From IMG/VR virus record IMGVR_UViG_3300031576_000067, positions 1 through 50,208 of that record: 50,208 nucleotides of DNA; one strand, given 5' to 3'. Of this stretch, positions 1 to 50,208 are shown piece by piece. The notes below the pieces were generated by a model, which was given only the letters and a program-made list of their open reading frames with translations, ran no database searches and was not told the DNA's origin. Within the stretch, counting starts at the first letter, position 1; each line of letters opens with the position of its first letter. The translations under genes were made by a program, and so were the position numbers. The DNA comes from a virus.

Positions 1-318
1 AAGAAGAAGCCACTGTCTCCGCTCAAGATTCCGATAGAGATCTTTCGGTCCAGACTCGTGCTTCTTTCCCGATGGGTCTGTGACAATCACCTTGTAAAAC
101 AGGTGGTTCTCTTTCGAGAGAAGCGGCACATCGCGGTCGATGAAGAAGGACTGGTTTACTACCGGAACGGGCGTTAAGGAAGTGAAGGGCCCTTCTGGGG
201 AGTCCCCACGGAGAACCTCCGTGAAGAAGTTCCCTGAAATGGTGACCTCTCCTAGAGACCACTCCACTACGATTTCGTTTGAAAACGCGGGGTAGACGGA
301 GACGCGCTCGATGAACAT
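1..318 (-). CDS. Putative neck/tail structural protein with FN3-like fold, partial
   Basis: The reading frame is open from an ATG at 318 to the left edge, so only the first 106 codons are present and the C-terminus lies outside the window. The ATG immediately follows the TAG of the upstream connector-like gene. The sequence alternates hydrophobic beta-strand-like stretches (VSVYPAFSNEIVVEWSL, NHLFYKVIVTDPSGKKHESG) and ends a repeat-like unit with a Tyr/Gly/Pro pattern typical of fibronectin type III or Ig-like modules. Its place after the capsid and connector genes suggests a head-tail junction or tail role. This is inferred from fold impression and gene order only. Confidence 0.6.
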   Translation of the reverse strand, partial: MFIERVSVYPAFSNEIVVEWSLGEVTISGNFFTEVLRGDSPEGPFTSLTPVPVVNQSFFIDRDVPLLSKENHLFYKVIVTDPSGKKHESGPKDLYRNLERRQWLLL

Positions 319-753
319 CTACCACGACATATTGTTCGAGAAATATTCCGACAGTGAGTTGCCCCAACCCTGTTCCAGGTTGATGTAGTTTTTAATCTGT
401 CGTTTCTTGTCTTCGTACACTTGACGAAAGCGTGCAGAGAGGCCGGAGTATTCTCCACCCTTGTTGCTGTCATCAATAGCGACCCCACCCACATTGTAGG
501 GGAGGTGGTTCCGGACCTGCAGGACGGACAGCCCCTCGAGCAGGTAAGCCGCTGCTCCATAAAGCAACGTGCTTACCCAAGGGAAGTTCTCCACAGAAAA
601 AGCTGTGGGAACAGGTGTCTCGTTGAAGTCTGAAACCGTGAACTTAATGGCGCGACCAATCGACTCGTTCGAGAAGTCGACCTCGTCGGTCAAACGATTC
701 TCACGCATATGATCCCGAAGGAACCCGCGTACGTCTTCGATTGTCAGTGCCAT
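319..753 (-). CDS. Putative head-tail connector/adaptor protein
   Basis: 144-residue protein with an acidic, helical N-terminus (IEDVRGFLRDHMRENRL) followed by mixed alpha/beta sequence and an aromatic C-terminal tail (SEYFSNNMSW). It sits two genes downstream of the major capsid protein, a usual place for head-tail adaptor or completion proteins. Size, helical start and position fit such an adaptor, but no diagnostic motif was recognised, so the function is inferred from context. The gene abuts the next one with no intergenic base. Confidence 0.55.
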   Translation of the reverse strand: MALTIEDVRGFLRDHMRENRLTDEVDFSNESIGRAIKFTVSDFNETPVPTAFSVENFPWVSTLLYGAAAYLLEGLSVLQVRNHLPYNVGGVAIDDSNKGGEYSGLSARFRQVYEDKKRQIKNYINLEQGWGNSLSEYFSNNMSW

Positions 754-754
754 A

Positions 755-982
755 CTAGATCACCGTTTCTGTAACTTCCGCGAACTTCTTTTTTGGCCCA
801 CGCTTTTTAGACGCGGGTGATTTCTTCTCTTCGGATGGGTCGATGAAGCCTTTTGAGTGAAGGAACGAAACGTAGTCGTCAGCGAGCCCCAATAAAGAAG
901 GATCAAGCATCTCACCTTCGGAGAGTACTTGACCCGTCTTTAGTACAAGGCGCCCGCTTACGGCATTCTTGAAAGAAGCCAT
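755..982 (-). CDS. Small basic-tailed protein of the head module
   Basis: 75-residue protein lying directly after the major capsid gene. The first 50 residues look like a small alpha/beta domain (SGRLVLKTGQVLSEGEMLD, then DDYVSFLHSKGFIDPSE). The C-terminus is lysine-rich (SPASKKRGPKKKF), as in small nucleic-acid-contacting or connector proteins. I do not recognise a family. The position between capsid and adaptor genes suggests a virion component. Confidence 0.5.
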   Translation of the reverse strand: MASFKNAVSGRLVLKTGQVLSEGEMLDPSLLGLADDYVSFLHSKGFIDPSEEKKSPASKKRGPKKKFAEVTETVI

Positions 983-1007
983 GCGCAGCCTACTTGTGAA
1001 CTTGGTA

Positions 1008-1907
1008 TTATGGCGTGTAGATTACACGGACGATTGATTTGGTGTTGCCGATACCGATTCCGATGCACTCGTAGGTGAAGAACGAGAGCATGTCGGCTTC
1101 GTGCTTGATGTACACCGTCGCGTCTTGCAGGATGAAGAACTTCCCGAGGAAGTCTTCGGTCGAGTAGAAGTAGATACGGTTGTCGGGCACGATCTCGCGC
1201 TTGATGGTGAAGAGCGTCTTCACGCCCATGATCACCGAGCTGGTCAGACCCTTGTAGTACTGCTCAGTCGTGGCAGTATCACCAATGTCGATCGAGTCCC
1301 ACTTCAAGAGCTCCTTGGCCGTCACGTCGTTCATGAGCATAAGCCCATTTGGACGCTTCAGCTTCGGCAGGTACCGGAGCGACTCTGCGAGGTTGATCTT
1401 GACCAAGCCACCGGGGAGGGTGAACGCTTGCTCTGTTGGGTTCGCTGCGACGATATCATCGGAACGAGAGATGAGCTTCCCGTCCTCCTCGGCTTGGATA
1501 TCGCGAACGTTGTTGTCACTGATGATCTTACGAATGTCATTATCGTAAGTCTTCAGCTCGAAGATGCTCTTCGAGTACTCCTCGCTCACGATCTTCCCGA
1601 AGAAGACCGCATAACGGGGGCCCGTAAAGTACTTCGCCTCGGGGGTACCGCGGAAGCCTACGTAAGTCGCCTTCGACTCGGGCTCCTTCTCGATAACCTT
1701 CTTCGGCTTATCCGTGTCCTCATCCTTGTCGAGCTGCTCGTCGCTGATGGGGATGGGCGTAAAGATCTTCCGCGCAAAGCCCTCTTCGCGAAGAACGTCG
1801 CGCACGAAGCTTGTTGCAGAGATAGCTGCCTGCTTCGTCAGACCTTGCTCGATCTTCTCGATGAAGGTGCTGTTGATGAAGGCAGGAGAGAGGTCCTGAC
1901 GATTCAT
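1008..1907 (-). CDS. Major capsid protein (HK97-type, putative)
   Basis: 299-residue protein placed downstream of protease, scaffold and a small decoration-like gene, the canonical order of a phage head module. After a charged N-terminal arm comes a long mixed alpha/beta body with features common in HK97-fold capsid proteins: a segment reading RPNGLMLMNDVTAKELLKW (spine/P-domain like) and a strand-rich C-terminus (FFTYECIGIGIGNTKSIVRV). The first 30 residues include FIEKIEQGLTKQAA, resembling the N-terminal signature of many proteins in this window, so it could be a removable or packaging segment. A strong ribosome site (GGAGA, 8 bases before the ATG) fits high expression. Identity rests on context plus overall pattern. 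Confidence 0.72.
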   Translation of the reverse strand: MNRQDLSPAFINSTFIEKIEQGLTKQAAISATSFVRDVLREEGFARKIFTPIPISDEQLDKDEDTDKPKKVIEKEPESKATYVGFRGTPEAKYFTGPRYAVFFGKIVSEEYSKSIFELKTYDNDIRKIISDNNVRDIQAEEDGKLISRSDDIVAANPTEQAFTLPGGLVKINLAESLRYLPKLKRPNGLMLMNDVTAKELLKWDSIDIGDTATTEQYYKGLTSSVIMGVKTLFTIKREIVPDNRIYFYSTEDFLGKFFILQDATVYIKHEADMLSFFTYECIGIGIGNTKSIVRVIYTP

Positions 1908-1928
1908 AGGTACTTTCTCCTATACCGC

Positions 1929-2360
1929 TTAGGCAGCGACGCCGAACGGAATGGGCTTGAGGATGGTTAGCATTGTTACCCCATCGACTACGGCGGTGCC
2001 CTGTACCCACCCGTATGTCGGAGCTGTGGCAACGGTCTTGACGCGCACGAGTCCAGGAGCAACGGCTGAAACTTCCAGCTCAGTCCCGATCGGGTACGCA
2101 CCAGCCACGAACTGGTCAGTCTGGATCATCGCGTTTCCGATTAGAACCGCTAGCTTGCCAGACTCAACCACGTCAAAGGCCGACTGGGCATCAAGGGCCA
2201 TAGAGGCGACTTCTTTCGCTGCCCCCGTTGCCTTGATAAGTTCGCCTGCGACGTTTAGCTTTACAGCCATACCCGCAACGATGGCTTCCCCGTCCGCGGG
2301 CGGGTAAGACATCTCCAGGGCAACGCCCAGAGGCCACCCCTTTAATACGTTCATCGACAT
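1929..2360 (-). CDS. Putative capsid decoration/head-stabilising protein
   Basis: 143-residue, Ala/Val/Gly-rich protein with almost continuous beta-strand pattern (AIVAGMAVKLNVAGELIKAT, GTELEVSAVAPGLVRVKTV). It is encoded immediately upstream of the major capsid gene in transcription order. Small beta-rich proteins here are commonly decoration or capsid-stabilising proteins. A second Met lies two codons downstream of the chosen ATG. The start is preceded by a stem-loop that holds the ribosome site in its loop. Another possibility is a tail-tube-like beta protein, less likely at this position. Confidence 0.55.
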   Translation of the reverse strand: MSMNVLKGWPLGVALEMSYPPADGEAIVAGMAVKLNVAGELIKATGAAKEVASMALDAQSAFDVVESGKLAVLIGNAMIQTDQFVAGAYPIGTELEVSAVAPGLVRVKTVATAPTYGWVQGTAVVDGVTMLTILKPIPFGVAA

Positions 2361-2361
2361 G

Positions 2362-2381
2362 ATAAGGTTACCTCACCTTAT
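2362..2381 (-). promoter_or_regulatory. Stem-loop around the ribosome binding site of the decoration-like gene
   Basis: On the minus strand the sequence ATAAGG-TGAGGTAA-CCTTAT forms a perfect six-base stem with an eight-base loop. The purine-rich Shine-Dalgarno element lies at the 5' stem and loop, and the ATG of the decoration-like gene (2360) starts one base after the stem. The stop codon of the preceding gene (2378) is inside the structure. This arrangement could couple translation of the two genes or tune initiation. The structure is seen in the sequence, the role is inferred. Confidence 0.4.
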
Positions 2382-2719
2382 GACAGAACAAACCGTAGAA
2401 TGGGGTCCAGAGTTGACACATCTGTCCGCTCTGAAGCCTCCCCGAGAGAATGTGGCCCAACCTTTTGGCTAAGCTTACATAGTGTTTCTGCAATCTTTTC
2501 CGGACGGGAAAGAAACTCATCGAAAACTTCGCGACGCGCATTGAGCGGGATTAGCCGGTTTTCTGCTAATGACTCAACGGCTTCCGCGAGTTTGATTCGG
2601 TAGTTTTCAGTGCCGAGATACTGAGAGGGGTCAGCGCTTGCTGATTTCTCGAGCAAACCCTGTGTCATCTCAATATATTCTACGACATCTTTAGCAAATT
2701 GCTGTAGCTGAGGATTCAT
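2378..2719 (-). CDS. Unknown helical protein of the head module
   Basis: 113-residue, predominantly helical protein (QQFAKDVVEYIEMTQGLLEK at the N-terminus), encoded between the scaffold and the decoration-like protein. The segment GLLEKSASADP resembles the short LLxKxA stretches found near the N-termini of several proteins here. No family was recognised. Operon position suggests a role in head assembly, for example a scaffold accessory or an internal head protein. Confidence 0.5.
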   Translation of the reverse strand: MNPQLQQFAKDVVEYIEMTQGLLEKSASADPSQYLGTENYRIKLAEAVESLAENRLIPLNARREVFDEFLSRPEKIAETLCKLSQKVGPHSLGEASERTDVSTLDPILRFVLS

Positions 2720-2727
2720 GGCTACCC

Positions 2728-4125
2728 CTACAGATGCCCATAGGCTGCTGGGTTCAGCTTCCGCAACGTGCCTTTTAGCACTGCTTCGAGAACTTGGTTC
2801 TCGAGAGCACCGGCCTTCATGTGTTCTTCCAGGGAGCCCGGGATGACGCTACGTGAGACGTCACCCAAAACTTCAGCCTGGGTCGCCGAAGGTGAGGCTT
2901 GTGTTAAAGGCATTGACGGTTCAGGAGAAGTGGCACGAACTGCGTTCCGTTGGTGTTCCGGGAGATCCCCGGCCATCAAGCGCGCTAGTACGGCTTCAGG
3001 CTGTGCGATGTCTTGGACTGCGCGGCGAAGCGTTTCGAAATCCATCGATTCCGCAGACGCTACATAATCCAGGATTGCCTGCTTTTCTTCTGTCGAGACT
3101 GTTCCTTCTTGGAGCAGTCCGCTGAGCATTGGCATTAAAGGGGCTACGTCAGCAGCGGTCTTGACGGAACCCCTATCCGCGAAAGGGCGGGGGGGCCCTC
3201 CACCTTTCTCTTCTCGATAAAGCGCCGTTAGCGTGTGATCAAGCATTTCGGTGTTGATCCCAGCCGCATCGGCGAACTTCATCATTTGCGCGTAGGCCTG
3301 GTCGGGTTGAATCTTCCGGGAAGGATGCACAAAGCGGGGAGTCGACGCGCGCTTGGTTTGTCCAGTAGGCGCGCTTTGGCCCATGAGGCGTTGGATCGTT
3401 TGCTCTGCCAGAGCTGCCCCAGCTTGCTTGCTCATCATGTACTCCTGATAAGCTGCTTGCTTTTGCATCTCCGCCGAGGGAACCCCACCCTGAGCTTGAA
3501 GCATCTGGAGGAACTGCACTGCGGCCTGCGCTCCAGCTTGCTTAGCAAGATGATAGCGACGCGCCGATGCTTCCTTTTCCTCCTTCTTCTCTTCCTTGTC
3601 CTCTTCCTTCTTTTCCTCGTCCTCTTTCTTCTCTTCCTTAGCCATCTCTTCCGCCATCTTCATGATCTCTTGGCGGAGTAGCTTTTGGAGAGCAGTCTGA
3701 GCAGCAGCCGAGCCCGATTGCTTGACCGAGTAGGCCGGAGCACCGGAAACAAGGGAGCTAAGACGCTGAAGTAGTTGGTTGGCCTTTTGCGAAGCCTTCT
3801 GGTGAGAAACCGACTCGGTAGCACTGTTCAGGCCAGTGTGAGCGGCTCCATCAGCTGCGCGTTGCGGCTTGGCAGCATAGCCAGGGACTTGCTTACCCTG
3901 AGCCTCATGCTGCGGATCGCAAACATCCGTCAAGTCAGCGGGGTCAGCTTCCCGTTCTACGCCACCGGGGAGCTTTTTGCCCGCCCCGTCGGTCGCATCA
4001 GGATCGCCATAAACCACGTTGCCGGTGCCGGACCCTGGATTACCGGGAGCTGCTAACTGCGCCTCTGCCTTTTTGTAAAGCAGGCCGTCGAGCTCGTCGA
4101 TAATGTCCCCTAGTGTGAACTTCAT
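2728..4125 (-). CDS. Putative capsid scaffolding/core protein
   Basis: 465-residue low-complexity helical protein next to the prohead protease gene. The N-terminus carries DELDGLLYKKAEAQLA, resembling the recurrent packaging-like signature. The middle (about residues 155-190) is a dense Lys/Glu tract (EEKKEDEEKKEEDKEEKKE) followed by Ala/Gln-rich helices. The C-terminal half contains further helices including EKQAILDYVASAESMDFETL. Highly charged, coiled-coil-like composition and position between protease and capsid genes fit a core/scaffold protein that the protease would degrade. No sequence motif proves it. Confidence 0.62.
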   Translation of the reverse strand: MKFTLGDIIDELDGLLYKKAEAQLAAPGNPGSGTGNVVYGDPDATDGAGKKLPGGVEREADPADLTDVCDPQHEAQGKQVPGYAAKPQRAADGAAHTGLNSATESVSHQKASQKANQLLQRLSSLVSGAPAYSVKQSGSAAAQTALQKLLRQEIMKMAEEMAKEEKKEDEEKKEEDKEEKKEEKEASARRYHLAKQAGAQAAVQFLQMLQAQGGVPSAEMQKQAAYQEYMMSKQAGAALAEQTIQRLMGQSAPTGQTKRASTPRFVHPSRKIQPDQAYAQMMKFADAAGINTEMLDHTLTALYREEKGGGPPRPFADRGSVKTAADVAPLMPMLSGLLQEGTVSTEEKQAILDYVASAESMDFETLRRAVQDIAQPEAVLARLMAGDLPEHQRNAVRATSPEPSMPLTQASPSATQAEVLGDVSRSVIPGSLEEHMKAGALENQVLEAVLKGTLRKLNPAAYGHL

Positions 4126-4164
4126 GAATTAGGTCTCCTGCTACGAACACCTGTTCGAAAACGT

Positions 4165-5580
4165 TCAGGCCACGTAGTTCTGCAGAACAGACAAGAGGGG
4201 TAACAGTGGATCAGTTGTGTTCGCACTAACCGAAACCGCTGCTACTTTATACAGAGCGTAGAGGGTTGCCGCGCTCTCCACATCGGCATCGCTTGAATGT
4301 TTCACCACGCCTCCTCCGAAACCAAAGGAAGAGCTGATGGATGTGCCATTCAATGAAGAGTTTACACTAACTGTCGGAGGGTTGACAAGAGTGTACCTCA
4401 GAATTCTTTGAGACGAAGGCTTTTCACGCAGCGACATCTCTGGCAGCATGCTGCGAAGCATTTGCGGTAGACGTGACGCTGTTGGTTTTGCGAAGTTAAA
4501 GCTATCGTCACCCAACAAATCTAACAGTTGAGGCATCTTTAATAGGCGAGTAAAGATCCCTGGCAATACAGACCGAAGACCAGGCATCTCTTTCCCGAGA
4601 ACCATTCGTGAGAATGCCTCAGGACCCACCACTACACCGTTATTTGCAAGTCCTCCTAAAAGGTCTACGGGGTCTCCCTCGAGCTTTTCTAAAGCTTCAC
4701 CAGAACATGGGCAGGACAAAGCTTTGGGGGCTTCGTCTTTCACGAAACGTTCGCGTGCCGAGCTTGGCGTTACCTTACCTACTACTCCTTCGATTTCCTT
4801 CTCGATTTCCGAAAGCTTACGTAGCACGGACAACTTGCTGTGTGCAGCCGACTTGGTGTCTACGTAATCTTGCTCTTGAAGTCCTTCGAGCTCTGCCAGA
4901 TACACCGACGGCATTCCTTCTGTATACCCTTCGGAGGCAACTTTCTGGAGCACATACGCGATGCGGTCAGCAGGACGGAATACAAACGAGATATCAAAGA
5001 AACGGGGCTCCGGGTTGTAAGCGAATACTTGACGACCATCAGGATAGACGCGAGTCATCTCGTTCTTGAGGTGTTCACAGTATTCTTCACGTGTTTTGGC
5101 CTTATTACCACAGATGCTGCAAATGTCGAAAGGTACTCGCGCGGCCATACTAACTGGCACGTCTAACCCTTCGTTGATCTTTCGTACTTCTTCAGGCGCT
5201 TTGCTATTGTCGATCTCACAGAGAAGCTCAACACGCATCATGCCAGGATTATAGTATGAGCGAATGACTTTACCGTAGCTCTTCTTTGGATCTTTGTTTA
5301 CATGATGTCGATAAACATGTCCATACTGCTCGAAGGTACTGTGGTGGTTCTCAAGCTCTTTCTGCTCGAAATAATCACCGTTACGGTTGCATCCGTATGC
5401 TTCTCCTGCGCCTAGTGCAAGGATGTGAGCATACGTAAAACCCTGACGGGGTTTGATCGCCTTGAAGTATTCTGATAACTCCGACGCGGTTTTCTCCAGG
5501 TAGAGTTCTCCCTGATGCACGGGAAGGACGTGCAGGGCGACCTCAGAGAAGTCGAAGGAGTTACTTAGGAGTTTTATCAT
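4165..5580 (-). CDS. Prohead (capsid maturation) protease
   Basis: 471 residues from the ATG at 5580, three bases after the previous stop. A GTG at 5616 is an alternative start. The N-terminal half has the layout of phage prohead serine proteases: GCNRNGDYF (start of the conserved block), a histidine region HVYRHHVNKDPKKSYGKVI, and the serine region VPVSMAARV. The candidate catalytic residues are the His near HHVNKDP and the Ser of PVSMA. A cysteine cluster, CSICG...YCEHL, follows and probably binds zinc. The segment ending RFFDISFVF is also typical. About 220 extra C-terminal residues of unknown role follow, perhaps a core-incorporating tail. It would cleave scaffold and tagged head proteins during maturation. 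Confidence 0.82.
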   Translation of the reverse strand: MIKLLSNSFDFSEVALHVLPVHQGELYLEKTASELSEYFKAIKPRQGFTYAHILALGAGEAYGCNRNGDYFEQKELENHHSTFEQYGHVYRHHVNKDPKKSYGKVIRSYYNPGMMRVELLCEIDNSKAPEEVRKINEGLDVPVSMAARVPFDICSICGNKAKTREEYCEHLKNEMTRVYPDGRQVFAYNPEPRFFDISFVFRPADRIAYVLQKVASEGYTEGMPSVYLAELEGLQEQDYVDTKSAAHSKLSVLRKLSEIEKEIEGVVGKVTPSSARERFVKDEAPKALSCPCSGEALEKLEGDPVDLLGGLANNGVVVGPEAFSRMVLGKEMPGLRSVLPGIFTRLLKMPQLLDLLGDDSFNFAKPTASRLPQMLRSMLPEMSLREKPSSQRILRYTLVNPPTVSVNSSLNGTSISSSFGFGGGVVKHSSDADVESAATLYALYKVAAVSVSANTTDPLLPLLSVLQNYVA

Positions 5581-5582
5581 TC

Positions 5583-6632
5583 TTAGTCGAAGTTTCGCTT
5601 CCACATGTTTGACCACCCCCCCCCAAGAGGGGTGACCATGTCCCAGAAGTTCTTTAGTACCTCTCCGGTATAGCTGTACTTCGAAGGGGGAGATCCCGTG
5701 CCGCCTGGGTTACTTGCGTTAGCTAATTCTGAAGGAACAGTGAAGTTCCGGTATTGTTCTAGGCGTCTGTAGAAGTCTCCGCCTGGATCATCTTCTTTTC
5801 CGTATCTGCCTTCCGCAGCATACCTATCTTGGATTACCTTGATAAGCTCTGCAGAATCTACGCCCCCTGATTCTGCAAAAAGGATTCTCTGGATTTCAGA
5901 GTCCCGCATTCCCACCTCTCGCGCGGCATCAACGAGAGCACCAACCCCCCATCCTTTGGATGCCCAGTCTTGTCGATCTTTACTCGAAGCAAGTGTCCCC
6001 CCGGGAATATCCTTTGAAAGGATGTCGAAGATCTCTTTATGTTTTGGATTCTGAGGATTGAGTCCAAATCGTCCAGGCTCCGCATCGCGAAAGAGAATTC
6101 GACCACGTTCAGCGGCTGAGGCTGTAGCTTGTGGGAGTGTAAGCGGCATACCCTTTCCTTCCCGCTCTCTCTTAACTCGTGCGTCTTGTAGTGCCAGAGC
6201 GATGGTTTGATGAAGTGGTTCTTTGGAGATTGCCCCCAAGACCGCTCCAGCGCCGGCACCTAAAAGGCCTGTCTTTGCCGCCTTAGCTGCCATAGACCCC
6301 AAGGTTGGATCTTCCTCCCACTCGTCTCGTGGGCGAAACTTCTCCCACAATGCTCCCACGCCCGCGGAGGGTAACGCCATCATCAAAGCGTTTTGAACAG
6401 GTGCTCGCTGCCTGTTAAACCACGTTTCTGCGGGAGCTAAGAAAGACTCGTCAATGTACTTCAGAAACGAGGTATCAGGTTCGGCCTGGGCCAGCTTCAA
6501 TATCCCCTCTGCGTCCTGCTGCATACGATGCAGCATCCCCGCAAGAAACGTCGGAGAAGACGCCTGTTTCTCCAGCCCTCGAGACCGCAAATACTTCTGC
6601 AGGCCCTCTACCGTGCTACACAGCTTATCCAT
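5583..6632 (-). CDS. Unknown virion-associated protein with Gly/Ala hydrophobic segment
   Basis: 349 residues. The N-terminus contains short helices with KQA and LKLAQAE (residues about 15-50), reminiscent of the recurrent signature. Around residues 130-150 there is a Gly/Ala-rich hydrophobic stretch (GLLGAGAGAVLGAIS) that could insert in a membrane. The C-terminal half is soluble and aromatic (YRRLEQYRNFTVPSE). Because it lies directly upstream of the protease in the head operon, it is likely packaged in the virion. No enzyme motif is visible. Confidence 0.5.
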   Translation of the reverse strand: MDKLCSTVEGLQKYLRSRGLEKQASSPTFLAGMLHRMQQDAEGILKLAQAEPDTSFLKYIDESFLAPAETWFNRQRAPVQNALMMALPSAGVGALWEKFRPRDEWEEDPTLGSMAAKAAKTGLLGAGAGAVLGAISKEPLHQTIALALQDARVKREREGKGMPLTLPQATASAAERGRILFRDAEPGRFGLNPQNPKHKEIFDILSKDIPGGTLASSKDRQDWASKGWGVGALVDAAREVGMRDSEIQRILFAESGGVDSAELIKVIQDRYAAEGRYGKEDDPGGDFYRRLEQYRNFTVPSELANASNPGGTGSPPSKYSYTGEVLKNFWDMVTPLGGGWSNMWKRNFD

Positions 6633-6641
6633 GACTCAACC

Positions 6642-6998
6642 TTAGAGTGTAGTTACGGATTCGCCACTGAACGTATCTGCGTTGGCACGAAGTGTAGTGA
6701 CAGCGGTCGTAATGCGTGTCAGAATCGTGGCCGCGTATGAGCTGGCTAAAGCCCCTGCGTCATCGAAGTCGCTTCCATGAAACTGCTCAATCACGGGGAA
6801 GCCGGAGGGCAGCTTGCGAAACGCGGAGTCAATCACAACAGAGTCTAACCCTGCGGTGAAGGTTCCACCGATCTGAACCTCAGGCTCCCCAAACTTCTCT
6901 GCAAGTTCAGCATCGCTCCCTGAAAACTCAGGAATCTGATGCTCGACTGAATAGACGTTGTCTTCCAGTTCTTTGATAGTCCGGACTTTGACAGCCAT
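6642..6998 (-). CDS. Unknown small protein
   Basis: 118-residue acidic protein with beta-strand-like N-terminal half (VRTIKELEDNVYSVEHQIPE) and an Ala/Thr-rich C-terminal helix (ASSYAATILTRITTAVTTL). It could be a small structural or neck protein, but I recognise no family. It is encoded ten bases from both neighbours in the head-proximal operon. Confidence 0.45.
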   Translation of the reverse strand: MAVKVRTIKELEDNVYSVEHQIPEFSGSDAELAEKFGEPEVQIGGTFTAGLDSVVIDSAFRKLPSGFPVIEQFHGSDFDDAGALASSYAATILTRITTAVTTLRANADTFSGESVTTL

Positions 6999-7007
6999 GG
7001 GTAGCTC

Positions 7008-8666
7008 CTACAGCTTGAGAACGCCAGGAGGAAGAGTTCCTTTTGCCAGATGTTCTTGGACCAGCCTACTCTTAACTGCGGCAAGCCCCGATTGTGCGTA
7101 TTGCTCGAGAGTAAGTGGGTCGAGTGCTTCTGCATGTCCCGCAGAAGCTTGGCGAAGCACAGAGGCAAGCACTGGAGGATACTTCGCGAGTTCCGGGGAG
7201 ATAGACAGTAGTGTTTGCATGATTGGCATTAGCGCTGAAGGATCCCGATCCTTAAGGATCGGGTCGTAGTTCAGCACGTATTGGATTGCGGCTTGCGTCC
7301 GCATCGTGTCTTTCATACGACTGCCGTAGGAACGCTCGGGGCGAGCGTAATATTCGGTTAGATCCGTGCCTCCGCCGGGAGTCCCATATTCCACTAGTGC
7401 AGCGATAGCTGCTGGAAGCTTTGGGGCTAACTGCGTTGCGGCATATGCCCCGGGGATTGATTCCCAGAGTTTTCTACCAAAACCCGTTTCGTCTCGTTTT
7501 GTTGTTCGGAGGCTTTCGCGGGCCTTAATGGCTTTCTCTTCTTCAGAATACCACTTTGTGGCAGACTCAGTACCTCGTAACCCTGCTTCGCCCTTCTCAA
7601 TCTTTGCAAGACGTTGGCCCTCCGTAACCGCTTTTTCTCTTCCTTTCAAACTCTCCTCAGCGGCACGTGCTTCTTCAGCCGAAGCTGCTTCTTGTGTTGC
7701 CTTACGTCTTTCCCAAAATCCGGGCTCAGGAGTAGTCACGTTTAAAGTAGGAAGGGGTTCGGCCCCGTAAGGATCCTCGCCCCCCCGAAGCTCATGGAGG
7801 ATGTCCTCCCGATCACGCTTCAGGAGAGGAGAACCCTTTGCTGCTTTTTTTAATAGGGTAACCAATCGGACCTTATGGTCAGCAAGTTGGCCTGCAAGGG
7901 CAATCCCTTCTGCGGTTACTCCAGCGTGGCTTGATGCAACTTTAAGCAGTCGCGTAAAGAGTTCATGCGAAGGTGTACGCGCTTCTACCAACGCTGCTGT
8001 CTTTACGTGCTCTGGGTTTCCCCGTAGACGATAAGGCACCATACGCTCAAGCATCGAGAGGTACGGGAAGGCCTCTCGACGACCATGTAGTTGTTCTGCT
8101 TCTTTACCAAACTGGTAGAAGTTTTGGTGAACAAGCATCCCTGCAAGCTTCTGCATGCCGTAGAGCAGTTCTGTGCGGAGACTGTCGCGGCGGAGCTCGA
8201 GCTCCGCGGATTGCTTCTCCATCGCGCGCATGCTTGCAACAGCTTTTTGCACAACAAAGGGAATATTCTTGGGGTACTCTGCAGGTGCTGCACCAAAAAG
8301 GTAAGCTTCTGCCTTTTTCATCAGCAGACGTTGCTGATAAGGAACGAAATGCTTCTGGTCATCAACCAGATACTCAGTGTTGATCTCTACGTGTGGCGCA
8401 AACGCCTTCTTTTCGAGTGCGACTAGCTCTTGAACCACTCTGCGTGAGTCAGCTACAGGAAACTCTGCCGTCCGATCCTCTCCCGAGCGAAGGAGCCGAA
8501 GCATGTTCGCAGTGTTCATGCCTTCGGTAACGCGCCGTGCCTTTTCTAGAGAGAGACCTTGATCGCGGGCAACCTTGATCAAAGCTTTCTCTAGATCTGT
8601 CCCTCGCTCATGCTCGCGATTTACCGCACGCATTGAGGAAGTGATCTCAGTCAAAACGTCAGTCAT
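7008..8666 (-). CDS. Unknown large helical protein with repeated K-x-A motifs
   Basis: 552 residues, largely alpha-helical. It shows repeated short stretches such as LEKALIKVA, LEKKAFAP, LLMKKAEAY, MQKLAG, LLKVASS and LLKKAAKG in the first 300 residues. A charged region (about 310-400) is rich in Lys/Glu/Arg. The C-terminal part is Pro/Leu-rich. The repeated KxA elements recall the signature found in many neighbours and could be multiple assembly or cleavage sites. No enzymatic motif was recognised. Probably a virion protein by context. Confidence 0.48.
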   Translation of the reverse strand: MTDVLTEITSSMRAVNREHERGTDLEKALIKVARDQGLSLEKARRVTEGMNTANMLRLLRSGEDRTAEFPVADSRRVVQELVALEKKAFAPHVEINTEYLVDDQKHFVPYQQRLLMKKAEAYLFGAAPAEYPKNIPFVVQKAVASMRAMEKQSAELELRRDSLRTELLYGMQKLAGMLVHQNFYQFGKEAEQLHGRREAFPYLSMLERMVPYRLRGNPEHVKTAALVEARTPSHELFTRLLKVASSHAGVTAEGIALAGQLADHKVRLVTLLKKAAKGSPLLKRDREDILHELRGGEDPYGAEPLPTLNVTTPEPGFWERRKATQEAASAEEARAAEESLKGREKAVTEGQRLAKIEKGEAGLRGTESATKWYSEEEKAIKARESLRTTKRDETGFGRKLWESIPGAYAATQLAPKLPAAIAALVEYGTPGGGTDLTEYYARPERSYGSRMKDTMRTQAAIQYVLNYDPILKDRDPSALMPIMQTLLSISPELAKYPPVLASVLRQASAGHAEALDPLTLEQYAQSGLAAVKSRLVQEHLAKGTLPPGVLKL

Positions 8667-8667
8667 T

Positions 8668-9405
8668 CTATGCGTCCTTTACGGGACGGGCCCGGTGTTC
8701 ATCGAAGACGTCAACAGGAAGTCCTTGTGGAGTTGCCGACGTATGAATCATAGCACGGAGGCCGTCCATTAGCTTGTTGACTTCTGCATCGTCTGACTGT
8801 TTATTTGAAGCTTCTCGGTATCTCGTAAGCGCGTCTAGAAGCTTGACAGCCGAACCGATCTCATTGTTGTCTTGTAGGGACACCCGATCGATGTCCACGA
8901 TCTTCATTCGAAGTACAGCTTCGATGCAAAGATCAATCTCCCCAATCTTTTCAGGGGGGAGTTTGGAAAGGCGTGCCGAGTACCAGTCGATGAAGAGTTT
9001 ACCATACCGAAAACCGAACTGTCGAGCCTTCCGGACCATTGCGCTAACGGATGGATCGTTTGCGATGCGCTTCCGTGACCCGTCCCCCTTTAGGGGAGAC
9101 ATGTCGAAGAACAAATAGGTGTAACACTCAACAGCTTCGGAACTGACGTCGTAGCGCTCAGCAACTTCTTCGTGAAGCGCACCGGCCATTAAGTATGCTT
9201 CTACTTCGCTACGGAACCAGTCTGTGCGGTAGATATCGTGCGCTACATGGATGGGAAAGTCTTCGTTGGTCGTCGGATTCTTCAAAAAGGCGCGATATCT
9301 TAGAACGTAGGGATCCCCGGAAGGCTCGTCAGAAAAACGAGCTTCTTTTGATCGCCACTCTGGCACATAGGTGACGGCATTAAGATATCGCCTGTCAGCA
9401 GACAT
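8668..9405 (-). CDS. Unknown protein with helix-turn-helix-like segment
   Basis: 245 residues. Residues about 90-115 read AYLMAGALHEEVAERYDVSS, matching the pattern of a helix-turn-helix (Ala/Gly turn, then a recognition-like helix), followed by YTYLFFDMS. The rest is helical and charged, ending with a basic/acidic tail. A DNA-binding packaging role (terminase small-subunit-like) or a transcription regulator is possible. Neither is supported by a specific motif, and no large terminase gene is adjacent. Confidence 0.42.
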   Translation of the reverse strand: MSADRRYLNAVTYVPEWRSKEARFSDEPSGDPYVLRYRAFLKNPTTNEDFPIHVAHDIYRTDWFRSEVEAYLMAGALHEEVAERYDVSSEAVECYTYLFFDMSPLKGDGSRKRIANDPSVSAMVRKARQFGFRYGKLFIDWYSARLSKLPPEKIGEIDLCIEAVLRMKIVDIDRVSLQDNNEIGSAVKLLDALTRYREASNKQSDDAEVNKLMDGLRAMIHTSATPQGLPVDVFDEHRARPVKDA

Positions 9406-9420
9406 TAGGCCTCTTGGATA

Positions 9421-11598
9421 CTATCCAACCAAGCGAGCCCGTTCCTTTTTCTTAAGTTCAAGGATCAGGTCGCCAAAGGAAGAGAAGACATCACGTAGTT
9501 GATCCTCAATCTCACTCATGCGAGTGATGCCGAAGAGTTCGCTAAACTGGTCGTAGTTCCACCAGAATAGGAAGAGCAGACGACCTACACGGTCGAGGGC
9601 CTTCTCCATGTCTGGGAGGTAACGATTGATTGCTTCGCCGATATCCGTCGAGCGGACGAGGGCACCCAAGGATGCGTGATCGAACACTGTTTGTTGGCCA
9701 CCACCTGCGGCGGACATTGCAGCTTGCATGTCGAGTTCTGGAGGAGCTTCATCCGGAGGCGTGTACATATTTTCGCCTTCACCAATCATTGGTGCCTGCG
9801 GATACGTCTGACCTCCACCCTGTAGTTGCTCGCTAAAGAACTGTAGTCCTTTAGGGACATACCCAGTGTCTGCTCCAATCGTCGGATCTGGAATTGAGAA
9901 ACTTGGCATTTGCGCCAGCTTTGCCAACACCAGTACATCTTTGTTGGGTACCGTATCTGCAGCCTTCAGTAGCCCGTCAGAGTCATTCCCCGTTAGCCCG
10001 TACTTAAGTACAAGGACGCGTACTGCGGACTCCTTCGACATTGGCTTCTCAGTCATGTCGTTGTAAGAGACGAAGTACTCGCTGCCGTCTGTACGAACCC
10101 GAAGCTTCCCGATGTTAAGATCCATTAGGTGCTGTGCAACCGCACCTGGGCGCCCCAACTTGAACTCGCGACGAGTAGAGTCAGGTGCCCCATCCACAGG
10201 GACAGGTGCGTCGGAAAATACATCCACACGTGCATCTTCGAGGGGGATTAGCCGGTAGTCTGTGGGAACTACAAGTTCTCCCGAGACTAGATGCAGGTGT
10301 CCGTCGCTGATTTTCTCTAGTGGAGAAAGGCAGACTTTCCACGAAACCCCTTCATTGGAAAGCTCGGACCGCATGTGTTTGGATTGATCGAAGTAGGTGT
10401 TTCGTGGAGATACCTCCCCTCGATTGCACGAAGGGTAGTTATTCCCAAACGGCTCTTCCCATCCGTCCTTTGGAGAGACGGTGTAGTTTAGGATCCCGTC
10501 CGTGTCCTTCACAAGACGATCGATGCTGAAGGGAACGGAGCCCTTCACTTCGCCATCGCGTGCTGAGCCCAGGAACATATACTGCTTGTCAATCTTCCCA
10601 CTCTTACGGTCGACGGCCTTTAGGGTCTTGAAAAGCCCATCCATGTCGTCAATGACGAAGTTGTCCTTGACCCAGATTTCTGAAGGCAGTGCGGTGACAA
10701 ACTTGCGGGACTCAATCTCGACCACGACGGCTTTCTTAGAGCCGTTGACGGTTTGATCTTGGGGTGTCAGGACAATAAGCGCCTCGACTAAGCTTCCGTC
10801 CTCATCGAGGACAGAGTAGACCCCACTCTTTTGGGGGTTCTGAAGCTTGTCTTGGTACTGTTTGTTGTACAGCTTAGTTGTTTGGTCTGCAGGACGACTA
10901 TCACGCACAACCACTCGCTCGCGATAGACCTTCCGGCGGTCTTCAGGAGAGAGGTTGTTGATGGCCTTCGGGGAGTCGTCGATCGTGACAACTTCTACCG
11001 ACTTGGTATCGTCCGCTGCTCGCTTCTCGGCATGAAGGCGTGTGGCCTTTTTGATGTTCTCAAAGCCGAAGGCGCGTACCGCTTCCTGCACATAGTCCTT
11101 ATCATATCGGCACTTCTTGAGGAAAGCCGTCTTGATATGGTTTGGTGCTTGATGCAGATATTCAAGCGTCTTGTAGGTCTTCTTCCCAAGCACTTCCCGC
11201 AGTGCTGCAGTTACATGCTTCCCTGTGATGGGAGGGTGTGAGAACATGCTTAGTTGCGGTTCATCAAACCGCTGCATCTTCTGGTCCGCAGCTTCTCCGA
11301 GGATCAGCGGATCCTTCTTTAGGAGATAGTTCACCCAGTCTTCGTCCAGGGGGATAAAGAGGTCGCTATTCTTCAGGTAAAGAATGTCGAGGGGCTTGAT
11401 TTCGCTGTTTAGAAAGAATACCGGGGCATAGAAATACTCATCGCCTACTTTGAAGGCGAACATACCCAGCCCGCGGGAACCGCTATCATCTTTCTCGACT
11501 ACCTCGAAACCAACGAGGTGGTCAACGAGCTTGATAGCCTTCTCTTGGAGGAAGGAGTAAGCTAGATCCGAAAAGGCTTGTTCAAACGCATCGGCCAT
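9421..11598 (-). CDS. Unknown large protein (725 aa) between the RNA polymerase and head modules
   Basis: 725 residues starting AFEQAFSDLAYSFLQEKA, an N-terminus loosely like the recurrent signature. The first 130 residues form a beta-rich domain (FAFKVGDEYFYAPVFFLNSE). The centre holds mixed alpha/beta sequence (KKAVVVEIESRKFVTALPSE). From about 560 it becomes Gly/Pro/Gln-rich and ends in a charged helix (LRDVFSSFGDLILELKKKER). The start is supported by GGAGAA before the ATG and overlaps the endonuclease stop by 17 bases. I do not recognise the family. It may be a large internal-head or structural protein. Confidence 0.48.
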   Translation of the reverse strand: MADAFEQAFSDLAYSFLQEKAIKLVDHLVGFEVVEKDDSGSRGLGMFAFKVGDEYFYAPVFFLNSEIKPLDILYLKNSDLFIPLDEDWVNYLLKKDPLILGEAADQKMQRFDEPQLSMFSHPPITGKHVTAALREVLGKKTYKTLEYLHQAPNHIKTAFLKKCRYDKDYVQEAVRAFGFENIKKATRLHAEKRAADDTKSVEVVTIDDSPKAINNLSPEDRRKVYRERVVVRDSRPADQTTKLYNKQYQDKLQNPQKSGVYSVLDEDGSLVEALIVLTPQDQTVNGSKKAVVVEIESRKFVTALPSEIWVKDNFVIDDMDGLFKTLKAVDRKSGKIDKQYMFLGSARDGEVKGSVPFSIDRLVKDTDGILNYTVSPKDGWEEPFGNNYPSCNRGEVSPRNTYFDQSKHMRSELSNEGVSWKVCLSPLEKISDGHLHLVSGELVVPTDYRLIPLEDARVDVFSDAPVPVDGAPDSTRREFKLGRPGAVAQHLMDLNIGKLRVRTDGSEYFVSYNDMTEKPMSKESAVRVLVLKYGLTGNDSDGLLKAADTVPNKDVLVLAKLAQMPSFSIPDPTIGADTGYVPKGLQFFSEQLQGGGQTYPQAPMIGEGENMYTPPDEAPPELDMQAAMSAAGGGQQTVFDHASLGALVRSTDIGEAINRYLPDMEKALDRVGRLLFLFWWNYDQFSELFGITRMSEIEDQLRDVFSSFGDLILELKKKERARLVG

Positions 11599-12322
11599 AC
11601 AAGTTCTCCCTAGCGATCTTCCACTTCCTTTCGAGAAGTGGAACCTTACCGTCGAGGATGGTAAGTAGATGGTCTAGTAATACAACAACGTGTTTGCCGC
11701 CGGTGATGAAGCGGTGTATTCCCTGGCGCAGTTTGATGGAGATATTGGGACCGTTCGTTTTTGTTTTGTACAGGCCTACCCAAAAACTGCGGATAAACTC
11801 TAGGACTTCTGGACTCCCTAGGACGTTAAGACGAAGCGCAGAGGGGCCAACTCGATTCTTGTGCAGGCCAATACACCCGTCGCCGTCAATGATCCCTGCA
11901 ATGTATGCCGCACTACATTCATGGGAAAGACCAACAGGTGGTTTATGGTTAAGCGACTTTTTCGTCGTGATACGGTAGTTCTGTTCTAGATCTCGAACGA
12001 TTCGAGAGGCGGTGTATATACCTAGCATAACGGAGGTATGCGCTTTTGTGTATCCCAGGAGAGTCCTTGTTCGCTCGGTGATTTTTCCCGTGTAGTTAAT
12101 GTCGTGCTTAAAGCGAGATAGATGTTCTAGGTCTTTTTTTGCAAGATGTATCTTTACCGCTGGTCCACGAGGATCGATGTACCCATCAGCACCAATGAAG
12201 CCTGCCCAGTAGGAGTTAAGTAACCCAGGGGACTCAAAGAAAGTTTGATCATGTGTAGGGAGTACCCGTTTAGTACTCGGGGCGACCTTTAGGAGAGCGT
12301 CCAAATGAGACACCTTTAGCAA
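11582..12322 (-). CDS. Free-standing LAGLIDADG homing endonuclease
   Basis: 246 residues with two LAGLIDADG helices, YWAGFIGADGYI (about residues 38-49) and YIAGIIDGDGCIGL (about 138-151), each ending in the catalytic Asp of a two-fold symmetric monomer. No splicing (HINT) motifs are present, so it is not an intein. It overlaps the 3' end of the RNA polymerase beta' C-terminal gene by 53 bases and the next gene by 17, and is more AT-rich than its neighbours, which suggests acquisition. It would cut an empty version of this junction and promote its own spread. Confidence 0.85.
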   Translation of the reverse strand: MLKVSHLDALLKVAPSTKRVLPTHDQTFFESPGLLNSYWAGFIGADGYIDPRGPAVKIHLAKKDLEHLSRFKHDINYTGKITERTRTLLGYTKAHTSVMLGIYTASRIVRDLEQNYRITTKKSLNHKPPVGLSHECSAAYIAGIIDGDGCIGLHKNRVGPSALRLNVLGSPEVLEFIRSFWVGLYKTKTNGPNISIKLRQGIHRFITGGKHVVVLLDHLLTILDGKVPLLERKWKIARENLYGRCV

Positions 12323-14114
12323 GAGAGGGCACGAAGGAAGTGGAGTGGTCTGGTGACGTGCGTCCGCGGTGAGTGGCTTCGAGGATTGACTTCTTCAACC
12401 CACGACCATACAGCTTGGTCATCCAGTCTCTGCCCGTAAGCGGTACCTCTTGAATCCGGATCATCACTGGCCGAAAGGGAGGCTCAATGTCGGTAACCTG
12501 AACCATCGGGACCCCGTTGCGCTTGAGCGCATCAGCCACGGACGGCCTCACTAGCGTGCCTACGGTATAGAATAATACCGGCTTAGCCAAGTACTTGCCA
12601 ACCGCTTCTTCGACGGGTAGCTCCTTAGCATCCCTAGGCCGGTAGGTACTTTGCAGCTGCTGAAAGTCCACGATCTCATCTGGAAGTGCCCCTTCCATGA
12701 TGTCCCCACGATCCACTTGTGCTTTATTGATGAGGGCGCGCGACATCAACTCGACATGTCGTTTGTTAACATCTATATCAGAGCTAAGTAGTGTTTCTCG
12801 CATCTTCTCTGCGAAATACTTGCGTCCTTCACCGACCCCCTTGTAATGAACCACGCGCGCAGGATTGAGCAGCCCGTTGTCAAGGGCATCGCCTGCCTCA
12901 ACCCGCTGTCCCTCTTTCACGCTAACCGTCAGGCCTGGGAGGGAATAGTGTTGGGTCCCTGAGACATAGGTATACCGCCCACCTTGGGGAGCATCAACGG
13001 AACGCTCCACTACCCCATCAACCTCAGCTACGGCAGCGCGGTTTGGAAACTCCTTCGGGATCGAGATGAGCTGCTTAGTTACCTCATACCCCGACTTCTG
13101 CCCGCCAACCCCAGCGACACCACCAGTATGCTTCACGTTCAAGCTGGCCTGTCCGATAGGCTCAGCCATAGCTGCTGCACTAGTCAGGCCTACGTTATCG
13201 CCGATGTTTGCGAGCCTGCCCGTCTCGATGGTTCCTCTGCAGCGTGCACAGATGCCGTGGGCACTCTCGCATGTTAGTGGGGACCGCATTACTACTGTTC
13301 CGACGCCAGCGGTCTTGAGCTGCGAGAGCATCTCAGCGGTAACCTTGTCGTTGTACTTGAACATACCCGCAGGCTGCGCTAAGTACCCACCAATGTTATC
13401 TGAGTCGGTTACTGAAGAGGGAACTCCGTTATGTGTCCCACAGTCGTTTTTTACAACGACCTGCGTAAGATTCGCTTGGGAGAAGAGCTTAGCCATAGCT
13501 CCTGCATCTTGCGTAGCGAACTTCGTACTGATCTGGCCCTTTCGAGTCCCATAGGATGATGCCCAGTACTCTGCAGCATCATACCCCTCAGCAAAGGAGT
13601 TATGCACCGGAACCAGAATAGGACGATCCCTATGGTCTGCGTACATTACCGCAGAAGCCGTAGTCGAGCTGAACTGGTCTTTCTTCCCGCGCGCCCCTGA
13701 GTGAACCATTTGGGCTAGACGATTCTTATTCTGCAGCCCTTCTTTCATTGCCCGGTCGGTGAAGCTCTTTTGAAGTCCGGAGTACTCTTTCGCAATAAGC
13801 TGATCCCGCTTCACAGGATCCGCGGAATGTTGCATACGAAGAGAGGCTATGGACTTTTCTACAGTGCGAAACTCTTCTTCTTTCCCGGGTAACGGTTCAA
13901 ACTCTTTTAGAGAAACTGAAGAACCCCGCTCGTATGCCACCTGATAGCCCAACTTATTCAAGTCGGTGGCAATCTCAGCATATTGAGCAGGGTACTTCTC
14001 TGCTACCTGAGTGAACATATTGTACAGAGTCTTCTTATCCATTACGCGAGTGTAGTCACGTAATGGCTCAGGTAGCTTCTCATTGATCAGAACTTGACCG
14101 ATGGTCGTTTTCAT
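12270..14114 (-). CDS. DNA-directed RNA polymerase beta' subunit, C-terminal part
   Basis: 614 residues from the ATG at 14114 (start at KTTIGQVLIN, matching the beta' TTVGR region). The trigger-loop region SGARGKKDQFSS and the bridge-helix/downstream segment SYGTRKGQISTKFATQDAG correspond to bacterial beta' (SGARGS and THGARKGLADTALKT). The structural zinc site is kept: Cys of NDCGT plus CESAHGICARC. The stretch EPIGQASLNVKHTGG equals bacterial EPGTQLTMRTFHIGG. The protein ends after a segment like the normal beta' C-terminus (GRGLKKSILEATHRG). It must assemble with the beta-beta'N fusion encoded at 16188-21626. Four small genes separate the two. Confidence 0.93.
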   Translation of the reverse strand: MKTTIGQVLINEKLPEPLRDYTRVMDKKTLYNMFTQVAEKYPAQYAEIATDLNKLGYQVAYERGSSVSLKEFEPLPGKEEEFRTVEKSIASLRMQHSADPVKRDQLIAKEYSGLQKSFTDRAMKEGLQNKNRLAQMVHSGARGKKDQFSSTTASAVMYADHRDRPILVPVHNSFAEGYDAAEYWASSYGTRKGQISTKFATQDAGAMAKLFSQANLTQVVVKNDCGTHNGVPSSVTDSDNIGGYLAQPAGMFKYNDKVTAEMLSQLKTAGVGTVVMRSPLTCESAHGICARCRGTIETGRLANIGDNVGLTSAAAMAEPIGQASLNVKHTGGVAGVGGQKSGYEVTKQLISIPKEFPNRAAVAEVDGVVERSVDAPQGGRYTYVSGTQHYSLPGLTVSVKEGQRVEAGDALDNGLLNPARVVHYKGVGEGRKYFAEKMRETLLSSDIDVNKRHVELMSRALINKAQVDRGDIMEGALPDEIVDFQQLQSTYRPRDAKELPVEEAVGKYLAKPVLFYTVGTLVRPSVADALKRNGVPMVQVTDIEPPFRPVMIRIQEVPLTGRDWMTKLYGRGLKKSILEATHRGRTSPDHSTSFVPSLAKGVSFGRSPKGRPEY

Positions 14115-14118
14115 GTAT

Positions 14119-14496
14119 CTACTTTGACGCTTCCACCGCTGCGCTGACTGCCTGTACCTGCTCACGCTTCAGCAAAGTACGCTGATAGAGGTAGAACACC
14201 GACATGATCACAGCGAGGGAAGTCCCTGCGATGATACCTGCGACTTCCTTGGTGAGGATACCCGACACGCTCAAGGCTCCCACAAGTTGAGCCATAAGCG
14301 TCAAATAAAACTCTGTGGTTTTATGTCCGTCCTTGGTAGCACGCAAAGTGTTCACGATCGCAACAGCGTTCTTGACGACATCTTGTGCGCCACGAACTAC
14401 ATCGATCTCATCGCCTTCTTCTACTGCCACACCTGGGGCAGCCGGAGCTGCTGGCTTTTCAACCGCAGCGAGAAGATCAGCTTCTTCGACAGCCAT
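14119..14496 (-). CDS. Small membrane protein, holin-like
   Basis: 125 residues. An acidic, Pro/Ala-rich N-terminus is followed by two hydrophobic segments, TLMAQLVGALSVSGIL and VAGIIAGTSLAVIMSVFYLY, then a charged tail (QRTLLKREQVQAV). Two-helix membrane proteins of this size with a charged C-terminus are often holins. The neighbouring lipoprotein gene would suit a lysis cassette, but no endolysin was found nearby, so the role stays open. It lies between the two RNA polymerase genes. Confidence 0.5.
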   Translation of the reverse strand: MAVEEADLLAAVEKPAAPAAPGVAVEEGDEIDVVRGAQDVVKNAVAIVNTLRATKDGHKTTEFYLTLMAQLVGALSVSGILTKEVAGIIAGTSLAVIMSVFYLYQRTLLKREQVQAVSAAVEASK

Positions 14497-14505
14497 GGGT
14501 TATTC

Positions 14506-14814
14506 CTATAGTGCAAGGAGGAGAGGTGCCATCTTGACAGCAGCTTCTGAGACTGATTTGATCATCTTCATCATCTGCTCACGTTCTTGAATAGACTTGA
14601 GGGCATCTCCCTTCTCATCTAGGAAATCAAGAACTTCCTCGTTTGAGACGGGGGACTCATCCAAGCCTAGATCAAGAAACTCTTCCCCGGGAACGGTCCA
14701 GCCGTCCTCAGTAGCAAACAGCTTCCGATCCTTTTTCAAGTCTTCGGAAATCACTGCGATTGCTGCAAGGTGAGTCTTGAGCTCTTCGAGCTTCTTTGCG
14801 CGATCTAGTGCCAT
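14506..14814 (-). CDS. Unknown small acidic helical protein
   Basis: 102-residue acidic protein beginning with a charged helix (RAKKLEELKTHLAAIAVISE), a middle acidic loop (EFLDLGLDESPVSNEEVLD) and a C-terminal amphipathic helix ending VKMAPLLLAL. No domain was recognised. It sits between the lipoprotein and the holin-like gene, with 2 to 9 base spacings that indicate co-translation. Confidence 0.42.
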   Translation of the reverse strand: MALDRAKKLEELKTHLAAIAVISEDLKKDRKLFATEDGWTVPGEEFLDLGLDESPVSNEEVLDFLDEKGDALKSIQEREQMMKMIKSVSEAAVKMAPLLLAL

Positions 14815-14816
14815 AG

Positions 14817-15395
14817 TTATTCCTCCCCTCCGCCTTCTTCAGCGGCTCGCATCTCTTCGACCATCCTATCGAATTCAGCTTCTTCCGCGTCTTTGACTGC
14901 TTCTGCGATCTGGAGATCTTTCGCTGCCTCTCCGATCACCCCGAGGATGCGCGCAACGTCAGCCGCATCAAGTTCCGACTTTTGAGCCTCTAGCTGAGCA
15001 AGTTCTGCAAGAGCTCCGATGATGACTTGCATTTTCCCGAGGTCACCCTTGATGATCCGGGCTTTAGACCGTAGAGCAGACAAGTCGCGAAGGATCTTGT
15101 CCTTAACCTGGGTCCACTGAACGATCAGCTTTGCAACTTCGCGAACATCAGCCTTACCATCGGCATCGGCTAGTGCCTGTAGCTTCTTCCCAAGCTCTGC
15201 TGTGTTGATCTTCTCGTACAACGCCTCGAGCCGATCGTGGTATGCGTCCTGGCTCTTGTCGATGTTTTTACTCAGGGTCCCCGACAAAAGCTCAAGCTTG
15301 TCGTATCCCTTGACACGTACGCCCGTTGCCTTCTGGTTCGCAGCGCACCCTCCAAATACTAAAAGAAAGAGTGCGCAGAGTGCTTGAAGTCGCAT
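14817..15395 (-). CDS. Lipoprotein with long helical domain
   Basis: 192 residues from the ATG at 15395, one base after the upstream stop. An earlier in-frame start (15419) would overlap and spoil the signal. The N-terminus is a clear lipoprotein signal: MRLQALCALFLLVFGGC with lipobox FGGC, predicting lipidation of Cys17. The rest is helical and highly charged (YDKLELLSGTLSKNIDKSQD onward), probably a periplasmic coiled coil, ending in an acidic tail EEGGGEE. It could be an outer-membrane spanin-like subunit, an envelope-modifying protein or a superinfection factor. The fold alone cannot decide. Confidence 0.65.
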   Translation of the reverse strand: MRLQALCALFLLVFGGCAANQKATGVRVKGYDKLELLSGTLSKNIDKSQDAYHDRLEALYEKINTAELGKKLQALADADGKADVREVAKLIVQWTQVKDKILRDLSALRSKARIIKGDLGKMQVIIGALAELAQLEAQKSELDAADVARILGVIGEAAKDLQIAEAVKDAEEAEFDRMVEEMRAAEEGGGEE

Positions 15396-15396
15396 G

Positions 15397-16128
15397 CTAG
15401 TTCCTCGAAAGCAGACCAAGTAGTGCCTGCACTACCTGACGGTCTTCACTGGACAAGTCCTCAGCCATCTTCGGAGCCATCCCACCGGGAGGTTGTCCGA
15501 CCAGATTTTTGAGCAAGCTATTTAGCTCGGTCAGCTGAGTACGGACATCACCCATAAGGTGCTCCATCACAGCCATCCGTTCCCCCATCTCAGCCTTGCC
15601 CCCGCCCTTTGCCTTGCCGTTAGCCATAGGATCTACCGCAGGCTCAGCCGGGAGAGGCTCTTGCGCGGGCGGAGGCACAGCGGGCGCAGGAGGTGGGCCC
15701 ATCTCTTGTGGGGGTGGTCCGCCCATGCCTGCATCCGGCGGTGGAGCCCCTTGTCCCCCACCCATGAGTTGATTGAGAACCTCCTCCACCATTTGCAGGA
15801 TCTCTGGCGGAGCCCCCTGCTGTTGGAGCATTGGGATGACCTGCTCAGGTGGGATGCCTGCCTGCAGCATCTCCTGCACAACCGACATGGGATCCCCAGC
15901 TCCACCCCCCGGAGGCGGTCCCCCAGTTGGTTGCGGGGGTTGACCCATGAATGGCGGAGGCATAGCCCCACCACCCATTGGAGGTGGCGGTGACATACCT
16001 GGCATCATCCCCGGCATTGGAGCCATCCCAGGCTGCTGACCAAATCCTGGAGGTGGAGGGGTAAATGCCCGCTTTTCTAGGCTTAGCCGTTGCTTAAGCG
16101 TATGTAGTAACGAACGATCTAGTGGCAT
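15397..16128 (-). CDS. Pro/Gly/Met-rich low-complexity protein
   Basis: 243 residues. A basic helical N-terminus (LLHTLKQRLSLEKRAFTPPP) resembles the LLxxLxxKxA variant of the recurrent signature. A long PG/PM-rich segment (GMAPMPGMMPGMSPPPPMGG) is interrupted by one helical block (VVQEMLQAGIPPEQVIPMLQQ), followed by a helical C-terminus (VMEHLMGDVRTQLTELNSLL). Such disordered linkers with helical ends suit a scaffold or internal-head protein. It follows the RNA polymerase fusion gene after 59 bases, which hold only a short hairpin around 16146-16161. Confidence 0.5.
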   Translation of the reverse strand: MPLDRSLLHTLKQRLSLEKRAFTPPPPGFGQQPGMAPMPGMMPGMSPPPPMGGGAMPPPFMGQPPQPTGGPPPGGGAGDPMSVVQEMLQAGIPPEQVIPMLQQQGAPPEILQMVEEVLNQLMGGGQGAPPPDAGMGGPPPQEMGPPPAPAVPPPAQEPLPAEPAVDPMANGKAKGGGKAEMGERMAVMEHLMGDVRTQLTELNSLLKNLVGQPPGGMAPKMAEDLSSEDRQVVQALLGLLSRN

Positions 16129-16187
16129 TGCCTATTCCCTAACAAGTACCCGAAAGGATACGAAGTGGTCAGAGCCTACCCTTTAGT

Positions 16188-19100
16188 TTACCCTGGAAAC
16201 TCAATGGGATCATCTACATCTATCTCATTACGGCGATATGCGTCGAGTGCCGCTTGCTTCGAGGGAAACTTCCGGACTTCTTTTTTATCGTTTGTACTAG
16301 AAGCTTGGAAAAGCCCGTAGTGTGATTCTTGTACCGGCATGTGCATTGGACGAGGTTGCCCCAGCGCAAACAAGTTCTTGCTTGGCAACATCTTCTCAAG
16401 GGCTTCTGTCCGTGCTGCCTCGGTAACCGGTACGTGGACCGAAAAGGCATCACCGTCATGGTCAGCGTTGAAGCCCGCTTCGATCAGTGGCGGCAGAGCC
16501 AATGACTTATCCAACCGCAAACGAGGCTTTAGCGCCAAGATGTTGAACTTGTGAAGAGTTGGAGCACGGTTAGCCAGTACCGGACGCTCCAGTAGAACCT
16601 CGTCAAGTACTGCCTTCGCTCGTGGGGTACGTGCTTCGATCTCATCCGAGGCTTGAACAGCAGGAAGGCCACGCTGCACTAACTTCCGCATAACGAACGG
16701 CTGATACATGCTCCAAGCCATTTCCTGTGGAAGCCCAATCTCATCCATGCCTAGCGTTGGATCTGGCACGATGACCGCGCGTCCAGTTACGTCTTGGGGC
16801 TTTCCAAGAAGCTTGAACTGAAACATGCCCGTCTTCGGACTCGACCCAACGATATCCTCGAGGAAGCCTTTCAGTTCCTTCTGCTTACCTTGTGGAGATA
16901 CTGGATCGCCTAGTCCCGAGATAGCCTTAGCTGCATCGTATAGGCCTAGCTTCTCCGCACCCAAGGACTCATCAGGAAGGTCGGGCTTGAGATCGATGAG
17001 TTGGCGATTGACGTGGATAACGTCAGCGTACAGCTGGTTTACCGCACTCTTGATTGGTGCTTCTTCCCCCCGGAACGTCACGGGACGAAACATAGGAGGG
17101 ATGACGGGGAGCTTCCGGATCATCAGCTCTTCTGGCCGAATACCGTTCTTCTGAAGAGTCTCGAAGTACCCCTTTACCTTCACTGCGTTATCGCGCCCAG
17201 TGCGCTTACCCGAATCAATCAGGCGATTCTGAGATGCGAGTGCCTCGACGGGGTTTATCTTAGTAAGGGCCGATACAAGTGCCTCGCCTCCACCCTTCCC
17301 ATCAATAGTGTCTCGGTGAGCGATGATGTCACGCATCTTCTTCTCGGTAATCCCGAGAATACGCATCACCGGCTCTTCCATCACAGGGTTGGGGATGGGT
17401 TCTGCTAGAGCAATGTGCCCCCACCGCTCCCCTCGAGGTCCCCCGGTTACCGCTTCGTCAAACAGCCCCCCCTTCTCCGGATTGAAGTCACGACGACGGA
17501 ACATGAGAGCATTGTCAATTGTCCCCTTGGACAACTGCTCAGTGTCTCTGTCCGTCATCGGAAGAAGCTGGCTTGCGTTTGGGAGCTTCTTGACGTTGAT
17601 CCCCGAAGCCCGCAGCGAGTTCTCGAACTTGTTGTAGATGAAGGGAATCTTCGGGGAAGGAAGCGGATAGCCCAGGCGGAGTGCTCGCCAGAAGTCTGTG
17701 TTCTTCTGTCCCTTTACCAAATACATGTCCCGAATGTTTTCGATAGCTCCATGGGAGAGCAGTGCGTTAAGCTCAAGGTTTCCTACACGCTTAGCCCCTT
17801 CAACACCACCCTTTGCGGGAAGCTCTTCGCTAGTGTATGGACCGATCGTACGTGCACCGAACCCCGACTTAGCCGTCTTCGAGATCTTCAACATGAAGCT
17901 CTCTCCCGTAAGTACGTTCGGGATCTTGCGACCGGTCATCGGGTCGGTGAGGGTCTCCGTATCTTTTAACCCGTGCTTGGCGAGTAAGTCCTGCGTCATC
18001 TTGAGGTTGCTGGTTGCTCCGAAACCTTCGACAAGGACAGGTTGCCCCGTCTTCCGAGCTACCTTTCCTAAGGCAGCCTCGAAGACCTGTGCTGGATTGA
18101 TGCGAGAGATGATCCCCAGAGGGTTGAGCATAATTTCCAGGGGACGACCATCTTCGGCCGTAGGCATCTGATCATCAGGGAGGATGAGCGATACAACCCC
18201 CTTGTTTCCATAACGCCCAGAGTTTCCTGACCATACTGGCTTTCCGTTGCGCCGAACATACAATAAGCCGTTGGGTACAGTAGCACAGAAAATCATACCG
18301 GAATAGTTAATCCATGCTTCAACCTGAGTCTTTTGGCTTTCAGTCTGACTATGATTGACTGAAGGCGTATTCTTGGTACGAACAATACCAACCTTGTACA
18401 TAATGTGTTTGGCTTCGATATAATGTCCGTTAGCAGGAGTAATCCCCTTATTCAGCACGTTTCCCGAAAGGCCTATCTTCAGGCAAATCTCAGAAACATC
18501 ATCGGCAAGTTGTTTGGACGTAGTTTGATACTGCATTACCCCCTTAGGGCTTACGTGCCCGTCACAAGCAATCATAGCATCTAGCAAAATCTGAAGCTCA
18601 CTCGAAGCCCAACCCAAGTATTCTCGAGGTACATACTTCTTCCACGCCTTTCCAAGAGGACGCAAAAAGGTTGCTAGAGGCTTAGAATAAATCCTGAACT
18701 TATAATTCTTTGTATAGACATAATGAAGTCCAAGCCGCTTTAGGCATGCTGCGATCTTTTCTTTGACAATCCCCTCTTTCTTCTTAGTAATTTCTACCCC
18801 GTAGGACCCCGACGGTTCGTGCCAGAAACAATTTCCATCCGCAAGGTAGTACCCAAAAAATTCTGCCCAGTCTTGAGAATTAAACAGAAGGGAGCCAGTG
18901 TCACGGTTGCCCCTTCCTCCTTGTCCGGCAACTACTGTAATCCCTGGAATCACCACTATTGAAGGCGTAAAGCCTCTCCAGGTGTCAACATCTTTCTTGT
19001 ACCGAACGAATTCCCCGAATACATCTACAGCCTTAACCTTTTTCCATTCTTGATTTTTTACTCGACGTGGATCCCCGCAAGCTACATACATGTCATGACT

Positions 19101-21626
19101 AGGAGTCACTACTAGATCAACTTGTTGTGTCTCAATCTTATACATCAACCCACTATATGTTTGAGTTATTAGCTGCTGGGGACATTGGTATTCAAGCTCA
19201 TGGGTTGTTGGATTTAACGTTGCAAATTTCGTGGACATAGAGGCGACTGACCACTTAATCCAACCTTCTGCAGTTAAAACTTCTGTTTGATTGTCATAAC
19301 AAAGCTTATCGGCAACCTTTACCGGAGCTTCAGTCTTGACGTTGACCTTGATTCCCTTGTTCGTCTTTACGACGTCAATGATCTTCCCATCGTAGTCATG
19401 GTCCCATGTTACTGAGACATCTTCGTACGCATCTTGAAGGTTCTTGTGAAGCTTCCCTAACATGAGATCGGTAGTGGATAGCGTCTTCTTCTGAAGGCCC
19501 AGAATGATAGGGTCACCAGGCTTCACCATTGTCCCCGGCTTAATTACACCCTGGTCATCAAGGATGGCCGTCTGTTCACGCGAATACGCCGTTGGAAAGA
19601 ACGAGATATACCTGTTCAACCCAAGCAACGTATTTTTATCCGGAGTTAAGTCCTTCCCATATAAGTGCTCAGACGTTAGCTTCTTGGCTGCGGACTCCGA
19701 TACGACGATGCCGTCGTCACTGCCGTACCCCTTGTATGGGATGTAACCGACGCGAAGATTTCGCCCAATAGCGAGCGTTCCTGCTTTATCTGCAAAGTTC
19801 GTCGTCGCGAGAAGATCTCCGGCTTTGACCTTGTCCCCAACCTTGACCTTTACGTTCTTAGCATGGATGAATGTCTGACGGTTAAAAGGAAAGTTCTCGT
19901 AGATATCCTGGATGTGTTCTTTGCCCTTAGCATCACGCACTACGATCTGATCGGCATCGACAGTAACGACTTCTCCGTCGAACCGTGCAACGTGTGCTGC
20001 GATCTTATGGCCAATCAGGTTCTCGAAACTACGGTCTTCCCCCGGCATCTTTGACTGGACGAGAGGAGCCTCACCATTCACCAACGGAAGCGTTTGAGCG
20101 AAGGCCTTCCCTGCCATAAGCAGGCGGTTACCCGATACGCTGTTTACCATAGGTACAAGGTTCGAGGACAGGGCAAACATGCCAGACGCGCTGGGAAGCT
20201 CATACTCAACATCCCCACGGGCAGCCGTCTCCATGTGACCCTTGTTCATCACCTTTACGCGTGCGTTACCCTTCGCCATCTCTCCAGGGAAAGCTACGTT
20301 ACTGAGTGCCATAGTATCGGCGGTAACATGATCCAGCTTTCCCGTCTTGATATTGCGAACCTGGGTGTAGATACTCTTGTTTGGTCCCTTGAAGGCGTTG
20401 TAGGCTAAGCGCACGTCGACGCCAATTTTATTGCTCTCGGGTCCTCTGATGGGGTCGATAATCCCGAACTGGCTTGAGTGAACATTGCGTGCTTCCATCG
20501 GTACGCTTTGGATGGACGGAATCCCACCCTCGCCCAACGCAATGGCACGTTGTTGTTGATCAAGAAGGTCAACGGGATTGATTTCCTCGAGAGGCAGTGC
20601 TCGTGCATCCCCTTGAAGCAAAGCCCGAAGCTGGGGCGTAAAGAATCCTGCCGGCATGCCCTTCAAGGACTTCTTCTTCTCCACCTTCTGCATCAATAGC
20701 CGGCGCATGCGTCCAGCATCCTTCTCTACCTTCTCGGAGAGAAAGTCCTCCACCCCATGGAACGTACGGAAACGGATGGAGTCACGATCGTCCGGCTCTT
20801 CAGTTCCGCGGTTAATATTCAGGATGCGCTTGGTAGCATCGATAATCGTTGATTTCTCGATCTTGTCATAGGCCGTCCCAAGGGTAGCCTTTGTTACCTC
20901 AGAATCAAGCTTCGATGTCTGGAACGCATCGTAAACAGCATGAGCCTTCTCTTGGTCTGACAAATTCCGATCTGGACGCTCCCCCAATACGCGTTCGTAG
21001 ATGTTATTGAGCGCGCGAGGGTCCTTGACTGCCTTATTAGCAGTGAGGATGTCTGACCCCCAAGACTTCTCAAGCGTGGCATCGTCTACCCCTACGGCTT
21101 TCAGCCAAGGATAGAGCGCACGACTTGAGTTCCCAAGCTGCATCTGAAACACACCAGAGGTTGGCTCCATCGTCAGACGGAAGCCCATCCCCGTGCCTGG
21201 GATCACGTTGAACTGTGATTCGAGTTCGCCGTTCTCGCGCACGCGATTGTACACGCCAGACTTCAGACGGTACTGGTTAACTACCGCGTACTCGTTTCCT
21301 CCTGCAATCATTGTGCCGCGAGGGGTCAAGTATGGAAGGTGAGCAAGCACCTTGTTGGTCTTCTCTACTGTCTTCCCAGAGAGCTTGTCAATCAGCTCTA
21401 CCCGTCCACGAATAGGAAGGACAAGATCGCGTCCTTCAAGTAGATGCTTCTTTTGGTCTGCTAAAGTGTATCGAGTGTAAGGAATCTCAATGTTCGACAA
21501 CTTGACGTCATACATCTTCCCTAGAATCAAGGGATTCTTTTCAAATGCCGACTTGACCCGATCAATCACCGCATGTCGGGTGGCTGTCGTATCAGAAAAG
21601 TCACGTAGTTGAACTGGTTCAGTCAT
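16188..21626 (-). CDS. RNA polymerase beta subunit fused to N-terminal half of beta', interrupted by an intein
   Basis: 1812 residues, 1452 without the intein. Beta signatures in order: LTPRGTMIAGGNEYAVVNQY, then NVHSSQFGIIDPIRGPESNK, then NRLLMAGKAFAQ, then GYGSDDGIVVSE, then the catalytic loop DKL/SGRYGNKGVVS split by the intein, then SGFGARTIGPYTSEELPAKG. Near residue 1340 beta' begins without a break: FRRRDFNPEKGGLFDE, GHIALAEPI, LLGKPQDVTGRAVIV, RAPTLHKFNI and the metal-binding NADHDGD (canonical NADFDGD). The protein stops soon after, near the position where cyanobacterial beta' is split. The N-terminal beta' zinc ribbon is absent. It transcribes phage DNA together with the C-terminal beta' protein. 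No alpha, omega or sigma gene was seen here. Confidence 0.95.
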   Translation of the reverse strand: MTEPVQLRDFSDTTATRHAVIDRVKSAFEKNPLILGKMYDVKLSNIEIPYTRYTLADQKKHLLEGRDLVLPIRGRVELIDKLSGKTVEKTNKVLAHLPYLTPRGTMIAGGNEYAVVNQYRLKSGVYNRVRENGELESQFNVIPGTGMGFRLTMEPTSGVFQMQLGNSSRALYPWLKAVGVDDATLEKSWGSDILTANKAVKDPRALNNIYERVLGERPDRNLSDQEKAHAVYDAFQTSKLDSEVTKATLGTAYDKIEKSTIIDATKRILNINRGTEEPDDRDSIRFRTFHGVEDFLSEKVEKDAGRMRRLLMQKVEKKKSLKGMPAGFFTPQLRALLQGDARALPLEEINPVDLLDQQQRAIALGEGGIPSIQSVPMEARNVHSSQFGIIDPIRGPESNKIGVDVRLAYNAFKGPNKSIYTQVRNIKTGKLDHVTADTMALSNVAFPGEMAKGNARVKVMNKGHMETAARGDVEYELPSASGMFALSSNLVPMVNSVSGNRLLMAGKAFAQTLPLVNGEAPLVQSKMPGEDRSFENLIGHKIAAHVARFDGEVVTVDADQIVVRDAKGKEHIQDIYENFPFNRQTFIHAKNVKVKVGDKVKAGDLLATTNFADKAGTLAIGRNLRVGYIPYKGYGSDDGIVVSESAAKKLTSEHLYGKDLTPDKNTLLGLNRYISFFPTAYSREQTAILDDQGVIKPGTMVKPGDPIILGLQKKTLSTTDLMLGKLHKNLQDAYEDVSVTWDHDYDGKIIDVVKTNKGIKVNVKTEAPVKVADKLCYDNQTEVLTAEGWIKWSVASMSTKFATLNPTTHELEYQCPQQLITQTYSGLMYKIETQQVDLVVTPSHDMYVACGDPRRVKNQEWKKVKAVDVFGEFVRYKKDVDTWRGFTPSIVVIPGITVVAGQGGRGNRDTGSLLFNSQDWAEFFGYYLADGNCFWHEPSGSYGVEITKKKEGIVKEKIAACLKRLGLHYVYTKNYKFRIYSKPLATFLRPLGKAWKKYVPREYLGWASSELQILLDAMIACDGHVSPKGVMQYQTTSKQLADDVSEICLKIGLSGNVLNKGITPANGHYIEAKHIMYKVGIVRTKNTPSVNHSQTESQKTQVEAWINYSGMIFCATVPNGLLYVRRNGKPVWSGNSGRYGNKGVVSLILPDDQMPTAEDGRPLEIMLNPLGIISRINPAQVFEAALGKVARKTGQPVLVEGFGATSNLKMTQDLLAKHGLKDTETLTDPMTGRKIPNVLTGESFMLKISKTAKSGFGARTIGPYTSEELPAKGGVEGAKRVGNLELNALLSHGAIENIRDMYLVKGQKNTDFWRALRLGYPLPSPKIPFIYNKFENSLRASGINVKKLPNASQLLPMTDRDTEQLSKGTIDNALMFRRRDFNPEKGGLFDEAVTGGPRGERWGHIALAEPIPNPVMEEPVMRILGITEKKMRDIIAHRDTIDGKGGGEALVSALTKINPVEALASQNRLIDSGKRTGRDNAVKVKGYFETLQKNGIRPEELMIRKLPVIPPMFRPVTFRGEEAPIKSAVNQLYADVIHVNRQLIDLKPDLPDESLGAEKLGLYDAAKAISGLGDPVSPQGKQKELKGFLEDIVGSSPKTGMFQFKLLGKPQDVTGRAVIVPDPTLGMDEIGLPQEMAWSMYQPFVMRKLVQRGLPAVQASDEIEARTPRAKAVLDEVLLERPVLANRAPTLHKFNILALKPRLRLDKSLALPPLIEAGFNADHDGDAFSVHVPVTEAARTEALEKMLPSKNLFALGQPRPMHMPVQESHYGLFQASSTNDKKEVRKFPSKQAALDAYRRNEIDVDDPIEFPG
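18222..19301 (-). mobile_element. Intein with LAGLIDADG endonuclease in the RNA polymerase beta catalytic loop
   Basis: 360 residues within the polymerase fusion, from Cys776 to Asn1135. Splicing block A starts CYDNQTEVLTAEGW. Block B is VVTPSHDMYVACG with the TxxH motif. The C-terminal blocks end VRRNGKPVWSGN, followed by Ser as the +1 extein nucleophile. The usual penultimate His is replaced by Gly. Two endonuclease helices are visible: FFGYYLADGNC and LDAMIACDGHVS. The insertion splits the invariant DK(L/M)-(S/A)GR-GNKG segment. Base composition is clearly more AT-rich than the flanks. Precise splicing should restore VADKL-SGRYGNKGV. Confidence 0.92.
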
Positions 21627-21646
21627 GGGACTGCGTACCTGCTCCG

Positions 21647-21838
21647 TTATGCAGAGTCTTCACTAAGCTGACGTGCTAGAGATAACACACGATCCGCAAG
21701 GATTGGTGTCGCCCTTTTCTCCTGCAGCTTTGTTTGGCGTGCAAGCCATGTACTGGCTATTAAACCCAAAAACCCTTGTTTTTCAAGGGTTTCAGAGAAG
21801 CCACGAACATAGCCATCATATTCGGGGTTACTGGCCAT
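21647..21838 (-). CDS. Small signature-bearing protein
   Basis: 63 residues from the ATG at 21838, which overlaps the previous stop by 11 bases. A longer frame reaches upstream but would run deep into the preceding gene. It begins NPEYDGYVRGFSETLEKQGF, a clear member of the recurrent N-terminal signature family, and continues as a basic helix (TWLARQTKLQEKRATP). It consists of little more than the signature and one helix. It precedes the RNA polymerase fusion gene by 20 bases. Confidence 0.6.
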   Translation of the reverse strand: MASNPEYDGYVRGFSETLEKQGFLGLIASTWLARQTKLQEKRATPILADRVLSLARQLSEDSA

Positions 21839-22520
21839 AGTACTGTTGTGGGCCCCCAGTGTAACTATAGGGATTATACTGCGGTTGATACTGTTGCTGT
21901 GGCGGGGGGTATCCATACTGATATTGACCAGGTTGTCCACCTCCGCCGAACATCTTGCTCAGACCCCAGATGCCTAGGCCACCGGCCCCAAGAAGGCCTG
22001 CCCCCGTGAGCCACGGGTGCTTACCCGCGAGATCACCAAAACCGGCTCCTGCGAGACCTGCCAGTGCAGGCAGCTGAGCTAGCCCGTTCCACGCAGTATC
22101 AAGGCCCTTCTGCGCGCCTTCAGGAAGCATGCCCCGGAAGGCATCGCCAATGTTCTCTGCCCCTTGAAAGTTCTTTAGAAGGGGGTATTTCTCGAGCATG
22201 TCCTTTTCCGCTTGAGCAGCAGCACCGGATCCAGCTCGCGCTGTTTCAGCATCGATCACCTTACGTACAGACCCGCCAACATCCCCAGATGTCACTGCAC
22301 CTTTTACGGCGGAAACAACTGGATCTTGCTGGAGATTCTGCCACTTGTTGGTGACTTTGTCTCGAATGCCTTGGTACGCGCCAATTGGCTTATACGCAAG
22401 ATTTGCCAAAGGGCTTGTCACATTGCGAGACCACCAGCCTTCTTTTGCTAGCTTCTCAAGGCCGGCGTGAAACCCCTCTGCGAACCCTAGGTTAGAAAGG
22501 TAGTCGGGCGGATGTTTCAT
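21828..22520 (-). CDS. Signature-bearing PW/glycine-zipper protein with Gln/Tyr-rich tail
   Basis: 230 residues from the ATG at 22520, supported by GGAGG nine bases upstream. An ATG at 22553 is less likely. The N-terminus contains GFAEGFHAGLEKLAKEGWW (recurrent signature). Near residues 165-195 is KHPWLTGAGLLGAGGLGIWG, the PW + glycine zipper hydrophobic module shared with several neighbours. The C-terminus is a Gly/Tyr/Gln/Pro-rich tail (QYQYGYPPPQQQYQPQ). It overlaps the preceding gene by 29 bases. Probably a membrane-active virion protein. Confidence 0.62.
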   Translation of the reverse strand: MKHPPDYLSNLGFAEGFHAGLEKLAKEGWWSRNVTSPLANLAYKPIGAYQGIRDKVTNKWQNLQQDPVVSAVKGAVTSGDVGGSVRKVIDAETARAGSGAAAQAEKDMLEKYPLLKNFQGAENIGDAFRGMLPEGAQKGLDTAWNGLAQLPALAGLAGAGFGDLAGKHPWLTGAGLLGAGGLGIWGLSKMFGGGGQPGQYQYGYPPPQQQYQPQYNPYSYTGGPQQYYGQ

Positions 22521-23319
22521 CTTCCCAAACCTCCCCGGTCTCTGGATCAACATACTTCATTGAGAGTTGTGGCTCTTTAAAGACAGAAGGGGGGCGCTTC
22601 TCTGGCTTCCACTGAGAGCGACCGTAATTGTATGCTGCGAGAGACCCAGCGCCTAATCCTGCGCCCGCTAGAATTGCTGCGAGATTAGCCGCCCCCTGAA
22701 GCGCCCAAGGAGTCATGGACTTAATGCTGACCCCGGTAGTATCCGTTTCACCATCGGCTTCTTTTGCTAATCCCTCTAGCCAAGCATCTGCAAAGACGTC
22801 AAGTTCTTGTGTGGTATCAGCTGCGAACTTAGGAATAGCTCCCTCTTCTAGCTTTTTAAGCTTTGCCTTTAGTTTTTCGCGGCGTTCTAGCTGATCCAAA
22901 CTATTGTAAAGATTGTATGCACCCATCGCCGCCCAGGGTAAGCTAGCCATAAGCGCCATATTTCGGGTAGCTCCACCCAAAAAGGCATCAGGGTCTTTGC
23001 CGAAACCAAACTGTAGCAGTTGGTCTGTGACAGTTGCACCCTTTTCGATACTCGCTTCCTTTTCCTTTTTCTTTTTTGGCTTTGTCTTCTTTACATATAC
23101 ACTAAGCTTGCTTGGAGAGCGCAGTTCATCCTCATACCAGCTATTGTTCATGTAGTTGGAGAGGAGCCCACTACCTAAGCCTGCAGCAGAAAGCAGAGCA
23201 GCAGAGCGGAGCCAGGGGTTCATATCTGTCACCCCCCCCCAGAACCCACCCATGGACCCTGGTTGGCCCTGTTTCAGAAGACCCTGTAACTCAGTTAGTT
23301 CTTGATGTAGGTCGCCCAT
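22492..23319 (-). CDS. Two-module glycine-zipper protein with internal signature
   Basis: 275 residues from the ATG at 23319. A TTG at 23355 is the alternative. Module one has NPWLRSAALLSAAGLGSGLL (PW + glycine zipper) followed by a very basic stretch (KKTKPKKKKEKEASIEKGA). The centre holds FADAWLEGLAKEADG, an internal copy of the signature, and then TPWALQGAANLAAILAGAG, a second PW + zipper. This looks like a fusion or duplication of the signature/zipper unit. It ends with a short acidic soluble tail. Probably a multi-span membrane-active virion protein. Confidence 0.58.
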   Translation of the reverse strand: MGDLHQELTELQGLLKQGQPGSMGGFWGGVTDMNPWLRSAALLSAAGLGSGLLSNYMNNSWYEDELRSPSKLSVYVKKTKPKKKKEKEASIEKGATVTDQLLQFGFGKDPDAFLGGATRNMALMASLPWAAMGAYNLYNSLDQLERREKLKAKLKKLEEGAIPKFAADTTQELDVFADAWLEGLAKEADGETDTTGVSIKSMTPWALQGAANLAAILAGAGLGAGSLAAYNYGRSQWKPEKRPPSVFKEPQLSMKYVDPETGEVWEDETSARLPF

Positions 23320-23621
23320 TTTACCGCGATCCTCAAGTAGCCCTCTTTCGTCCAACTCTTGTCTTCACACAGCAACATCTTCTCGCCGTTTAGGATTTCC
23401 GTGGTGAGATCGGCGTACTCGTCCGTGTGGGCGGAGTCTTCCATGTAGAAGACCTTAAAGATAGCTTTCCACTTACACCCTGGGGGAAGTGAAAACATGG
23501 AGTTGGTGGTTGGCTCCATGACGCCAGGAAAGTAGTCGGGGTCTGCAGTTGCTGCCGGTGGCGCGGTTTTCGGAAAGGGAGCAGAAACAAATGGGGCTTG
23601 AAGCTCATTTTCGCCAAACAT
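23295..23621 (-). CDS. Unknown small soluble protein
   Basis: 108 residues. A Pro/Ala-rich N-terminus is followed by an alpha/beta body (KWKAIFKVFYMEDSAHTDEY, then EGYLRIAVKWATYIKN). It shares neither the signature nor the zipper of its neighbours, and I do not recognise a fold. The start overlaps the stop of the preceding gene (TAATG), and its end overlaps the next gene by 25 bases, so it is translationally linked to them. Confidence 0.5.
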   Translation of the reverse strand: MFGENELQAPFVSAPFPKTAPPAATADPDYFPGVMEPTTNSMFSLPPGCKWKAIFKVFYMEDSAHTDEYADLTTEILNGEKMLLCEDKSWTKEGYLRIAVKWATYIKN

Positions 23622-23989
23622 TAGTAAGTCCGTCCTCGGGTCTTTTCTTCGAGTTGCTTTTGCTTCTCAAGATCAGTGAAATACTTCTGTACCTCCAGCT
23701 GATTCTTAAGCATATCCTCAAAGGGCTTTTCTTGCTCACGACGCATGATATCCCGAGCTTCTGCATCGGATTTAATCCATGCACCACCTAGCCCAAGACC
23801 AGCACCTAACCCCGTCCCGCCTGCGAGGGCCCATAAAGGCATTCCAGCCAGAATACCTAGACCTTTGCCGGCAACATCCCACCAACTCCCCGCCTTCTTC
23901 TCCATCAGAAGCCCCGGGATATCCCTCTTGTCATACCCCGCTACCGCAAGAGTATCTAGGAACCCATCCTTGAATGCCTGTGTGCTCAT
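23621..23989 (-). CDS. Signature-bearing PW/glycine-zipper protein
   Basis: 122 residues. The N-terminus reads AFKDGFLDTLAVAGYDKRDI, then LLMEKKAG, the longer form of the recurrent signature. Then comes GMPLWALAGGTGLGAGLGLG, a PLW variant of the PW + glycine zipper segment, and a charged C-terminal helix (EEKTRGRTY). Composition and layout match the small membrane-active family of this window. It starts immediately before the stop of the neighbouring signature gene. Confidence 0.6.
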   Translation of the reverse strand: MSTQAFKDGFLDTLAVAGYDKRDIPGLLMEKKAGSWWDVAGKGLGILAGMPLWALAGGTGLGAGLGLGGAWIKSDAEARDIMRREQEKPFEDMLKNQLEVQKYFTDLEKQKQLEEKTRGRTY

Positions 23990-24634
23990 TTAGAAGCTCG
24001 CTTTGTACGGACTGTACATCTCTTGCTCTGGCGTCCGCCGGAGATCAACGATGCGTGGCTCTAGAGATAGAAGCCGCCCACCATGCTGATATCCAAGGTA
24101 CCCGCCGAAGCCTAAAGCACCCAAAGAAATGAGTTTTTGAACAAGAGGAGACATCTGGCTCTTGTCCATGTTGTTCATAAATAAATAGTTGTTGAGTCCG
24201 GAGAGGGCGACTGCGCCTAACCCCGCACCAAGCAACTTACCTAAGCTGGATTCGCCCGGAGGGGAAATCTTGGGACGTTGCTCAAGCTTCCAAATTAGCC
24301 GATTCTTTTCTTCCGATGACAGGTTCGGATCTGAGTGAATCGACTGCATCACCTGTAGGAAAGATCGAAAGTTATCTGCCGGTAGTAGGCTCGGGGCATT
24401 CCCGAATGGATCAGTACCAAACTCCCCTGGGCTGAAGTCCCGCATATCAGCTTGATCGTCAAAAGCTGTTTTCTGCAGTGTCTCCGCAAACCCTTTTATG
24501 AAGGCCTTCTTTTCAGAAGACTCTACCTTCTCCGGAAGCTTATCCATGTCAGGCGTGTGCTTAGCCCAGCGCTTCGCCACTCGGGGGAGGTTCGAGAACA
24601 TCCACTTCCTCTGCGAGTCGCTCTGGAATGGCAT
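23990..24634 (-). CDS. Protein with two N-terminal motifs (SxxQRKWM and recurrent signature) and glycine zipper
   Basis: 214 residues. The start PFQSDSQRKWMFSNLP is a known short motif at the N-terminus of diverse phage proteins (pattern FxSxxQRRWMxxxxP). It runs into KKAFIKGFAETLQKTAF, the recurrent signature. After a charged region the segment LLGAGLGAVALSGLNNYLF and later ISLGALGFGGYLGY form two hydrophobic Gly-rich stretches. The gene overlaps the previous one by 74 bases, but its opening motif makes the start credible. It seems to carry two modular N-terminal tags in series. Confidence 0.65.
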   Translation of the reverse strand: MPFQSDSQRKWMFSNLPRVAKRWAKHTPDMDKLPEKVESSEKKAFIKGFAETLQKTAFDDQADMRDFSPGEFGTDPFGNAPSLLPADNFRSFLQVMQSIHSDPNLSSEEKNRLIWKLEQRPKISPPGESSLGKLLGAGLGAVALSGLNNYLFMNNMDKSQMSPLVQKLISLGALGFGGYLGYQHGGRLLSLEPRIVDLRRTPEQEMYSPYKASF

Positions 24635-24908
24635 CTTTCTTCTTCCGACGGGTGCGAGCTACTTTTTCAACTACTACTTTTTCACGAGGCGGGTAACAAG
24701 GCAGTGTTCCCAGGTTCCGTTCCCAGTCAAACTCAATGCGAATCCAGCCTTTCTCTAAAAGCTGAATACATTCCGGAGAAGCCAGGTAAGCATGTGAGAC
24801 GAGTAGCTTGCCTCCTGCAGGAAGGGTTTCGAGTGCTCCGAAGAGACCCGAGTGAACCCCTAGAGCGAACTTGACGCGACTTTCCAGATGATGCCTATGT
24901 TCGGTCAT
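24561..24908 (-). CDS. Unknown small basic protein
   Basis: 115 residues from the ATG at 24908, whose first base is the last base of the ligase stop (TAATG). It begins EHRHHLESRVKFALGVHSGL and has an alpha/beta body (PAGGKLLVSHAYLASPECIQ), then a basic region (RTRRKKKDAIPERLAEE). No family was recognised. Its tight coupling to the DNA ligase fusion hints at a related DNA-processing role, but that is context only. Confidence 0.5.
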   Translation of the reverse strand: MTEHRHHLESRVKFALGVHSGLFGALETLPAGGKLLVSHAYLASPECIQLLEKGWIRIEFDWERNLGTLPCYPPREKVVVEKVARTRRKKKDAIPERLAEEVDVLEPPPSGEALG

Positions 24909-27118
24909 TAGCGTGTCCACGTAACCCACGGCTTGCGGTTCTTCTGGAAATACGACATGATGTTCCCCGTGTTGTTCTGAAGTACTAGGTACTCTCGCGT
25001 ATGCGGATGGAAGTACGCTTCCGTTCCCACGCGTTTATGCGGAACAGGGATCAGCCCTTCACGGGAAGTAGCTAACTCACGCGCGCGCTCCAGATACTCC
25101 TTACGGGTGAGCCCCATCTCTACCGCATGCTTCCTTGCATGCTCCCGAGCGTTTTTCATGGATGTCCATTGAGCTTGTTGAAGAGACTTAGCTACGTCTT
25201 CTCCTAACGCCTCAGCAGACTTGAGGATTTTGCCTTTATCGAGATGCCACTGACCAGTGAATGCAGGTGCTCGTAGGGCCCCTGAGCTGTGCTGCCCCTG
25301 TGCAGTTACTTTGGCGACTCGACCTTTATAGCTCTGTGGGTTGTCCCACATGTCTTGGCGAAGTTCTTCAGTTAGTCCCGTACCAACCCGACCGACAATT
25401 TTACCTCGTGGGGTCAGGGAGTACTCAAACCCTCCTGCGTGAGAGCCTTCGAATTTGCCGCTGCCTTCATAGACATCACGCACGTAGACGTCATAGTCTG
25501 GACGGAGCTTCAATTTGACGGGCGGGCCATTGCCCTGCAGGTTCCACGCGATAACGCCCTCGGCAGTAGCGGGATGAGTTCCACTCTTGATTTTTTCGAA
25601 AAGCTGCTGCTTCTCTTCCGGAGAAATTGCGTAGTCCGGTACCGTGAACATCCGCGGAGTTGCTTTGTCAATCTCCTCGAGCATTTTCAGCTTTTCGGAG
25701 TACGGCAAATCACGTACATCACGGCCTTTGTATTTTATCACATCGAAAAGTGCATTGCGAAGCTCCACACCCTCCTCCGTCTGCTTCTGCAGGGAGTTAG
25801 CTGTAGTGGCGTTTAAGATGCCTGAGAGCTGATGCGCGGGAACTACTCGGCCGGTTTCTCGATTGATTCCGTAAAGCTCTCCTCGGACGATTGTTCCTTC
25901 AAGCTCTTTGGGGGTCTGCAGTTCATCAACACCTGGAATCTTGAATGTGTGATTAATAAGCCGATCAGAGCGAGCGCTTGGCCGATACGAAAATACCTGC
26001 GGATGGCGTACTTTAGATAGAGGATCTTTCTTAGGAAACTCAGTAATAGTATGAGCGCCGTCAATCTTAGCGCTGAGGAGATATTCAGGAGAGAGAAAGT
26101 TGGAGAGTTGGTCAGGCTTAGCGTCTTTATACGTGGGTTTTTCACTAGGAATCTCCCATTTCTTCTCGCGCGTTGGCGTGATGTTATACAACAGCCAATC
26201 TTCCGGCTTGCCGAAGTTCTTTGGACGAAAGAGCATGAACTCCTCCGGATCCTTTTTATTCGTCAAAACGAAGCGCATTTTATCTGGTTTAGATTCGAGG
26301 ATCCGGACATTGCCAGAGTCGGCGATCGAAACCGTTCCTTTCCCATACCCCTCGAGGATTGGACCTTTGAAGGTCATGTACTCAGGGGTATGTGTAGGTT
26401 GTACCACTGCAAGATGCTTCTTGCCAGGCTCGGGGAGTCCCTTACGTACGGCCCACGAATACGCGTGCTCACCATCAGATAGACGCAGGTCGAAGTGCTT
26501 CCCCGCCCGCTCTGCTTCGTGCTGATGCAGAGTGAAGTCCCAAGTGGAAGGCCCCTCGAGAATTGGGAGAGGCTTCTTGGAGCGGGACGTAGGAATGCCT
26601 GGAGCGAATTCTTCAGCGAGAGCAGAGAGCTTGGTGAGGTCCAGCTGGGCACGGCGAGGAGAAGCTTCAGCACTCTTCCCCTCCTCACTAATCATCTCTA
26701 ACTCATCCCCGACCTCTACCGGGATCCTGTCTAGTGTTCCTGCGGTCATCTCCAAGACATACGCAGCGCCTGGACAAGCTGCATTCTTGGTCCCTGCCAA
26801 GAGGAGCTCCTCAACCCCCACGACGGCCATGTCCTCATCGAGGAACAGAACGTCTAAGGGGAAGATCATGCCAATCATGTGGATCGAGTCCACTCCAGGC
26901 ATAAGGAGACCAAAGCCTTCAGGTGGTGGCTCACGTTCGAGCATCCCCTGAGTCTTCTCCTCTTTCGTTAGGGCAAGCTCAAGCTCAGTCACGAGCATCT
27001 GTCCACTAGGAAGATGTCGGATTCCTGAACTTGGAACAGCGGCGTTCTTAGACAACAACCCCAACATCACTGTCGGGGTTGCTTTAAGATGCCCTAGTAG
27101 TGCGTCTATCGCATCCAT
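24908..27118 (-). CDS. DUF192 + LigD-type 3'-phosphoesterase + ATP-dependent DNA ligase fusion
   Basis: 736 residues, three recognisable parts. Residues about 42-142 match DUF192 (GMLEREPPPEGFGLLMP, then IGMIFPLDVLFLDEDMAVVG). Residues about 190-312 match the LigD phosphoesterase domain: GKHFDLRL (His208), YSWAVRKGLPEPG and EGYGKGTVSIAD. Residues about 345-635 form an ATP-dependent ligase: KIDG with Lys351 as the likely adenylated residue, then VRGELYG, then EGVIAW (Glu520), VKLKLRP (motif V), and an OB-like domain with GRVGTG and LRAPAF. A C-terminal extension (640-736) ends VLQNNTGNIMSYF. Expected role: trimming 3' ends and sealing DNA breaks. DUF192 function is unknown. Confidence 0.85.
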   Translation of the reverse strand: MDAIDALLGHLKATPTVMLGLLSKNAAVPSSGIRHLPSGQMLVTELELALTKEEKTQGMLEREPPPEGFGLLMPGVDSIHMIGMIFPLDVLFLDEDMAVVGVEELLLAGTKNAACPGAAYVLEMTAGTLDRIPVEVGDELEMISEEGKSAEASPRRAQLDLTKLSALAEEFAPGIPTSRSKKPLPILEGPSTWDFTLHQHEAERAGKHFDLRLSDGEHAYSWAVRKGLPEPGKKHLAVVQPTHTPEYMTFKGPILEGYGKGTVSIADSGNVRILESKPDKMRFVLTNKKDPEEFMLFRPKNFGKPEDWLLYNITPTREKKWEIPSEKPTYKDAKPDQLSNFLSPEYLLSAKIDGAHTITEFPKKDPLSKVRHPQVFSYRPSARSDRLINHTFKIPGVDELQTPKELEGTIVRGELYGINRETGRVVPAHQLSGILNATTANSLQKQTEEGVELRNALFDVIKYKGRDVRDLPYSEKLKMLEEIDKATPRMFTVPDYAISPEEKQQLFEKIKSGTHPATAEGVIAWNLQGNGPPVKLKLRPDYDVYVRDVYEGSGKFEGSHAGGFEYSLTPRGKIVGRVGTGLTEELRQDMWDNPQSYKGRVAKVTAQGQHSSGALRAPAFTGQWHLDKGKILKSAEALGEDVAKSLQQAQWTSMKNAREHARKHAVEMGLTRKEYLERARELATSREGLIPVPHKRVGTEAYFHPHTREYLVLQNNTGNIMSYFQKNRKPWVTWTR

Positions 27119-27127
27119 TGACTGTGG

Positions 27128-27532
27128 CTACAGTTGTTCCATTAAAGTCTTGATGCGCGCCGCGAGTACCATTGGGTCAGTCGTCGCCGTCCAACACCGA
27201 AACTGCTTTGCAAAGCGAATCAGCTCTGCAAGACCCTCCTGCATCTCGAAGATAGTCGCCCCTTTTGCGTCAAGCTTGATGAGCAGTTCTTCTTGTGCTG
27301 CATCTTTCTCTGCAGCTAGCTTCGCCGCAGCCTTCTGTGCAAGATATGCGTAGTCAACCTTGTCGTCCTTACCAGGGACAAAGGCTCCGCCATCCCAAAC
27401 CTCTCCGGGTTGAGGTTCACCCGTTACTGCTTCATACCCTTCGGGGGCAAGCTCCGACAGGTCAGCGTCATCCGTACACTCTACGCGATTGACGACAACG
27501 CCTGTTGCACTGTCCACAATTATCGCAATCAT
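27128..27532 (-). CDS. Putative tail-fibre assembly chaperone
   Basis: 134 residues from the ATG at 27532, which overlaps the tail-fibre stop (TAATG). The N-terminal part (IAIIVDSATGVVVNRVECTD, then GEVWDGGAFVPG) matches the small beta domain typical of phage tail-fibre assembly proteins. An Ala/Lys-rich coiled helix follows (AYLAQKAAAKLAAEKDAAQE), then a helical end. Position directly after a long glycine-rich fibre gene fits a dedicated folding chaperone. Confidence 0.62.
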   Translation of the reverse strand: MIAIIVDSATGVVVNRVECTDDADLSELAPEGYEAVTGEPQPGEVWDGGAFVPGKDDKVDYAYLAQKAAAKLAAEKDAAQEELLIKLDAKGATIFEMQEGLAELIRFAKQFRCWTATTDPMVLAARIKTLMEQL

Positions 27533-29652
27533 TAGCCGAAACTCCTTATGCGGCACTCGCCGCGAGCACCAGAGGTGCCTGCGCCCCCGATTGTCGTTCC
27601 ACCCCCACCACCACCACCTCCACCCCCAGGGATTGCCCCCGCGCCACCCGCTCCACCGGTTCCACCTGAGTTACCTCCACCGCCACCGCCTCCGGATCCG
27701 CTTCGATTGTTGTTTCCGACTGTCCCAGCAGACCCTGCTCCACCTGCGATAGCCCCACCCGCACCCCCTGCACCACCACTCACTCCCGCCACTCCACCCA
27801 CTACACCAGCATGTTGTGTGTTGTCAGCCTCGACGACGCCCCCTGCTCCACCTCCAGCCCCCCCGCGGAGAGAAGCACCACCGCCACCGCTTGCTCCGAC
27901 GAGTGATGGTACACCTCCACCTGCTCCGCCTCCATTCCCCGCATTCTTTCCACCAAAGGCAGCGAGACATCCTGCGCCACCCTCAGTCCCACCTTCACCT
28001 GCCGTCCCAGTATTAGGGGTACCTCCACTACTTGCTCCTGCAGTTCCTACTGTACCCGCGGATAGCTGTCCCCCACCACCACCGCCCGACCGTGCAGTAG
28101 CGGTTGACCCGTTGACACCACCGCCTCCACCGAATGCAGAGAGGTGAGACCCGAAGGAGGTAGTTCCTCCTGCCGACCCCACGGTACCGTCTGCTGAAGA
28201 GCCGCCAGCACCACCAGCGCCACCTGCCCCGATCGTCACCGCTTCCGTAGCTGCAAAGTCCGCGGCAAGCATTCGGACGTGGTGACGTGCTCCACCACCG
28301 CCTCCGCCTCCCGCCTGTCGAGTTGATGCTGCTGCACCTCCTCGCGCGCCTCCTCCACCTCCGCCCGCGCCCACGAGATCAATATCTACCTCTCGTGCCC
28401 AAGGGTGCTTAGTCCAAGTCCCCCCCGCGGTAAACAGCCGTGTATCCACAAGCTGTTGCTGAAGCGCTAGAGAAAGGAACACAGCTCCGGTACAGAAGAT
28501 AATCCGTTCAACACCAGCCTGTTGGCTTACCGTCGTAAAACTATCCAGCGTTTCGGCACCGCTAGGATCGTGTGTGATTACTCCCGTACTCGTGTTCTTA
28601 GCAATAAACCAAAAGCCAGAACCAAGTGTTGCAGCGGCGGTGTAGCTAAGAGTGAAAGTTCCAGAGAGCAGGAGGATCTTACCAAGATCTCCGATGACCA
28701 CCGTATCGGCCCCCGCGATCGACCGTTGATGCAGTCGATTCAAAGCGAGGGCCGTGTCGATGCCTGTAAGCATCCCCGCCAAGGTTGCGGAGCCCGGAGT
28801 GAAGTTTGTCGGAGGCGCGATTGCAACAGCTAGTCCTGCGCCAGCAACTGGGTCCGCTCCAGCAGCGGCATGCGTTGCAGCGTGGGCGGCAACAGGAAGT
28901 GCCGATAATGCGACCTTCTTCTTTGCGTTCGCTGCTGCGCTGTCCTCGATCAGCAGGATGTCGGCTGCGACAGGCGTTGCCTTCAGCGTAACCGCTGCGA
29001 TCTCGCCCGCAACGGTGCTGTGGATCGCAGTACTGTCGCGTCCGGCTAAGGACGTTGTCTTCAGCTTCAAAGGTGTGACAGCCCGCACGTCATCAGTGCC
29101 TGTGTTCGTTTCAGCTTGCGTCGCGAGCTCGACCTTACCTGCAACCGTCTCGGAAGACGCGATGACGGTTGGGTTTGGGTATGTACCCGACAGATCTCCT
29201 CCGGCGGGTCCCGAGGGGGCGCCACTTGGCAAAGTCCCGATCGTAATGCGTTTCTTTGCGTTCGCTGCTGCGCTGTCCTCAACTAAGAGGATGTCTGCTC
29301 CGACAGGAGCTGCTTTCAAAGCGATAGCAGCGAACTCACCTGAGATCGCCTTATGGATTGTTGATGTGTCAACCAATCCTCTTGCTGCGGCCTCTGCATC
29401 GAGCTCTCCCTGAGTAACCCCGGAAGCAGCCCCCGTACCAAAGGTTACCGAAATGGTTGCCGCTGTCTCTAGTGCCAGGAGAGCAGAATCGAGAGAGAAA
29501 AGGGTATCGGGAAGATTGACAACGGTATCCCCAGGCTGCCCATTGGGGGCTAGCCGGATACCCGCTCCAAGCGTTGGAACCCCTAGGACATGTCGATATT
29601 TAGCGACCGAGCCGATGAATACTTCGACTGCTGTTAGGTTAGTAATGTCCAT
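27532..29652 (-). CDS. Tail fibre/adhesin with glycine-rich receptor-binding C-terminus
   Basis: 706 residues. The N-terminal half holds fibre-like repeats: two copies of a unit containing LVEDSAAANAKKRITIG / LIEDSAAANAKKKVALS, and GGDLSGTYPNPTV, a motif common in phage tail fibres. From about 430 the protein becomes extremely Gly-rich (LVGAGGGGGGARGGAA and long repeats), ending GARGECRIRSFG. That end matches glycine-rich tail-tip adhesin domains, which form polyglycine helix bundles and bind receptors. The C-terminal region is the likely host-range determinant. The gene is coupled to the chaperone-like gene after it. Confidence 0.8.
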   Translation of the reverse strand: MDITNLTAVEVFIGSVAKYRHVLGVPTLGAGIRLAPNGQPGDTVVNLPDTLFSLDSALLALETAATISVTFGTGAASGVTQGELDAEAAARGLVDTSTIHKAISGEFAAIALKAAPVGADILLVEDSAAANAKKRITIGTLPSGAPSGPAGGDLSGTYPNPTVIASSETVAGKVELATQAETNTGTDDVRAVTPLKLKTTSLAGRDSTAIHSTVAGEIAAVTLKATPVAADILLIEDSAAANAKKKVALSALPVAAHAATHAAAGADPVAGAGLAVAIAPPTNFTPGSATLAGMLTGIDTALALNRLHQRSIAGADTVVIGDLGKILLLSGTFTLSYTAAATLGSGFWFIAKNTSTGVITHDPSGAETLDSFTTVSQQAGVERIIFCTGAVFLSLALQQQLVDTRLFTAGGTWTKHPWAREVDIDLVGAGGGGGGARGGAAASTRQAGGGGGGGARHHVRMLAADFAATEAVTIGAGGAGGAGGSSADGTVGSAGGTTSFGSHLSAFGGGGGVNGSTATARSGGGGGGQLSAGTVGTAGASSGGTPNTGTAGEGGTEGGAGCLAAFGGKNAGNGGGAGGGVPSLVGASGGGGASLRGGAGGGAGGVVEADNTQHAGVVGGVAGVSGGAGGAGGAIAGGAGSAGTVGNNNRSGSGGGGGGGNSGGTGGAGGAGAIPGGGGGGGGGGTTIGGAGTSGARGECRIRSFG
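28919..29280 (-). repeat. In-frame duplicated unit inside the tail fibre gene
   Basis: An identical 29-base stretch occurs at 28919-28947 and 29252-29280, exactly 333 bases (111 codons) apart and in the same frame. It encodes EDSAAANAKK in both copies, and the similarity extends on both sides at protein level (AGEIAAVTLKATPVAADILL against SGEFAAIALKAAPVGADILL). This indicates tandem duplication of a fibre segment, kept similar by selection or recombination. Confidence 0.75.
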
Positions 29653-29672
29653 CTAAACCTTCCTATTGACTC

Positions 29673-30926
29673 TTAGAGCAACTCTTGCCAAGAGAACGCC
29701 CCGATAGCAGTGACCGGAGAAGTTAAGGAGTAGACACCTAGAACATAAGTGTCCGAAACCCCTGCAATGTCCGCGCCTAGAGGCAAGATATCGCTTAGGT
29801 TCATGATGATCTCCCTACTCACGGATGAAGAGTACGCTCCCCACATAGGAATGCCACCGGTAATTACATTAACAGCGACACCAATCGCAACTTCTGCACA
29901 ACTTGCTGGTTGAGCACCATACACGAATGCAGCAGCGACTGCAGGGTTTCGATACAGACGTACTCCGAAGTTATCTGGGGATAGGCCTGTCACGCTGATA
30001 ATGTGTGGCTTAAGGACAGCATCCAGATGGGTAGTCTTCAGGCGTATACCAATAAGTGCCAAGACAACCCCTGGTGCCCCTGTTGTGAGAGAGGCAGTAC
30101 CTTGATCAGCCGTACGAAGGACTGTTGGGGCTTCTTGTGACCCATCTGTGTAGATAGCGCAACTAATTTGATCGAGGACTCCCGCTCCTGCCCCACTTTG
30201 GTAAAGCGAGTAGCCCAAGGGGAGATTCGGTGTAGAGGTGTACACCGTGGTTATGCCTGTCTCGTTGGCGTGATTGAACTTATGGCAATAAATGATCTTG
30301 CCATCCACCATAAAGCCAACGCGCACCCTACCTGCTCCAAGCCACTCATAATCAATCACAAGGATTTGTGCAAGGGATAGGTCAAGGGTAATCCCTGAGA
30401 GACCAGTCCCATCGAGTGGATCAATGTTCCACGAAGCCTGAGCGACGCTCTCTGTGATTGCTGCGCCTTTAGCAATCTTCCACGTCTTCGCTGCGGCTGT
30501 AACTTCGAAGAAGATACCGTTCTGGGGGACGGAGTTTGCAACGTTCGAAGTATGGAACAGTCCGATTCTCTGTCGTACGTTCGCTGATGGGGGGGCTAGG
30601 AAAGACATCGTCGTGACTTGCGAACGTCCAGGCTGGTAGTTAAACCGCATGAACGTCTGCCGAATGACACTGTCCCCACTTGCAGCTGTAGTCAGCCGCA
30701 GACGAGCATCTGCAGTTGAGTGTGCCGCTAGCCCACCAGCAAAGAGCACCTGGCTCCAATGGGTTCCACTACCGTCCCACACAAGTTTCGAATGGAAAAT
30801 GGCTTGAAGTGGCGACGTACGTAGCCGTCCCACTGCGTCTGAAGACGGTGAGTCCGCATATCTGACGGTGGGTTCGCCTTCGACACTAACCGGAAGGGGG
30901 CTATTCGGAAAAAGTCCAGTAGGCAT
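29673..30926 (-). CDS. Virion surface/tail structural protein
   Basis: 417 residues. The N-terminus contains DSPSSDAVGRLRTSPLQAIF, a pattern (DSPSxDAxGRLRxS) seen at the start of many phage structural or head-fibre proteins. The rest is strongly beta-rich with small residues (AIYTDGSQEAPTVLRTADQG, then SASALF-free loops), without enzyme motifs. It is encoded just upstream of the fibre gene, so a fibre-like or baseplate/particle surface role is likely. The start overlaps the stop of the previous gene. Confidence 0.62.
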   Translation of the reverse strand: MPTGLFPNSPLPVSVEGEPTVRYADSPSSDAVGRLRTSPLQAIFHSKLVWDGSGTHWSQVLFAGGLAAHSTADARLRLTTAASGDSVIRQTFMRFNYQPGRSQVTTMSFLAPPSANVRQRIGLFHTSNVANSVPQNGIFFEVTAAAKTWKIAKGAAITESVAQASWNIDPLDGTGLSGITLDLSLAQILVIDYEWLGAGRVRVGFMVDGKIIYCHKFNHANETGITTVYTSTPNLPLGYSLYQSGAGAGVLDQISCAIYTDGSQEAPTVLRTADQGTASLTTGAPGVVLALIGIRLKTTHLDAVLKPHIISVTGLSPDNFGVRLYRNPAVAAAFVYGAQPASCAEVAIGVAVNVITGGIPMWGAYSSSVSREIIMNLSDILPLGADIAGVSDTYVLGVYSLTSPVTAIGAFSWQELL

Positions 30927-31255
30927 TATGGGGTATACTCCGCGTAATTAGCTACCCATTCTGGTTCCGTTGTAGCAACAGCACCCGTAAGCGCGATACG
31001 AAGGACCTTTGCTGCGGTACCCAAAACGATTGGATCAGAATGGATAAAAGAGTCGTCTACTGGAACGGTAACCCGGAACATGCGTCTCTCATTGACGCCA
31101 TCAAAGAAACTCAAGAGCATTGTCACGGGAGCTGTATCGCGGTTATGGAAGACGAACCCGCGAACTACCCGCTGACCTGCACCGGGGCCTACGAGGACAG
31201 TTACTGTTGCAGCTCCAGAGGTAGCCCCTGCGGCTGTAGCAAACACGATAGCCAT
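30926..31255 (-). CDS. Small beta-rich virion protein
   Basis: 109 residues, Ala/Thr/Val-rich with beta-strand alternation (ATSGAATVTVLVGPGAGQRV, then GFVFHNRDTAPVTMLLSFFD). It resembles small particle-surface proteins encoded with phage fibre genes. The last base of its stop codon is shared with the start of the following structural gene, so the two are translated together. No specific family was recognised. Confidence 0.5.
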   Translation of the reverse strand: MAIVFATAAGATSGAATVTVLVGPGAGQRVVRGFVFHNRDTAPVTMLLSFFDGVNERRMFRVTVPVDDSFIHSDPIVLGTAAKVLRIALTGAVATTEPEWVANYAEYTP

Positions 31256-31256
31256 T

Positions 31257-31466
31257 TTATGCGCCTCCGAGGAACCACGAGATCATCAGCATGTCGGGTT
31301 GAAAGGCGTCCCCGATGGCAGCAATGACGTCGGCGATGGGAACGTGTGAGAAGTCCAACTCCCCTGCCGCATTGGTTTTCAATGCCATGTTTTCAGCAGG
31401 AACGGTGCCCGCTGTCTTGCGGGCTCCGCTCTGGCTAAGTAGCGCGTGTACTAGTGCGTGGGACAT
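31257..31466 (-). CDS. Small unknown protein
   Basis: 69 residues with helical N-terminus (SHALVHALLSQSGARKTAG) and an Asp/Ala-rich middle, ending with a hydrophobic stretch LMISWFLGGA. It lies two bases from both neighbours, between the double-module zipper protein and the small beta protein. No family was recognised. It may be a fibre-associated peptide. Confidence 0.45.
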   Translation of the reverse strand: MSHALVHALLSQSGARKTAGTVPAENMALKTNAAGELDFSHVPIADVIAAIGDAFQPDMLMISWFLGGA

Positions 31467-31468
31467 AG

Positions 31469-33487
31469 CTATCGGTTCCTGAGCATTTTACGAATCTCTG
31501 CTCGAAGTTTGTCCTTATACTCGGGGCGTACCTTTGTAGGGTCTTTGAACTCGCTTGCGAGATACTCGCGAAGTTCTTTTTCAACCTCTGGTTCAGCTTC
31601 AGTGACTCGTGGGTCAGGCCCTGTGGGCTTTTGTTCCTCGTCGTCTTCAAAGAAGGCCCCGACATCCTGTGACTTTTCTACGGGCTTAGCCTTTGGAGGA
31701 CCGCCCCCAAGGCGCTCAACACGTTTCCGATCTGCCTCAGCCTCTTGTGCAGCGACAGCATCCGTTACTTTTTTATTTTGTGAATACCATTGCCTTTCTA
31801 AGTCAACCCTCCGATTGTCCGCCTCTTCCACCTCCCCCATCGGTACGCCAGCTTTAGTGTCTTCCTTAGCGCGTCTACTCATTTCTTCAACGAAACCTTG
31901 AATAAACGGTGGACGTAGAAGTTCATCTTCTCGATATTGCGAACCGAGCTGCTGAGCATCTAACATCTTAGCAAGGCGTACGTCTCCGGCTGCAAGGGCC
32001 AAATCACGATAACCCTTTAGCAGATCCCGAGACTTCCCTTGCTCTTCGCGATATCGCGCTGCTTCTCGCGAAGTTTCTGCTGTGCGATAGGTATCTCGTG
32101 AAACAATATCCGCCGCGTCTTGTTCGAGCTTGCGACGTTCATCCGTAGAGAAGTCTTCAGTGCGTGGGAATCTACCTGCAGGAAGGGGTGTAGATGATCG
32201 CCCCCGGCCCAGAGTGCGTACGGCCCCTAAGCGCTCTTGATCGTTAGGTTCGCGTGTCTTTGCTTTGGCGATAATCTCGTCCATCGCACGTGCGAACGTA
32301 GGATCAGCAATTCCCTTACGTTGTGCCTCTAGAGCAGTCAACAGCGCCGGTAGCTTGTTCTTAGCTTGTTCTTGTCGATCATACTCATAGTTCTTTACCA
32401 GTTCTGCCAGGAACTCATCCCGCAACTTCTGGGGCATCCCTGCAAAATTCCCCGTTCCTTCGATGATCTCTTTCTTCCGAGGCCCCCAATACTCTGTCTT
32501 ATCAGGAATTACCTTGACTCCTTCCTGGAGTTTTTGTACGCGTGCCAGCTCAGCGAGTTCGTCTGCTCGCGCCTTATCCCCCACATTTTTCCGCTCAATG
32601 CGGTCTGCGGCGTCCGTCTTAGCCCCCTGCACAAACCCCTTGTAGCCCTTATCCATCAGCGCAGCACCACCACCGAGAGCGCCTGCTCCTAGCCCCCAGG
32701 CCATCGGGTTCTCGCTACCTAGCATACGTGCAGCCCCGTACCCTCCGAGGCCTGAGAGGCCACCAGCGGCCAGCGTTGCTGATGCTGTGTCCATGGTATC
32801 GTACTTCTGTTTGAGAGCACTTAGACCACTTCCGAGGTAGTCCTTGGCTCCACCAAGAGCGCCCATGATTGAGTCGCGTGCACTACCAAACAGCTCCCCG
32901 ATATCCGCTTGCTTGGTAATGCCGCGAGCACGACAAGCCTCGTAAAACCCTGCAGTGAAAGGCGTCGGAATCATTGCGCTTCTCTTCTCTACGAAAGGAC
33001 CAAGTCCATATTCCAAACCACGTTCTGCTGCAAGCCCAAGACCAGCGCCTAGTGCGCCTCCACCTAACCCCCAGAGCCACGGACGCTTAGCTCCTAAGAG
33101 CATCGCCCCGCTAGCACCAAGAGCACCCCCGGCAAGCCCAGGATACAGCATTGCATCCATAGGGCTAAGGTCGACAAACGGCCGGGCCAGTCCTTGGAGG
33201 CGGGCTTTGGTTTCGGCAAGTCGTTTTGCGTATTCTTCGGGAGAGTCATACAGCTTTTGAGCTTTAAGTCTGGGGATAGCTTCTGGATCAATGGGGATTG
33301 AAAACTTCTGCAGAAGGTTCAGTTCATGCGCATTTGGATTTCGCCCCAGTGACTTAATGTACTCTCGCAGTTGCTTTGCCCGATATTCTCGATCCCTAAT
33401 CGGCATCTTTCTTAAAATCTCGGGGGTAAGACTGTAGCGATCGTACTCGCTTTCACCAACAGGCATTTCTTGTGCTTGCTTCCGCAT
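31469..33487 (-). CDS. Large double-module PW/glycine-zipper protein with internal signature
   Basis: 672 residues. Residues 1-120 are soluble and helical. Residues about 115-160 hold Gly/Ala-rich membrane-like segments including RPWLWGLGGGALGAGLGL. At about 172 a new unit begins with Met: IPTPFTAGFYEACRARGITK, the long form of the signature, followed by ENPMAWGLGAGALGGGAALM. The remaining 400 residues are very charged and helical (ERRKLEQDAADIVSRDTYRT), probably coiled coil. A second internal start at 32974 could make a shorter product, though only a weak ribosome site precedes it. Likely virion protein. Confidence 0.58.
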   Translation of the reverse strand: MRKQAQEMPVGESEYDRYSLTPEILRKMPIRDREYRAKQLREYIKSLGRNPNAHELNLLQKFSIPIDPEAIPRLKAQKLYDSPEEYAKRLAETKARLQGLARPFVDLSPMDAMLYPGLAGGALGASGAMLLGAKRPWLWGLGGGALGAGLGLAAERGLEYGLGPFVEKRSAMIPTPFTAGFYEACRARGITKQADIGELFGSARDSIMGALGGAKDYLGSGLSALKQKYDTMDTASATLAAGGLSGLGGYGAARMLGSENPMAWGLGAGALGGGAALMDKGYKGFVQGAKTDAADRIERKNVGDKARADELAELARVQKLQEGVKVIPDKTEYWGPRKKEIIEGTGNFAGMPQKLRDEFLAELVKNYEYDRQEQAKNKLPALLTALEAQRKGIADPTFARAMDEIIAKAKTREPNDQERLGAVRTLGRGRSSTPLPAGRFPRTEDFSTDERRKLEQDAADIVSRDTYRTAETSREAARYREEQGKSRDLLKGYRDLALAAGDVRLAKMLDAQQLGSQYREDELLRPPFIQGFVEEMSRRAKEDTKAGVPMGEVEEADNRRVDLERQWYSQNKKVTDAVAAQEAEADRKRVERLGGGPPKAKPVEKSQDVGAFFEDDEEQKPTGPDPRVTEAEPEVEKELREYLASEFKDPTKVRPEYKDKLRAEIRKMLRNR

Positions 33488-33489
33488 GG

Positions 33490-34977
33490 CTATCTCGTTC
33501 TCAGCAGGGACTTCAGCTGTTGATTTACCCGATCCTTGTCTTCAGCTAGCATCGTTAGATACTCATCAATCCCACCAGGACGTTCTGAGCCAAACATGCT
33601 ACCAATGAAGCCGGGCTCAGGAAGGATTGAGCGGTACTGCTCTACGTTGACGTTGCGTTGGTCTTCGGGCAATGCGGCATGACTCTTGTAACGGATGCCA
33701 CGACCGATGACCTGCTCGAGCTTCTCTTTGTTCCAGTGGGGGTCTAGCAGTTGAATCTGCCGTGTTCCCTTCAAGTCTAGTCCTTCGCCACCTGCGCTGG
33801 AAACAAGAAGGGCCCGCAGAATATTATCATTATATTCCCGGACCAGTTTATCCCGTTCCTTCTTCGTTTGCTGTCCCGTAATACGCCCGTAGGGGATCTT
33901 GTCGCGTTGGAGCAAAGCCTCATAGGGGGCAACCCCAGCATCTAGGAAGTTGGAGTAGATGAGGGCTTTGTGTGCAGGGTTAGCCGAAAGACTGTCTTTG
34001 AAGCGTTGGAACGCAGTTTGGATCTTGGGGGAAAGTTCAGCGGCTTGTGCGGGGGTGAGACTCTCGTCAAAACCACCCGGGCTTACCGAGATTTGCCGTC
34101 CACCTGTCAAGAAGGCATTGAGATTCTTGAGCTCAGAGCGTGACGGAGGAAGGTTCTGCTTAATCTTGTATTGAACCCATGCCGGGGCTTGTCCTAGGAC
34201 AGCATTATACAGGTCGAGCTGTTTGCCTCCGAGAGGAACATCAATGGTTTCGTCTTTCCGCGTGGGAAAGTCGGTTTGTTCGTTCTCGTGGTAATCAACC
34301 CACTGTTCAAGTGTACGCTTGAGCTTCTCCTGATTGACGAGCGTGCTTTTAGCCCCTGGGCGAATCCCTCGGATGTTGGATGCCCACCACCCCGGATTGA
34401 TCTCTTCCCGATCCATATACCCAGCTTCAAAGTCAGCTAGGTTGTCTGGCAGAAGCTTTTGTCCTGCGGCAAGGTTGACGAGGTTGCCAAGGTCAGCTGG
34501 GTTGTTATAGAGCGGAGTTCCCGTAAGGAACAACTTCTTAAGAGCCGGGGACCGCTTGATGATTTGCTGTGATTTGGTCCCAGGAGTACGGAGGCGGTGC
34601 GCTTCGTCTACGATCAACATGTCCCCTAGAGGAATCTCCCCCGATACAGCTGCGCGCTGCAAGGAAGAGATATCGTAGTCAGCCCGGGGCTTTTCTACGT
34701 GTTTTGCAATCTCCTTCAGGTAGTTACTCTGAAGAGAAGCTGGAACGACTACCGAAGTGTCCAGCCCTAGGGCTTCTGCTGCTGCGATACTGCTGAGTGT
34801 CTTTCCTGAACCAAGCCCGTGGGCAACCACGAGGCCTGGCTGCTTGAGGATGCGGTCAACTACTCGCTTCTGATGAGGCTTGAGCTGGGAGATGATCCGT
34901 GCTTGCTTAAGGAGTTCCTCGGTGAAGCCATCTTGATATGCCCTATCGGTTCTCATTGAAGTATTCACGAGCCCCAT
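33490..34977 (-). CDS. SF2 (SNF2-type) helicase with the recurrent N-terminal signature
   Basis: 495 residues from the ATG at 34977 (GAGGGG nine bases upstream); Met at 34956 is possible. Residues 11-27 read DRAYQDGFTEELLKQAR, the recurrent signature. Then: LKPHQKRVV (Q-like motif), Walker A AHGLGSGKT (about 52-60), DEAH (about 124-127), LTGTPLYNN (motif III), and in the C-terminal lobe ALIYSNFLD, SSAGGEGLDLKG and QVIGRGIRYKSH (motif VI). It should be an ATP-driven DNA translocase acting on duplex DNA or on bound proteins. The signature on an enzyme suggests it is packaged in the virion and delivered with the genome (inference). Confidence 0.85.
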   Translation of the reverse strand: MGLVNTSMRTDRAYQDGFTEELLKQARIISQLKPHQKRVVDRILKQPGLVVAHGLGSGKTLSSIAAAEALGLDTSVVVPASLQSNYLKEIAKHVEKPRADYDISSLQRAAVSGEIPLGDMLIVDEAHRLRTPGTKSQQIIKRSPALKKLFLTGTPLYNNPADLGNLVNLAAGQKLLPDNLADFEAGYMDREEINPGWWASNIRGIRPGAKSTLVNQEKLKRTLEQWVDYHENEQTDFPTRKDETIDVPLGGKQLDLYNAVLGQAPAWVQYKIKQNLPPSRSELKNLNAFLTGGRQISVSPGGFDESLTPAQAAELSPKIQTAFQRFKDSLSANPAHKALIYSNFLDAGVAPYEALLQRDKIPYGRITGQQTKKERDKLVREYNDNILRALLVSSAGGEGLDLKGTRQIQLLDPHWNKEKLEQVIGRGIRYKSHAALPEDQRNVNVEQYRSILPEPGFIGSMFGSERPGGIDEYLTMLAEDKDRVNQQLKSLLRTR

Positions 34978-35234
34978 GTCGGATTGCCCCTCGACCTGCG
35001 CCTCGGGCTAATGCTTTAACAAGGAGTGCGGTGAGCAGCAGACCACCCCATCCCAATACCCTTCCAGGGAATGCCACTTGTCGGCTCTTCGGGAAGGAGG
35101 CCTTCATCATCTAGTTGAAGACCCGTCTGGGCCTGTAAAGCGAGGCGAGCCTTCTCATCTCTTTGCTTTTGAGTTAGCTGGGCCACCTTCACGAGAGTCT
35201 CGTTGAAAGCCTCTTGGAAAGCTTGGTGGTCCAT
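34943..35234 (-). pseudogene. Signature-bearing membrane protein, interrupted by a +1 frameshift
   Basis: The zero frame starts DHQAFQEAFNETLVKVAQ (recurrent signature) and stops after 72 codons at 35016 with the tail GWSAAHRTPC. One base removed from GGGG near 35045 switches the frame into GGLLLTALLVKALARGAGRG, a convincing hydrophobic/basic segment that runs on to a stop at 34943, overlapping the helicase start by 35 bases. That continuation matches the layout of sibling proteins, so the original product was probably about 96 residues. It could be a real mutation, a programmed +1 shift, or a homopolymer sequencing error. The typing as pseudogene is provisional. Confidence 0.55.
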
Positions 35235-35237
35235 GTT

Positions 35238-35628
35238 TTACACACCCCCGTTAGCTAGAAGCTTTGCCTGACGGTTCTTCTCGCGAGTATGCCGGGCTTT
35301 CTCCCGCCAACGTTTATGCATCCCTTGTGGGCCTGTGCCCATGGCATCGTCTGCCCAATAGCCGAGGGCAGCCCCAAGGAGTCCTCCGGGTACGGAACCT
35401 GCGGCCGGATCGAGCCCTTGCCCGGAAGCTAGTACTCCGCCCCCGAAGCTTCCTCCGAGAGCACCTAGAGCAGTACCCACAGGAAACATCCGGGGCAAGC
35501 ATCTTCATGTTGCTCCAGACGCCGGCAGCCTTTACGAGAGCCTCAGGTTCGACACCGTAAGCTACGGCGGCTTCCGAGAAGCCCTCCCAGAAAGGGTGGG
35601 AGTTCGTGTCTTGTCCGTAGGGTAACAT
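35238..35628 (-). pseudogene. Signature-bearing glycine-zipper protein, interrupted by a +1 frameshift
   Basis: The frame from the ATG at 35628 begins with NSHPFWEGFSEAAVAYGVEP then ALVKAAG (long signature) and turns into Arg/Cys-rich nonsense after MKMLAPD. The +1 frame continues FPVGTALGALGGSFGGGVLA, a glycine zipper, then a basic tail (RWREKARHTREKNRQAKLL) with stop at 35238. Dropping one C from CCCC near 35495 joins the two into one sensible protein of about 129 residues. The same type of lesion occurs in the next gene. True mutation, programmed shift and sequencing error are all possible. Confidence 0.58.
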
Positions 35629-35637
35629 TAGTTGTTA

Positions 35638-36144
35638 CTAGCGACCGTAAAGTGCTTTAAGCACAGCGTTTTCCTCAGGGTCTTGACCTTGGAATCCAGA
35701 TGGGGTTGTAAAGTCTTCCCCTTCGGCACGTCCTACGGGAAAGCCTTCTAGTTCTGGGTCGGGGGCTTCGCTGTGTTGTCCTCGGGCCATCTCTGCATCC
35801 ACCGTAGCCTTAAGGGGGTCGGGAACTCTTTCGTCACCCCCACCACCACCCAGCAATGCTATGATCTCGGGCGACAGGCCACCGAGTCCGCCTAGTGCTG
35901 CCCCGCCGAGACCAGCCTTCCATGGGCTCTTCATCCCCATGAGCTTGCCTCCGCCGTAGCCGGCTAGACCACCGACGCCTGCTCCGATGCCCGCACGGGC
36001 GCCGGGAGACAGGCTTCCGGCTGCGTCCATGACATCCTGCATGCTGAGGGCTTGCTTCCAGAGCGCACCTACCTCAGCTTGCTTGGTGATGCCCCGACGC
36101 ATGCACTGCTCGGCGAAACCTTCGAACACACCTTGTGGAATCAT
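35638..36144 (-). CDS. Signature-bearing PW/glycine-zipper protein
   Basis: 168 residues. The N-terminus GVFEGFAEQCMRRGITKQAE is the long signature, nearly identical in pattern to the internal one of the 672-residue protein. Then comes SLSPGARAGIGAGVGGLAGY, followed by KSPWKAGLGGAALGGLGG (PW + glycine zipper). The C-terminal third is acidic and soluble (PDPELEGFPVGRAEGEDFTT). A clear example of the family: signature, zipper pair, then variable tail. Confidence 0.66.
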   Translation of the reverse strand: MIPQGVFEGFAEQCMRRGITKQAEVGALWKQALSMQDVMDAAGSLSPGARAGIGAGVGGLAGYGGGKLMGMKSPWKAGLGGAALGGLGGLSPEIIALLGGGGGDERVPDPLKATVDAEMARGQHSEAPDPELEGFPVGRAEGEDFTTPSGFQGQDPEENAVLKALYGR

Positions 36145-36159
36145 CGATCATTCTCCGGG

Positions 36160-36711
36160 TTATCGGCACGTTACGCCGTAAGCAGGCTTGATGCCTGGGA
36201 CTTGGTCCAGCTTCGAGCCCTGTGCAAGCTGCTGGTCGAGAAGTAACTTGTAGACCTTGGTCAACTCAGTGTGCTTCTCATTGAGGGTCTTCAGCTGTGC
36301 ATAGAGATCATCGAACTCGCGACGCTTCTCATCAGCCAGGAAGCGGATAGCCCCTGTGTTGGCATTGAGTTGTTCGGCAGACGTTGGAAGGATTTGCTTC
36401 AGGGCGTATACCTCTTTCACAAGGTTGCCCACGGGGTACGTCTTCTGAGTTGCAACGACATCACGAAGGTAATCAAGGAGTTGACCTGCGTCCTTCTCCT
36501 TGAACTCCACCATGAGGTAGTGGATCAGGTCTTCAACCTGCATCTTCTCGATGGCTTTGCCTCTGCGAGCCGACACACGGCGCACCAGAGACATCAGCAT
36601 CCAGATTCCCGCACGTACTACAAACAGAGCCGATGCAGAGATACCCACGGCCTGGAGACCAAGCTCAAGCTGGGGGTACGCTGCCACGAACTCTCCGAAG
36701 AACTCGAGCAT
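36160..36711 (-). CDS. Membrane-anchored coiled-coil protein
   Basis: 183 residues from the ATG at 36711, with GGAGG eight bases upstream. A longer frame extends into the previous gene and is not favoured. One hydrophobic segment (VGISASALFVVRAGIWMLMS, about residues 22-41) is followed by a basic stop and a long charged helical domain (LRDVVATQKTYPVGNLVKEV, then FDDLYAQLKTLNEKHTELTK). It looks like an inner-membrane-anchored coiled coil. The 80 bases upstream hold a possible GC-rich hairpin but no clear promoter. Confidence 0.55.
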   Translation of the reverse strand: MLEFFGEFVAAYPQLELGLQAVGISASALFVVRAGIWMLMSLVRRVSARRGKAIEKMQVEDLIHYLMVEFKEKDAGQLLDYLRDVVATQKTYPVGNLVKEVYALKQILPTSAEQLNANTGAIRFLADEKRREFDDLYAQLKTLNEKHTELTKVYKLLLDQQLAQGSKLDQVPGIKPAYGVTCR

Positions 36712-36791
36712 GGCATAAGCCTCCACGGCAATACGAAAGGCGACCTTCCCATGAGGGTCGTCAAGAAGATCTGGTTTGACTGTTTTAAACG

Positions 36792-37079
36792 CTAAATCGC
36801 GTACTGATCGGTCGTCCCGACATTTGTCCGGTTCGGGTCCCCAGGAAGGCCATAGGCGTCTCGCTCGATTACCTTGGTCGATGCCGTCTGCCATGGTTGT
36901 TTCCCCTTATCCCGCGAGATCTCTTCAGCATCTTCGATAGTCTTATCTAATGCCGGCTCCGGGGGTGGAGCAAGCGCGATCTTTAACATGTCAAGCATCA
37001 CATCGTCGTTAGTGATACCCATATCATAACACTGTTTGACGAATGCAGTTAAATACTGGTGCTTCTTTGTGCGGTTCAC
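36792..37079 (-). CDS. Signature-bearing small protein
   Basis: 95 residues. The N-terminus HQYLTAFVKQCYDMGITNDD then LDMLKIALAP is the long form of the recurrent signature (F-x-K-Q-C, then G-I, then K-I-A). The tail is acidic and soluble with no zipper (DAEEISRDKGKQPWQTASTK). It overlaps the stop of the upstream signature gene by four bases (ATGA type). Confidence 0.6.
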   Translation of the reverse strand: MNRTKKHQYLTAFVKQCYDMGITNDDVMLDMLKIALAPPPEPALDKTIEDAEEISRDKGKQPWQTASTKVIERDAYGLPGDPNRTNVGTTDQYAI

Positions 37080-37588
37080 TTGGCAACTCCTCCTGCAGCC
37101 CCGTTCTTTGCTGCGGTTGAGAGAGCACTTTCCGCCTTGCGCAAGTCATAGCCTGCGGAAGGATCTGTGAAGTACTTGCTGAGCCCAGCTAGGGCGGGTT
37201 GTCCGAAGCGCTCTCCTAGGTAGCCTAAGCCACCTGCGCCGACCATCGCTCCTAGCCACGGTGCATTAAACAGCTTCTTCCCTAGCATCCCACCAAGCAT
37301 ACCTCCGAGGCCTACTCCTGCACCCATTCCTGTGAAGCGCTTGGGGAGGTCAACGATGCCTGTATCAAAGAAGTCACGTACACTGGCCATCTCAAGGGGC
37401 CGCTTACGGAAGTGGTCGGTACCTTCTAGGGGGTTGACAGCAAGAGCTTGCTTGGTCATCGGGGAGAAGTCCCCGGAAATCTCTGCAATCGCCATTGTCC
37501 ATGCGATGCGGTCAGGGTTAATAACCCCCCACGCGGCACATTTCTCAATGAACCCTAAACGAGCGGCGTGGAGGGAAATGTCACTCAT
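37076..37588 (-). CDS. Signature-bearing PW/glycine-zipper protein
   Basis: 170 residues from the ATG at 37588. An upstream GTG at 37609 is the alternative. The opening ISLHAARLGFIEKCAAWGVI matches the long signature, with further helix (PDRIAWTMAIAEIS). The zipper region includes GAGVGLGGMLGGMLGKKLF, then NAPWLGAMVGAGGLGYLGER, a clear PW module. The C-terminus is helical (LRKAESALSTAAKNGAAGG). It follows the family layout. Confidence 0.62.
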   Translation of the reverse strand: MSDISLHAARLGFIEKCAAWGVINPDRIAWTMAIAEISGDFSPMTKQALAVNPLEGTDHFRKRPLEMASVRDFFDTGIVDLPKRFTGMGAGVGLGGMLGGMLGKKLFNAPWLGAMVGAGGLGYLGERFGQPALAGLSKYFTDPSAGYDLRKAESALSTAAKNGAAGGVAK

Positions 37589-37598
37589 GCTCGCGGCC

Positions 37599-38135
37599 TT
37601 AGTAGGCACCCTGCATCTGGTAGTACTGAGCCATCGCTGGATCCATCATCATTGAGGGGTCCATACCTGGGTCTTGAATACCGTACATGGATAGGTCCGG
37701 ATAGGATTGCATCACCTCCTCAGGAGGTTGTACGAGGCCGCCATCCGGGCTTTGGCCTCCAAGAAGACCGAGGCGATGGGCCCCATAAAGCCCTGCCCCT
37801 GTGAGTCCAGCACCAGCGAGCGCGCTACCGCCCATGGCTGTCATGGGGTTTTCCTGCGCGTATCCTCGCAAGGCATCCATTGCTTGGCTCCACATCCCCT
37901 CCTGTGCTTGCTTGTTAAGACCAGCATGGTCGAGAAGCGCGAAGAAGCCATCTCGATATCCTCGAGCCTCAGCTGTCTTGCGCATAAACTGCGTGTCTTG
38001 CATCTTGTCTACCCCTTGTGTAGAAGACTTCTCATCCTTGGGGGACTGCTTTGCAATCTTTTTGTAGTCATAGTCAGCATCACGAGATGCAGGCATCTGC
38101 AGTGAAGCTGCTAGCTTAAGTAGTTGTTCCCGCAT
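37599..38135 (-). CDS. Signature-bearing zipper protein with Met/Pro-rich tail
   Basis: 178 residues. The N-terminus REQLLKLAASLQMPA has the short LLxLA variant. A charged region (DADYDYKKIAKQSPKDE) precedes the full signature at about residues 59-78: GYRDGFFALLDHAGLNKQAQ. Then comes ENPMTAMGGSALAGAGLTGA (NP-type glycine zipper) and a tail rich in Met, Asp and Pro (DPGMDPSMMMDPAMAQYYQM). It therefore appears to have a leader placed ahead of the signature. Confidence 0.6.
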   Translation of the reverse strand: MREQLLKLAASLQMPASRDADYDYKKIAKQSPKDEKSSTQGVDKMQDTQFMRKTAEARGYRDGFFALLDHAGLNKQAQEGMWSQAMDALRGYAQENPMTAMGGSALAGAGLTGAGLYGAHRLGLLGGQSPDGGLVQPPEEVMQSYPDLSMYGIQDPGMDPSMMMDPAMAQYYQMQGAY

Positions 38136-38146
38136 GGGGCTTACCT

Positions 38147-38455
38147 TTAGACCTTGGTGTCTGGTACGAGCTGATCGATGAACACGATGTCTAGCTTGTT
38201 GGGCGCTTTAGGACGAAGTTCTTTCTTAGTCCCAGCAAACTCTTGTGCCTTCATCCACGGCTTGTACTGCAAGTATATAGTACGCCACTGTTGGTGCTGA
38301 CGGGGGTCACGCTTGCAAAGCGTGCAGACTAGCGTGGAGGTCATCCAATTCTCGATGACGACACCATGATCGAAGGTTCCCCGGAATCCTACGGTATGTC
38401 GTCCGAATAGTGTGCCGCATACGCCACACGGTTGAAGATCATCTTCATGGACCAC
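38147..38455 (-). CDS. Zinc-ribbon-like small protein
   Basis: 102 residues from a GTG at 38455. It contains two CxxC pairs, CGVCG and CTLCK, about 30 residues apart, the spacing expected of a zinc ribbon. A Tyr/Lys-rich region follows (TIYLQYKPWMKAQEFAGTKK) and then a soluble C-terminus. It does not carry the signature. A nucleic-acid or protein-binding zinc module is likely, with unknown partner. Confidence 0.6.
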   Translation of the reverse strand: MVHEDDLQPCGVCGTLFGRHTVGFRGTFDHGVVIENWMTSTLVCTLCKRDPRQHQQWRTIYLQYKPWMKAQEFAGTKKELRPKAPNKLDIVFIDQLVPDTKV

Positions 38456-38505
38456 GTGAGTTCCCCTATGTAAGAAGGACGGGGAGGTGCGTTTTACAAG
38501 AGGGT

Positions 38506-38796
38506 TTACCTGTTATGAGCTAAAAGCATCTTTCTGCGTAGTTCCTGTTGTTCCTTGAGTGCCTTCATGGCTCTCTCGCGTTCGATGAGTTGATCTCCCA
38601 GATCTGCTAGCTGAGGGAGTTGTCCTGTGAGTGCTGGGGCGGCGAAGCTCAGGGCAAACCCCAGAGGACCGTTCCCGTACATATTCTGCATCTTGTGCTG
38701 AGACAGCTCGTATGCTGCGCGCTTCACGAAGGACTCTGAACAGCCTACAGCCTGTAGTGCTCCGCAGAACCCCTCTAGATACGCTTGATCCTCCAT
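38506..38796 (-). CDS. Signature-bearing small protein
   Basis: 96 residues. The N-terminus EDQAYLEGFCGALQAVGCSE then FVKRAAYELS is the long signature. A short hydrophobic stretch (GPLGFALSFAAPALTG) is followed by a basic helix (QLIERERAMKALKEQQELRR). It is among the shortest complete members of the family. A gap of about 50 bases follows before the next gene, with no terminator that I can see. Confidence 0.62.
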   Translation of the reverse strand: MEDQAYLEGFCGALQAVGCSESFVKRAAYELSQHKMQNMYGNGPLGFALSFAAPALTGQLPQLADLGDQLIERERAMKALKEQQELRRKMLLAHNR

Positions 38797-38801
38797 CTTG
38801 A

Positions 38802-39209
38802 TTAGCCGAAGTAGACCAGGGTGCCACTGAAGGCGTCAGAGCCCAAGTCTACCACGAAGGCCGTGAGGTCCGAGTGCTTGATGCTGGGGGAAGTGAGAAC
38901 AGTCCCGAGGTCATCTACAAGCTGAATCAGAGGGTAAGCTCCGATGTCATGCGCTACGGTAACTTTCCCAACCACATTGTCAAGAACCACACGGTAGATC
39001 TTGCCTTCCTTAGGAGGAACCTTATCAACATGCAGCATACCTGACACAGAAATGTGACCGTCACCCAATGCAGATAGCACCGAGGGGTGCCGACGCTGTG
39101 ACTCAGGCAGATGCATGGAAGCACCTGGGGCTAAGCGTACGCCTACCTTCGAGACAGCTGGGAGAGGAAGGAAGACTTCGCGATCTAGTCGAAGATTCGT
39201 TACGTGCAC
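38802..39209 (-). CDS. Small beta-rich virion protein
   Basis: 135 residues from a GTG at 39209. Beta-strand-rich sequence without charge clusters (REVFLPLPAVSKVGVRLAPG, then KIYRVVLDNVVGKVTVAHDI, then FSGTLVYFG) suggests a jelly-roll or similar particle protein. It lacks the signature. It may be a fibre, decoration or tail component. No specific family was recognised. Confidence 0.5.
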   Translation of the reverse strand: MHVTNLRLDREVFLPLPAVSKVGVRLAPGASMHLPESQRRHPSVLSALGDGHISVSGMLHVDKVPPKEGKIYRVVLDNVVGKVTVAHDIGAYPLIQLVDDLGTVLTSPSIKHSDLTAFVVDLGSDAFSGTLVYFG

Positions 39210-39261
39210 GAGAAAACGCCTCAGTAGAGTTCTTTAGTAGTTTACAATATTGAGTTGCTGT

Positions 39262-41019
39262 TTACCGCCACATCGGACCAGAGGGGCGACCTTGTGGAGT
39301 AAGGGAATATGGTCCTACATCTCCTTCGGTTGGTGGGTTGACGAGCAAGGAAGGGCGGAACGGCATACTGTTCTGCTGCTGAAACACGGAAGGGGTAAGC
39401 ATGCGTGCGGGAGGCCGCTCGTTCATCGGTACGTCGGTGTTCCCGAAGGACATCTGTGACTTCTCAAGAGGAGAAGCTGGCTGCATGCTCTGACGGGTCA
39501 TGAATGGGCCTAGGGACATGCCAGGGTCCATGCTGGGGTTCTGAGAAGAAGGCTGGAACATGCCAGGGTCTTGGCTTTGGGGCATCCCCATATCTGCTTC
39601 CCACTGCTTACGTGCGAAGCTCCCTGCAGGATCGTCTTCGCCCCTCCGATACTCCATCGTTTGCATCCCACCTGCACTTCTAGGCTTCCGCCCTTGGGCC
39701 AGCATTTTTCGAAGCTCTGCCATCCACCCCTGTTGCTGTCCAAGGGGGAGTTGTCCGGCTCCACGCATAGGCGCAGGAAGATTAGCTGGACTGGCTTGAG
39801 CAGAGGGTGCCTGGGGTGCGCCTTGGGCTAACTTGAGCATAGCCCGATACAGGGACGATTGCTTCCGCATCTGTGGAGCTTGGGCGACGCTCGAGGGTGC
39901 TGCGGCAACCGTTGCTGGAGCTCGTGCGGGTGCTTGCTCTTGCACACCTTTTTGTCCCCAAGGTGTTGCGTTTTCACGCATCTGGCCCCACATCTTTTGA
40001 TTCTCTGCTTCTTGTGATGACATCTGTTGCTGGGCCTGCGTAGCTTGCTGAGAGCCTGGGGCGTATTCCTGACGCTGTCCTTGTGGCGTGTACTCAACCA
40101 TTGAAGGTTGAATCTTCGGGTTTACTTTAGCAAACTCAGCCATCCGCTTAGGATCATGCTGGTTCATGAGGATATATGCTTGTTCGTCTTCAGAAAGCCC
40201 AGGCTGACGTGCTGTTTGTGACCAGTCCTGCTTGTATCGGGGCTGTTGCGCAACCTGCTGCTGGTATTGCTGGGAAACCGCTTCTTGGGTACCGGGGGCT
40301 GCCTGTCCTTGAATAGGTTTGGCAAGATTGGGGTCTTCCTTAGTCAACCCTGTCATCAAGGCGGCACCCTGATATGTAGCTGGATCTGCTGCGATGCTAC
40401 CAACTTGTGCGATAGCACCTAAAGGCTTGTCCATATACGGATCGGTTTGGGCCCACCACTTATCCACCCCTGTTTTGCCTCGTCCAGCTGCTGCAGACTG
40501 TTCTGTTAGACGGCCAAGATAAGGATTCTTGGTGTCGTTAAACAGTGCATGTGCTGCGCCTACCGCAAGGTTCTGCCGAGGATCCTCATTACGGGGATCA
40601 ATCTCGTTGAACATGTTGTAGGCAGTTATTCCTGCAGTAACTGGTGCGAATGCTTTGCTTCCGGCGCTCCATACAGGTGCAGCTTGCGCAAGAAGAGGTG
40701 CGGCCACACGGCCTACTGCAGCAGAAGCTCGAGGAGCTAACTGCTGAACCCCCTGCAATACCCTTTGTCCCGTACTAACCCCCCCAGGGGTAGCCCGAGC
40801 AAGAGGTGCTGCACCTCTCACTAGGCCTTTCGCCCCTTGGTACATTTTCTTTCCCTTCTGGACAGCCTTGTTTGCAGCTTCTGCGCGGTCCCAAACGTCT
40901 AAGGCGTCCCCCCCTGCAGCCATTGCATTCGAATCAAACTCCGACTCCTGATCCTGTACTGGAGGGACGGCCCTGAGTTGAGCTAGCTTGAGAAGCTGAA
41001 GGATATCGAAGGGTGTCAT
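39262..41019 (-). CDS. Ala/Gln/Pro-rich virion protein related to the next upstream gene
   Basis: 585 residues. The N-terminus PFDILQLLKLAQLRAVPPVQ has the LLKLA variant of the signature. A helical Gly/Ala-rich region follows (KMYQGAKGLVRGAAPLARAT, then AGITAYNMFNEIDPRNEDPR), then a long Gln/Pro/Met-rich disordered region (SQQYQQQVAQQPRYKQDWSQ). The opening and composition resemble the protein at 41024-41992, so the two are probably paralogues. Likely internal or head-associated, since it directly follows the portal module. Confidence 0.52.
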   Translation of the reverse strand: MTPFDILQLLKLAQLRAVPPVQDQESEFDSNAMAAGGDALDVWDRAEAANKAVQKGKKMYQGAKGLVRGAAPLARATPGGVSTGQRVLQGVQQLAPRASAAVGRVAAPLLAQAAPVWSAGSKAFAPVTAGITAYNMFNEIDPRNEDPRQNLAVGAAHALFNDTKNPYLGRLTEQSAAAGRGKTGVDKWWAQTDPYMDKPLGAIAQVGSIAADPATYQGAALMTGLTKEDPNLAKPIQGQAAPGTQEAVSQQYQQQVAQQPRYKQDWSQTARQPGLSEDEQAYILMNQHDPKRMAEFAKVNPKIQPSMVEYTPQGQRQEYAPGSQQATQAQQQMSSQEAENQKMWGQMRENATPWGQKGVQEQAPARAPATVAAAPSSVAQAPQMRKQSSLYRAMLKLAQGAPQAPSAQASPANLPAPMRGAGQLPLGQQQGWMAELRKMLAQGRKPRSAGGMQTMEYRRGEDDPAGSFARKQWEADMGMPQSQDPGMFQPSSQNPSMDPGMSLGPFMTRQSMQPASPLEKSQMSFGNTDVPMNERPPARMLTPSVFQQQNSMPFRPSLLVNPPTEGDVGPYSLTPQGRPSGPMWR

Positions 41020-41023
41020 GGCG

Positions 41024-41992
41024 TTAGCGGAACATTAGGGGTTGTTGTGGTGACGGCTGCTGAGCTACTTGTTGCTGTTGGGGTGCACCCCGACCGCGTT
41101 GAAGCATTTGTTCAACAGCCCGCGGATCGTATTGCTTTCCGGTTTCCCATGGAGGAAGTGGATCGGGCCCTTCTTGGGAAATACGCATCTGCTGCAAATC
41201 ATTCCAGTGAGAAAGGTCTTCGTTAGTGTATGTCCCGCGGGCCATACGATCATTGTAGTTATTCTCGTCATAGTTCAGGTCTTGCTCGAAGGTGTACTCC
41301 CCCCGAGGGGCAGGTCTTTTCCAGTACTCCTGCTGTGCTTGAGTAGGTCCGGACGCGGTATCTGCAATCCTCGTACTCGCGGCATCTATCCCCGTTGACA
41401 CAGTCTGTGGAATATTTGCTATATTTCCTACCATGCCTAGAACGTCGCCGGAATTATAAGCCTGTTGAAACTCTCGTATATCTCTACGTGCATTTGGATT
41501 TACACCGGTTCGACCAGTAGCAGCCTGGTGAAAACCTAAACCCATATGTTTGGACGGATCGGTGGCCATTTGCAGCTGACCCCCACGTCCCCGCTGTACG
41601 GGCATATTGGCGACTGCTGCATCAACTCCTGCCATAACCGGTATAGATAATACTTTTCCCAGTCCTTTACCTGCCATCCACATGCCACGTCCGAGCGTGG
41701 GCAAACCTGCCCGGACAAGAGGAGGCGCAGCAGCTCGAGCGGTTTGCGCAGCAGCTGCCCCAAGCCGTCCCAGGGGAGGTACTACTTTAGCAACCCAAGG
41801 AGCTGCTTTTGCAGCTACTCCCGCCAACATTTTTCCCGTTTTTGCCTCATGCAGAGCGTGTTGTACCTCCCCTGCTGCCTCAGGTATTTGAGCGAATAAG
41901 TTAGGTTCTTCGGCCGGCATACCAGGAGGCACAACCTGAGCCAACTTCACCAAGGCCCGCAGCAGTAGCGCGCGGTCGAACTCTTTAGCCAT
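41024..41992 (-). CDS. Ala/Pro-rich virion protein, probable paralogue of the 585-residue neighbour
   Basis: 322 residues. The start AKEFDRALLLRALVKLAQVV shares the LLxxLxKLAQ pattern and VPP with its neighbour. A helical Ala-rich region with Pro breaks follows (AAAAQTARAAAPPLVRAGLP), then a glycine-rich basic region and an acidic, Asn/Tyr-rich stretch (FEQDLNYDENNYNDRMARGT), ending Gln-rich. The ATG overlaps the portal stop (TAATG), so it is translated with the portal. Confidence 0.52.
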   Translation of the reverse strand: MAKEFDRALLLRALVKLAQVVPPGMPAEEPNLFAQIPEAAGEVQHALHEAKTGKMLAGVAAKAAPWVAKVVPPLGRLGAAAAQTARAAAPPLVRAGLPTLGRGMWMAGKGLGKVLSIPVMAGVDAAVANMPVQRGRGGQLQMATDPSKHMGLGFHQAATGRTGVNPNARRDIREFQQAYNSGDVLGMVGNIANIPQTVSTGIDAASTRIADTASGPTQAQQEYWKRPAPRGEYTFEQDLNYDENNYNDRMARGTYTNEDLSHWNDLQQMRISQEGPDPLPPWETGKQYDPRAVEQMLQRGRGAPQQQQVAQQPSPQQPLMFR

Positions 41993-43761
41993 TACATTAC
42001 TCCTGCAGGTTGTCCGGGAGGCTGTAAGCCTCCACCAGTTACGCCACCTTGACCAGCGGCGAAGAGCCCTTGCTGCATTGCGTCTCGCCCCGCTTGGCTA
42101 TTTGCTTGGCCCCGGAAGCGGTCCATGTACATCTTCACAAGGGCATACATGGACTCATCCTGTTGGGCAATCATCTGCATCTGACTACGTCGCTGTCCAT
42201 CGTCTGGGATGGACAAGAGCTGTTGCGCGGTTTGCTGTGCTTGAGTCTGCAGGTCGAAGATAGTGCCGCTTCCTGCCCCGCCTTGAGCACCTTGTGCTTG
42301 GGCCTGGGAAGTAGCCTCTTCTTGAGCCTTGGTTTGAATCTCTTGAGCGATCTGTTGCTCCTCGATCCGCTTCTTGAGCTCATCCTTGAAGTCGAGACCC
42401 CACTGGGACAACATGGTGCCCGAAGAGATCTGCTGTGCAGCGGAGAGCTGCATGATGACCTGACGCTTCTCAATGTCATCTGCCAGAGTGACCGGCGTGA
42501 AGTCAACCTCTTGATCTTCCCAGTCAAAGTACTGGGCTGAGCGATCGGCTATCCATTGAAGGAGGTCATCATTGCTTTCATGAAGGTCACGCCACATGTT
42601 CTCGAACAGACGGAGTGCTGCAGGCATTGCTTGAATAGACAGGGTGCCATAAAACAGCTCTGCGGGGTATCCAAGTGCGTTAAGAATCTCTTCGTTAGTC
42701 TGTTTGATGAGAGGAGAAGTATCTAAAGACTTGCCTTCGGCTCCCATTGCTTCGTATCCGACAGGAATCGGGGAGACCTGAACATGGGCAGGGTCCCGAC
42801 GATGCAGCTTAACCATTTCTTGCATCTTGTTGAGGAAGGTCCCCATTGCGATGAAGTGAGTCGGATCATTGTTTGCTGAGGATCCCTGCGGGAAGAGCAC
42901 CCGGAAAGGAATGATATAGTCGAAGGCGATAGCCTCGTTGGCTCGCCGAAGGATAGCTGTGTACCAGTACAAGGTGAACACTGTAAGACAAGGCGGGAGG
43001 CCCCAGTCGCGAGATACACCTGCCAGAGTTGACAATGTCCGGTGGAAGACCTGTCCGCGGTTGAACTTGAACATCTTCTTCTGCTGTACAGCCTGCAGAA
43101 TCGCCATCGGTGTGCTATTGATGTAGAACTGGTCGCCTTCCTGGATCCGCTTGACGAAGTCTTCGGGAATCTTCCAGTAGTACTCCATCTCGCCTGAGAT
43201 AGGGTGACTCTTGATGTCCATCTGGTGGGGGCTCCACCGGATGATCTTTACGCGCGTTAGATCGCGACTACGCTTGTCGCGTACCTCGATCTTCCCAGAG
43301 TAGCCACAAGGACACTTTGCATGGAAGTCTCCCGTTCCTGACGTGTACTTGTAGTCGACATCATCAATGGGTCGCTCGAGCTTACACTGCGTGCAAACCC
43401 CAAAGCGATCAAAGGGGAAGTGCATGCTGTTGAAGGTATTACCATAGACGAGCAAGTCGGTACTGCTCTCGATCGTCCGACTCTTGACGTGAAGATGCTC
43501 CTCGAGAAGCTCCTTGTACTTCTCGGTGGACTGCGTGGGCTCACCCTTATAAGCAATCTCTGTGATGCCATAGCGGACAATGCGATCGGTTGCCGACTTG
43601 TACATCGTGTTGCGGAGGTACATGAACTCCGCCCACTTCAATGCATCCCGAATCTCCTGTGGGACGTACTGAGAAGAGATGTCAAAAAACGGGTGGGGAA
43701 ATACGTGCCCGGCTTTTTCGATCAGCGTCTGGTTAAGAATGCTGCTGCTACTGATGGACAT
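41992..43761 (-). CDS. Portal protein (putative)
   Basis: 589 residues. The layout fits phage portal proteins: a helical N-terminus, a beta/alpha middle with KIIRWSPHQMDIKSHPISGE, then ALGYPAELFYGTLSIQAMPA (the typical region after the portal crown), and a Gln/Gly-rich C-terminus. A cysteine cluster (CTQCK near residue 123, then CPCGYSGKIEV near 150) looks like an inserted zinc ribbon. The N-terminus contains ILNQTLIEKAG, resembling the signature. It is followed at once by two virion-like genes. Identity by pattern and context; no homology search was possible. Confidence 0.72.
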   Translation of the reverse strand: MSISSSSILNQTLIEKAGHVFPHPFFDISSQYVPQEIRDALKWAEFMYLRNTMYKSATDRIVRYGITEIAYKGEPTQSTEKYKELLEEHLHVKSRTIESSTDLLVYGNTFNSMHFPFDRFGVCTQCKLERPIDDVDYKYTSGTGDFHAKCPCGYSGKIEVRDKRSRDLTRVKIIRWSPHQMDIKSHPISGEMEYYWKIPEDFVKRIQEGDQFYINSTPMAILQAVQQKKMFKFNRGQVFHRTLSTLAGVSRDWGLPPCLTVFTLYWYTAILRRANEAIAFDYIIPFRVLFPQGSSANNDPTHFIAMGTFLNKMQEMVKLHRRDPAHVQVSPIPVGYEAMGAEGKSLDTSPLIKQTNEEILNALGYPAELFYGTLSIQAMPAALRLFENMWRDLHESNDDLLQWIADRSAQYFDWEDQEVDFTPVTLADDIEKRQVIMQLSAAQQISSGTMLSQWGLDFKDELKKRIEEQQIAQEIQTKAQEEATSQAQAQGAQGGAGSGTIFDLQTQAQQTAQQLLSIPDDGQRRSQMQMIAQQDESMYALVKMYMDRFRGQANSQAGRDAMQQGLFAAGQGGVTGGGLQPPGQPAGVM

Positions 43762-44370
43762 TTAGAAAAGCCTGCTAAACCCAAGAAGGGCTTTTAGTTC
43801 AGCTACAGCTAGGCGAATCGCCTCGCGCTGTGTGGGAGTAAGTGTCTGTTCCTTAGCAAAGTGGATGCTCATGAAATAATACGAGAGGAATGTGCTGCCG
43901 AGCTCGAAACTGCAGCTTTGTCCGACTCCAAAGACTTCATACGTGTCTTTAAGAGGCGTACCGTCCACGAGTTTTGCTGTGACAATTGAGGACTCGTGGG
44001 ACGAAACCAGTTGAGCAAGCGCGGAGGTATAGGACTGGTCAATCTCACGACGCTGCCAGTAAGTCTTGATAGAAACTGTAGGATTGTCCCATACCTCATA
44101 GAGCATCGTAAGGAAGATCGAGGTTCCGGGCTGTGGACGGCCACCGTTGTTCTCGCTCTTTACGACACAGACTCGAAGTGCGCCTACTTGGTTCATCACC
44201 GTTTGGAGCGCTGTGTAGATTGCGTTTACCTTTTGGAAGACACTCCGGTGATGCGCAAGACGGAGCCATTCAGCAACTTTCCGAAACGCCAAAGCAAGCC
44301 CCGCGACGCCACCAGTTCCGGTGAGGCCGATCAACAGGGCTTCTACAAAGGTGTTCCAGGAAAGTTCCAT
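43762..44370 (-). CDS. Membrane-anchored unknown protein
   Basis: 202 residues. An N-terminal hydrophobic region (TFVEALLIGLTGTGGVAGLA) is followed by a basic stretch and a soluble alpha/beta domain (VNAIYTALQTVMNQVGALRV, then SIVTAKLVDGTPLKDTYEVF, then STFLSYYFMSIHFAKEQTLT). The soluble part superficially recalls small ligand-sensing domains, but I cannot assign one. It precedes the portal with no gap. Confidence 0.5.
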   Translation of the reverse strand: MELSWNTFVEALLIGLTGTGGVAGLALAFRKVAEWLRLAHHRSVFQKVNAIYTALQTVMNQVGALRVCVVKSENNGGRPQPGTSIFLTMLYEVWDNPTVSIKTYWQRREIDQSYTSALAQLVSSHESSIVTAKLVDGTPLKDTYEVFGVGQSCSFELGSTFLSYYFMSIHFAKEQTLTPTQREAIRLAVAELKALLGFSRLF

Positions 44371-44374
44371 GGCC

Positions 44375-44794
44375 TTATGCTCCTCCTATGCGACCCCCAG
44401 CTACTGGCACATATCCTGGTCGACGAGGATCTGGGCGACCTGCTGCACTGCCGTCCCCACCATATCCTGGTCCGCCTGCACGCCTGTCTCTATCTGCTTG
44501 CATAGCCTCTTCTCGATATTTATATGTTAGTGGAATGCGTCCGTTTCTTAGATTTTCTGGTCGATTGGTGAAAGCTTGAAGTTCAGGACTAATTACTAGA
44601 GGATCTTCTGCAAGCGGTTGCCTACCCATATAGTTACTAGTACCCCCCATTGCCCCGAACAGCTTCGACTCTAACTGCCGTCCAGTTTGCTGAGCATAGT
44701 TAACGATCGGGTTGGGGTTCGGAGGGATAGGCCCTTGAGCTGCCTTTAGCAGTACCTCATTGAACCCGTCGAGAAAGCCTTGTTGGTCGATCAT
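44375..44794 (-). CDS. Signature-bearing Gly/Pro-rich protein
   Basis: 139 residues. It opens DQQGFLDGFNEVLLKAAQGP, one of the cleanest copies of the short signature. The rest is largely disordered, rich in Asn, Arg, Pro and Gly (NPNPIVNYAQQTGRQLESKL and AGGPGYGGDGSAAGRPDPRR), with no hydrophobic segment. The stop of the upstream gene overlaps its ATG. A cargo-type, signature-plus-linker protein. Confidence 0.6.
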   Translation of the reverse strand: MIDQQGFLDGFNEVLLKAAQGPIPPNPNPIVNYAQQTGRQLESKLFGAMGGTSNYMGRQPLAEDPLVISPELQAFTNRPENLRNGRIPLTYKYREEAMQADRDRRAGGPGYGGDGSAAGRPDPRRPGYVPVAGGRIGGA

Positions 44795-45099
44795 GCTTGT
44801 GCTCTGGAAATCGGAGGGTTGTAGTGGGGTGCCCCCATGACTACCGAAGCGCCTTGTCCGCCACCGCCAGTAGTTGTCTTGATGGTTTGCTGTGCGGGAG
44901 GCTTCTCGTGAATTGGGTTGGTCTTCTTTTTAGGCTCTGAGATGGGCGGCTTGGTGACGTTCACGGGGTTGTACAAAGAGGTTGGCTTCTCAGCTAGTTT
45001 GAGTAGCTTATGTGCTGCAGAATACAGTGACGCGGCTTCCTTAGGCATATAGCCTTCGAGGATGCACTGCGAAAGGAAGCCCTCAGCGAACGGGTTCAC
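44791..45099 (-). CDS. Signature-bearing small protein
   Basis: 102 residues from a GTG at 45099. It opens NPFAEGFLSQCILEGYMPKE then AASLYSAAHKLLKLAEKP, the long signature plus a second helical LLKLAE element. The tail is Pro/Lys/Thr-rich (PPISEPKKKTNPIHEKPPAQ) and ends Gly-rich. It overlaps its downstream neighbour by four bases (ATGA type). No hydrophobic zipper. Confidence 0.6.
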   Translation of the reverse strand: MNPFAEGFLSQCILEGYMPKEAASLYSAAHKLLKLAEKPTSLYNPVNVTKPPISEPKKKTNPIHEKPPAQQTIKTTTGGGGQGASVVMGAPHYNPPISRAQA

Positions 45100-45102
45100 T
45101 GC

Positions 45103-45333
45103 TTAGCCTTCCCACGAGTCGCAGACAAACTCGCGCTTAGCTTCAAAGTCATACATTGTGCACTTCCCCTGACCGTAATAACGGCATGTCCCGCAAGACT
45201 TGCTGGCGCTTGGAGAAGGCCCATAGTTTGGGGCTTTGGAAGAAGCCATGGCTTCGGCTGCCATCTTGAACAGCGCGGGCTCTAGCCCAAAACGCCGACA
45301 GAATGACAGATACTCAGGTGAGTATGTGGCCAT
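45103..45333 (-). CDS. Cys-cluster protein with signature-like N-terminus
   Basis: 76 residues. The N-terminus EYLSFCRRFGLEPALFKMAA is a variant of the long signature. The C-terminus carries four cysteines with order CxxC...C...C (SCGTCRYYGQGKC, then FVCDSW), a metal- or cluster-binding pattern seen in small phage proteins. It is therefore a signature protein with a metal-binding cargo domain. The metal cannot be told from sequence. Confidence 0.62.
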   Translation of the reverse strand: MATYSPEYLSFCRRFGLEPALFKMAAEAMASSKAPNYGPSPSASKSCGTCRYYGQGKCTMYDFEAKREFVCDSWEG

Positions 45334-45335
45334 GC

Positions 45336-45704
45336 TTACCGGCCGAAGCGCAAGGGAAACCGAAAGAAGGCTTCCTTGGCTTGCTCAGTAAGCATAGGCT
45401 CAACGCCCTGTAGCTCTTGAGTGGCCGCGAAGTCCTCATCGTTCTCTTGCACTGCTTCATCAGAGTCCATGACGGGGGTTGCTGCGACCTCCCCGTCTTC
45501 AGGGCACGTGGACCCATCATCGGCCATTGCCCCGATGTCCTCGGTAGGATCGGCAGACATCGCTGCGGCTACCTCTGCGGGTGCGACCACATCGTCTTCC
45601 ATGGCGCGCTTAAAGAGCGCCTGGACGACTGATGCATCAACTACCCCAAGGCTAGCGCACTTCTCGACGAAGCCTTCCCAAATCGCTTCTAGATTCTGAC
45701 CCAT
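45336..45704 (-). CDS. Signature-bearing acidic protein
   Basis: 122 residues from the ATG at 45704, one base after the upstream stop and with GGAGG upstream. A GTG at 45722 is the alternative. It opens NLEAIWEGFVEKCASLGVVD then VVQALFKRAM, the long signature. The rest is acidic and disordered (EDIGAMADDGSTCPEDGEVA), ending with a short helix (LTEQAKEAFFRFPLRFGR). It lacks the zipper. Confidence 0.6.
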   Translation of the reverse strand: MGQNLEAIWEGFVEKCASLGVVDASVVQALFKRAMEDDVVAPAEVAAAMSADPTEDIGAMADDGSTCPEDGEVAATPVMDSDEAVQENDEDFAATQELQGVEPMLTEQAKEAFFRFPLRFGR

Positions 45705-45705
45705 G

Positions 45706-46287
45706 TTAGTACTGTCCTCCACCCTGTTGCATGCGCTGCATCATCAACATCTCTTGCATGGCTTGGCGCATCTCTTCCATGTTTACCTGTTGATCTTTAC
45801 GAGTTTGTTCTGCAGCTACTGCGTCCGCACGTGAGAGATCGTCGTAGGCGAGGGATGCGAGAGATCCTGGTCCTAGCACAGCTCCACCTAGGAGACCGCC
45901 GATGCCTGCCCCGAGGAGTCCACCTCCCGGACCACCCTTGAGCCCCCCAATAGCTCCACCCAGGCCTGCTCCGCCCAAAACGTTAGCACCCATAGTTAGC
46001 CAAGGGTGACGAGTAGGAAGGGACAGTTTGCTCTCATCTAGGCCTAGCTCTTGATACTTCTTTTTGGCTGCAGCGATGTTGCTTGGTGCGCCATAGAGAG
46101 AGGCAAGAGGGAGAGTGGCTAGGGTGCCCCGCATCATCTGTGTCTCCCAAGGGAGCGACGAAGCGCGTCCTGCGGCTCCACCACCTAGGATCAGGGGGAA
46201 GTCCATATCGTCGAACTGGGCTTCCTTGGTAAGTCCTGCTGCCTGCATAACGGCGTTCCAGCCGTCCTTGAATCCAGGGTGAGGCAT
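45706..46287 (-). CDS. Signature-bearing PW/glycine-zipper protein
   Basis: 193 residues. It opens PHPGFKDGWNAVMQAAGLTK then EAQ, the long signature. The centre has RHPWLTMGANVLGGAGLGGA followed by GGLLGAGIGGLLGGAVLGPG, a PW + double glycine zipper. The C-terminus is helical and Met/Gln-rich (MEEMRQAMQEMLMMQRMQQG). A very clear member of the signature-plus-zipper group. Confidence 0.66.
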   Translation of the reverse strand: MPHPGFKDGWNAVMQAAGLTKEAQFDDMDFPLILGGGAAGRASSLPWETQMMRGTLATLPLASLYGAPSNIAAAKKKYQELGLDESKLSLPTRHPWLTMGANVLGGAGLGGAIGGLKGGPGGGLLGAGIGGLLGGAVLGPGSLASLAYDDLSRADAVAAEQTRKDQQVNMEEMRQAMQEMLMMQRMQQGGGQY

Positions 46288-46289
46288 CT

Positions 46290-46886
46290 TTATTTCGCCT
46301 TTTTGGGTTTCTTGGGCTTAGCCACTGGTTTGGCCTTCGGGGGCTTCTTTACTGGAGGAGGCTTTGGTGTTCCTCCGGCATATCCAGAAATGCTAGGTCC
46401 GGCCAGATCATCTTCTGCGTCCATTCTTTGAAGAAGGGCCTGGTAAGCCGGATTTGTATCGGGATCCCAACCCATATTTACGCTATTTGGTCCCCGTGCT
46501 AAAGATCCATATCCTTGCTCTCGAGCGTATTGGTCCAACCCCCATTGTTGGATGGCCAGTTCTTCCTGTTCTTCTCTGGTTAAGAGGCTTTGGTCGTAGT
46601 CCCTATCTGACTCCGGAATCTCTTCATATAAAGGATATGTTTTATTCATCCAAGAAAGTACATCCCCTTCCCCCTTTGACTTCCCCATCTGATACCCTCC
46701 GACTCCCCCGACTATTCCCCCCCCGGCTAACCCGCCAAGAGCTGGGAGCACCCATCCCGGGAGACCCCCAAACTGAGCACACTTGTAGAGCAGCTCAGTC
46801 GTTTGTGTAGGGTTAAGGCCCAGTGAGGAGCAAGCAATATGCCACCCCTCGAGCGCGCCCCGCTGATCGGCCGAAAGCTTAAGCAT
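46290..46886 (-). CDS. Signature-bearing protein with glycine zipper and Lys-rich tail
   Basis: 198 residues. The N-terminus QRGALEGWHIACSSLGLNPT then TELLYKCAQFGG is the long signature. LPGWVLPALGGLAGGGIVGG is a GW-type zipper. A soluble, acidic middle follows (YPLYEEIPESDRDYDQSLLT) and the end is strongly basic (KPPPVKKPPKAKPVAKPKKP), which could bind DNA. It is unusual in the set for its basic C-terminus. Confidence 0.62.
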   Translation of the reverse strand: MLKLSADQRGALEGWHIACSSLGLNPTQTTELLYKCAQFGGLPGWVLPALGGLAGGGIVGGVGGYQMGKSKGEGDVLSWMNKTYPLYEEIPESDRDYDQSLLTREEQEELAIQQWGLDQYAREQGYGSLARGPNSVNMGWDPDTNPAYQALLQRMDAEDDLAGPSISGYAGGTPKPPPVKKPPKAKPVAKPKKPKKAK

Positions 46887-46895
46887 CTTGTTATC

Positions 46896-47267
46896 CTAAG
46901 AGATATTTTCGGCGGATAGCCGATGAGGGTAGTTCTTGTCCACGGGACCCTTGAACATCTTCTTCTTCTGGGTCGCCTCTAGCTGTTGCATATCATCTTG
47001 CATATTGTTCTTAGGTGAGGCCACTTGAGGTTGGTTGACCATCTGGGTAGGTGAACCCGGCTGCATAGGTAAGCCCAGCTGTGGAGGCGCAGGGGCTCCG
47101 TTCTGAGGAAGAGTGGGGAGTTGAGCTGCTTGCTGATTCACAAAGCCTTGCATAGGCAACGACATTTGTGCAAGCTTTTGCAAAAATCCCTCTAGAAACA
47201 AAGAATGGCATCTCGATGCATGCTTCGAGAGCCTTTCACATAGCTCAAACCCGGGATCATGCAGCAT
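46896..47267 (-). CDS. Signature-bearing Gln/Pro-rich protein
   Basis: 123 residues. After a Cys/His-containing start (DPGFELCERLSKHASRCHSL) comes FLEGFLQKLAQMSLP, the short signature placed at about residues 24-38. The rest is disordered and rich in Gln, Pro, Met and Asn (APAPPQLGLPMQPGSPTQMV), with a basic end. It overlaps the upstream gene by 11 bases. Confidence 0.56.
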   Translation of the reverse strand: MLHDPGFELCERLSKHASRCHSLFLEGFLQKLAQMSLPMQGFVNQQAAQLPTLPQNGAPAPPQLGLPMQPGSPTQMVNQPQVASPKNNMQDDMQQLEATQKKKMFKGPVDKNYPHRLSAENIS

Positions 47268-47517
47268 GTGCGTACTCTGGGGGCGGTCGAGGCCCGTGGA
47301 CTACAGAACCATAGACATCGAGCTTATCCAGATCGAGTTCCCAAGGAAAGTCCTGGTAAAGAGGCTCAGCGTACACAGCCGCTTCAACGTGATCGATCAC
47401 GTCGGAAGGCTGCAGGTCTGCCTCCCTGCAAGCTGAGGAGAAGCCCTGGAGGAAGCCAAGAACCTTTAGGGACTCGTTGAGGTGTCCCTCAGCGATGGTT
47501 TCGATGAAAGTGTTCAT
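47257..47517 (-). CDS. Signature-bearing small acidic protein
   Basis: 86 residues. It has a leader (NTFIETIAEGHLNESLKVL), then GFLQGFSSACREADLQPSDV, the long signature, and an acidic soluble tail (QDFPWELDLDKLDVYGSVVH). The ATG overlaps the stop of the previous gene (TAATG). There is no membrane segment. Role unknown beyond family membership. Confidence 0.56.
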   Translation of the reverse strand: MNTFIETIAEGHLNESLKVLGFLQGFSSACREADLQPSDVIDHVEAAVYAEPLYQDFPWELDLDKLDVYGSVVHGPRPPPEYAHAA

Positions 47518-47705
47518 TAGGACGCTGTAGCAAGTTCCGCAGGATACCGCTCGATAACTTCGCTGGTTTTTACGAAGTCAGAGCCTGAGCTGATCTTAGG
47601 AAAGCATGTATCGCAGTAAGCTCCGAAACGTGTAAAGACGCTAGCCTTTGCTGAGCAAACGTCACAGCATGTTCGGGAGGGACATGCTTGGTTGGATTTC
47701 TCCAT
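47517..47705 (-). CDS. Zinc-ribbon-like small protein
   Basis: 62 residues from the ATG at 47705, with AAAGG eight bases upstream. Upstream TTG is less likely. The pattern CPSRTCCDVC then CDTCFP, two CxxC pairs about 20 residues apart, is typical of a small zinc ribbon. The C-terminus is short and mixed (SEVIERYPAELATAS). A nucleic-acid- or protein-binding role is inferred. It overlaps the preceding gene by 44 bases. Confidence 0.52.
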   Translation of the reverse strand: MEKSNQACPSRTCCDVCSAKASVFTRFGAYCDTCFPKISSGSDFVKTSEVIERYPAELATAS

Positions 47706-47901
47706 ACGGAGTACCTTTGGAATATCTCGGGACAATTGAGGCAGCCCCCCATGGTGTGGTTGCCAGTTGAGTGCCGATTGCTGCTAGGCGGGCAGCCTTG
47801 CGCAGTCGCGCCATCATCTTTGCAGTCTGCTCTACGCCAAACTGGGCGATACCAGCAGATTTGACGAGTTCATACGCTTCGTCTTCAGGAAGATTATACA
47901 C
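47662..47901 (-). CDS. Unknown small helical basic protein
   Basis: 79 residues from a GTG at 47901, preceded by a run of G's at a suitable distance. The sequence is helical and Ala/Arg-rich (EDEAYELVKSAGIAQFGVEQ, then KMMARLRKAARLAAIGTQLA), with a soluble end. The LVKSAGIAQFG portion recalls the LxKxAG part of the signature. No family was recognised. Confidence 0.42.
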   Translation of the reverse strand: MYNLPEDEAYELVKSAGIAQFGVEQTAKMMARLRKAARLAAIGTQLATTPWGAASIVPRYSKGTPYGEIQPSMSLPNML

Positions 47902-47918
47902 GGAAAAGCCCCCCTAAG

Positions 47919-48392
47919 CTATCGAAGGTTTGTTCTGTGAAAGATGACTACAACCTTGGTTGACTCAGGCAAAGTGAAGGAGATACCTGAGTAATAGAGA
48001 TTGAGGGTTTCGCGTTCTCCTGAGTCAAGTACGTAGACTCCTAAGAATCGAGCCCGAAGGTGGGGGCGAAAGGTAAGGGCTGCCTCAGACTCAAAGAAGA
48101 GAACAATGAAATCCTTCCCATCTACGAAGCCTGAGGGTTGCAGATAGGAAACCCCTGCTTGACTCCACAGGAGGAAGTTGTTCTCAGGAATAGGCAGCGC
48201 CGCAATCTCATCCTTTGAAAGGATCGGAGGCGTTACCTCAGGCTCTTCTTGCTCGTAGCTCAAAACAGCATCTTCTTTCTTTTCTGGTTCAGCTAGAAGG
48301 ATATCCCCAAAACCTAACCCTAAGGAGTCAGGTACAGAATTTGGTGGGGTGTACCCATCTTTGACGAACTTCCTATAATCCTTCGTTGCCAT
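47919..48392 (-). CDS. Unknown soluble protein after an apparent operon boundary
   Basis: 157 residues. A disordered acidic N-terminus (EPEKKEDAVLSYEQEEPEVT) is followed by a beta-rich domain (NNFLLWSQAGVSYLQPSGFV, then ETLNLYYSGISFTLPESTKV). GGGAGAA lies at a good distance from the ATG. A possible promoter and the upstream terminator suggest this gene begins a transcription unit. No family was recognised. Confidence 0.5.
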   Translation of the reverse strand: MATKDYRKFVKDGYTPPNSVPDSLGLGFGDILLAEPEKKEDAVLSYEQEEPEVTPPILSKDEIAALPIPENNFLLWSQAGVSYLQPSGFVDGKDFIVLFFESEAALTFRPHLRARFLGVYVLDSGERETLNLYYSGISFTLPESTKVVVIFHRTNLR

Positions 48393-48419
48393 CTAGTTCT
48401 CCCAAGGGACATGTACCTA

Positions 48420-48448
48420 AGTATACACGCCATCTGATAGCTAAAGAA
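48420..48448 (-). promoter_or_regulatory. Possible promoter just downstream of the terminator
   Basis: On the minus strand TATACT (48425-48420) matches the bacterial -10 consensus at five of six positions, about 28 bases before the ATG at 48392. Seventeen bases upstream sits TTCTTT, a poor -35 match that coincides with the terminator's T-tract. Weak on its own; its place between a terminator and a gene start raises its plausibility. Confidence 0.3.
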
Positions 48449-48466
48449 GAGAACCCGCAGGTTCTC
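48449..48466 (-). terminator. Rho-independent terminator
   Basis: Minus-strand GAGAACC-TGCG-GGTTCTC forms a perfect seven-base stem with a four-base loop, followed by TTCTTT. It begins two bases after the stop codon of the gene ending at 48468. The hairpin plus T-rich tail is a conventional intrinsic terminator. It is the only strong one I found in the window. Confidence 0.7.
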
Positions 48467-48467
48467 C

Positions 48468-48818
48468 TTATTGAGTGCACAGGAAAGCCCGTGCGAGTGT
48501 CTTCGCCTCGTCTAGGGACTGCGCATCTACATGCCCCCAGATCATGTATGAGGTCATTGAAGACTGTACGTGCTGGCGGGTTAGGTATTTGGAGGAGCAG
48601 ACGCTGTAGGTGTGTCGCCCACGAGATTGAATGCTCCGCATCAAGTAAAACGTGTCTTGGAGGAAATGTTCGACCCCATCTAAGTGGACAACTTCCACAC
48701 TAAGCTGGGGGAACTCAACATACTCACTGGGTGGAGCAGGAGGTATCTCCGCCTGGAGTTGGTCCGCTTCCCGTATCTGTCGACGGAGTGCTCGATTCTT
48801 TCGGCGAGAACGTCCCAT
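48468..48818 (-). CDS. Unknown basic protein, last gene before the terminator
   Basis: 116 residues from the ATG at 48818, giving GRSRRKNRALRRQIREADQL, a very basic N-terminus. A longer frame extends upstream but would overlap the previous gene much more. A Pro-rich linker is followed by a mixed domain (VVHLDGVEHFLQDTFYLMRS, then WGHVDAQSLDEAKTLARAFL). It overlaps the preceding gene by 95 bases, so one of the two starts may be wrong. No family recognised. Confidence 0.45.
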   Translation of the reverse strand: MGRSRRKNRALRRQIREADQLQAEIPPAPPSEYVEFPQLSVEVVHLDGVEHFLQDTFYLMRSIQSRGRHTYSVCSSKYLTRQHVQSSMTSYMIWGHVDAQSLDEAKTLARAFLCTQ

Positions 48819-49173
48819 CGTATTTGTCTCGGAGATGTTGAGGGGTTGCGTCGGAAGCACGAAGGAAAATATGTGCTCCATGGTGTTTGCACATAGCAAC
48901 GAACTCTTCTGCATACTTCAGTTGTGATTCTGGGGAGAGTAAGTAGTATGTGGGAATGAATATCTTCCCATTCGTTGTTTCAAACGTGAAGAATCCTTGG
49001 CCAAGCACTTCCCCGATGTGCGCGTGCTTGAAATAGAGATCTCCAATCTTCTGTGGACAGACCCTTTCTTGTGCTTGGGTCCACAAAGGCCACCGCCACC
49101 ACATGGAATGGTGGGGGTAATCCTCTGTTGCGCAGGAGAACTCCCATTGAATATGAGTTCCATGTTCTAACAA
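48724..49173 (-). CDS. Unknown protein with disordered tail
   Basis: 149 residues from a TTG at 49173, supported by AAAGGAG seven bases upstream. The body is alpha/beta and aromatic (WWRWPLWTQAQERVCPQKIG, then FFTFETTNGKIFIPTYYLLS), with a Ser/Thr/Pro/Gly tail (STPSTDTGSGPTPGGDTSCS). It follows the tRNA-Val gene. Family not recognised; the unusual start codon is seen also in the gene at 49692-50129. Confidence 0.45.
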   Translation of the reverse strand: MLEHGTHIQWEFSCATEDYPHHSMWWRWPLWTQAQERVCPQKIGDLYFKHAHIGEVLGQGFFTFETTNGKIFIPTYYLLSPESQLKYAEEFVAMCKHHGAHIFLRASDATPQHLRDKYDGTFSPKESSTPSTDTGSGPTPGGDTSCSTQ

Positions 49174-49199
49174 GACTTACTCCTTTAAGTACTAAGAAG

Positions 49200-49275
49200 T
49201 GGTGATCCTTGAAGGACTCGAACCTTCAACCTCTAGTGTGTAGGACTAATGCTCTACCAATTGAGCTAAAGGATC
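49200..49275 (-). tRNA. tRNA-Val (anticodon UAC) with encoded CCA and C at position 33
   Basis: 76 bases fold into a cloverleaf: acceptor GATCCTT/AAGGATC, D-stem GCTC/GAGC, anticodon stem TTAGT/ACTAG with loop CCTACAC, T-stem GAAGG/CCTTC with loop TTCGAGT, discriminator A and encoded CCA. The anticodon is TAC. Position 33, almost always U, is C here. Phage-encoded, next to tRNA-Ser; such genes usually supplement host decoding. Confidence 0.85.
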
Positions 49276-49284
49276 AACGTTGTT

Positions 49285-50208: not shown

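Follow-up and report, generated by a model that had tools for sequence, protein, structure and literature searches.

In bacteriophage T4, capsid-targeting sequences are short N-terminal propeptides carried by otherwise unrelated internal proteins (IPI, IPII, IPIII, and Alt), in which an aromatic targeting part is followed by a protease consensus also present in the capsid protein, the scaffold, and the protease. The tag is 10 residues long; its residues 4 and 7 serve in targeting, and residues 8 and 10 in processing (PMC9026906). Similarly, in phages phiKZ and SPN3US the prohead protease trims the N-terminal propeptides of head and ejection proteins (PMC5694885, PMC10052503). These phages resemble the one studied here in being giant phages with a multisubunit RNA polymerase and in having sites repeated within propeptides (PMC5694885, PMC10052503), but they cut after Glu (A/S-x-E), their propeptides mostly exceed 100 residues, and the cited literature does not describe many small proteins with a short head in common. 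In phage P1, the first 30 residues of the 250-kDa head protein DarB direct a reporter into the head, although no common sequence was found among Dar proteins (PMC9024508), and no cleavage consensus is known for them. Finally, herpesvirus assemblin is freed from the scaffold tail at a site located at the end of its domain, with a second site near the C-terminus, and in herpesvirus sites the cut follows Ala and precedes Ser or Thr (PMC4498786).

We analysed a 50-kb viral fragment (50,208 nucleotides, hereafter the window), known from metagenome sequence alone, in which a short head recurs on many unrelated proteins. This head is probably a capsid-targeting propeptide, composed of an aromatic helix and a putative prohead-protease site. 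The sequence-only reading of this DNA, which had proposed a packaging or docking tag, knew of no described system, while systems of like logic do exist, namely the capsid-targeting sequences in T4 and the N-terminus of DarB in P1 (PMC9026906, PMC9024508). Analogy with T4 supports capsid targeting as the working principle, the tagged bodies being presumably head proteins. The two phages nevertheless differ, as the T4 consensus is [LI]-x-E and that of the window phi-x-K-x-A (phi, hydrophobic), as the window phage has more than 20 carriers in 50 kb, enzymes included, and as no homology between the tag sequences is evident. Descent from a T4 capsid-targeting sequence was rejected (T4 IPII and IPIII begin MKTYQEFIAEA), and so was an encapsulin cargo-loading peptide, which is C-terminal and uncleaved, whereas window tags are N-terminal and the phage has portal and protease genes.

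A two-part N-terminal motif

The motif consists of two separable parts, an aromatic helix element and a K-x-A site. Among the 59 curated genes of the window, 35 encode hydrophobic-x-Lys-x-Ala ([LIMVF].K.A) within their first 70 residues, while 300 residue shuffles gave a mean of 6.6 and a maximum of 14. An aromatic-xx-[GA]-aromatic element (aromatic-GF) occurs in the first 70 residues of 17 of these genes (4.6 in shuffles), and 11 of the 59 have both elements at most 30 residues apart (0.18 in shuffles, maximum 2), with variable spacing between proteins. Counts are near zero at residues 81-150 of the same 59 proteins, and none of 169 antisense ORFs carries both elements. The recurrent N-terminal signature pointed out by the sequence-only reading is thus real, and much commoner than in shuffled N-termini. 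When gapped triples of residues were ranked blindly over the N-terminal 80 positions of minus-strand ORFs in the window, L.K.A came first (26 observed, 2.55 expected), followed by F..GF (8 and 0.35) and then K.AQ (10 and 0.95). Apart from the head genes treated in the next section, those that carry one or both elements are as follows.

15397..16128 (-): Pro/Gly-rich protein, LEKRA at 17
21647..21940 (-): YVRGF...LEKQG, aromatic element and imperfect site
21828..22553 (-): tagged, FAEGF...LEKLA at 24-36, glycine-rich hydrophobic body
22492..23355 (-): internal FADAW...LAKEA at 188-200, also IEKGA and IPKFA
23621..23989 (-): tagged, FKDGF...MEKKA at 6-33, glycine-rich hydrophobic body
23990..24634 (-): tagged, FIKGF...LQKTA at 45-57
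24908..27118 (-): DUF192-LigD_N-DNA ligase fusion, LSKNA at 22
31469..33487 (-): starts MRKQA, internal FTAGF...ITKQA at 177-194
33490..34977 (-): SNF2-type helicase, YQDGF...LLKQA at 14-26 in an N-terminal extension
35016..35234 (-): tagged N-terminus FQEAF...LVKVA, body one frame away (34943-35110)
35314..35628 (-): tagged N-terminus FWEGF...LVKAA, body one frame away (35238-35498)
35638..36144 (-): tagged, VFEGFAEQCMRRGITKQA...LWKQA, glycine-rich body
36792..37079 (-): tagged, YLTAF...MLKIA
37076..37609 (-): IEKCA at 21, MTKQA at 51, glycine-rich body
37599..38135 (-): tagged, YRDGF...LNKQA at 60-77, three further sites upstream
38506..38796 (-): tagged, YLEGF...FVKRA
39262..41019 (-): LLKLA at 9, MLKLA at 394
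41024..41992 (-): LVKLA at residue 14
44375..44794 (-): tagged, FLDGF...LLKAA
44791..45099 (-): tagged, FAEGF...MPKEA...LLKLA
45103..45333 (-): small Cys-rich protein, LFKMA at 21
45336..45722 (-): tagged, IWEGFVEKCASLGVVDASVVQALFKRA
45706..46287 (-): tagged, FKDGW...LTKEA, glycine-rich body
46290..46886 (-): tagged, LEGWHIACSSLG...LYKCA, glycine-rich body
46896..47267 (-): tagged, LSKHA...FLEGFLQKLA
47257..47517 (-): FLQGF, K-x-A site missing
47662..47901 (-): small protein, LVKSA at 12, LRKAA at 33

Most genes named by the sequence-only reading keep their place, including those with internal copies (22492 and 31469), but 21647 and 47257 have the aromatic-GF element and lack K-x-A, and ORFs 34943 and 35238 are untagged, being the glycine-rich C-terminal frames of two neighbouring tagged genes. 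The same site is present in genes that it had not listed (1008, 4165, 2728, 7008, 5583, 2378, 24908, 15397, 39262, 41024, and 47662). As these include the major capsid protein, the protease, and scaffold-like proteins, the interpretation of the tag changes, and the motif cannot be regarded as special to small proteins. Scans of ten proteins against Pfam and of ten against PHROG returned weak, uninformative matches only, and a phrog_37896 match from the PHROG scan did not recur in relatives.

The head module and its protease

Salmonella phage Arash and Vibrio phage D69 have capsid, protease, portal, and polymerase genes homologous to those of the window, with a helicase homologue in Arash. Head genes of the window are the following.

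1008..1907 (-): predicted HK97-fold major capsid protein, sharing 37% identity with Arash gp226, itself annotated as major capsid protein
2378..2719 (-): small head-module protein, LEKSA at 23 (site scan)
2728..4125 (-): scaffold-like protein between the protease and capsid genes, six phi-x-K-x-A sites (vs 0.98 expected)
4165..5616 (-): prohead protease, 483 aa (PHROG head maturation protease)
5583..6632 (-): head-core protein, LEKQA at 20, ILKLA at 44 (site scan)
7008..8666 (-): head-core protein homologous to Arash gp220, eight sites (vs 1.37 expected)
41992..43761 (-): portal protein (PHROG portal), without clear N-terminal K-x-A site

The minus-strand gene order protease (4165), scaffold-like (2728), and capsid (1008) matches the T4 order 21-22-23. 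The protease is 45-48% identical to Arash gp222 and to the Vibrio D69 homologue, and its AF2 model contains a folded domain at residues 46-230, mostly with pLDDT 90-98. The best structural match of this domain is T4 gp21 (5jbl; Z 10.7 over 128 residues, VIA-align), followed by herpesvirus proteases (assemblins; Z up to 9.7); plain Foldseek on the protease model gave weak E-values and no match at E 0.001. H105 and S156, the predicted active-site His and Ser, are invariant in 48 protease homologues, from which D208 emerges as a candidate third residue. The model places the product of 4165..5616 among prohead proteases of the T4 gp21/herpesvirus assemblin fold.

Three phi-x-K-x-A sites are found in this protein: LEKTA (40-44) before the folded domain, at the border with a disordered leader in the AF2 model, LQKVA (223-227) at the domain end, and LYKVA (455-459) near the C-terminus. 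A K-x-A precedes the folded domain in all 48 homologues, lies at the domain end in 47, and in 39 stands no more than 70 residues from the C-terminus; overall, 27 K-x-A fall inside domains and 261 in tails. Although the fold class is common to the window protease and assemblin, no sequence similarity between them was detected, and herpesvirus sites are without the fixed Lys located two residues before Ala in the window form. We know of no N-terminal leader site in herpesvirus assemblin.

The product of gene 1008 is, judging from its model (pLDDT 90.6), an HK97-fold major capsid protein: HK97 and encapsulin shells match at Z about 14-17, and the NCBIfam HK97-fold model matches below its own cut-off. 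An N-terminal helix (8-20) is followed by LTKQA at 23-27, of which K25 and A27 are invariant in 45 homologues. The first site of the 7008..8666 protein aligns with its Arash and D69 counterparts, and portal homologues are present in Arash, D69, G001, and G002.

Both in the window and in Arash, a distant relative, K-x-A is limited to genes of the head module and small cargo-like ones, with no excess in tail, fibre, polymerase, or non-structural genes. The head core of the window contains 21 phi-x-K-x-A sites (vs 4.7 expected) and the small cargo-like genes 31 (vs 6.4), while the RNA polymerase contains 3 (vs 4) and fibre genes 1 (vs 1.45). Arash and D69 show the same head-module signature: a blind scan of 266 Arash ORFs found 38 sites in the head module (vs 5.4 expected), 17 in tail modules (vs 14.7), and 36 in non-structural genes (vs 42), and sites are likewise concentrated in the head module of D69 and G002. 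Compared with the window, Arash and D69 have few separate tagged small proteins, those of Arash being without the aromatic-GF head. The N-terminal extension of the window helicase is missing in the Arash homologue; in G001 and G002 it is shorter and lacks the aromatic element. A protease alignment search found 214 relatives, 80 of which were kept; in these 80 IMG/VR relatives, the 3 kb upstream of the protease hold 567 sites (vs 105), compared with 17 (vs 15) more than 8 kb downstream and 34 (vs 31) on the opposite strand. Searches of viral contigs with the portal and the helicase turned up little. The motif is not general to all protease relatives, since in mycobacteriophage I3 and Gordonia phage CherryTomatoes, whose homologues of the protease are distant, the excess is weak at best.

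Probable cleavage site, proposed targeting element, and alternatives

K-x-A is most likely a prohead-protease cleavage site, which is the simplest reading. In a logo of 894 phi-x-K-x-A sites, information is limited to the stretch that begins with the hydrophobic residue and ends with the one following Ala (S, A, or E), as in protease sites. Calibration on T4 points in the same direction, as its known site ([LI]-x-E-[AGS]) shows a head-limited signature (21 vs 5.8 in head proteins, 4 vs 3.9 in others) and phi-x-K-x-A does not (6 vs 5.2). The aromatic-GF helix before K-x-A is likely a targeting element: this amphipathic aromatic-xx-[G/A]-aromatic segment would dock onto the scaffold or the prohead inner face, and the [LIMFV]-x-K-x-A site located 4 to about 20 residues further would be cut after Ala, most probably by the phage's own prohead protease (4165-5616). 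As the site also directly precedes the point where conservation of the capsid protein begins, flanks the protease domain, and occurs many times in the scaffold, we propose that one protease matures the whole head. The tag appears to have been placed on many unrelated proteins, including the helicase and small glycine-rich and Cys-rich proteins, and the ligase carries the site; tagged proteins would enter the head along with the DNA, undergo trimming, and probably reach the host cell. Some observations speak against this reading. Aromatic-GF is strong in the window genome and rare in most relatives, and two tagged-looking genes lack K-x-A. In Arash, virions contain the helicase gp217 as well as polymerases gp206 and gp216 (PMC10585845), and as gp217 is without such a tag, the tag is not the sole way in. 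The published Arash paper, which reports virion proteins, does not mention cleavage, no deposited spectra were found in its text, and its coverage column (100% with two unique peptides in places) is unusable for cleavage.

We lean slightly towards a wider reading, in which phi-x-K-x-A specificity would be clade-wide and the aromatic-GF helix a transferable element, moved in this genome onto about 20 unrelated proteins, an enzyme among them. The specificity would be an undescribed one, with the cut after Ala, like that of herpesviruses, and not after Glu, like those of T4 and phiKZ, and the clade a large one of mostly uncultured phages with multisubunit RNA polymerase. We found no described K-x-A head-protease site in the open-access literature searched.

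Another reading, which we regard as doubtful, is that K-x-A alone is meaningful, aromatic-GF being an ordinary amphipathic N-terminal helix and the bodies doing the targeting. Aromatic-GF taken alone is indeed less enriched, its spacing from the site varies, and the Arash helicase reaches virions without it. However, the co-occurrence of both elements far above expectation, and its absence from antisense ORFs, are not accounted for if only K-x-A matters; the related genomes G012 and G014 have the aromatic-GF tag on other small proteins, and the small-protein bodies have no homologues among the relatives' genomes compared.

It is improbable that phi-x-K-x-A is a pure docking tag, binding the scaffold or capsid protein and kept uncut on the mature protein. 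Multiple copies in scaffold-like proteins and single ones on cargo would also suit a multivalent binding motif, but in the capsid protein the site is just as invariant, it flanks the protease domain at fixed positions, its information ends one residue past Ala, and the T4 cleavage motif yields like statistics. Of the packaging or docking tag first suggested, a head-specific tag on unrelated bodies is retained, while K-x-A itself is better read as a cleavage site. Improbable, too, is a diverged paralogous family of small genes sharing an N-terminal domain with its own function (e.g. membrane insertion): many bodies have glycine-rich hydrophobic stretches and the genes form tandem arrays at 35-38 kb and 44-47.5 kb, but the tag is also on the helicase and the site on the ligase, other bodies are Cys-rich or disordered, and the site is common to the capsid protein and the protease. 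Lastly, chance, or an L-, K-, and A-rich composition of short helical N-termini, is refuted: although the motif is short and the proteins are rich in alanine and lysine, it is not obtained from shuffled residues, antisense ORFs, tail genes, or the T4 head control.

Possible reading of head cargo from genome sequence

Prediction of head cargo is a long-standing gap for giant and uncultured phages, most of whose proteins are uncharacterised. As the tag ends in a likely head-protease site, head cargo may become readable from genome sequence: if the site marks head proteins, packed and probably injected cargo would be predictable from sequence alone, and, should the specificity be clade-wide and the helix transferable, the packaged and delivered proteome would be largely readable in this way. 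If the tag suffices for packaging, it would also provide a new address label for phage protein delivery. Finally, the protease is a candidate for a new specificity with Ala before the cut, similar in kind to that of herpesvirus assemblins, and such a specificity would be relevant to the shared ancestry of maturation in tailed phages and herpesviruses.

The recurrent N-terminal motif

The stretch is a complete virus record (50,208 bases), a tailed-phage fragment with nearly all genes on the minus strand. It encodes a portal, a prohead protease, an HK97-fold capsid protein, a multisubunit RNA polymerase, an SNF2-type helicase and a ligase. Among cultured phages, Salmonella phage Arash and three Vibrio phages are closest to it (~30-48% protein identity). 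At 16188-21626, the beta subunit of the RNA polymerase and the first part of beta' form a one-frame fusion, whose residues 1015-1071 are a LAGLIDADG domain sitting in what looks like an insertion, a probable intein; the remainder of beta' lies at 12270-14165, adjoined by a LAGLIDADG endonuclease gene (11582). An unusual DUF192 - LigD 3'-phosphoesterase - ATP-dependent DNA ligase fusion occupies 24908-27118, and tRNA-Val (49200-49275) and tRNA-Ser (49559-49648) genes lie at the right end.

The sequence-only reading had proposed that a short N-terminal motif recurs on about twenty otherwise unrelated proteins as a packaging tag, and its recurrence proved real in a blind triple count, shuffles and antisense ORFs. 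Among gapped residue triples counted blind in N-termini, the top rank goes to L.K.A, seen in 26 genes where 2.55 are expected, with F..GF next. The site, K-x-A preceded by a hydrophobic residue two before the lysine, falls within the first 70 residues in 35 of 59 genes (6.6 in shuffles), and 11 of the 59 carry an aromatic element (aromatic-xx-[G/A]-aromatic) followed by the site (0.18 in shuffles), against four and none, respectively, of 169 antisense ORFs. As the gap between them varies, the second aromatic standing about 4, 9, 14 or 18 residues ahead of the site, the two elements are separable. Of the genes originally listed, 21647 and 47257 have no such site; 34943 and 35238 are out-of-frame tails of tagged genes. 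These adjacent tagged genes (34943-35234 and 35238-35628) are each divided between two same-direction frames, with a glycine-rich body one frame off the tagged N-terminus, through assembly error, decay or frameshifting.

A motif of head proteins

The site is a head motif rather than a small-protein motif. A listing of every site in the window places LTKQA at residues 23-27 of the capsid protein, LEKTA, LQKVA and LYKVA in the protease, and six and eight sites in the scaffold-like proteins 2728 and 7008. Head-core genes total 21 sites (4.7 expected) and small cargo-like genes 31 (6.4 expected), with no excess in the RNA polymerase (3 vs 4) or fibres (1 vs 1.45). Nor is there an excess in the long glycine-rich protein encoded at 27532-29652 (Pfam Gly_rich_2), which is probably a fibre.

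The virion proteins of Arash have been catalogued in a published study (PMC10585845). This phage has 38 sites in its head module (5.4 expected), 17 in its tail modules (14.7 expected) and 36 in non-structural ORFs (42 expected). Four of the five Arash ORFs of strongest excess lie within the head module, the fifth being gp242; the four named in the proteome table are virion proteins (PMC10585845), and the remaining one, at 149568, probably corresponds to gp225 or gp225.1. Vibrio phage D69 and a related genome (G002) show a similar distribution; another (G001) has no overall excess (22 vs 23 expected). Distant from the Arash head module, gp95, gp97 and gp100 (L027, OQ632216.1 54867-58971) have K-x-A near the N-terminus, are found in the virion and are likely ejected cargo.

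If K-x-A is a cleavage site, a known prohead-protease site should behave alike statistically. In T4 it does: the consensus there, [LI]-x-E plus a small following residue, occurs 21 times in T4 head proteins (5.8 expected) and four times in tail, portal and terminase (3.9 expected), while [LIMVF]-x-K-x-A shows no such signature in T4 (6 vs 5.2 expected). The K-x-A signature is not clearly present in mycobacteriophage I3 or a Gordonia phage, distant protease relatives, and the specificity thus appears to belong to this clade.

Conservation and structural setting

We searched a four-protease alignment against viral contigs and used 80 of 214 loci. Site density is about five times expectation near the protease, drops to expectation more than 8 kb downstream, and equals expectation on the opposite strand. 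Protease leaders vary freely apart from the site directly ahead of the domain, whose first residue is hydrophobic in 70 of 77. K-x-A is found there in 48 of 48 aligned homologues, at the domain end in 47 and near the C-terminus in 39; these homologues hold 27 K-x-A inside domains vs 261 in tails. Capsid residues K25 and A27 belong to 14 invariant columns (45 homologues). The logo of 894 sites from 129 multi-site proteins reads [LMFIV]-x-K-x-A-[SAE], with little information beyond. By these alignments, the site is conserved across a large clade.

In the protease model the leader is disordered to about residue 45 and the domain (46-230) is well predicted, so the first two sites bracket the folded part. 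Among solved structures, T4 gp21 is the best match (Z 10.7), with herpesvirus proteases next. In the HK97-fold capsid protein the site falls between a short opening helix (8-20) and the one after it (24-42).

Putative function and spread of the tag

The simplest account is that the prohead protease cuts at K-x-A and that the preceding aromatic helix docks cargo inside the prohead; cleavage, cut bond, packaging and delivery are all putative. Targeting and processing are separable within one short T4 peptide of 10 residues, residues 4 and 7 serving the former and 8 and 10 the latter (PMC9026906). T4 IPII and IPIII share their first eleven residues, then diverge, and P1 DarB is targeted by its own first 30 residues (PMC9024508). 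K-x-A sites are similar to those of herpesviruses, which have Ala before the cut and Ser or Thr after (PMC4498786), a resemblance that is no test of descent. The tag of the helicase (33490) is an N-terminal extension that its Arash homologue lacks; since Arash gp217, without this extension, is present in virions (PMC10585845), the tag is not the sole route into the virion. The Arash proteome table does not list N-termini, and the coverage it gives (in places 100% with two unique peptides) is unfit as cleavage evidence. Hydrophobic stretches rich in glycine occur in several of the tagged bodies and, as a guess, might act at the host membrane during ejection.

Under the strict two-part pattern, the window genome has 10 tagged genes (0.10 expected), most relatives none or one, and two related genomes three (G012) and two (G014). 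A further one, G003, has looser AYxxGxxxA heads (10 matches vs 1.6). About ten small proteins in G003 (L116-L122) carry this head of its own, approximately A-[YF]-xx-G-xxx-A, with K-x-A nearby. No homologues of the tagged small-protein bodies were found among the relatives fetched. By these comparisons, the site is old and clade-wide, and the set of tagged cargo seems to have grown within this lineage.

Follow-up and report, generated by a model that had tools for sequence, protein, structure and literature searches.

A phage protein joining DUF192 to a LigD-like phosphoesterase-ligase core belongs to a phage family of phosphoesterase-ligases with exchangeable partner domains

Bacterial LigD combines a polymerase (POL), a 3'-phosphoesterase (PE) and an ATP-dependent ligase (LIG) domain and acts with Ku in non-homologous end joining (NHEJ), where PE is the end-healing part. 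DUF192 is a widespread domain for which, to our knowledge, no function has been established in any organism. The PE of LigD strips 3' ribonucleosides and the 3' phosphate in two metal-dependent steps, and in P. aeruginosa LigD, Glu82 and residues of an N-terminal segment are needed for the 3'-phosphatase but not for ribonucleoside removal (PMC8656161). The contact between LigD and Ku is mediated by POL (PMC7719229). Polyvalent phage proteins, predicted to enter the host along with the injected DNA, carry InPase, 2H, PBECR, SNF2 and GNAT domains (Iyer et al. 2017, PMC5512222; for GNAT also PMC7824862); neither LigD nor DUF192 is mentioned in the main text of PMC5512222. In virions of phage Arash, RNA polymerase beta and beta' rank with the most abundant proteins, and a helicase is present (PMC10585845). 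In the open-access papers searched, which are part of the literature only, neither PE-ligase nor polymerase-PE proteins had been described from phages.

The window, i.e. the whole stretch of DNA analysed here, is a linear fragment, 50,208 bases long, that IMG/VR lists as a virus record. Among its reading frames, positions 24908–27118 of the minus strand form a single unbroken ORF of 736 codons that starts with ATG at 27118 and stops at 24908–24910, and the plus strand over the same interval is full of stops. A sequence-only reading had described a triple fusion of DUF192, a LigD-like phosphoesterase and an ATP-dependent ligase at this position. The ORF is real but its strand is minus, and the three domains are present with intact catalytic motifs (Pfam; for PE and ligase also AlphaFold). 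The residue numbers given in that reading are right, namely His208 in HFDLRL, Lys351 in KIDG, Glu520 in EGVIAW and Lys537 in KLKLR. The description was incomplete in one respect, as a probable fourth, RNase-like domain occupies residues ~650–736. From the ORF and Pfam, the order in the 736 aa product is DUF192, PE, ATP ligase (nucleotidyltransferase, NTase, and OB domains) and a probably colicin-D-like C-terminal domain.

Residues 45–141 (26696–26986, minus strand) match DUF192 (PF02643) in Pfam with E 7e-14 and 52 bits against a cut-off of 27. A further DUF192 match has E 9e-17, and PDB entry 3pjy was matched with E 4e-5. On these matches the segment is assigned to DUF192. In the AlphaFold model, for which alignment A3 (31 PE-ligase relatives and three viral DUF192 proteins) was the input, this domain, like the C-terminus, looks disordered and has low confidence; for DUF192 this is not evidence against the domain, since only three distant sequences were aligned there. 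Structure prediction, proposed earlier as a check, gave confident PE and ligase folds and left DUF192 unfolded for want of aligned relatives.

DUF192 fused to a PE-ligase was seen in the window record only, as against 36 further PE-ligase contigs (see below). Separate small DUF192 genes lie within about 3 kb of the PE-ligase gene on four contigs, one short ORF before it in L061, 1.3 kb before it in L066 and L067, and about 3 kb after it in L062. Fusion in one record and proximity in others would, by 'Rosetta stone' reasoning, tie DUF192 functionally to the PE-ligase. This is held as suggestive only, because three of the four contigs form one close group and the window copy is nearer to cellular DUF192 (28% over 109 aa) than to the copies neighbouring PE-ligase in other phages (20–26% over shorter stretches), and it may have been acquired separately from these. 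A scan of viral sequences with a DUF192 alignment pattern found a single distant relative.

That the fusion occurs in one record could also mean that DUF192 was joined to PE by an artefact of assembly or annotation and that the true protein is an ordinary PE-ligase. We regard this as highly improbable. The gene is a single open frame, and GC by codon position is even along it and resembles that of several neighbouring genes, so there is no sign of a chimaeric junction. Moreover, DUF192 genes stand near the PE-ligase in the four relatives, and N-terminal additions are present in other relatives too. The fusion had been called unusual; this applies to the attachment of DUF192, which is peculiar to the window record, but not to the union of PE and ligase, which is common in the phage lineage.

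LigD_N (PF13298) was matched by Pfam at residues 198–298 with E 2e-17, and together with alignment and structural comparison this places the PE domain at residues 192–315 (26174–26545, minus strand). Just ahead of it, residues 171–176 (26591–26608, minus strand) form a 'FAPGIP' motif that is kept across the phage family, with G174 and P176 nearly invariant in alignment A3. His200, His208, Asp210, Arg212, His243 and Tyr247 of the window protein correspond to His42, His48, Asp50, Arg52, His84 and Tyr88 of P. aeruginosa LigD, whose active-site roles have been described (PMC8656161), and all six are unchanged in 31/31 aligned relatives. The ten-residue mean pLDDT of the AlphaFold model is at least 91 across nearly all of residues 181–620, and the PE part (residues 192–315) matches archaeal LigD PE structures at 1.5–1.7 Å (3p43, Z 17.8, 1.7 Å; 3p4h, Z 17.3). 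In a PE tree calculated from a short alignment, with weak inner forks, most phage PE-ligase, polymerase-PE (see below) and some single PE sequences group together (SH-aLRT 93). Bacterial LigD, with the 29 rows of the LigD set, and archaeal PE fall outside this group, and the polymerase-PE sequences branch from within it.

The Mn and phosphate ligands are retained in the phage PE. Glu82 of P. aeruginosa LigD is replaced in 33/33 PE-ligase rows (by Pro241 in the window), and the N-terminal KR-F motif, which we infer to mark the place of Arg14–Glu21 of P. aeruginosa LigD, occurs in 0/33 of these rows as compared with 22/29 in the LigD set. As the ligands are kept and both Glu82 and KR-F are lost, the phage PE sequence predicts that 3' ribonucleosides are trimmed and that the 3'-phosphatase is altered or weak. 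The same replacement of Glu82 is found in half of the archaeal PEs, and the meaning of its loss in phages is therefore a prediction, not a finding. The protein had been proposed to be a DNA-end repair enzyme; end processing and sealing fit its domain anatomy, but the NHEJ sense of the proposal is not supported, since no Ku was found in records that are mostly fragments (see below) and the 3'-phosphatase-linked residues of bacterial LigD are missing. Their loss makes processing of nicks or ribonucleotide ends at least as likely as double-strand-break joining.

The ligase includes an NTase domain at residues 318–540 (25499–26167, minus strand; Pfam, alignment, AlphaFold and structural comparison) and an OB domain at residues 541–629 (25232–25498, minus strand; Pfam, AlphaFold and structural comparison) with the terminal motif-VI-like LRAPAFTGQWHLDK. 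The Pfam ligase core spans residues 403–621 overall, comprising DNA_ligase_A_M (PF01068) at 403–524 (E 4e-6, over cut-off) and a weak OB match at 551–621. The NTase domain contains motifs I (K351-x-D-G), III (GE414LYG), IV (E520GV) and V (K535-x-K537). Lys351 and Glu414 are conserved in 31/31 and Glu520 in 30/31 aligned relatives, and Lys537 is kept in all aligned rows except one gapped row. The motif-I position that is usually Arg is His in 20/31 relatives and otherwise variable. The model of residues 318–628 matches DNA ligases, among them the Pyrococcus ligase 2cfm (Z 19.0, 25% identity) and the ligase domain of mycobacterial LigD (6nhx, Z 16.9). Judged from the motifs and the modelled folds, PE and ligase are very likely both active. 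The ligase parts of the phage PE-ligases form a single clade apart from bacterial LigD (SH-aLRT 97; only two LigD rows, long branches), and they may descend from LigD or from other ligases.

The C-terminal residues 650–736 (24911–25171, minus strand) were assigned by profile comparison, with weak fold support, to a probable BECR-fold RNase domain resembling those of colicin D and CdiA-CT. The domain has no Pfam or PHROG family, no viral relative was found by pattern search, and the window sequence alone gave no PDB match. The assignment is transitive via one uncharacterised phage protein, which was matched with E 0.1 in a database search and 1e-9 in direct comparison, and which itself matches toxin chain 8ey4 with E 3e-12. 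A profile of the two sequences matched 8ey4 (1e-9) and colicin D (5e-3 to 9e-5). HxxKH and Ser722 are kept; His660/His664 and Ser722 are the candidate catalytic residues, and an HxxKH pair with a late Ser/Thr agrees with the active site of PBECR/colicin-D RNases (PMC5512222). The single-sequence AlphaFold model was poor (pLDDT 56), and in comparisons made with it 8ey4 ranked third and CdiA toxin 5i4q thirteenth, with insignificant E-values. An RNase fold is likely on the sequence comparisons; that the domain is an active RNase is rated lower.

With such a domain present, the protein might serve in repair of RNA or RNA/DNA hybrids, undoing damage by host nucleases that attack tRNA or other RNA, and the RNase-like domain would be the processing part. 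The preference of LigD ligases for a 3' ribonucleotide end and the 3'-ribonuclease action of PE (PMC8656161) would suit this role, as would the possible colicin-D-like domain. However, the ligase motifs are those of DNA ligases, as are the best structural matches, and the frequent His in motif I does not indicate an RNA ligase. Repair of RNA is thus very unlikely.

Relatives were found by scanning viral contigs with an alignment of the AGxHxDLR motif. Thirty-six further contigs (L034–L069) have both PE and ligase matches, with best-segment identities of 35–47%, and more viral contigs have PE but no such ligase. A pattern scan with the whole window protein found no relatives among viral contigs because its patterns came from the peculiar parts of the protein, and an annotated phage collection of 50,697 records gave no PE match at E 1 or better. 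A PE-ligase is also carried by a 5.8 kb contig of a bacterial metagenome-assembled genome binned as Blastopirellula (L113), which may be viral. The PE-ligase frame or gene is split or doubled in L044, L047, L062 and L069. In L062 (5959–7344 of contig G033) it is interrupted by a single TGA in frame, where SWA has its conserved Trp, and TGA codons interrupt the RNA polymerase reading of this 210 kb phage too; here TGA probably encodes Trp.

Several relatives (G005, G013, G014, G016 and G033) have a separate ATP ligase of 430–457 aa, so the PE-ligase is a specialised second enzyme there, and for that part of the family we rejected the idea that the phages have no other ligase. Some long contigs (e.g. 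G007, G012, G024 and G030) showed no second ligase of the searched families, and no NAD ligase was found in any of 28 records. The last two observations would suit a role in replication, in which the protein would simply be the DNA ligase of the phage, with PE as a proofreading module that removes 3' ribonucleotides and a ligase that closes nicks left by lagging-strand synthesis or recombination. This role is unlikely given the separate ligases and the position of the gene, which is often near the RNA polymerase gene and not in a replication block.

The PE-ligase core is flanked in relatives, on either side, by InPase, SNF2 helicase, 2H-SAK, DUF4269, C39 peptidase, KTSC or GNAT domains. Long C-terminal additions (C39 peptidase, InPase, SNF2 helicase) occur in L035 (5908–8742) and others and bring the protein to as much as 1618 aa (L046). 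To the core the window protein adds DUF192 and the C-terminal domain, so that DUF192, PE and ligase, plus the probable RNase domain, share one polypeptide. PE-ligases with exchangeable partner domains are a phage family in which the DUF192 fusion is a single case. Known polyvalent domains are InPase, 2H-SAK, SNF2 and GNAT in the relatives, and only the probable BECR domain in the window protein.

The window also encodes an RNA polymerase beta-beta' fusion (16188–21626, minus strand; homology search). An insert at residues ~775–1136 matches LAGLIDADG and is probably an intein; G027, G029, G019 and G020 also match this region. Homologues of the RNA polymerase are present on 32/44 PE-ligase or polymerase-PE records tested, the window counted, and the PE-ligase gene is usually within a few kb of the RNA polymerase gene. 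Named distant relatives by RNA polymerase are Salmonella phage Arash and Vibrio phages D181, D148 and D69. No PE-ligase was found within the records detected as RNA polymerase relatives, and Arash has no PE-ligase match. A motif F-x-x-G-F-x-x-x-(L/M/A/I/C/V) occurs nine times in window proteins as against 0.5 expected and at most four in 200 shuffles, in genes at 21828, 23621, 23990, 31469 (two), 35314, 44375, 44791 and 46896, all on the minus strand; it is perhaps a packaging or targeting signal.

In sister phages, proteins of ~500 aa with LigD_Prim-Pol (PF21686) and PE are encoded immediately downstream of this RNA polymerase gene (L070–L100, e.g. L070 at 5293–6786). The polymerase domain had been called missing from the window protein, and the LigD polymerase is absent both from the protein and from the window. 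LigD_Prim-Pol exceeded the cut-off in 0/37 records (the window and PE-ligase contigs) and in 7/7 polymerase-PE contigs. Weak matches in long ORFs of six PE-ligase contigs (at most 20 bits, below cut-off) were set aside as probably another primase. No contig, among mostly incomplete records, was found to have both PE-ligase and polymerase-PE, and the window ligase region had no match in the polymerase-PE contigs tested, with weak ones only on the contig of L092 and in two giant phages.

Other arrangements of PE were observed as well. Phage contigs L018 and L019 (5947–7119) encode PE joined to a polymerase of PolX type, with the palm and thumb of DNA polymerase beta, and very long proteins or adjacent ORFs with a LigD-polymerase-like part and PE are found in L016, L020–L023, L027, L102 and L110. 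A LigD-like ligase match lies near LigD-polymerase-like/PE proteins in two phages of 300–340 kb. In a giant phage (L026, 1–6339), the C-terminal PE is split within the active-site motif (AG | CFPREV...SN | SHFDLRL) by an intein-like stretch.

A search for Ku elsewhere had been recommended. None was found in the window, the 36 PE-ligase viral contigs or 24 polymerase-PE/giant-phage contigs, mostly fragments, and Ku (PF02735) had no match in any of the 65 records searched (41 + 24), several of them 140–340 kb; as most are incomplete, this absence is provisional. These data bear on the possibility that the protein does the phage's share in joining double-strand breaks, as a cut-down LigD using host Ku, or a phage Ku encoded off the fragment, to recircularise or rejoin phage DNA. 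Mycobacteriophages Omega and Corndog encode Ku and borrow host LigD, the order PE-LIG and the folds are as in LigD, and sister phages have the LigD-type polymerase-PE. Against this stand the lack of Ku in the 65 records and the missing POL, the mediator of LigD-Ku contact (PMC7719229), and break joining of this kind is quite unlikely.

The reading towards which we lean is a phage enzyme for healing and sealing ends, built on a PE-ligase core, Ku-independent and of the polyvalent kind. The core would be characteristic of a lineage of large RNA-polymerase-encoding phages. Its PE would trim 3' ends by metal-dependent loss of 3'-terminal ribonucleosides, and perhaps of 3'-phosphate. The ligase, charged with AMP on Lys351, would seal the resulting 3'-OH/5'-phosphate nick. 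The enzyme should need neither Ku nor the LigD polymerase, and its main substrates would be nicks or gaps in the DNA of the phage. Healing of nicks or 3' ends, and not Ku-type double-strand-break joining, is probable, being favoured because neither Ku nor the polymerase was found.

The DUF192 and colicin-D-like RNase domains would make this end-healing enzyme a multi-activity 'polyvalent' protein that could enter the host with the DNA and act early in infection. If the pattern of Arash holds, it might reach the host together with the virion RNA polymerase and work on the phage genome as this enters. Delivery in the virion is a tentative proposal by analogy, borrowed from a relative because Arash has no PE-ligase match. 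A fuller scheme, which we consider doubtful, is a Ku-free phage ligase D split near the virion RNA polymerase into PE-ligase and polymerase-PE, where injected polyvalent proteins would mend or prime nicks with DUF192 as a helper.

A phage family apparently without Ku and polymerase offers a natural test of what PE and ligase do alone, and its members may be potential reagents as compact end-healing ligases. Since one RNA polymerase gene is accompanied by PE-ligase in some phages and by polymerase-PE in others, phages seem to handle the modules of LigD separately. DUF192 gains a directly testable link to nucleic-acid end processing.

The window protein resembles bacterial LigD in having PE followed by LIG, in the folds of both and in the intact PE catalytic residues. 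Unlike LigD, it lacks POL, no Ku was found with it, its ligase lies in a phage-only clade and it has the extra DUF192 and RNase-like domains; the phage PE has a two-residue AG insert in its motif as compared with classic LigD, and lacks Glu82 and the N-terminal KR-F motif. The protein is LigD-like in its working parts and is not filed as LigD because of the missing POL and the separate ligase clade. Archaeal stand-alone PEs (3p4h and 3p43) are the closest PE structures (Z 17.3–17.8) and share the AGxHxDxR form of the motif, but their genes are single-domain, whereas the window PE is fused to a ligase and is on a separate branch of the PE tree. Phage ATP-dependent DNA ligases (phrog_114; T4 ligase) have the same catalytic core and fold without the PE in front, and the window protein showed no N-terminal DNA-binding domain like those of T4 or cellular ligases. 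Compared with polyvalent proteins (PMC5512222), no metallopeptidase domain was found in the window protein, and its delivery into the host is putative. It is like them in uniting disparate domains in one polypeptide, and its relatives carry the InPase, 2H, SNF2 and GNAT domains of that class.
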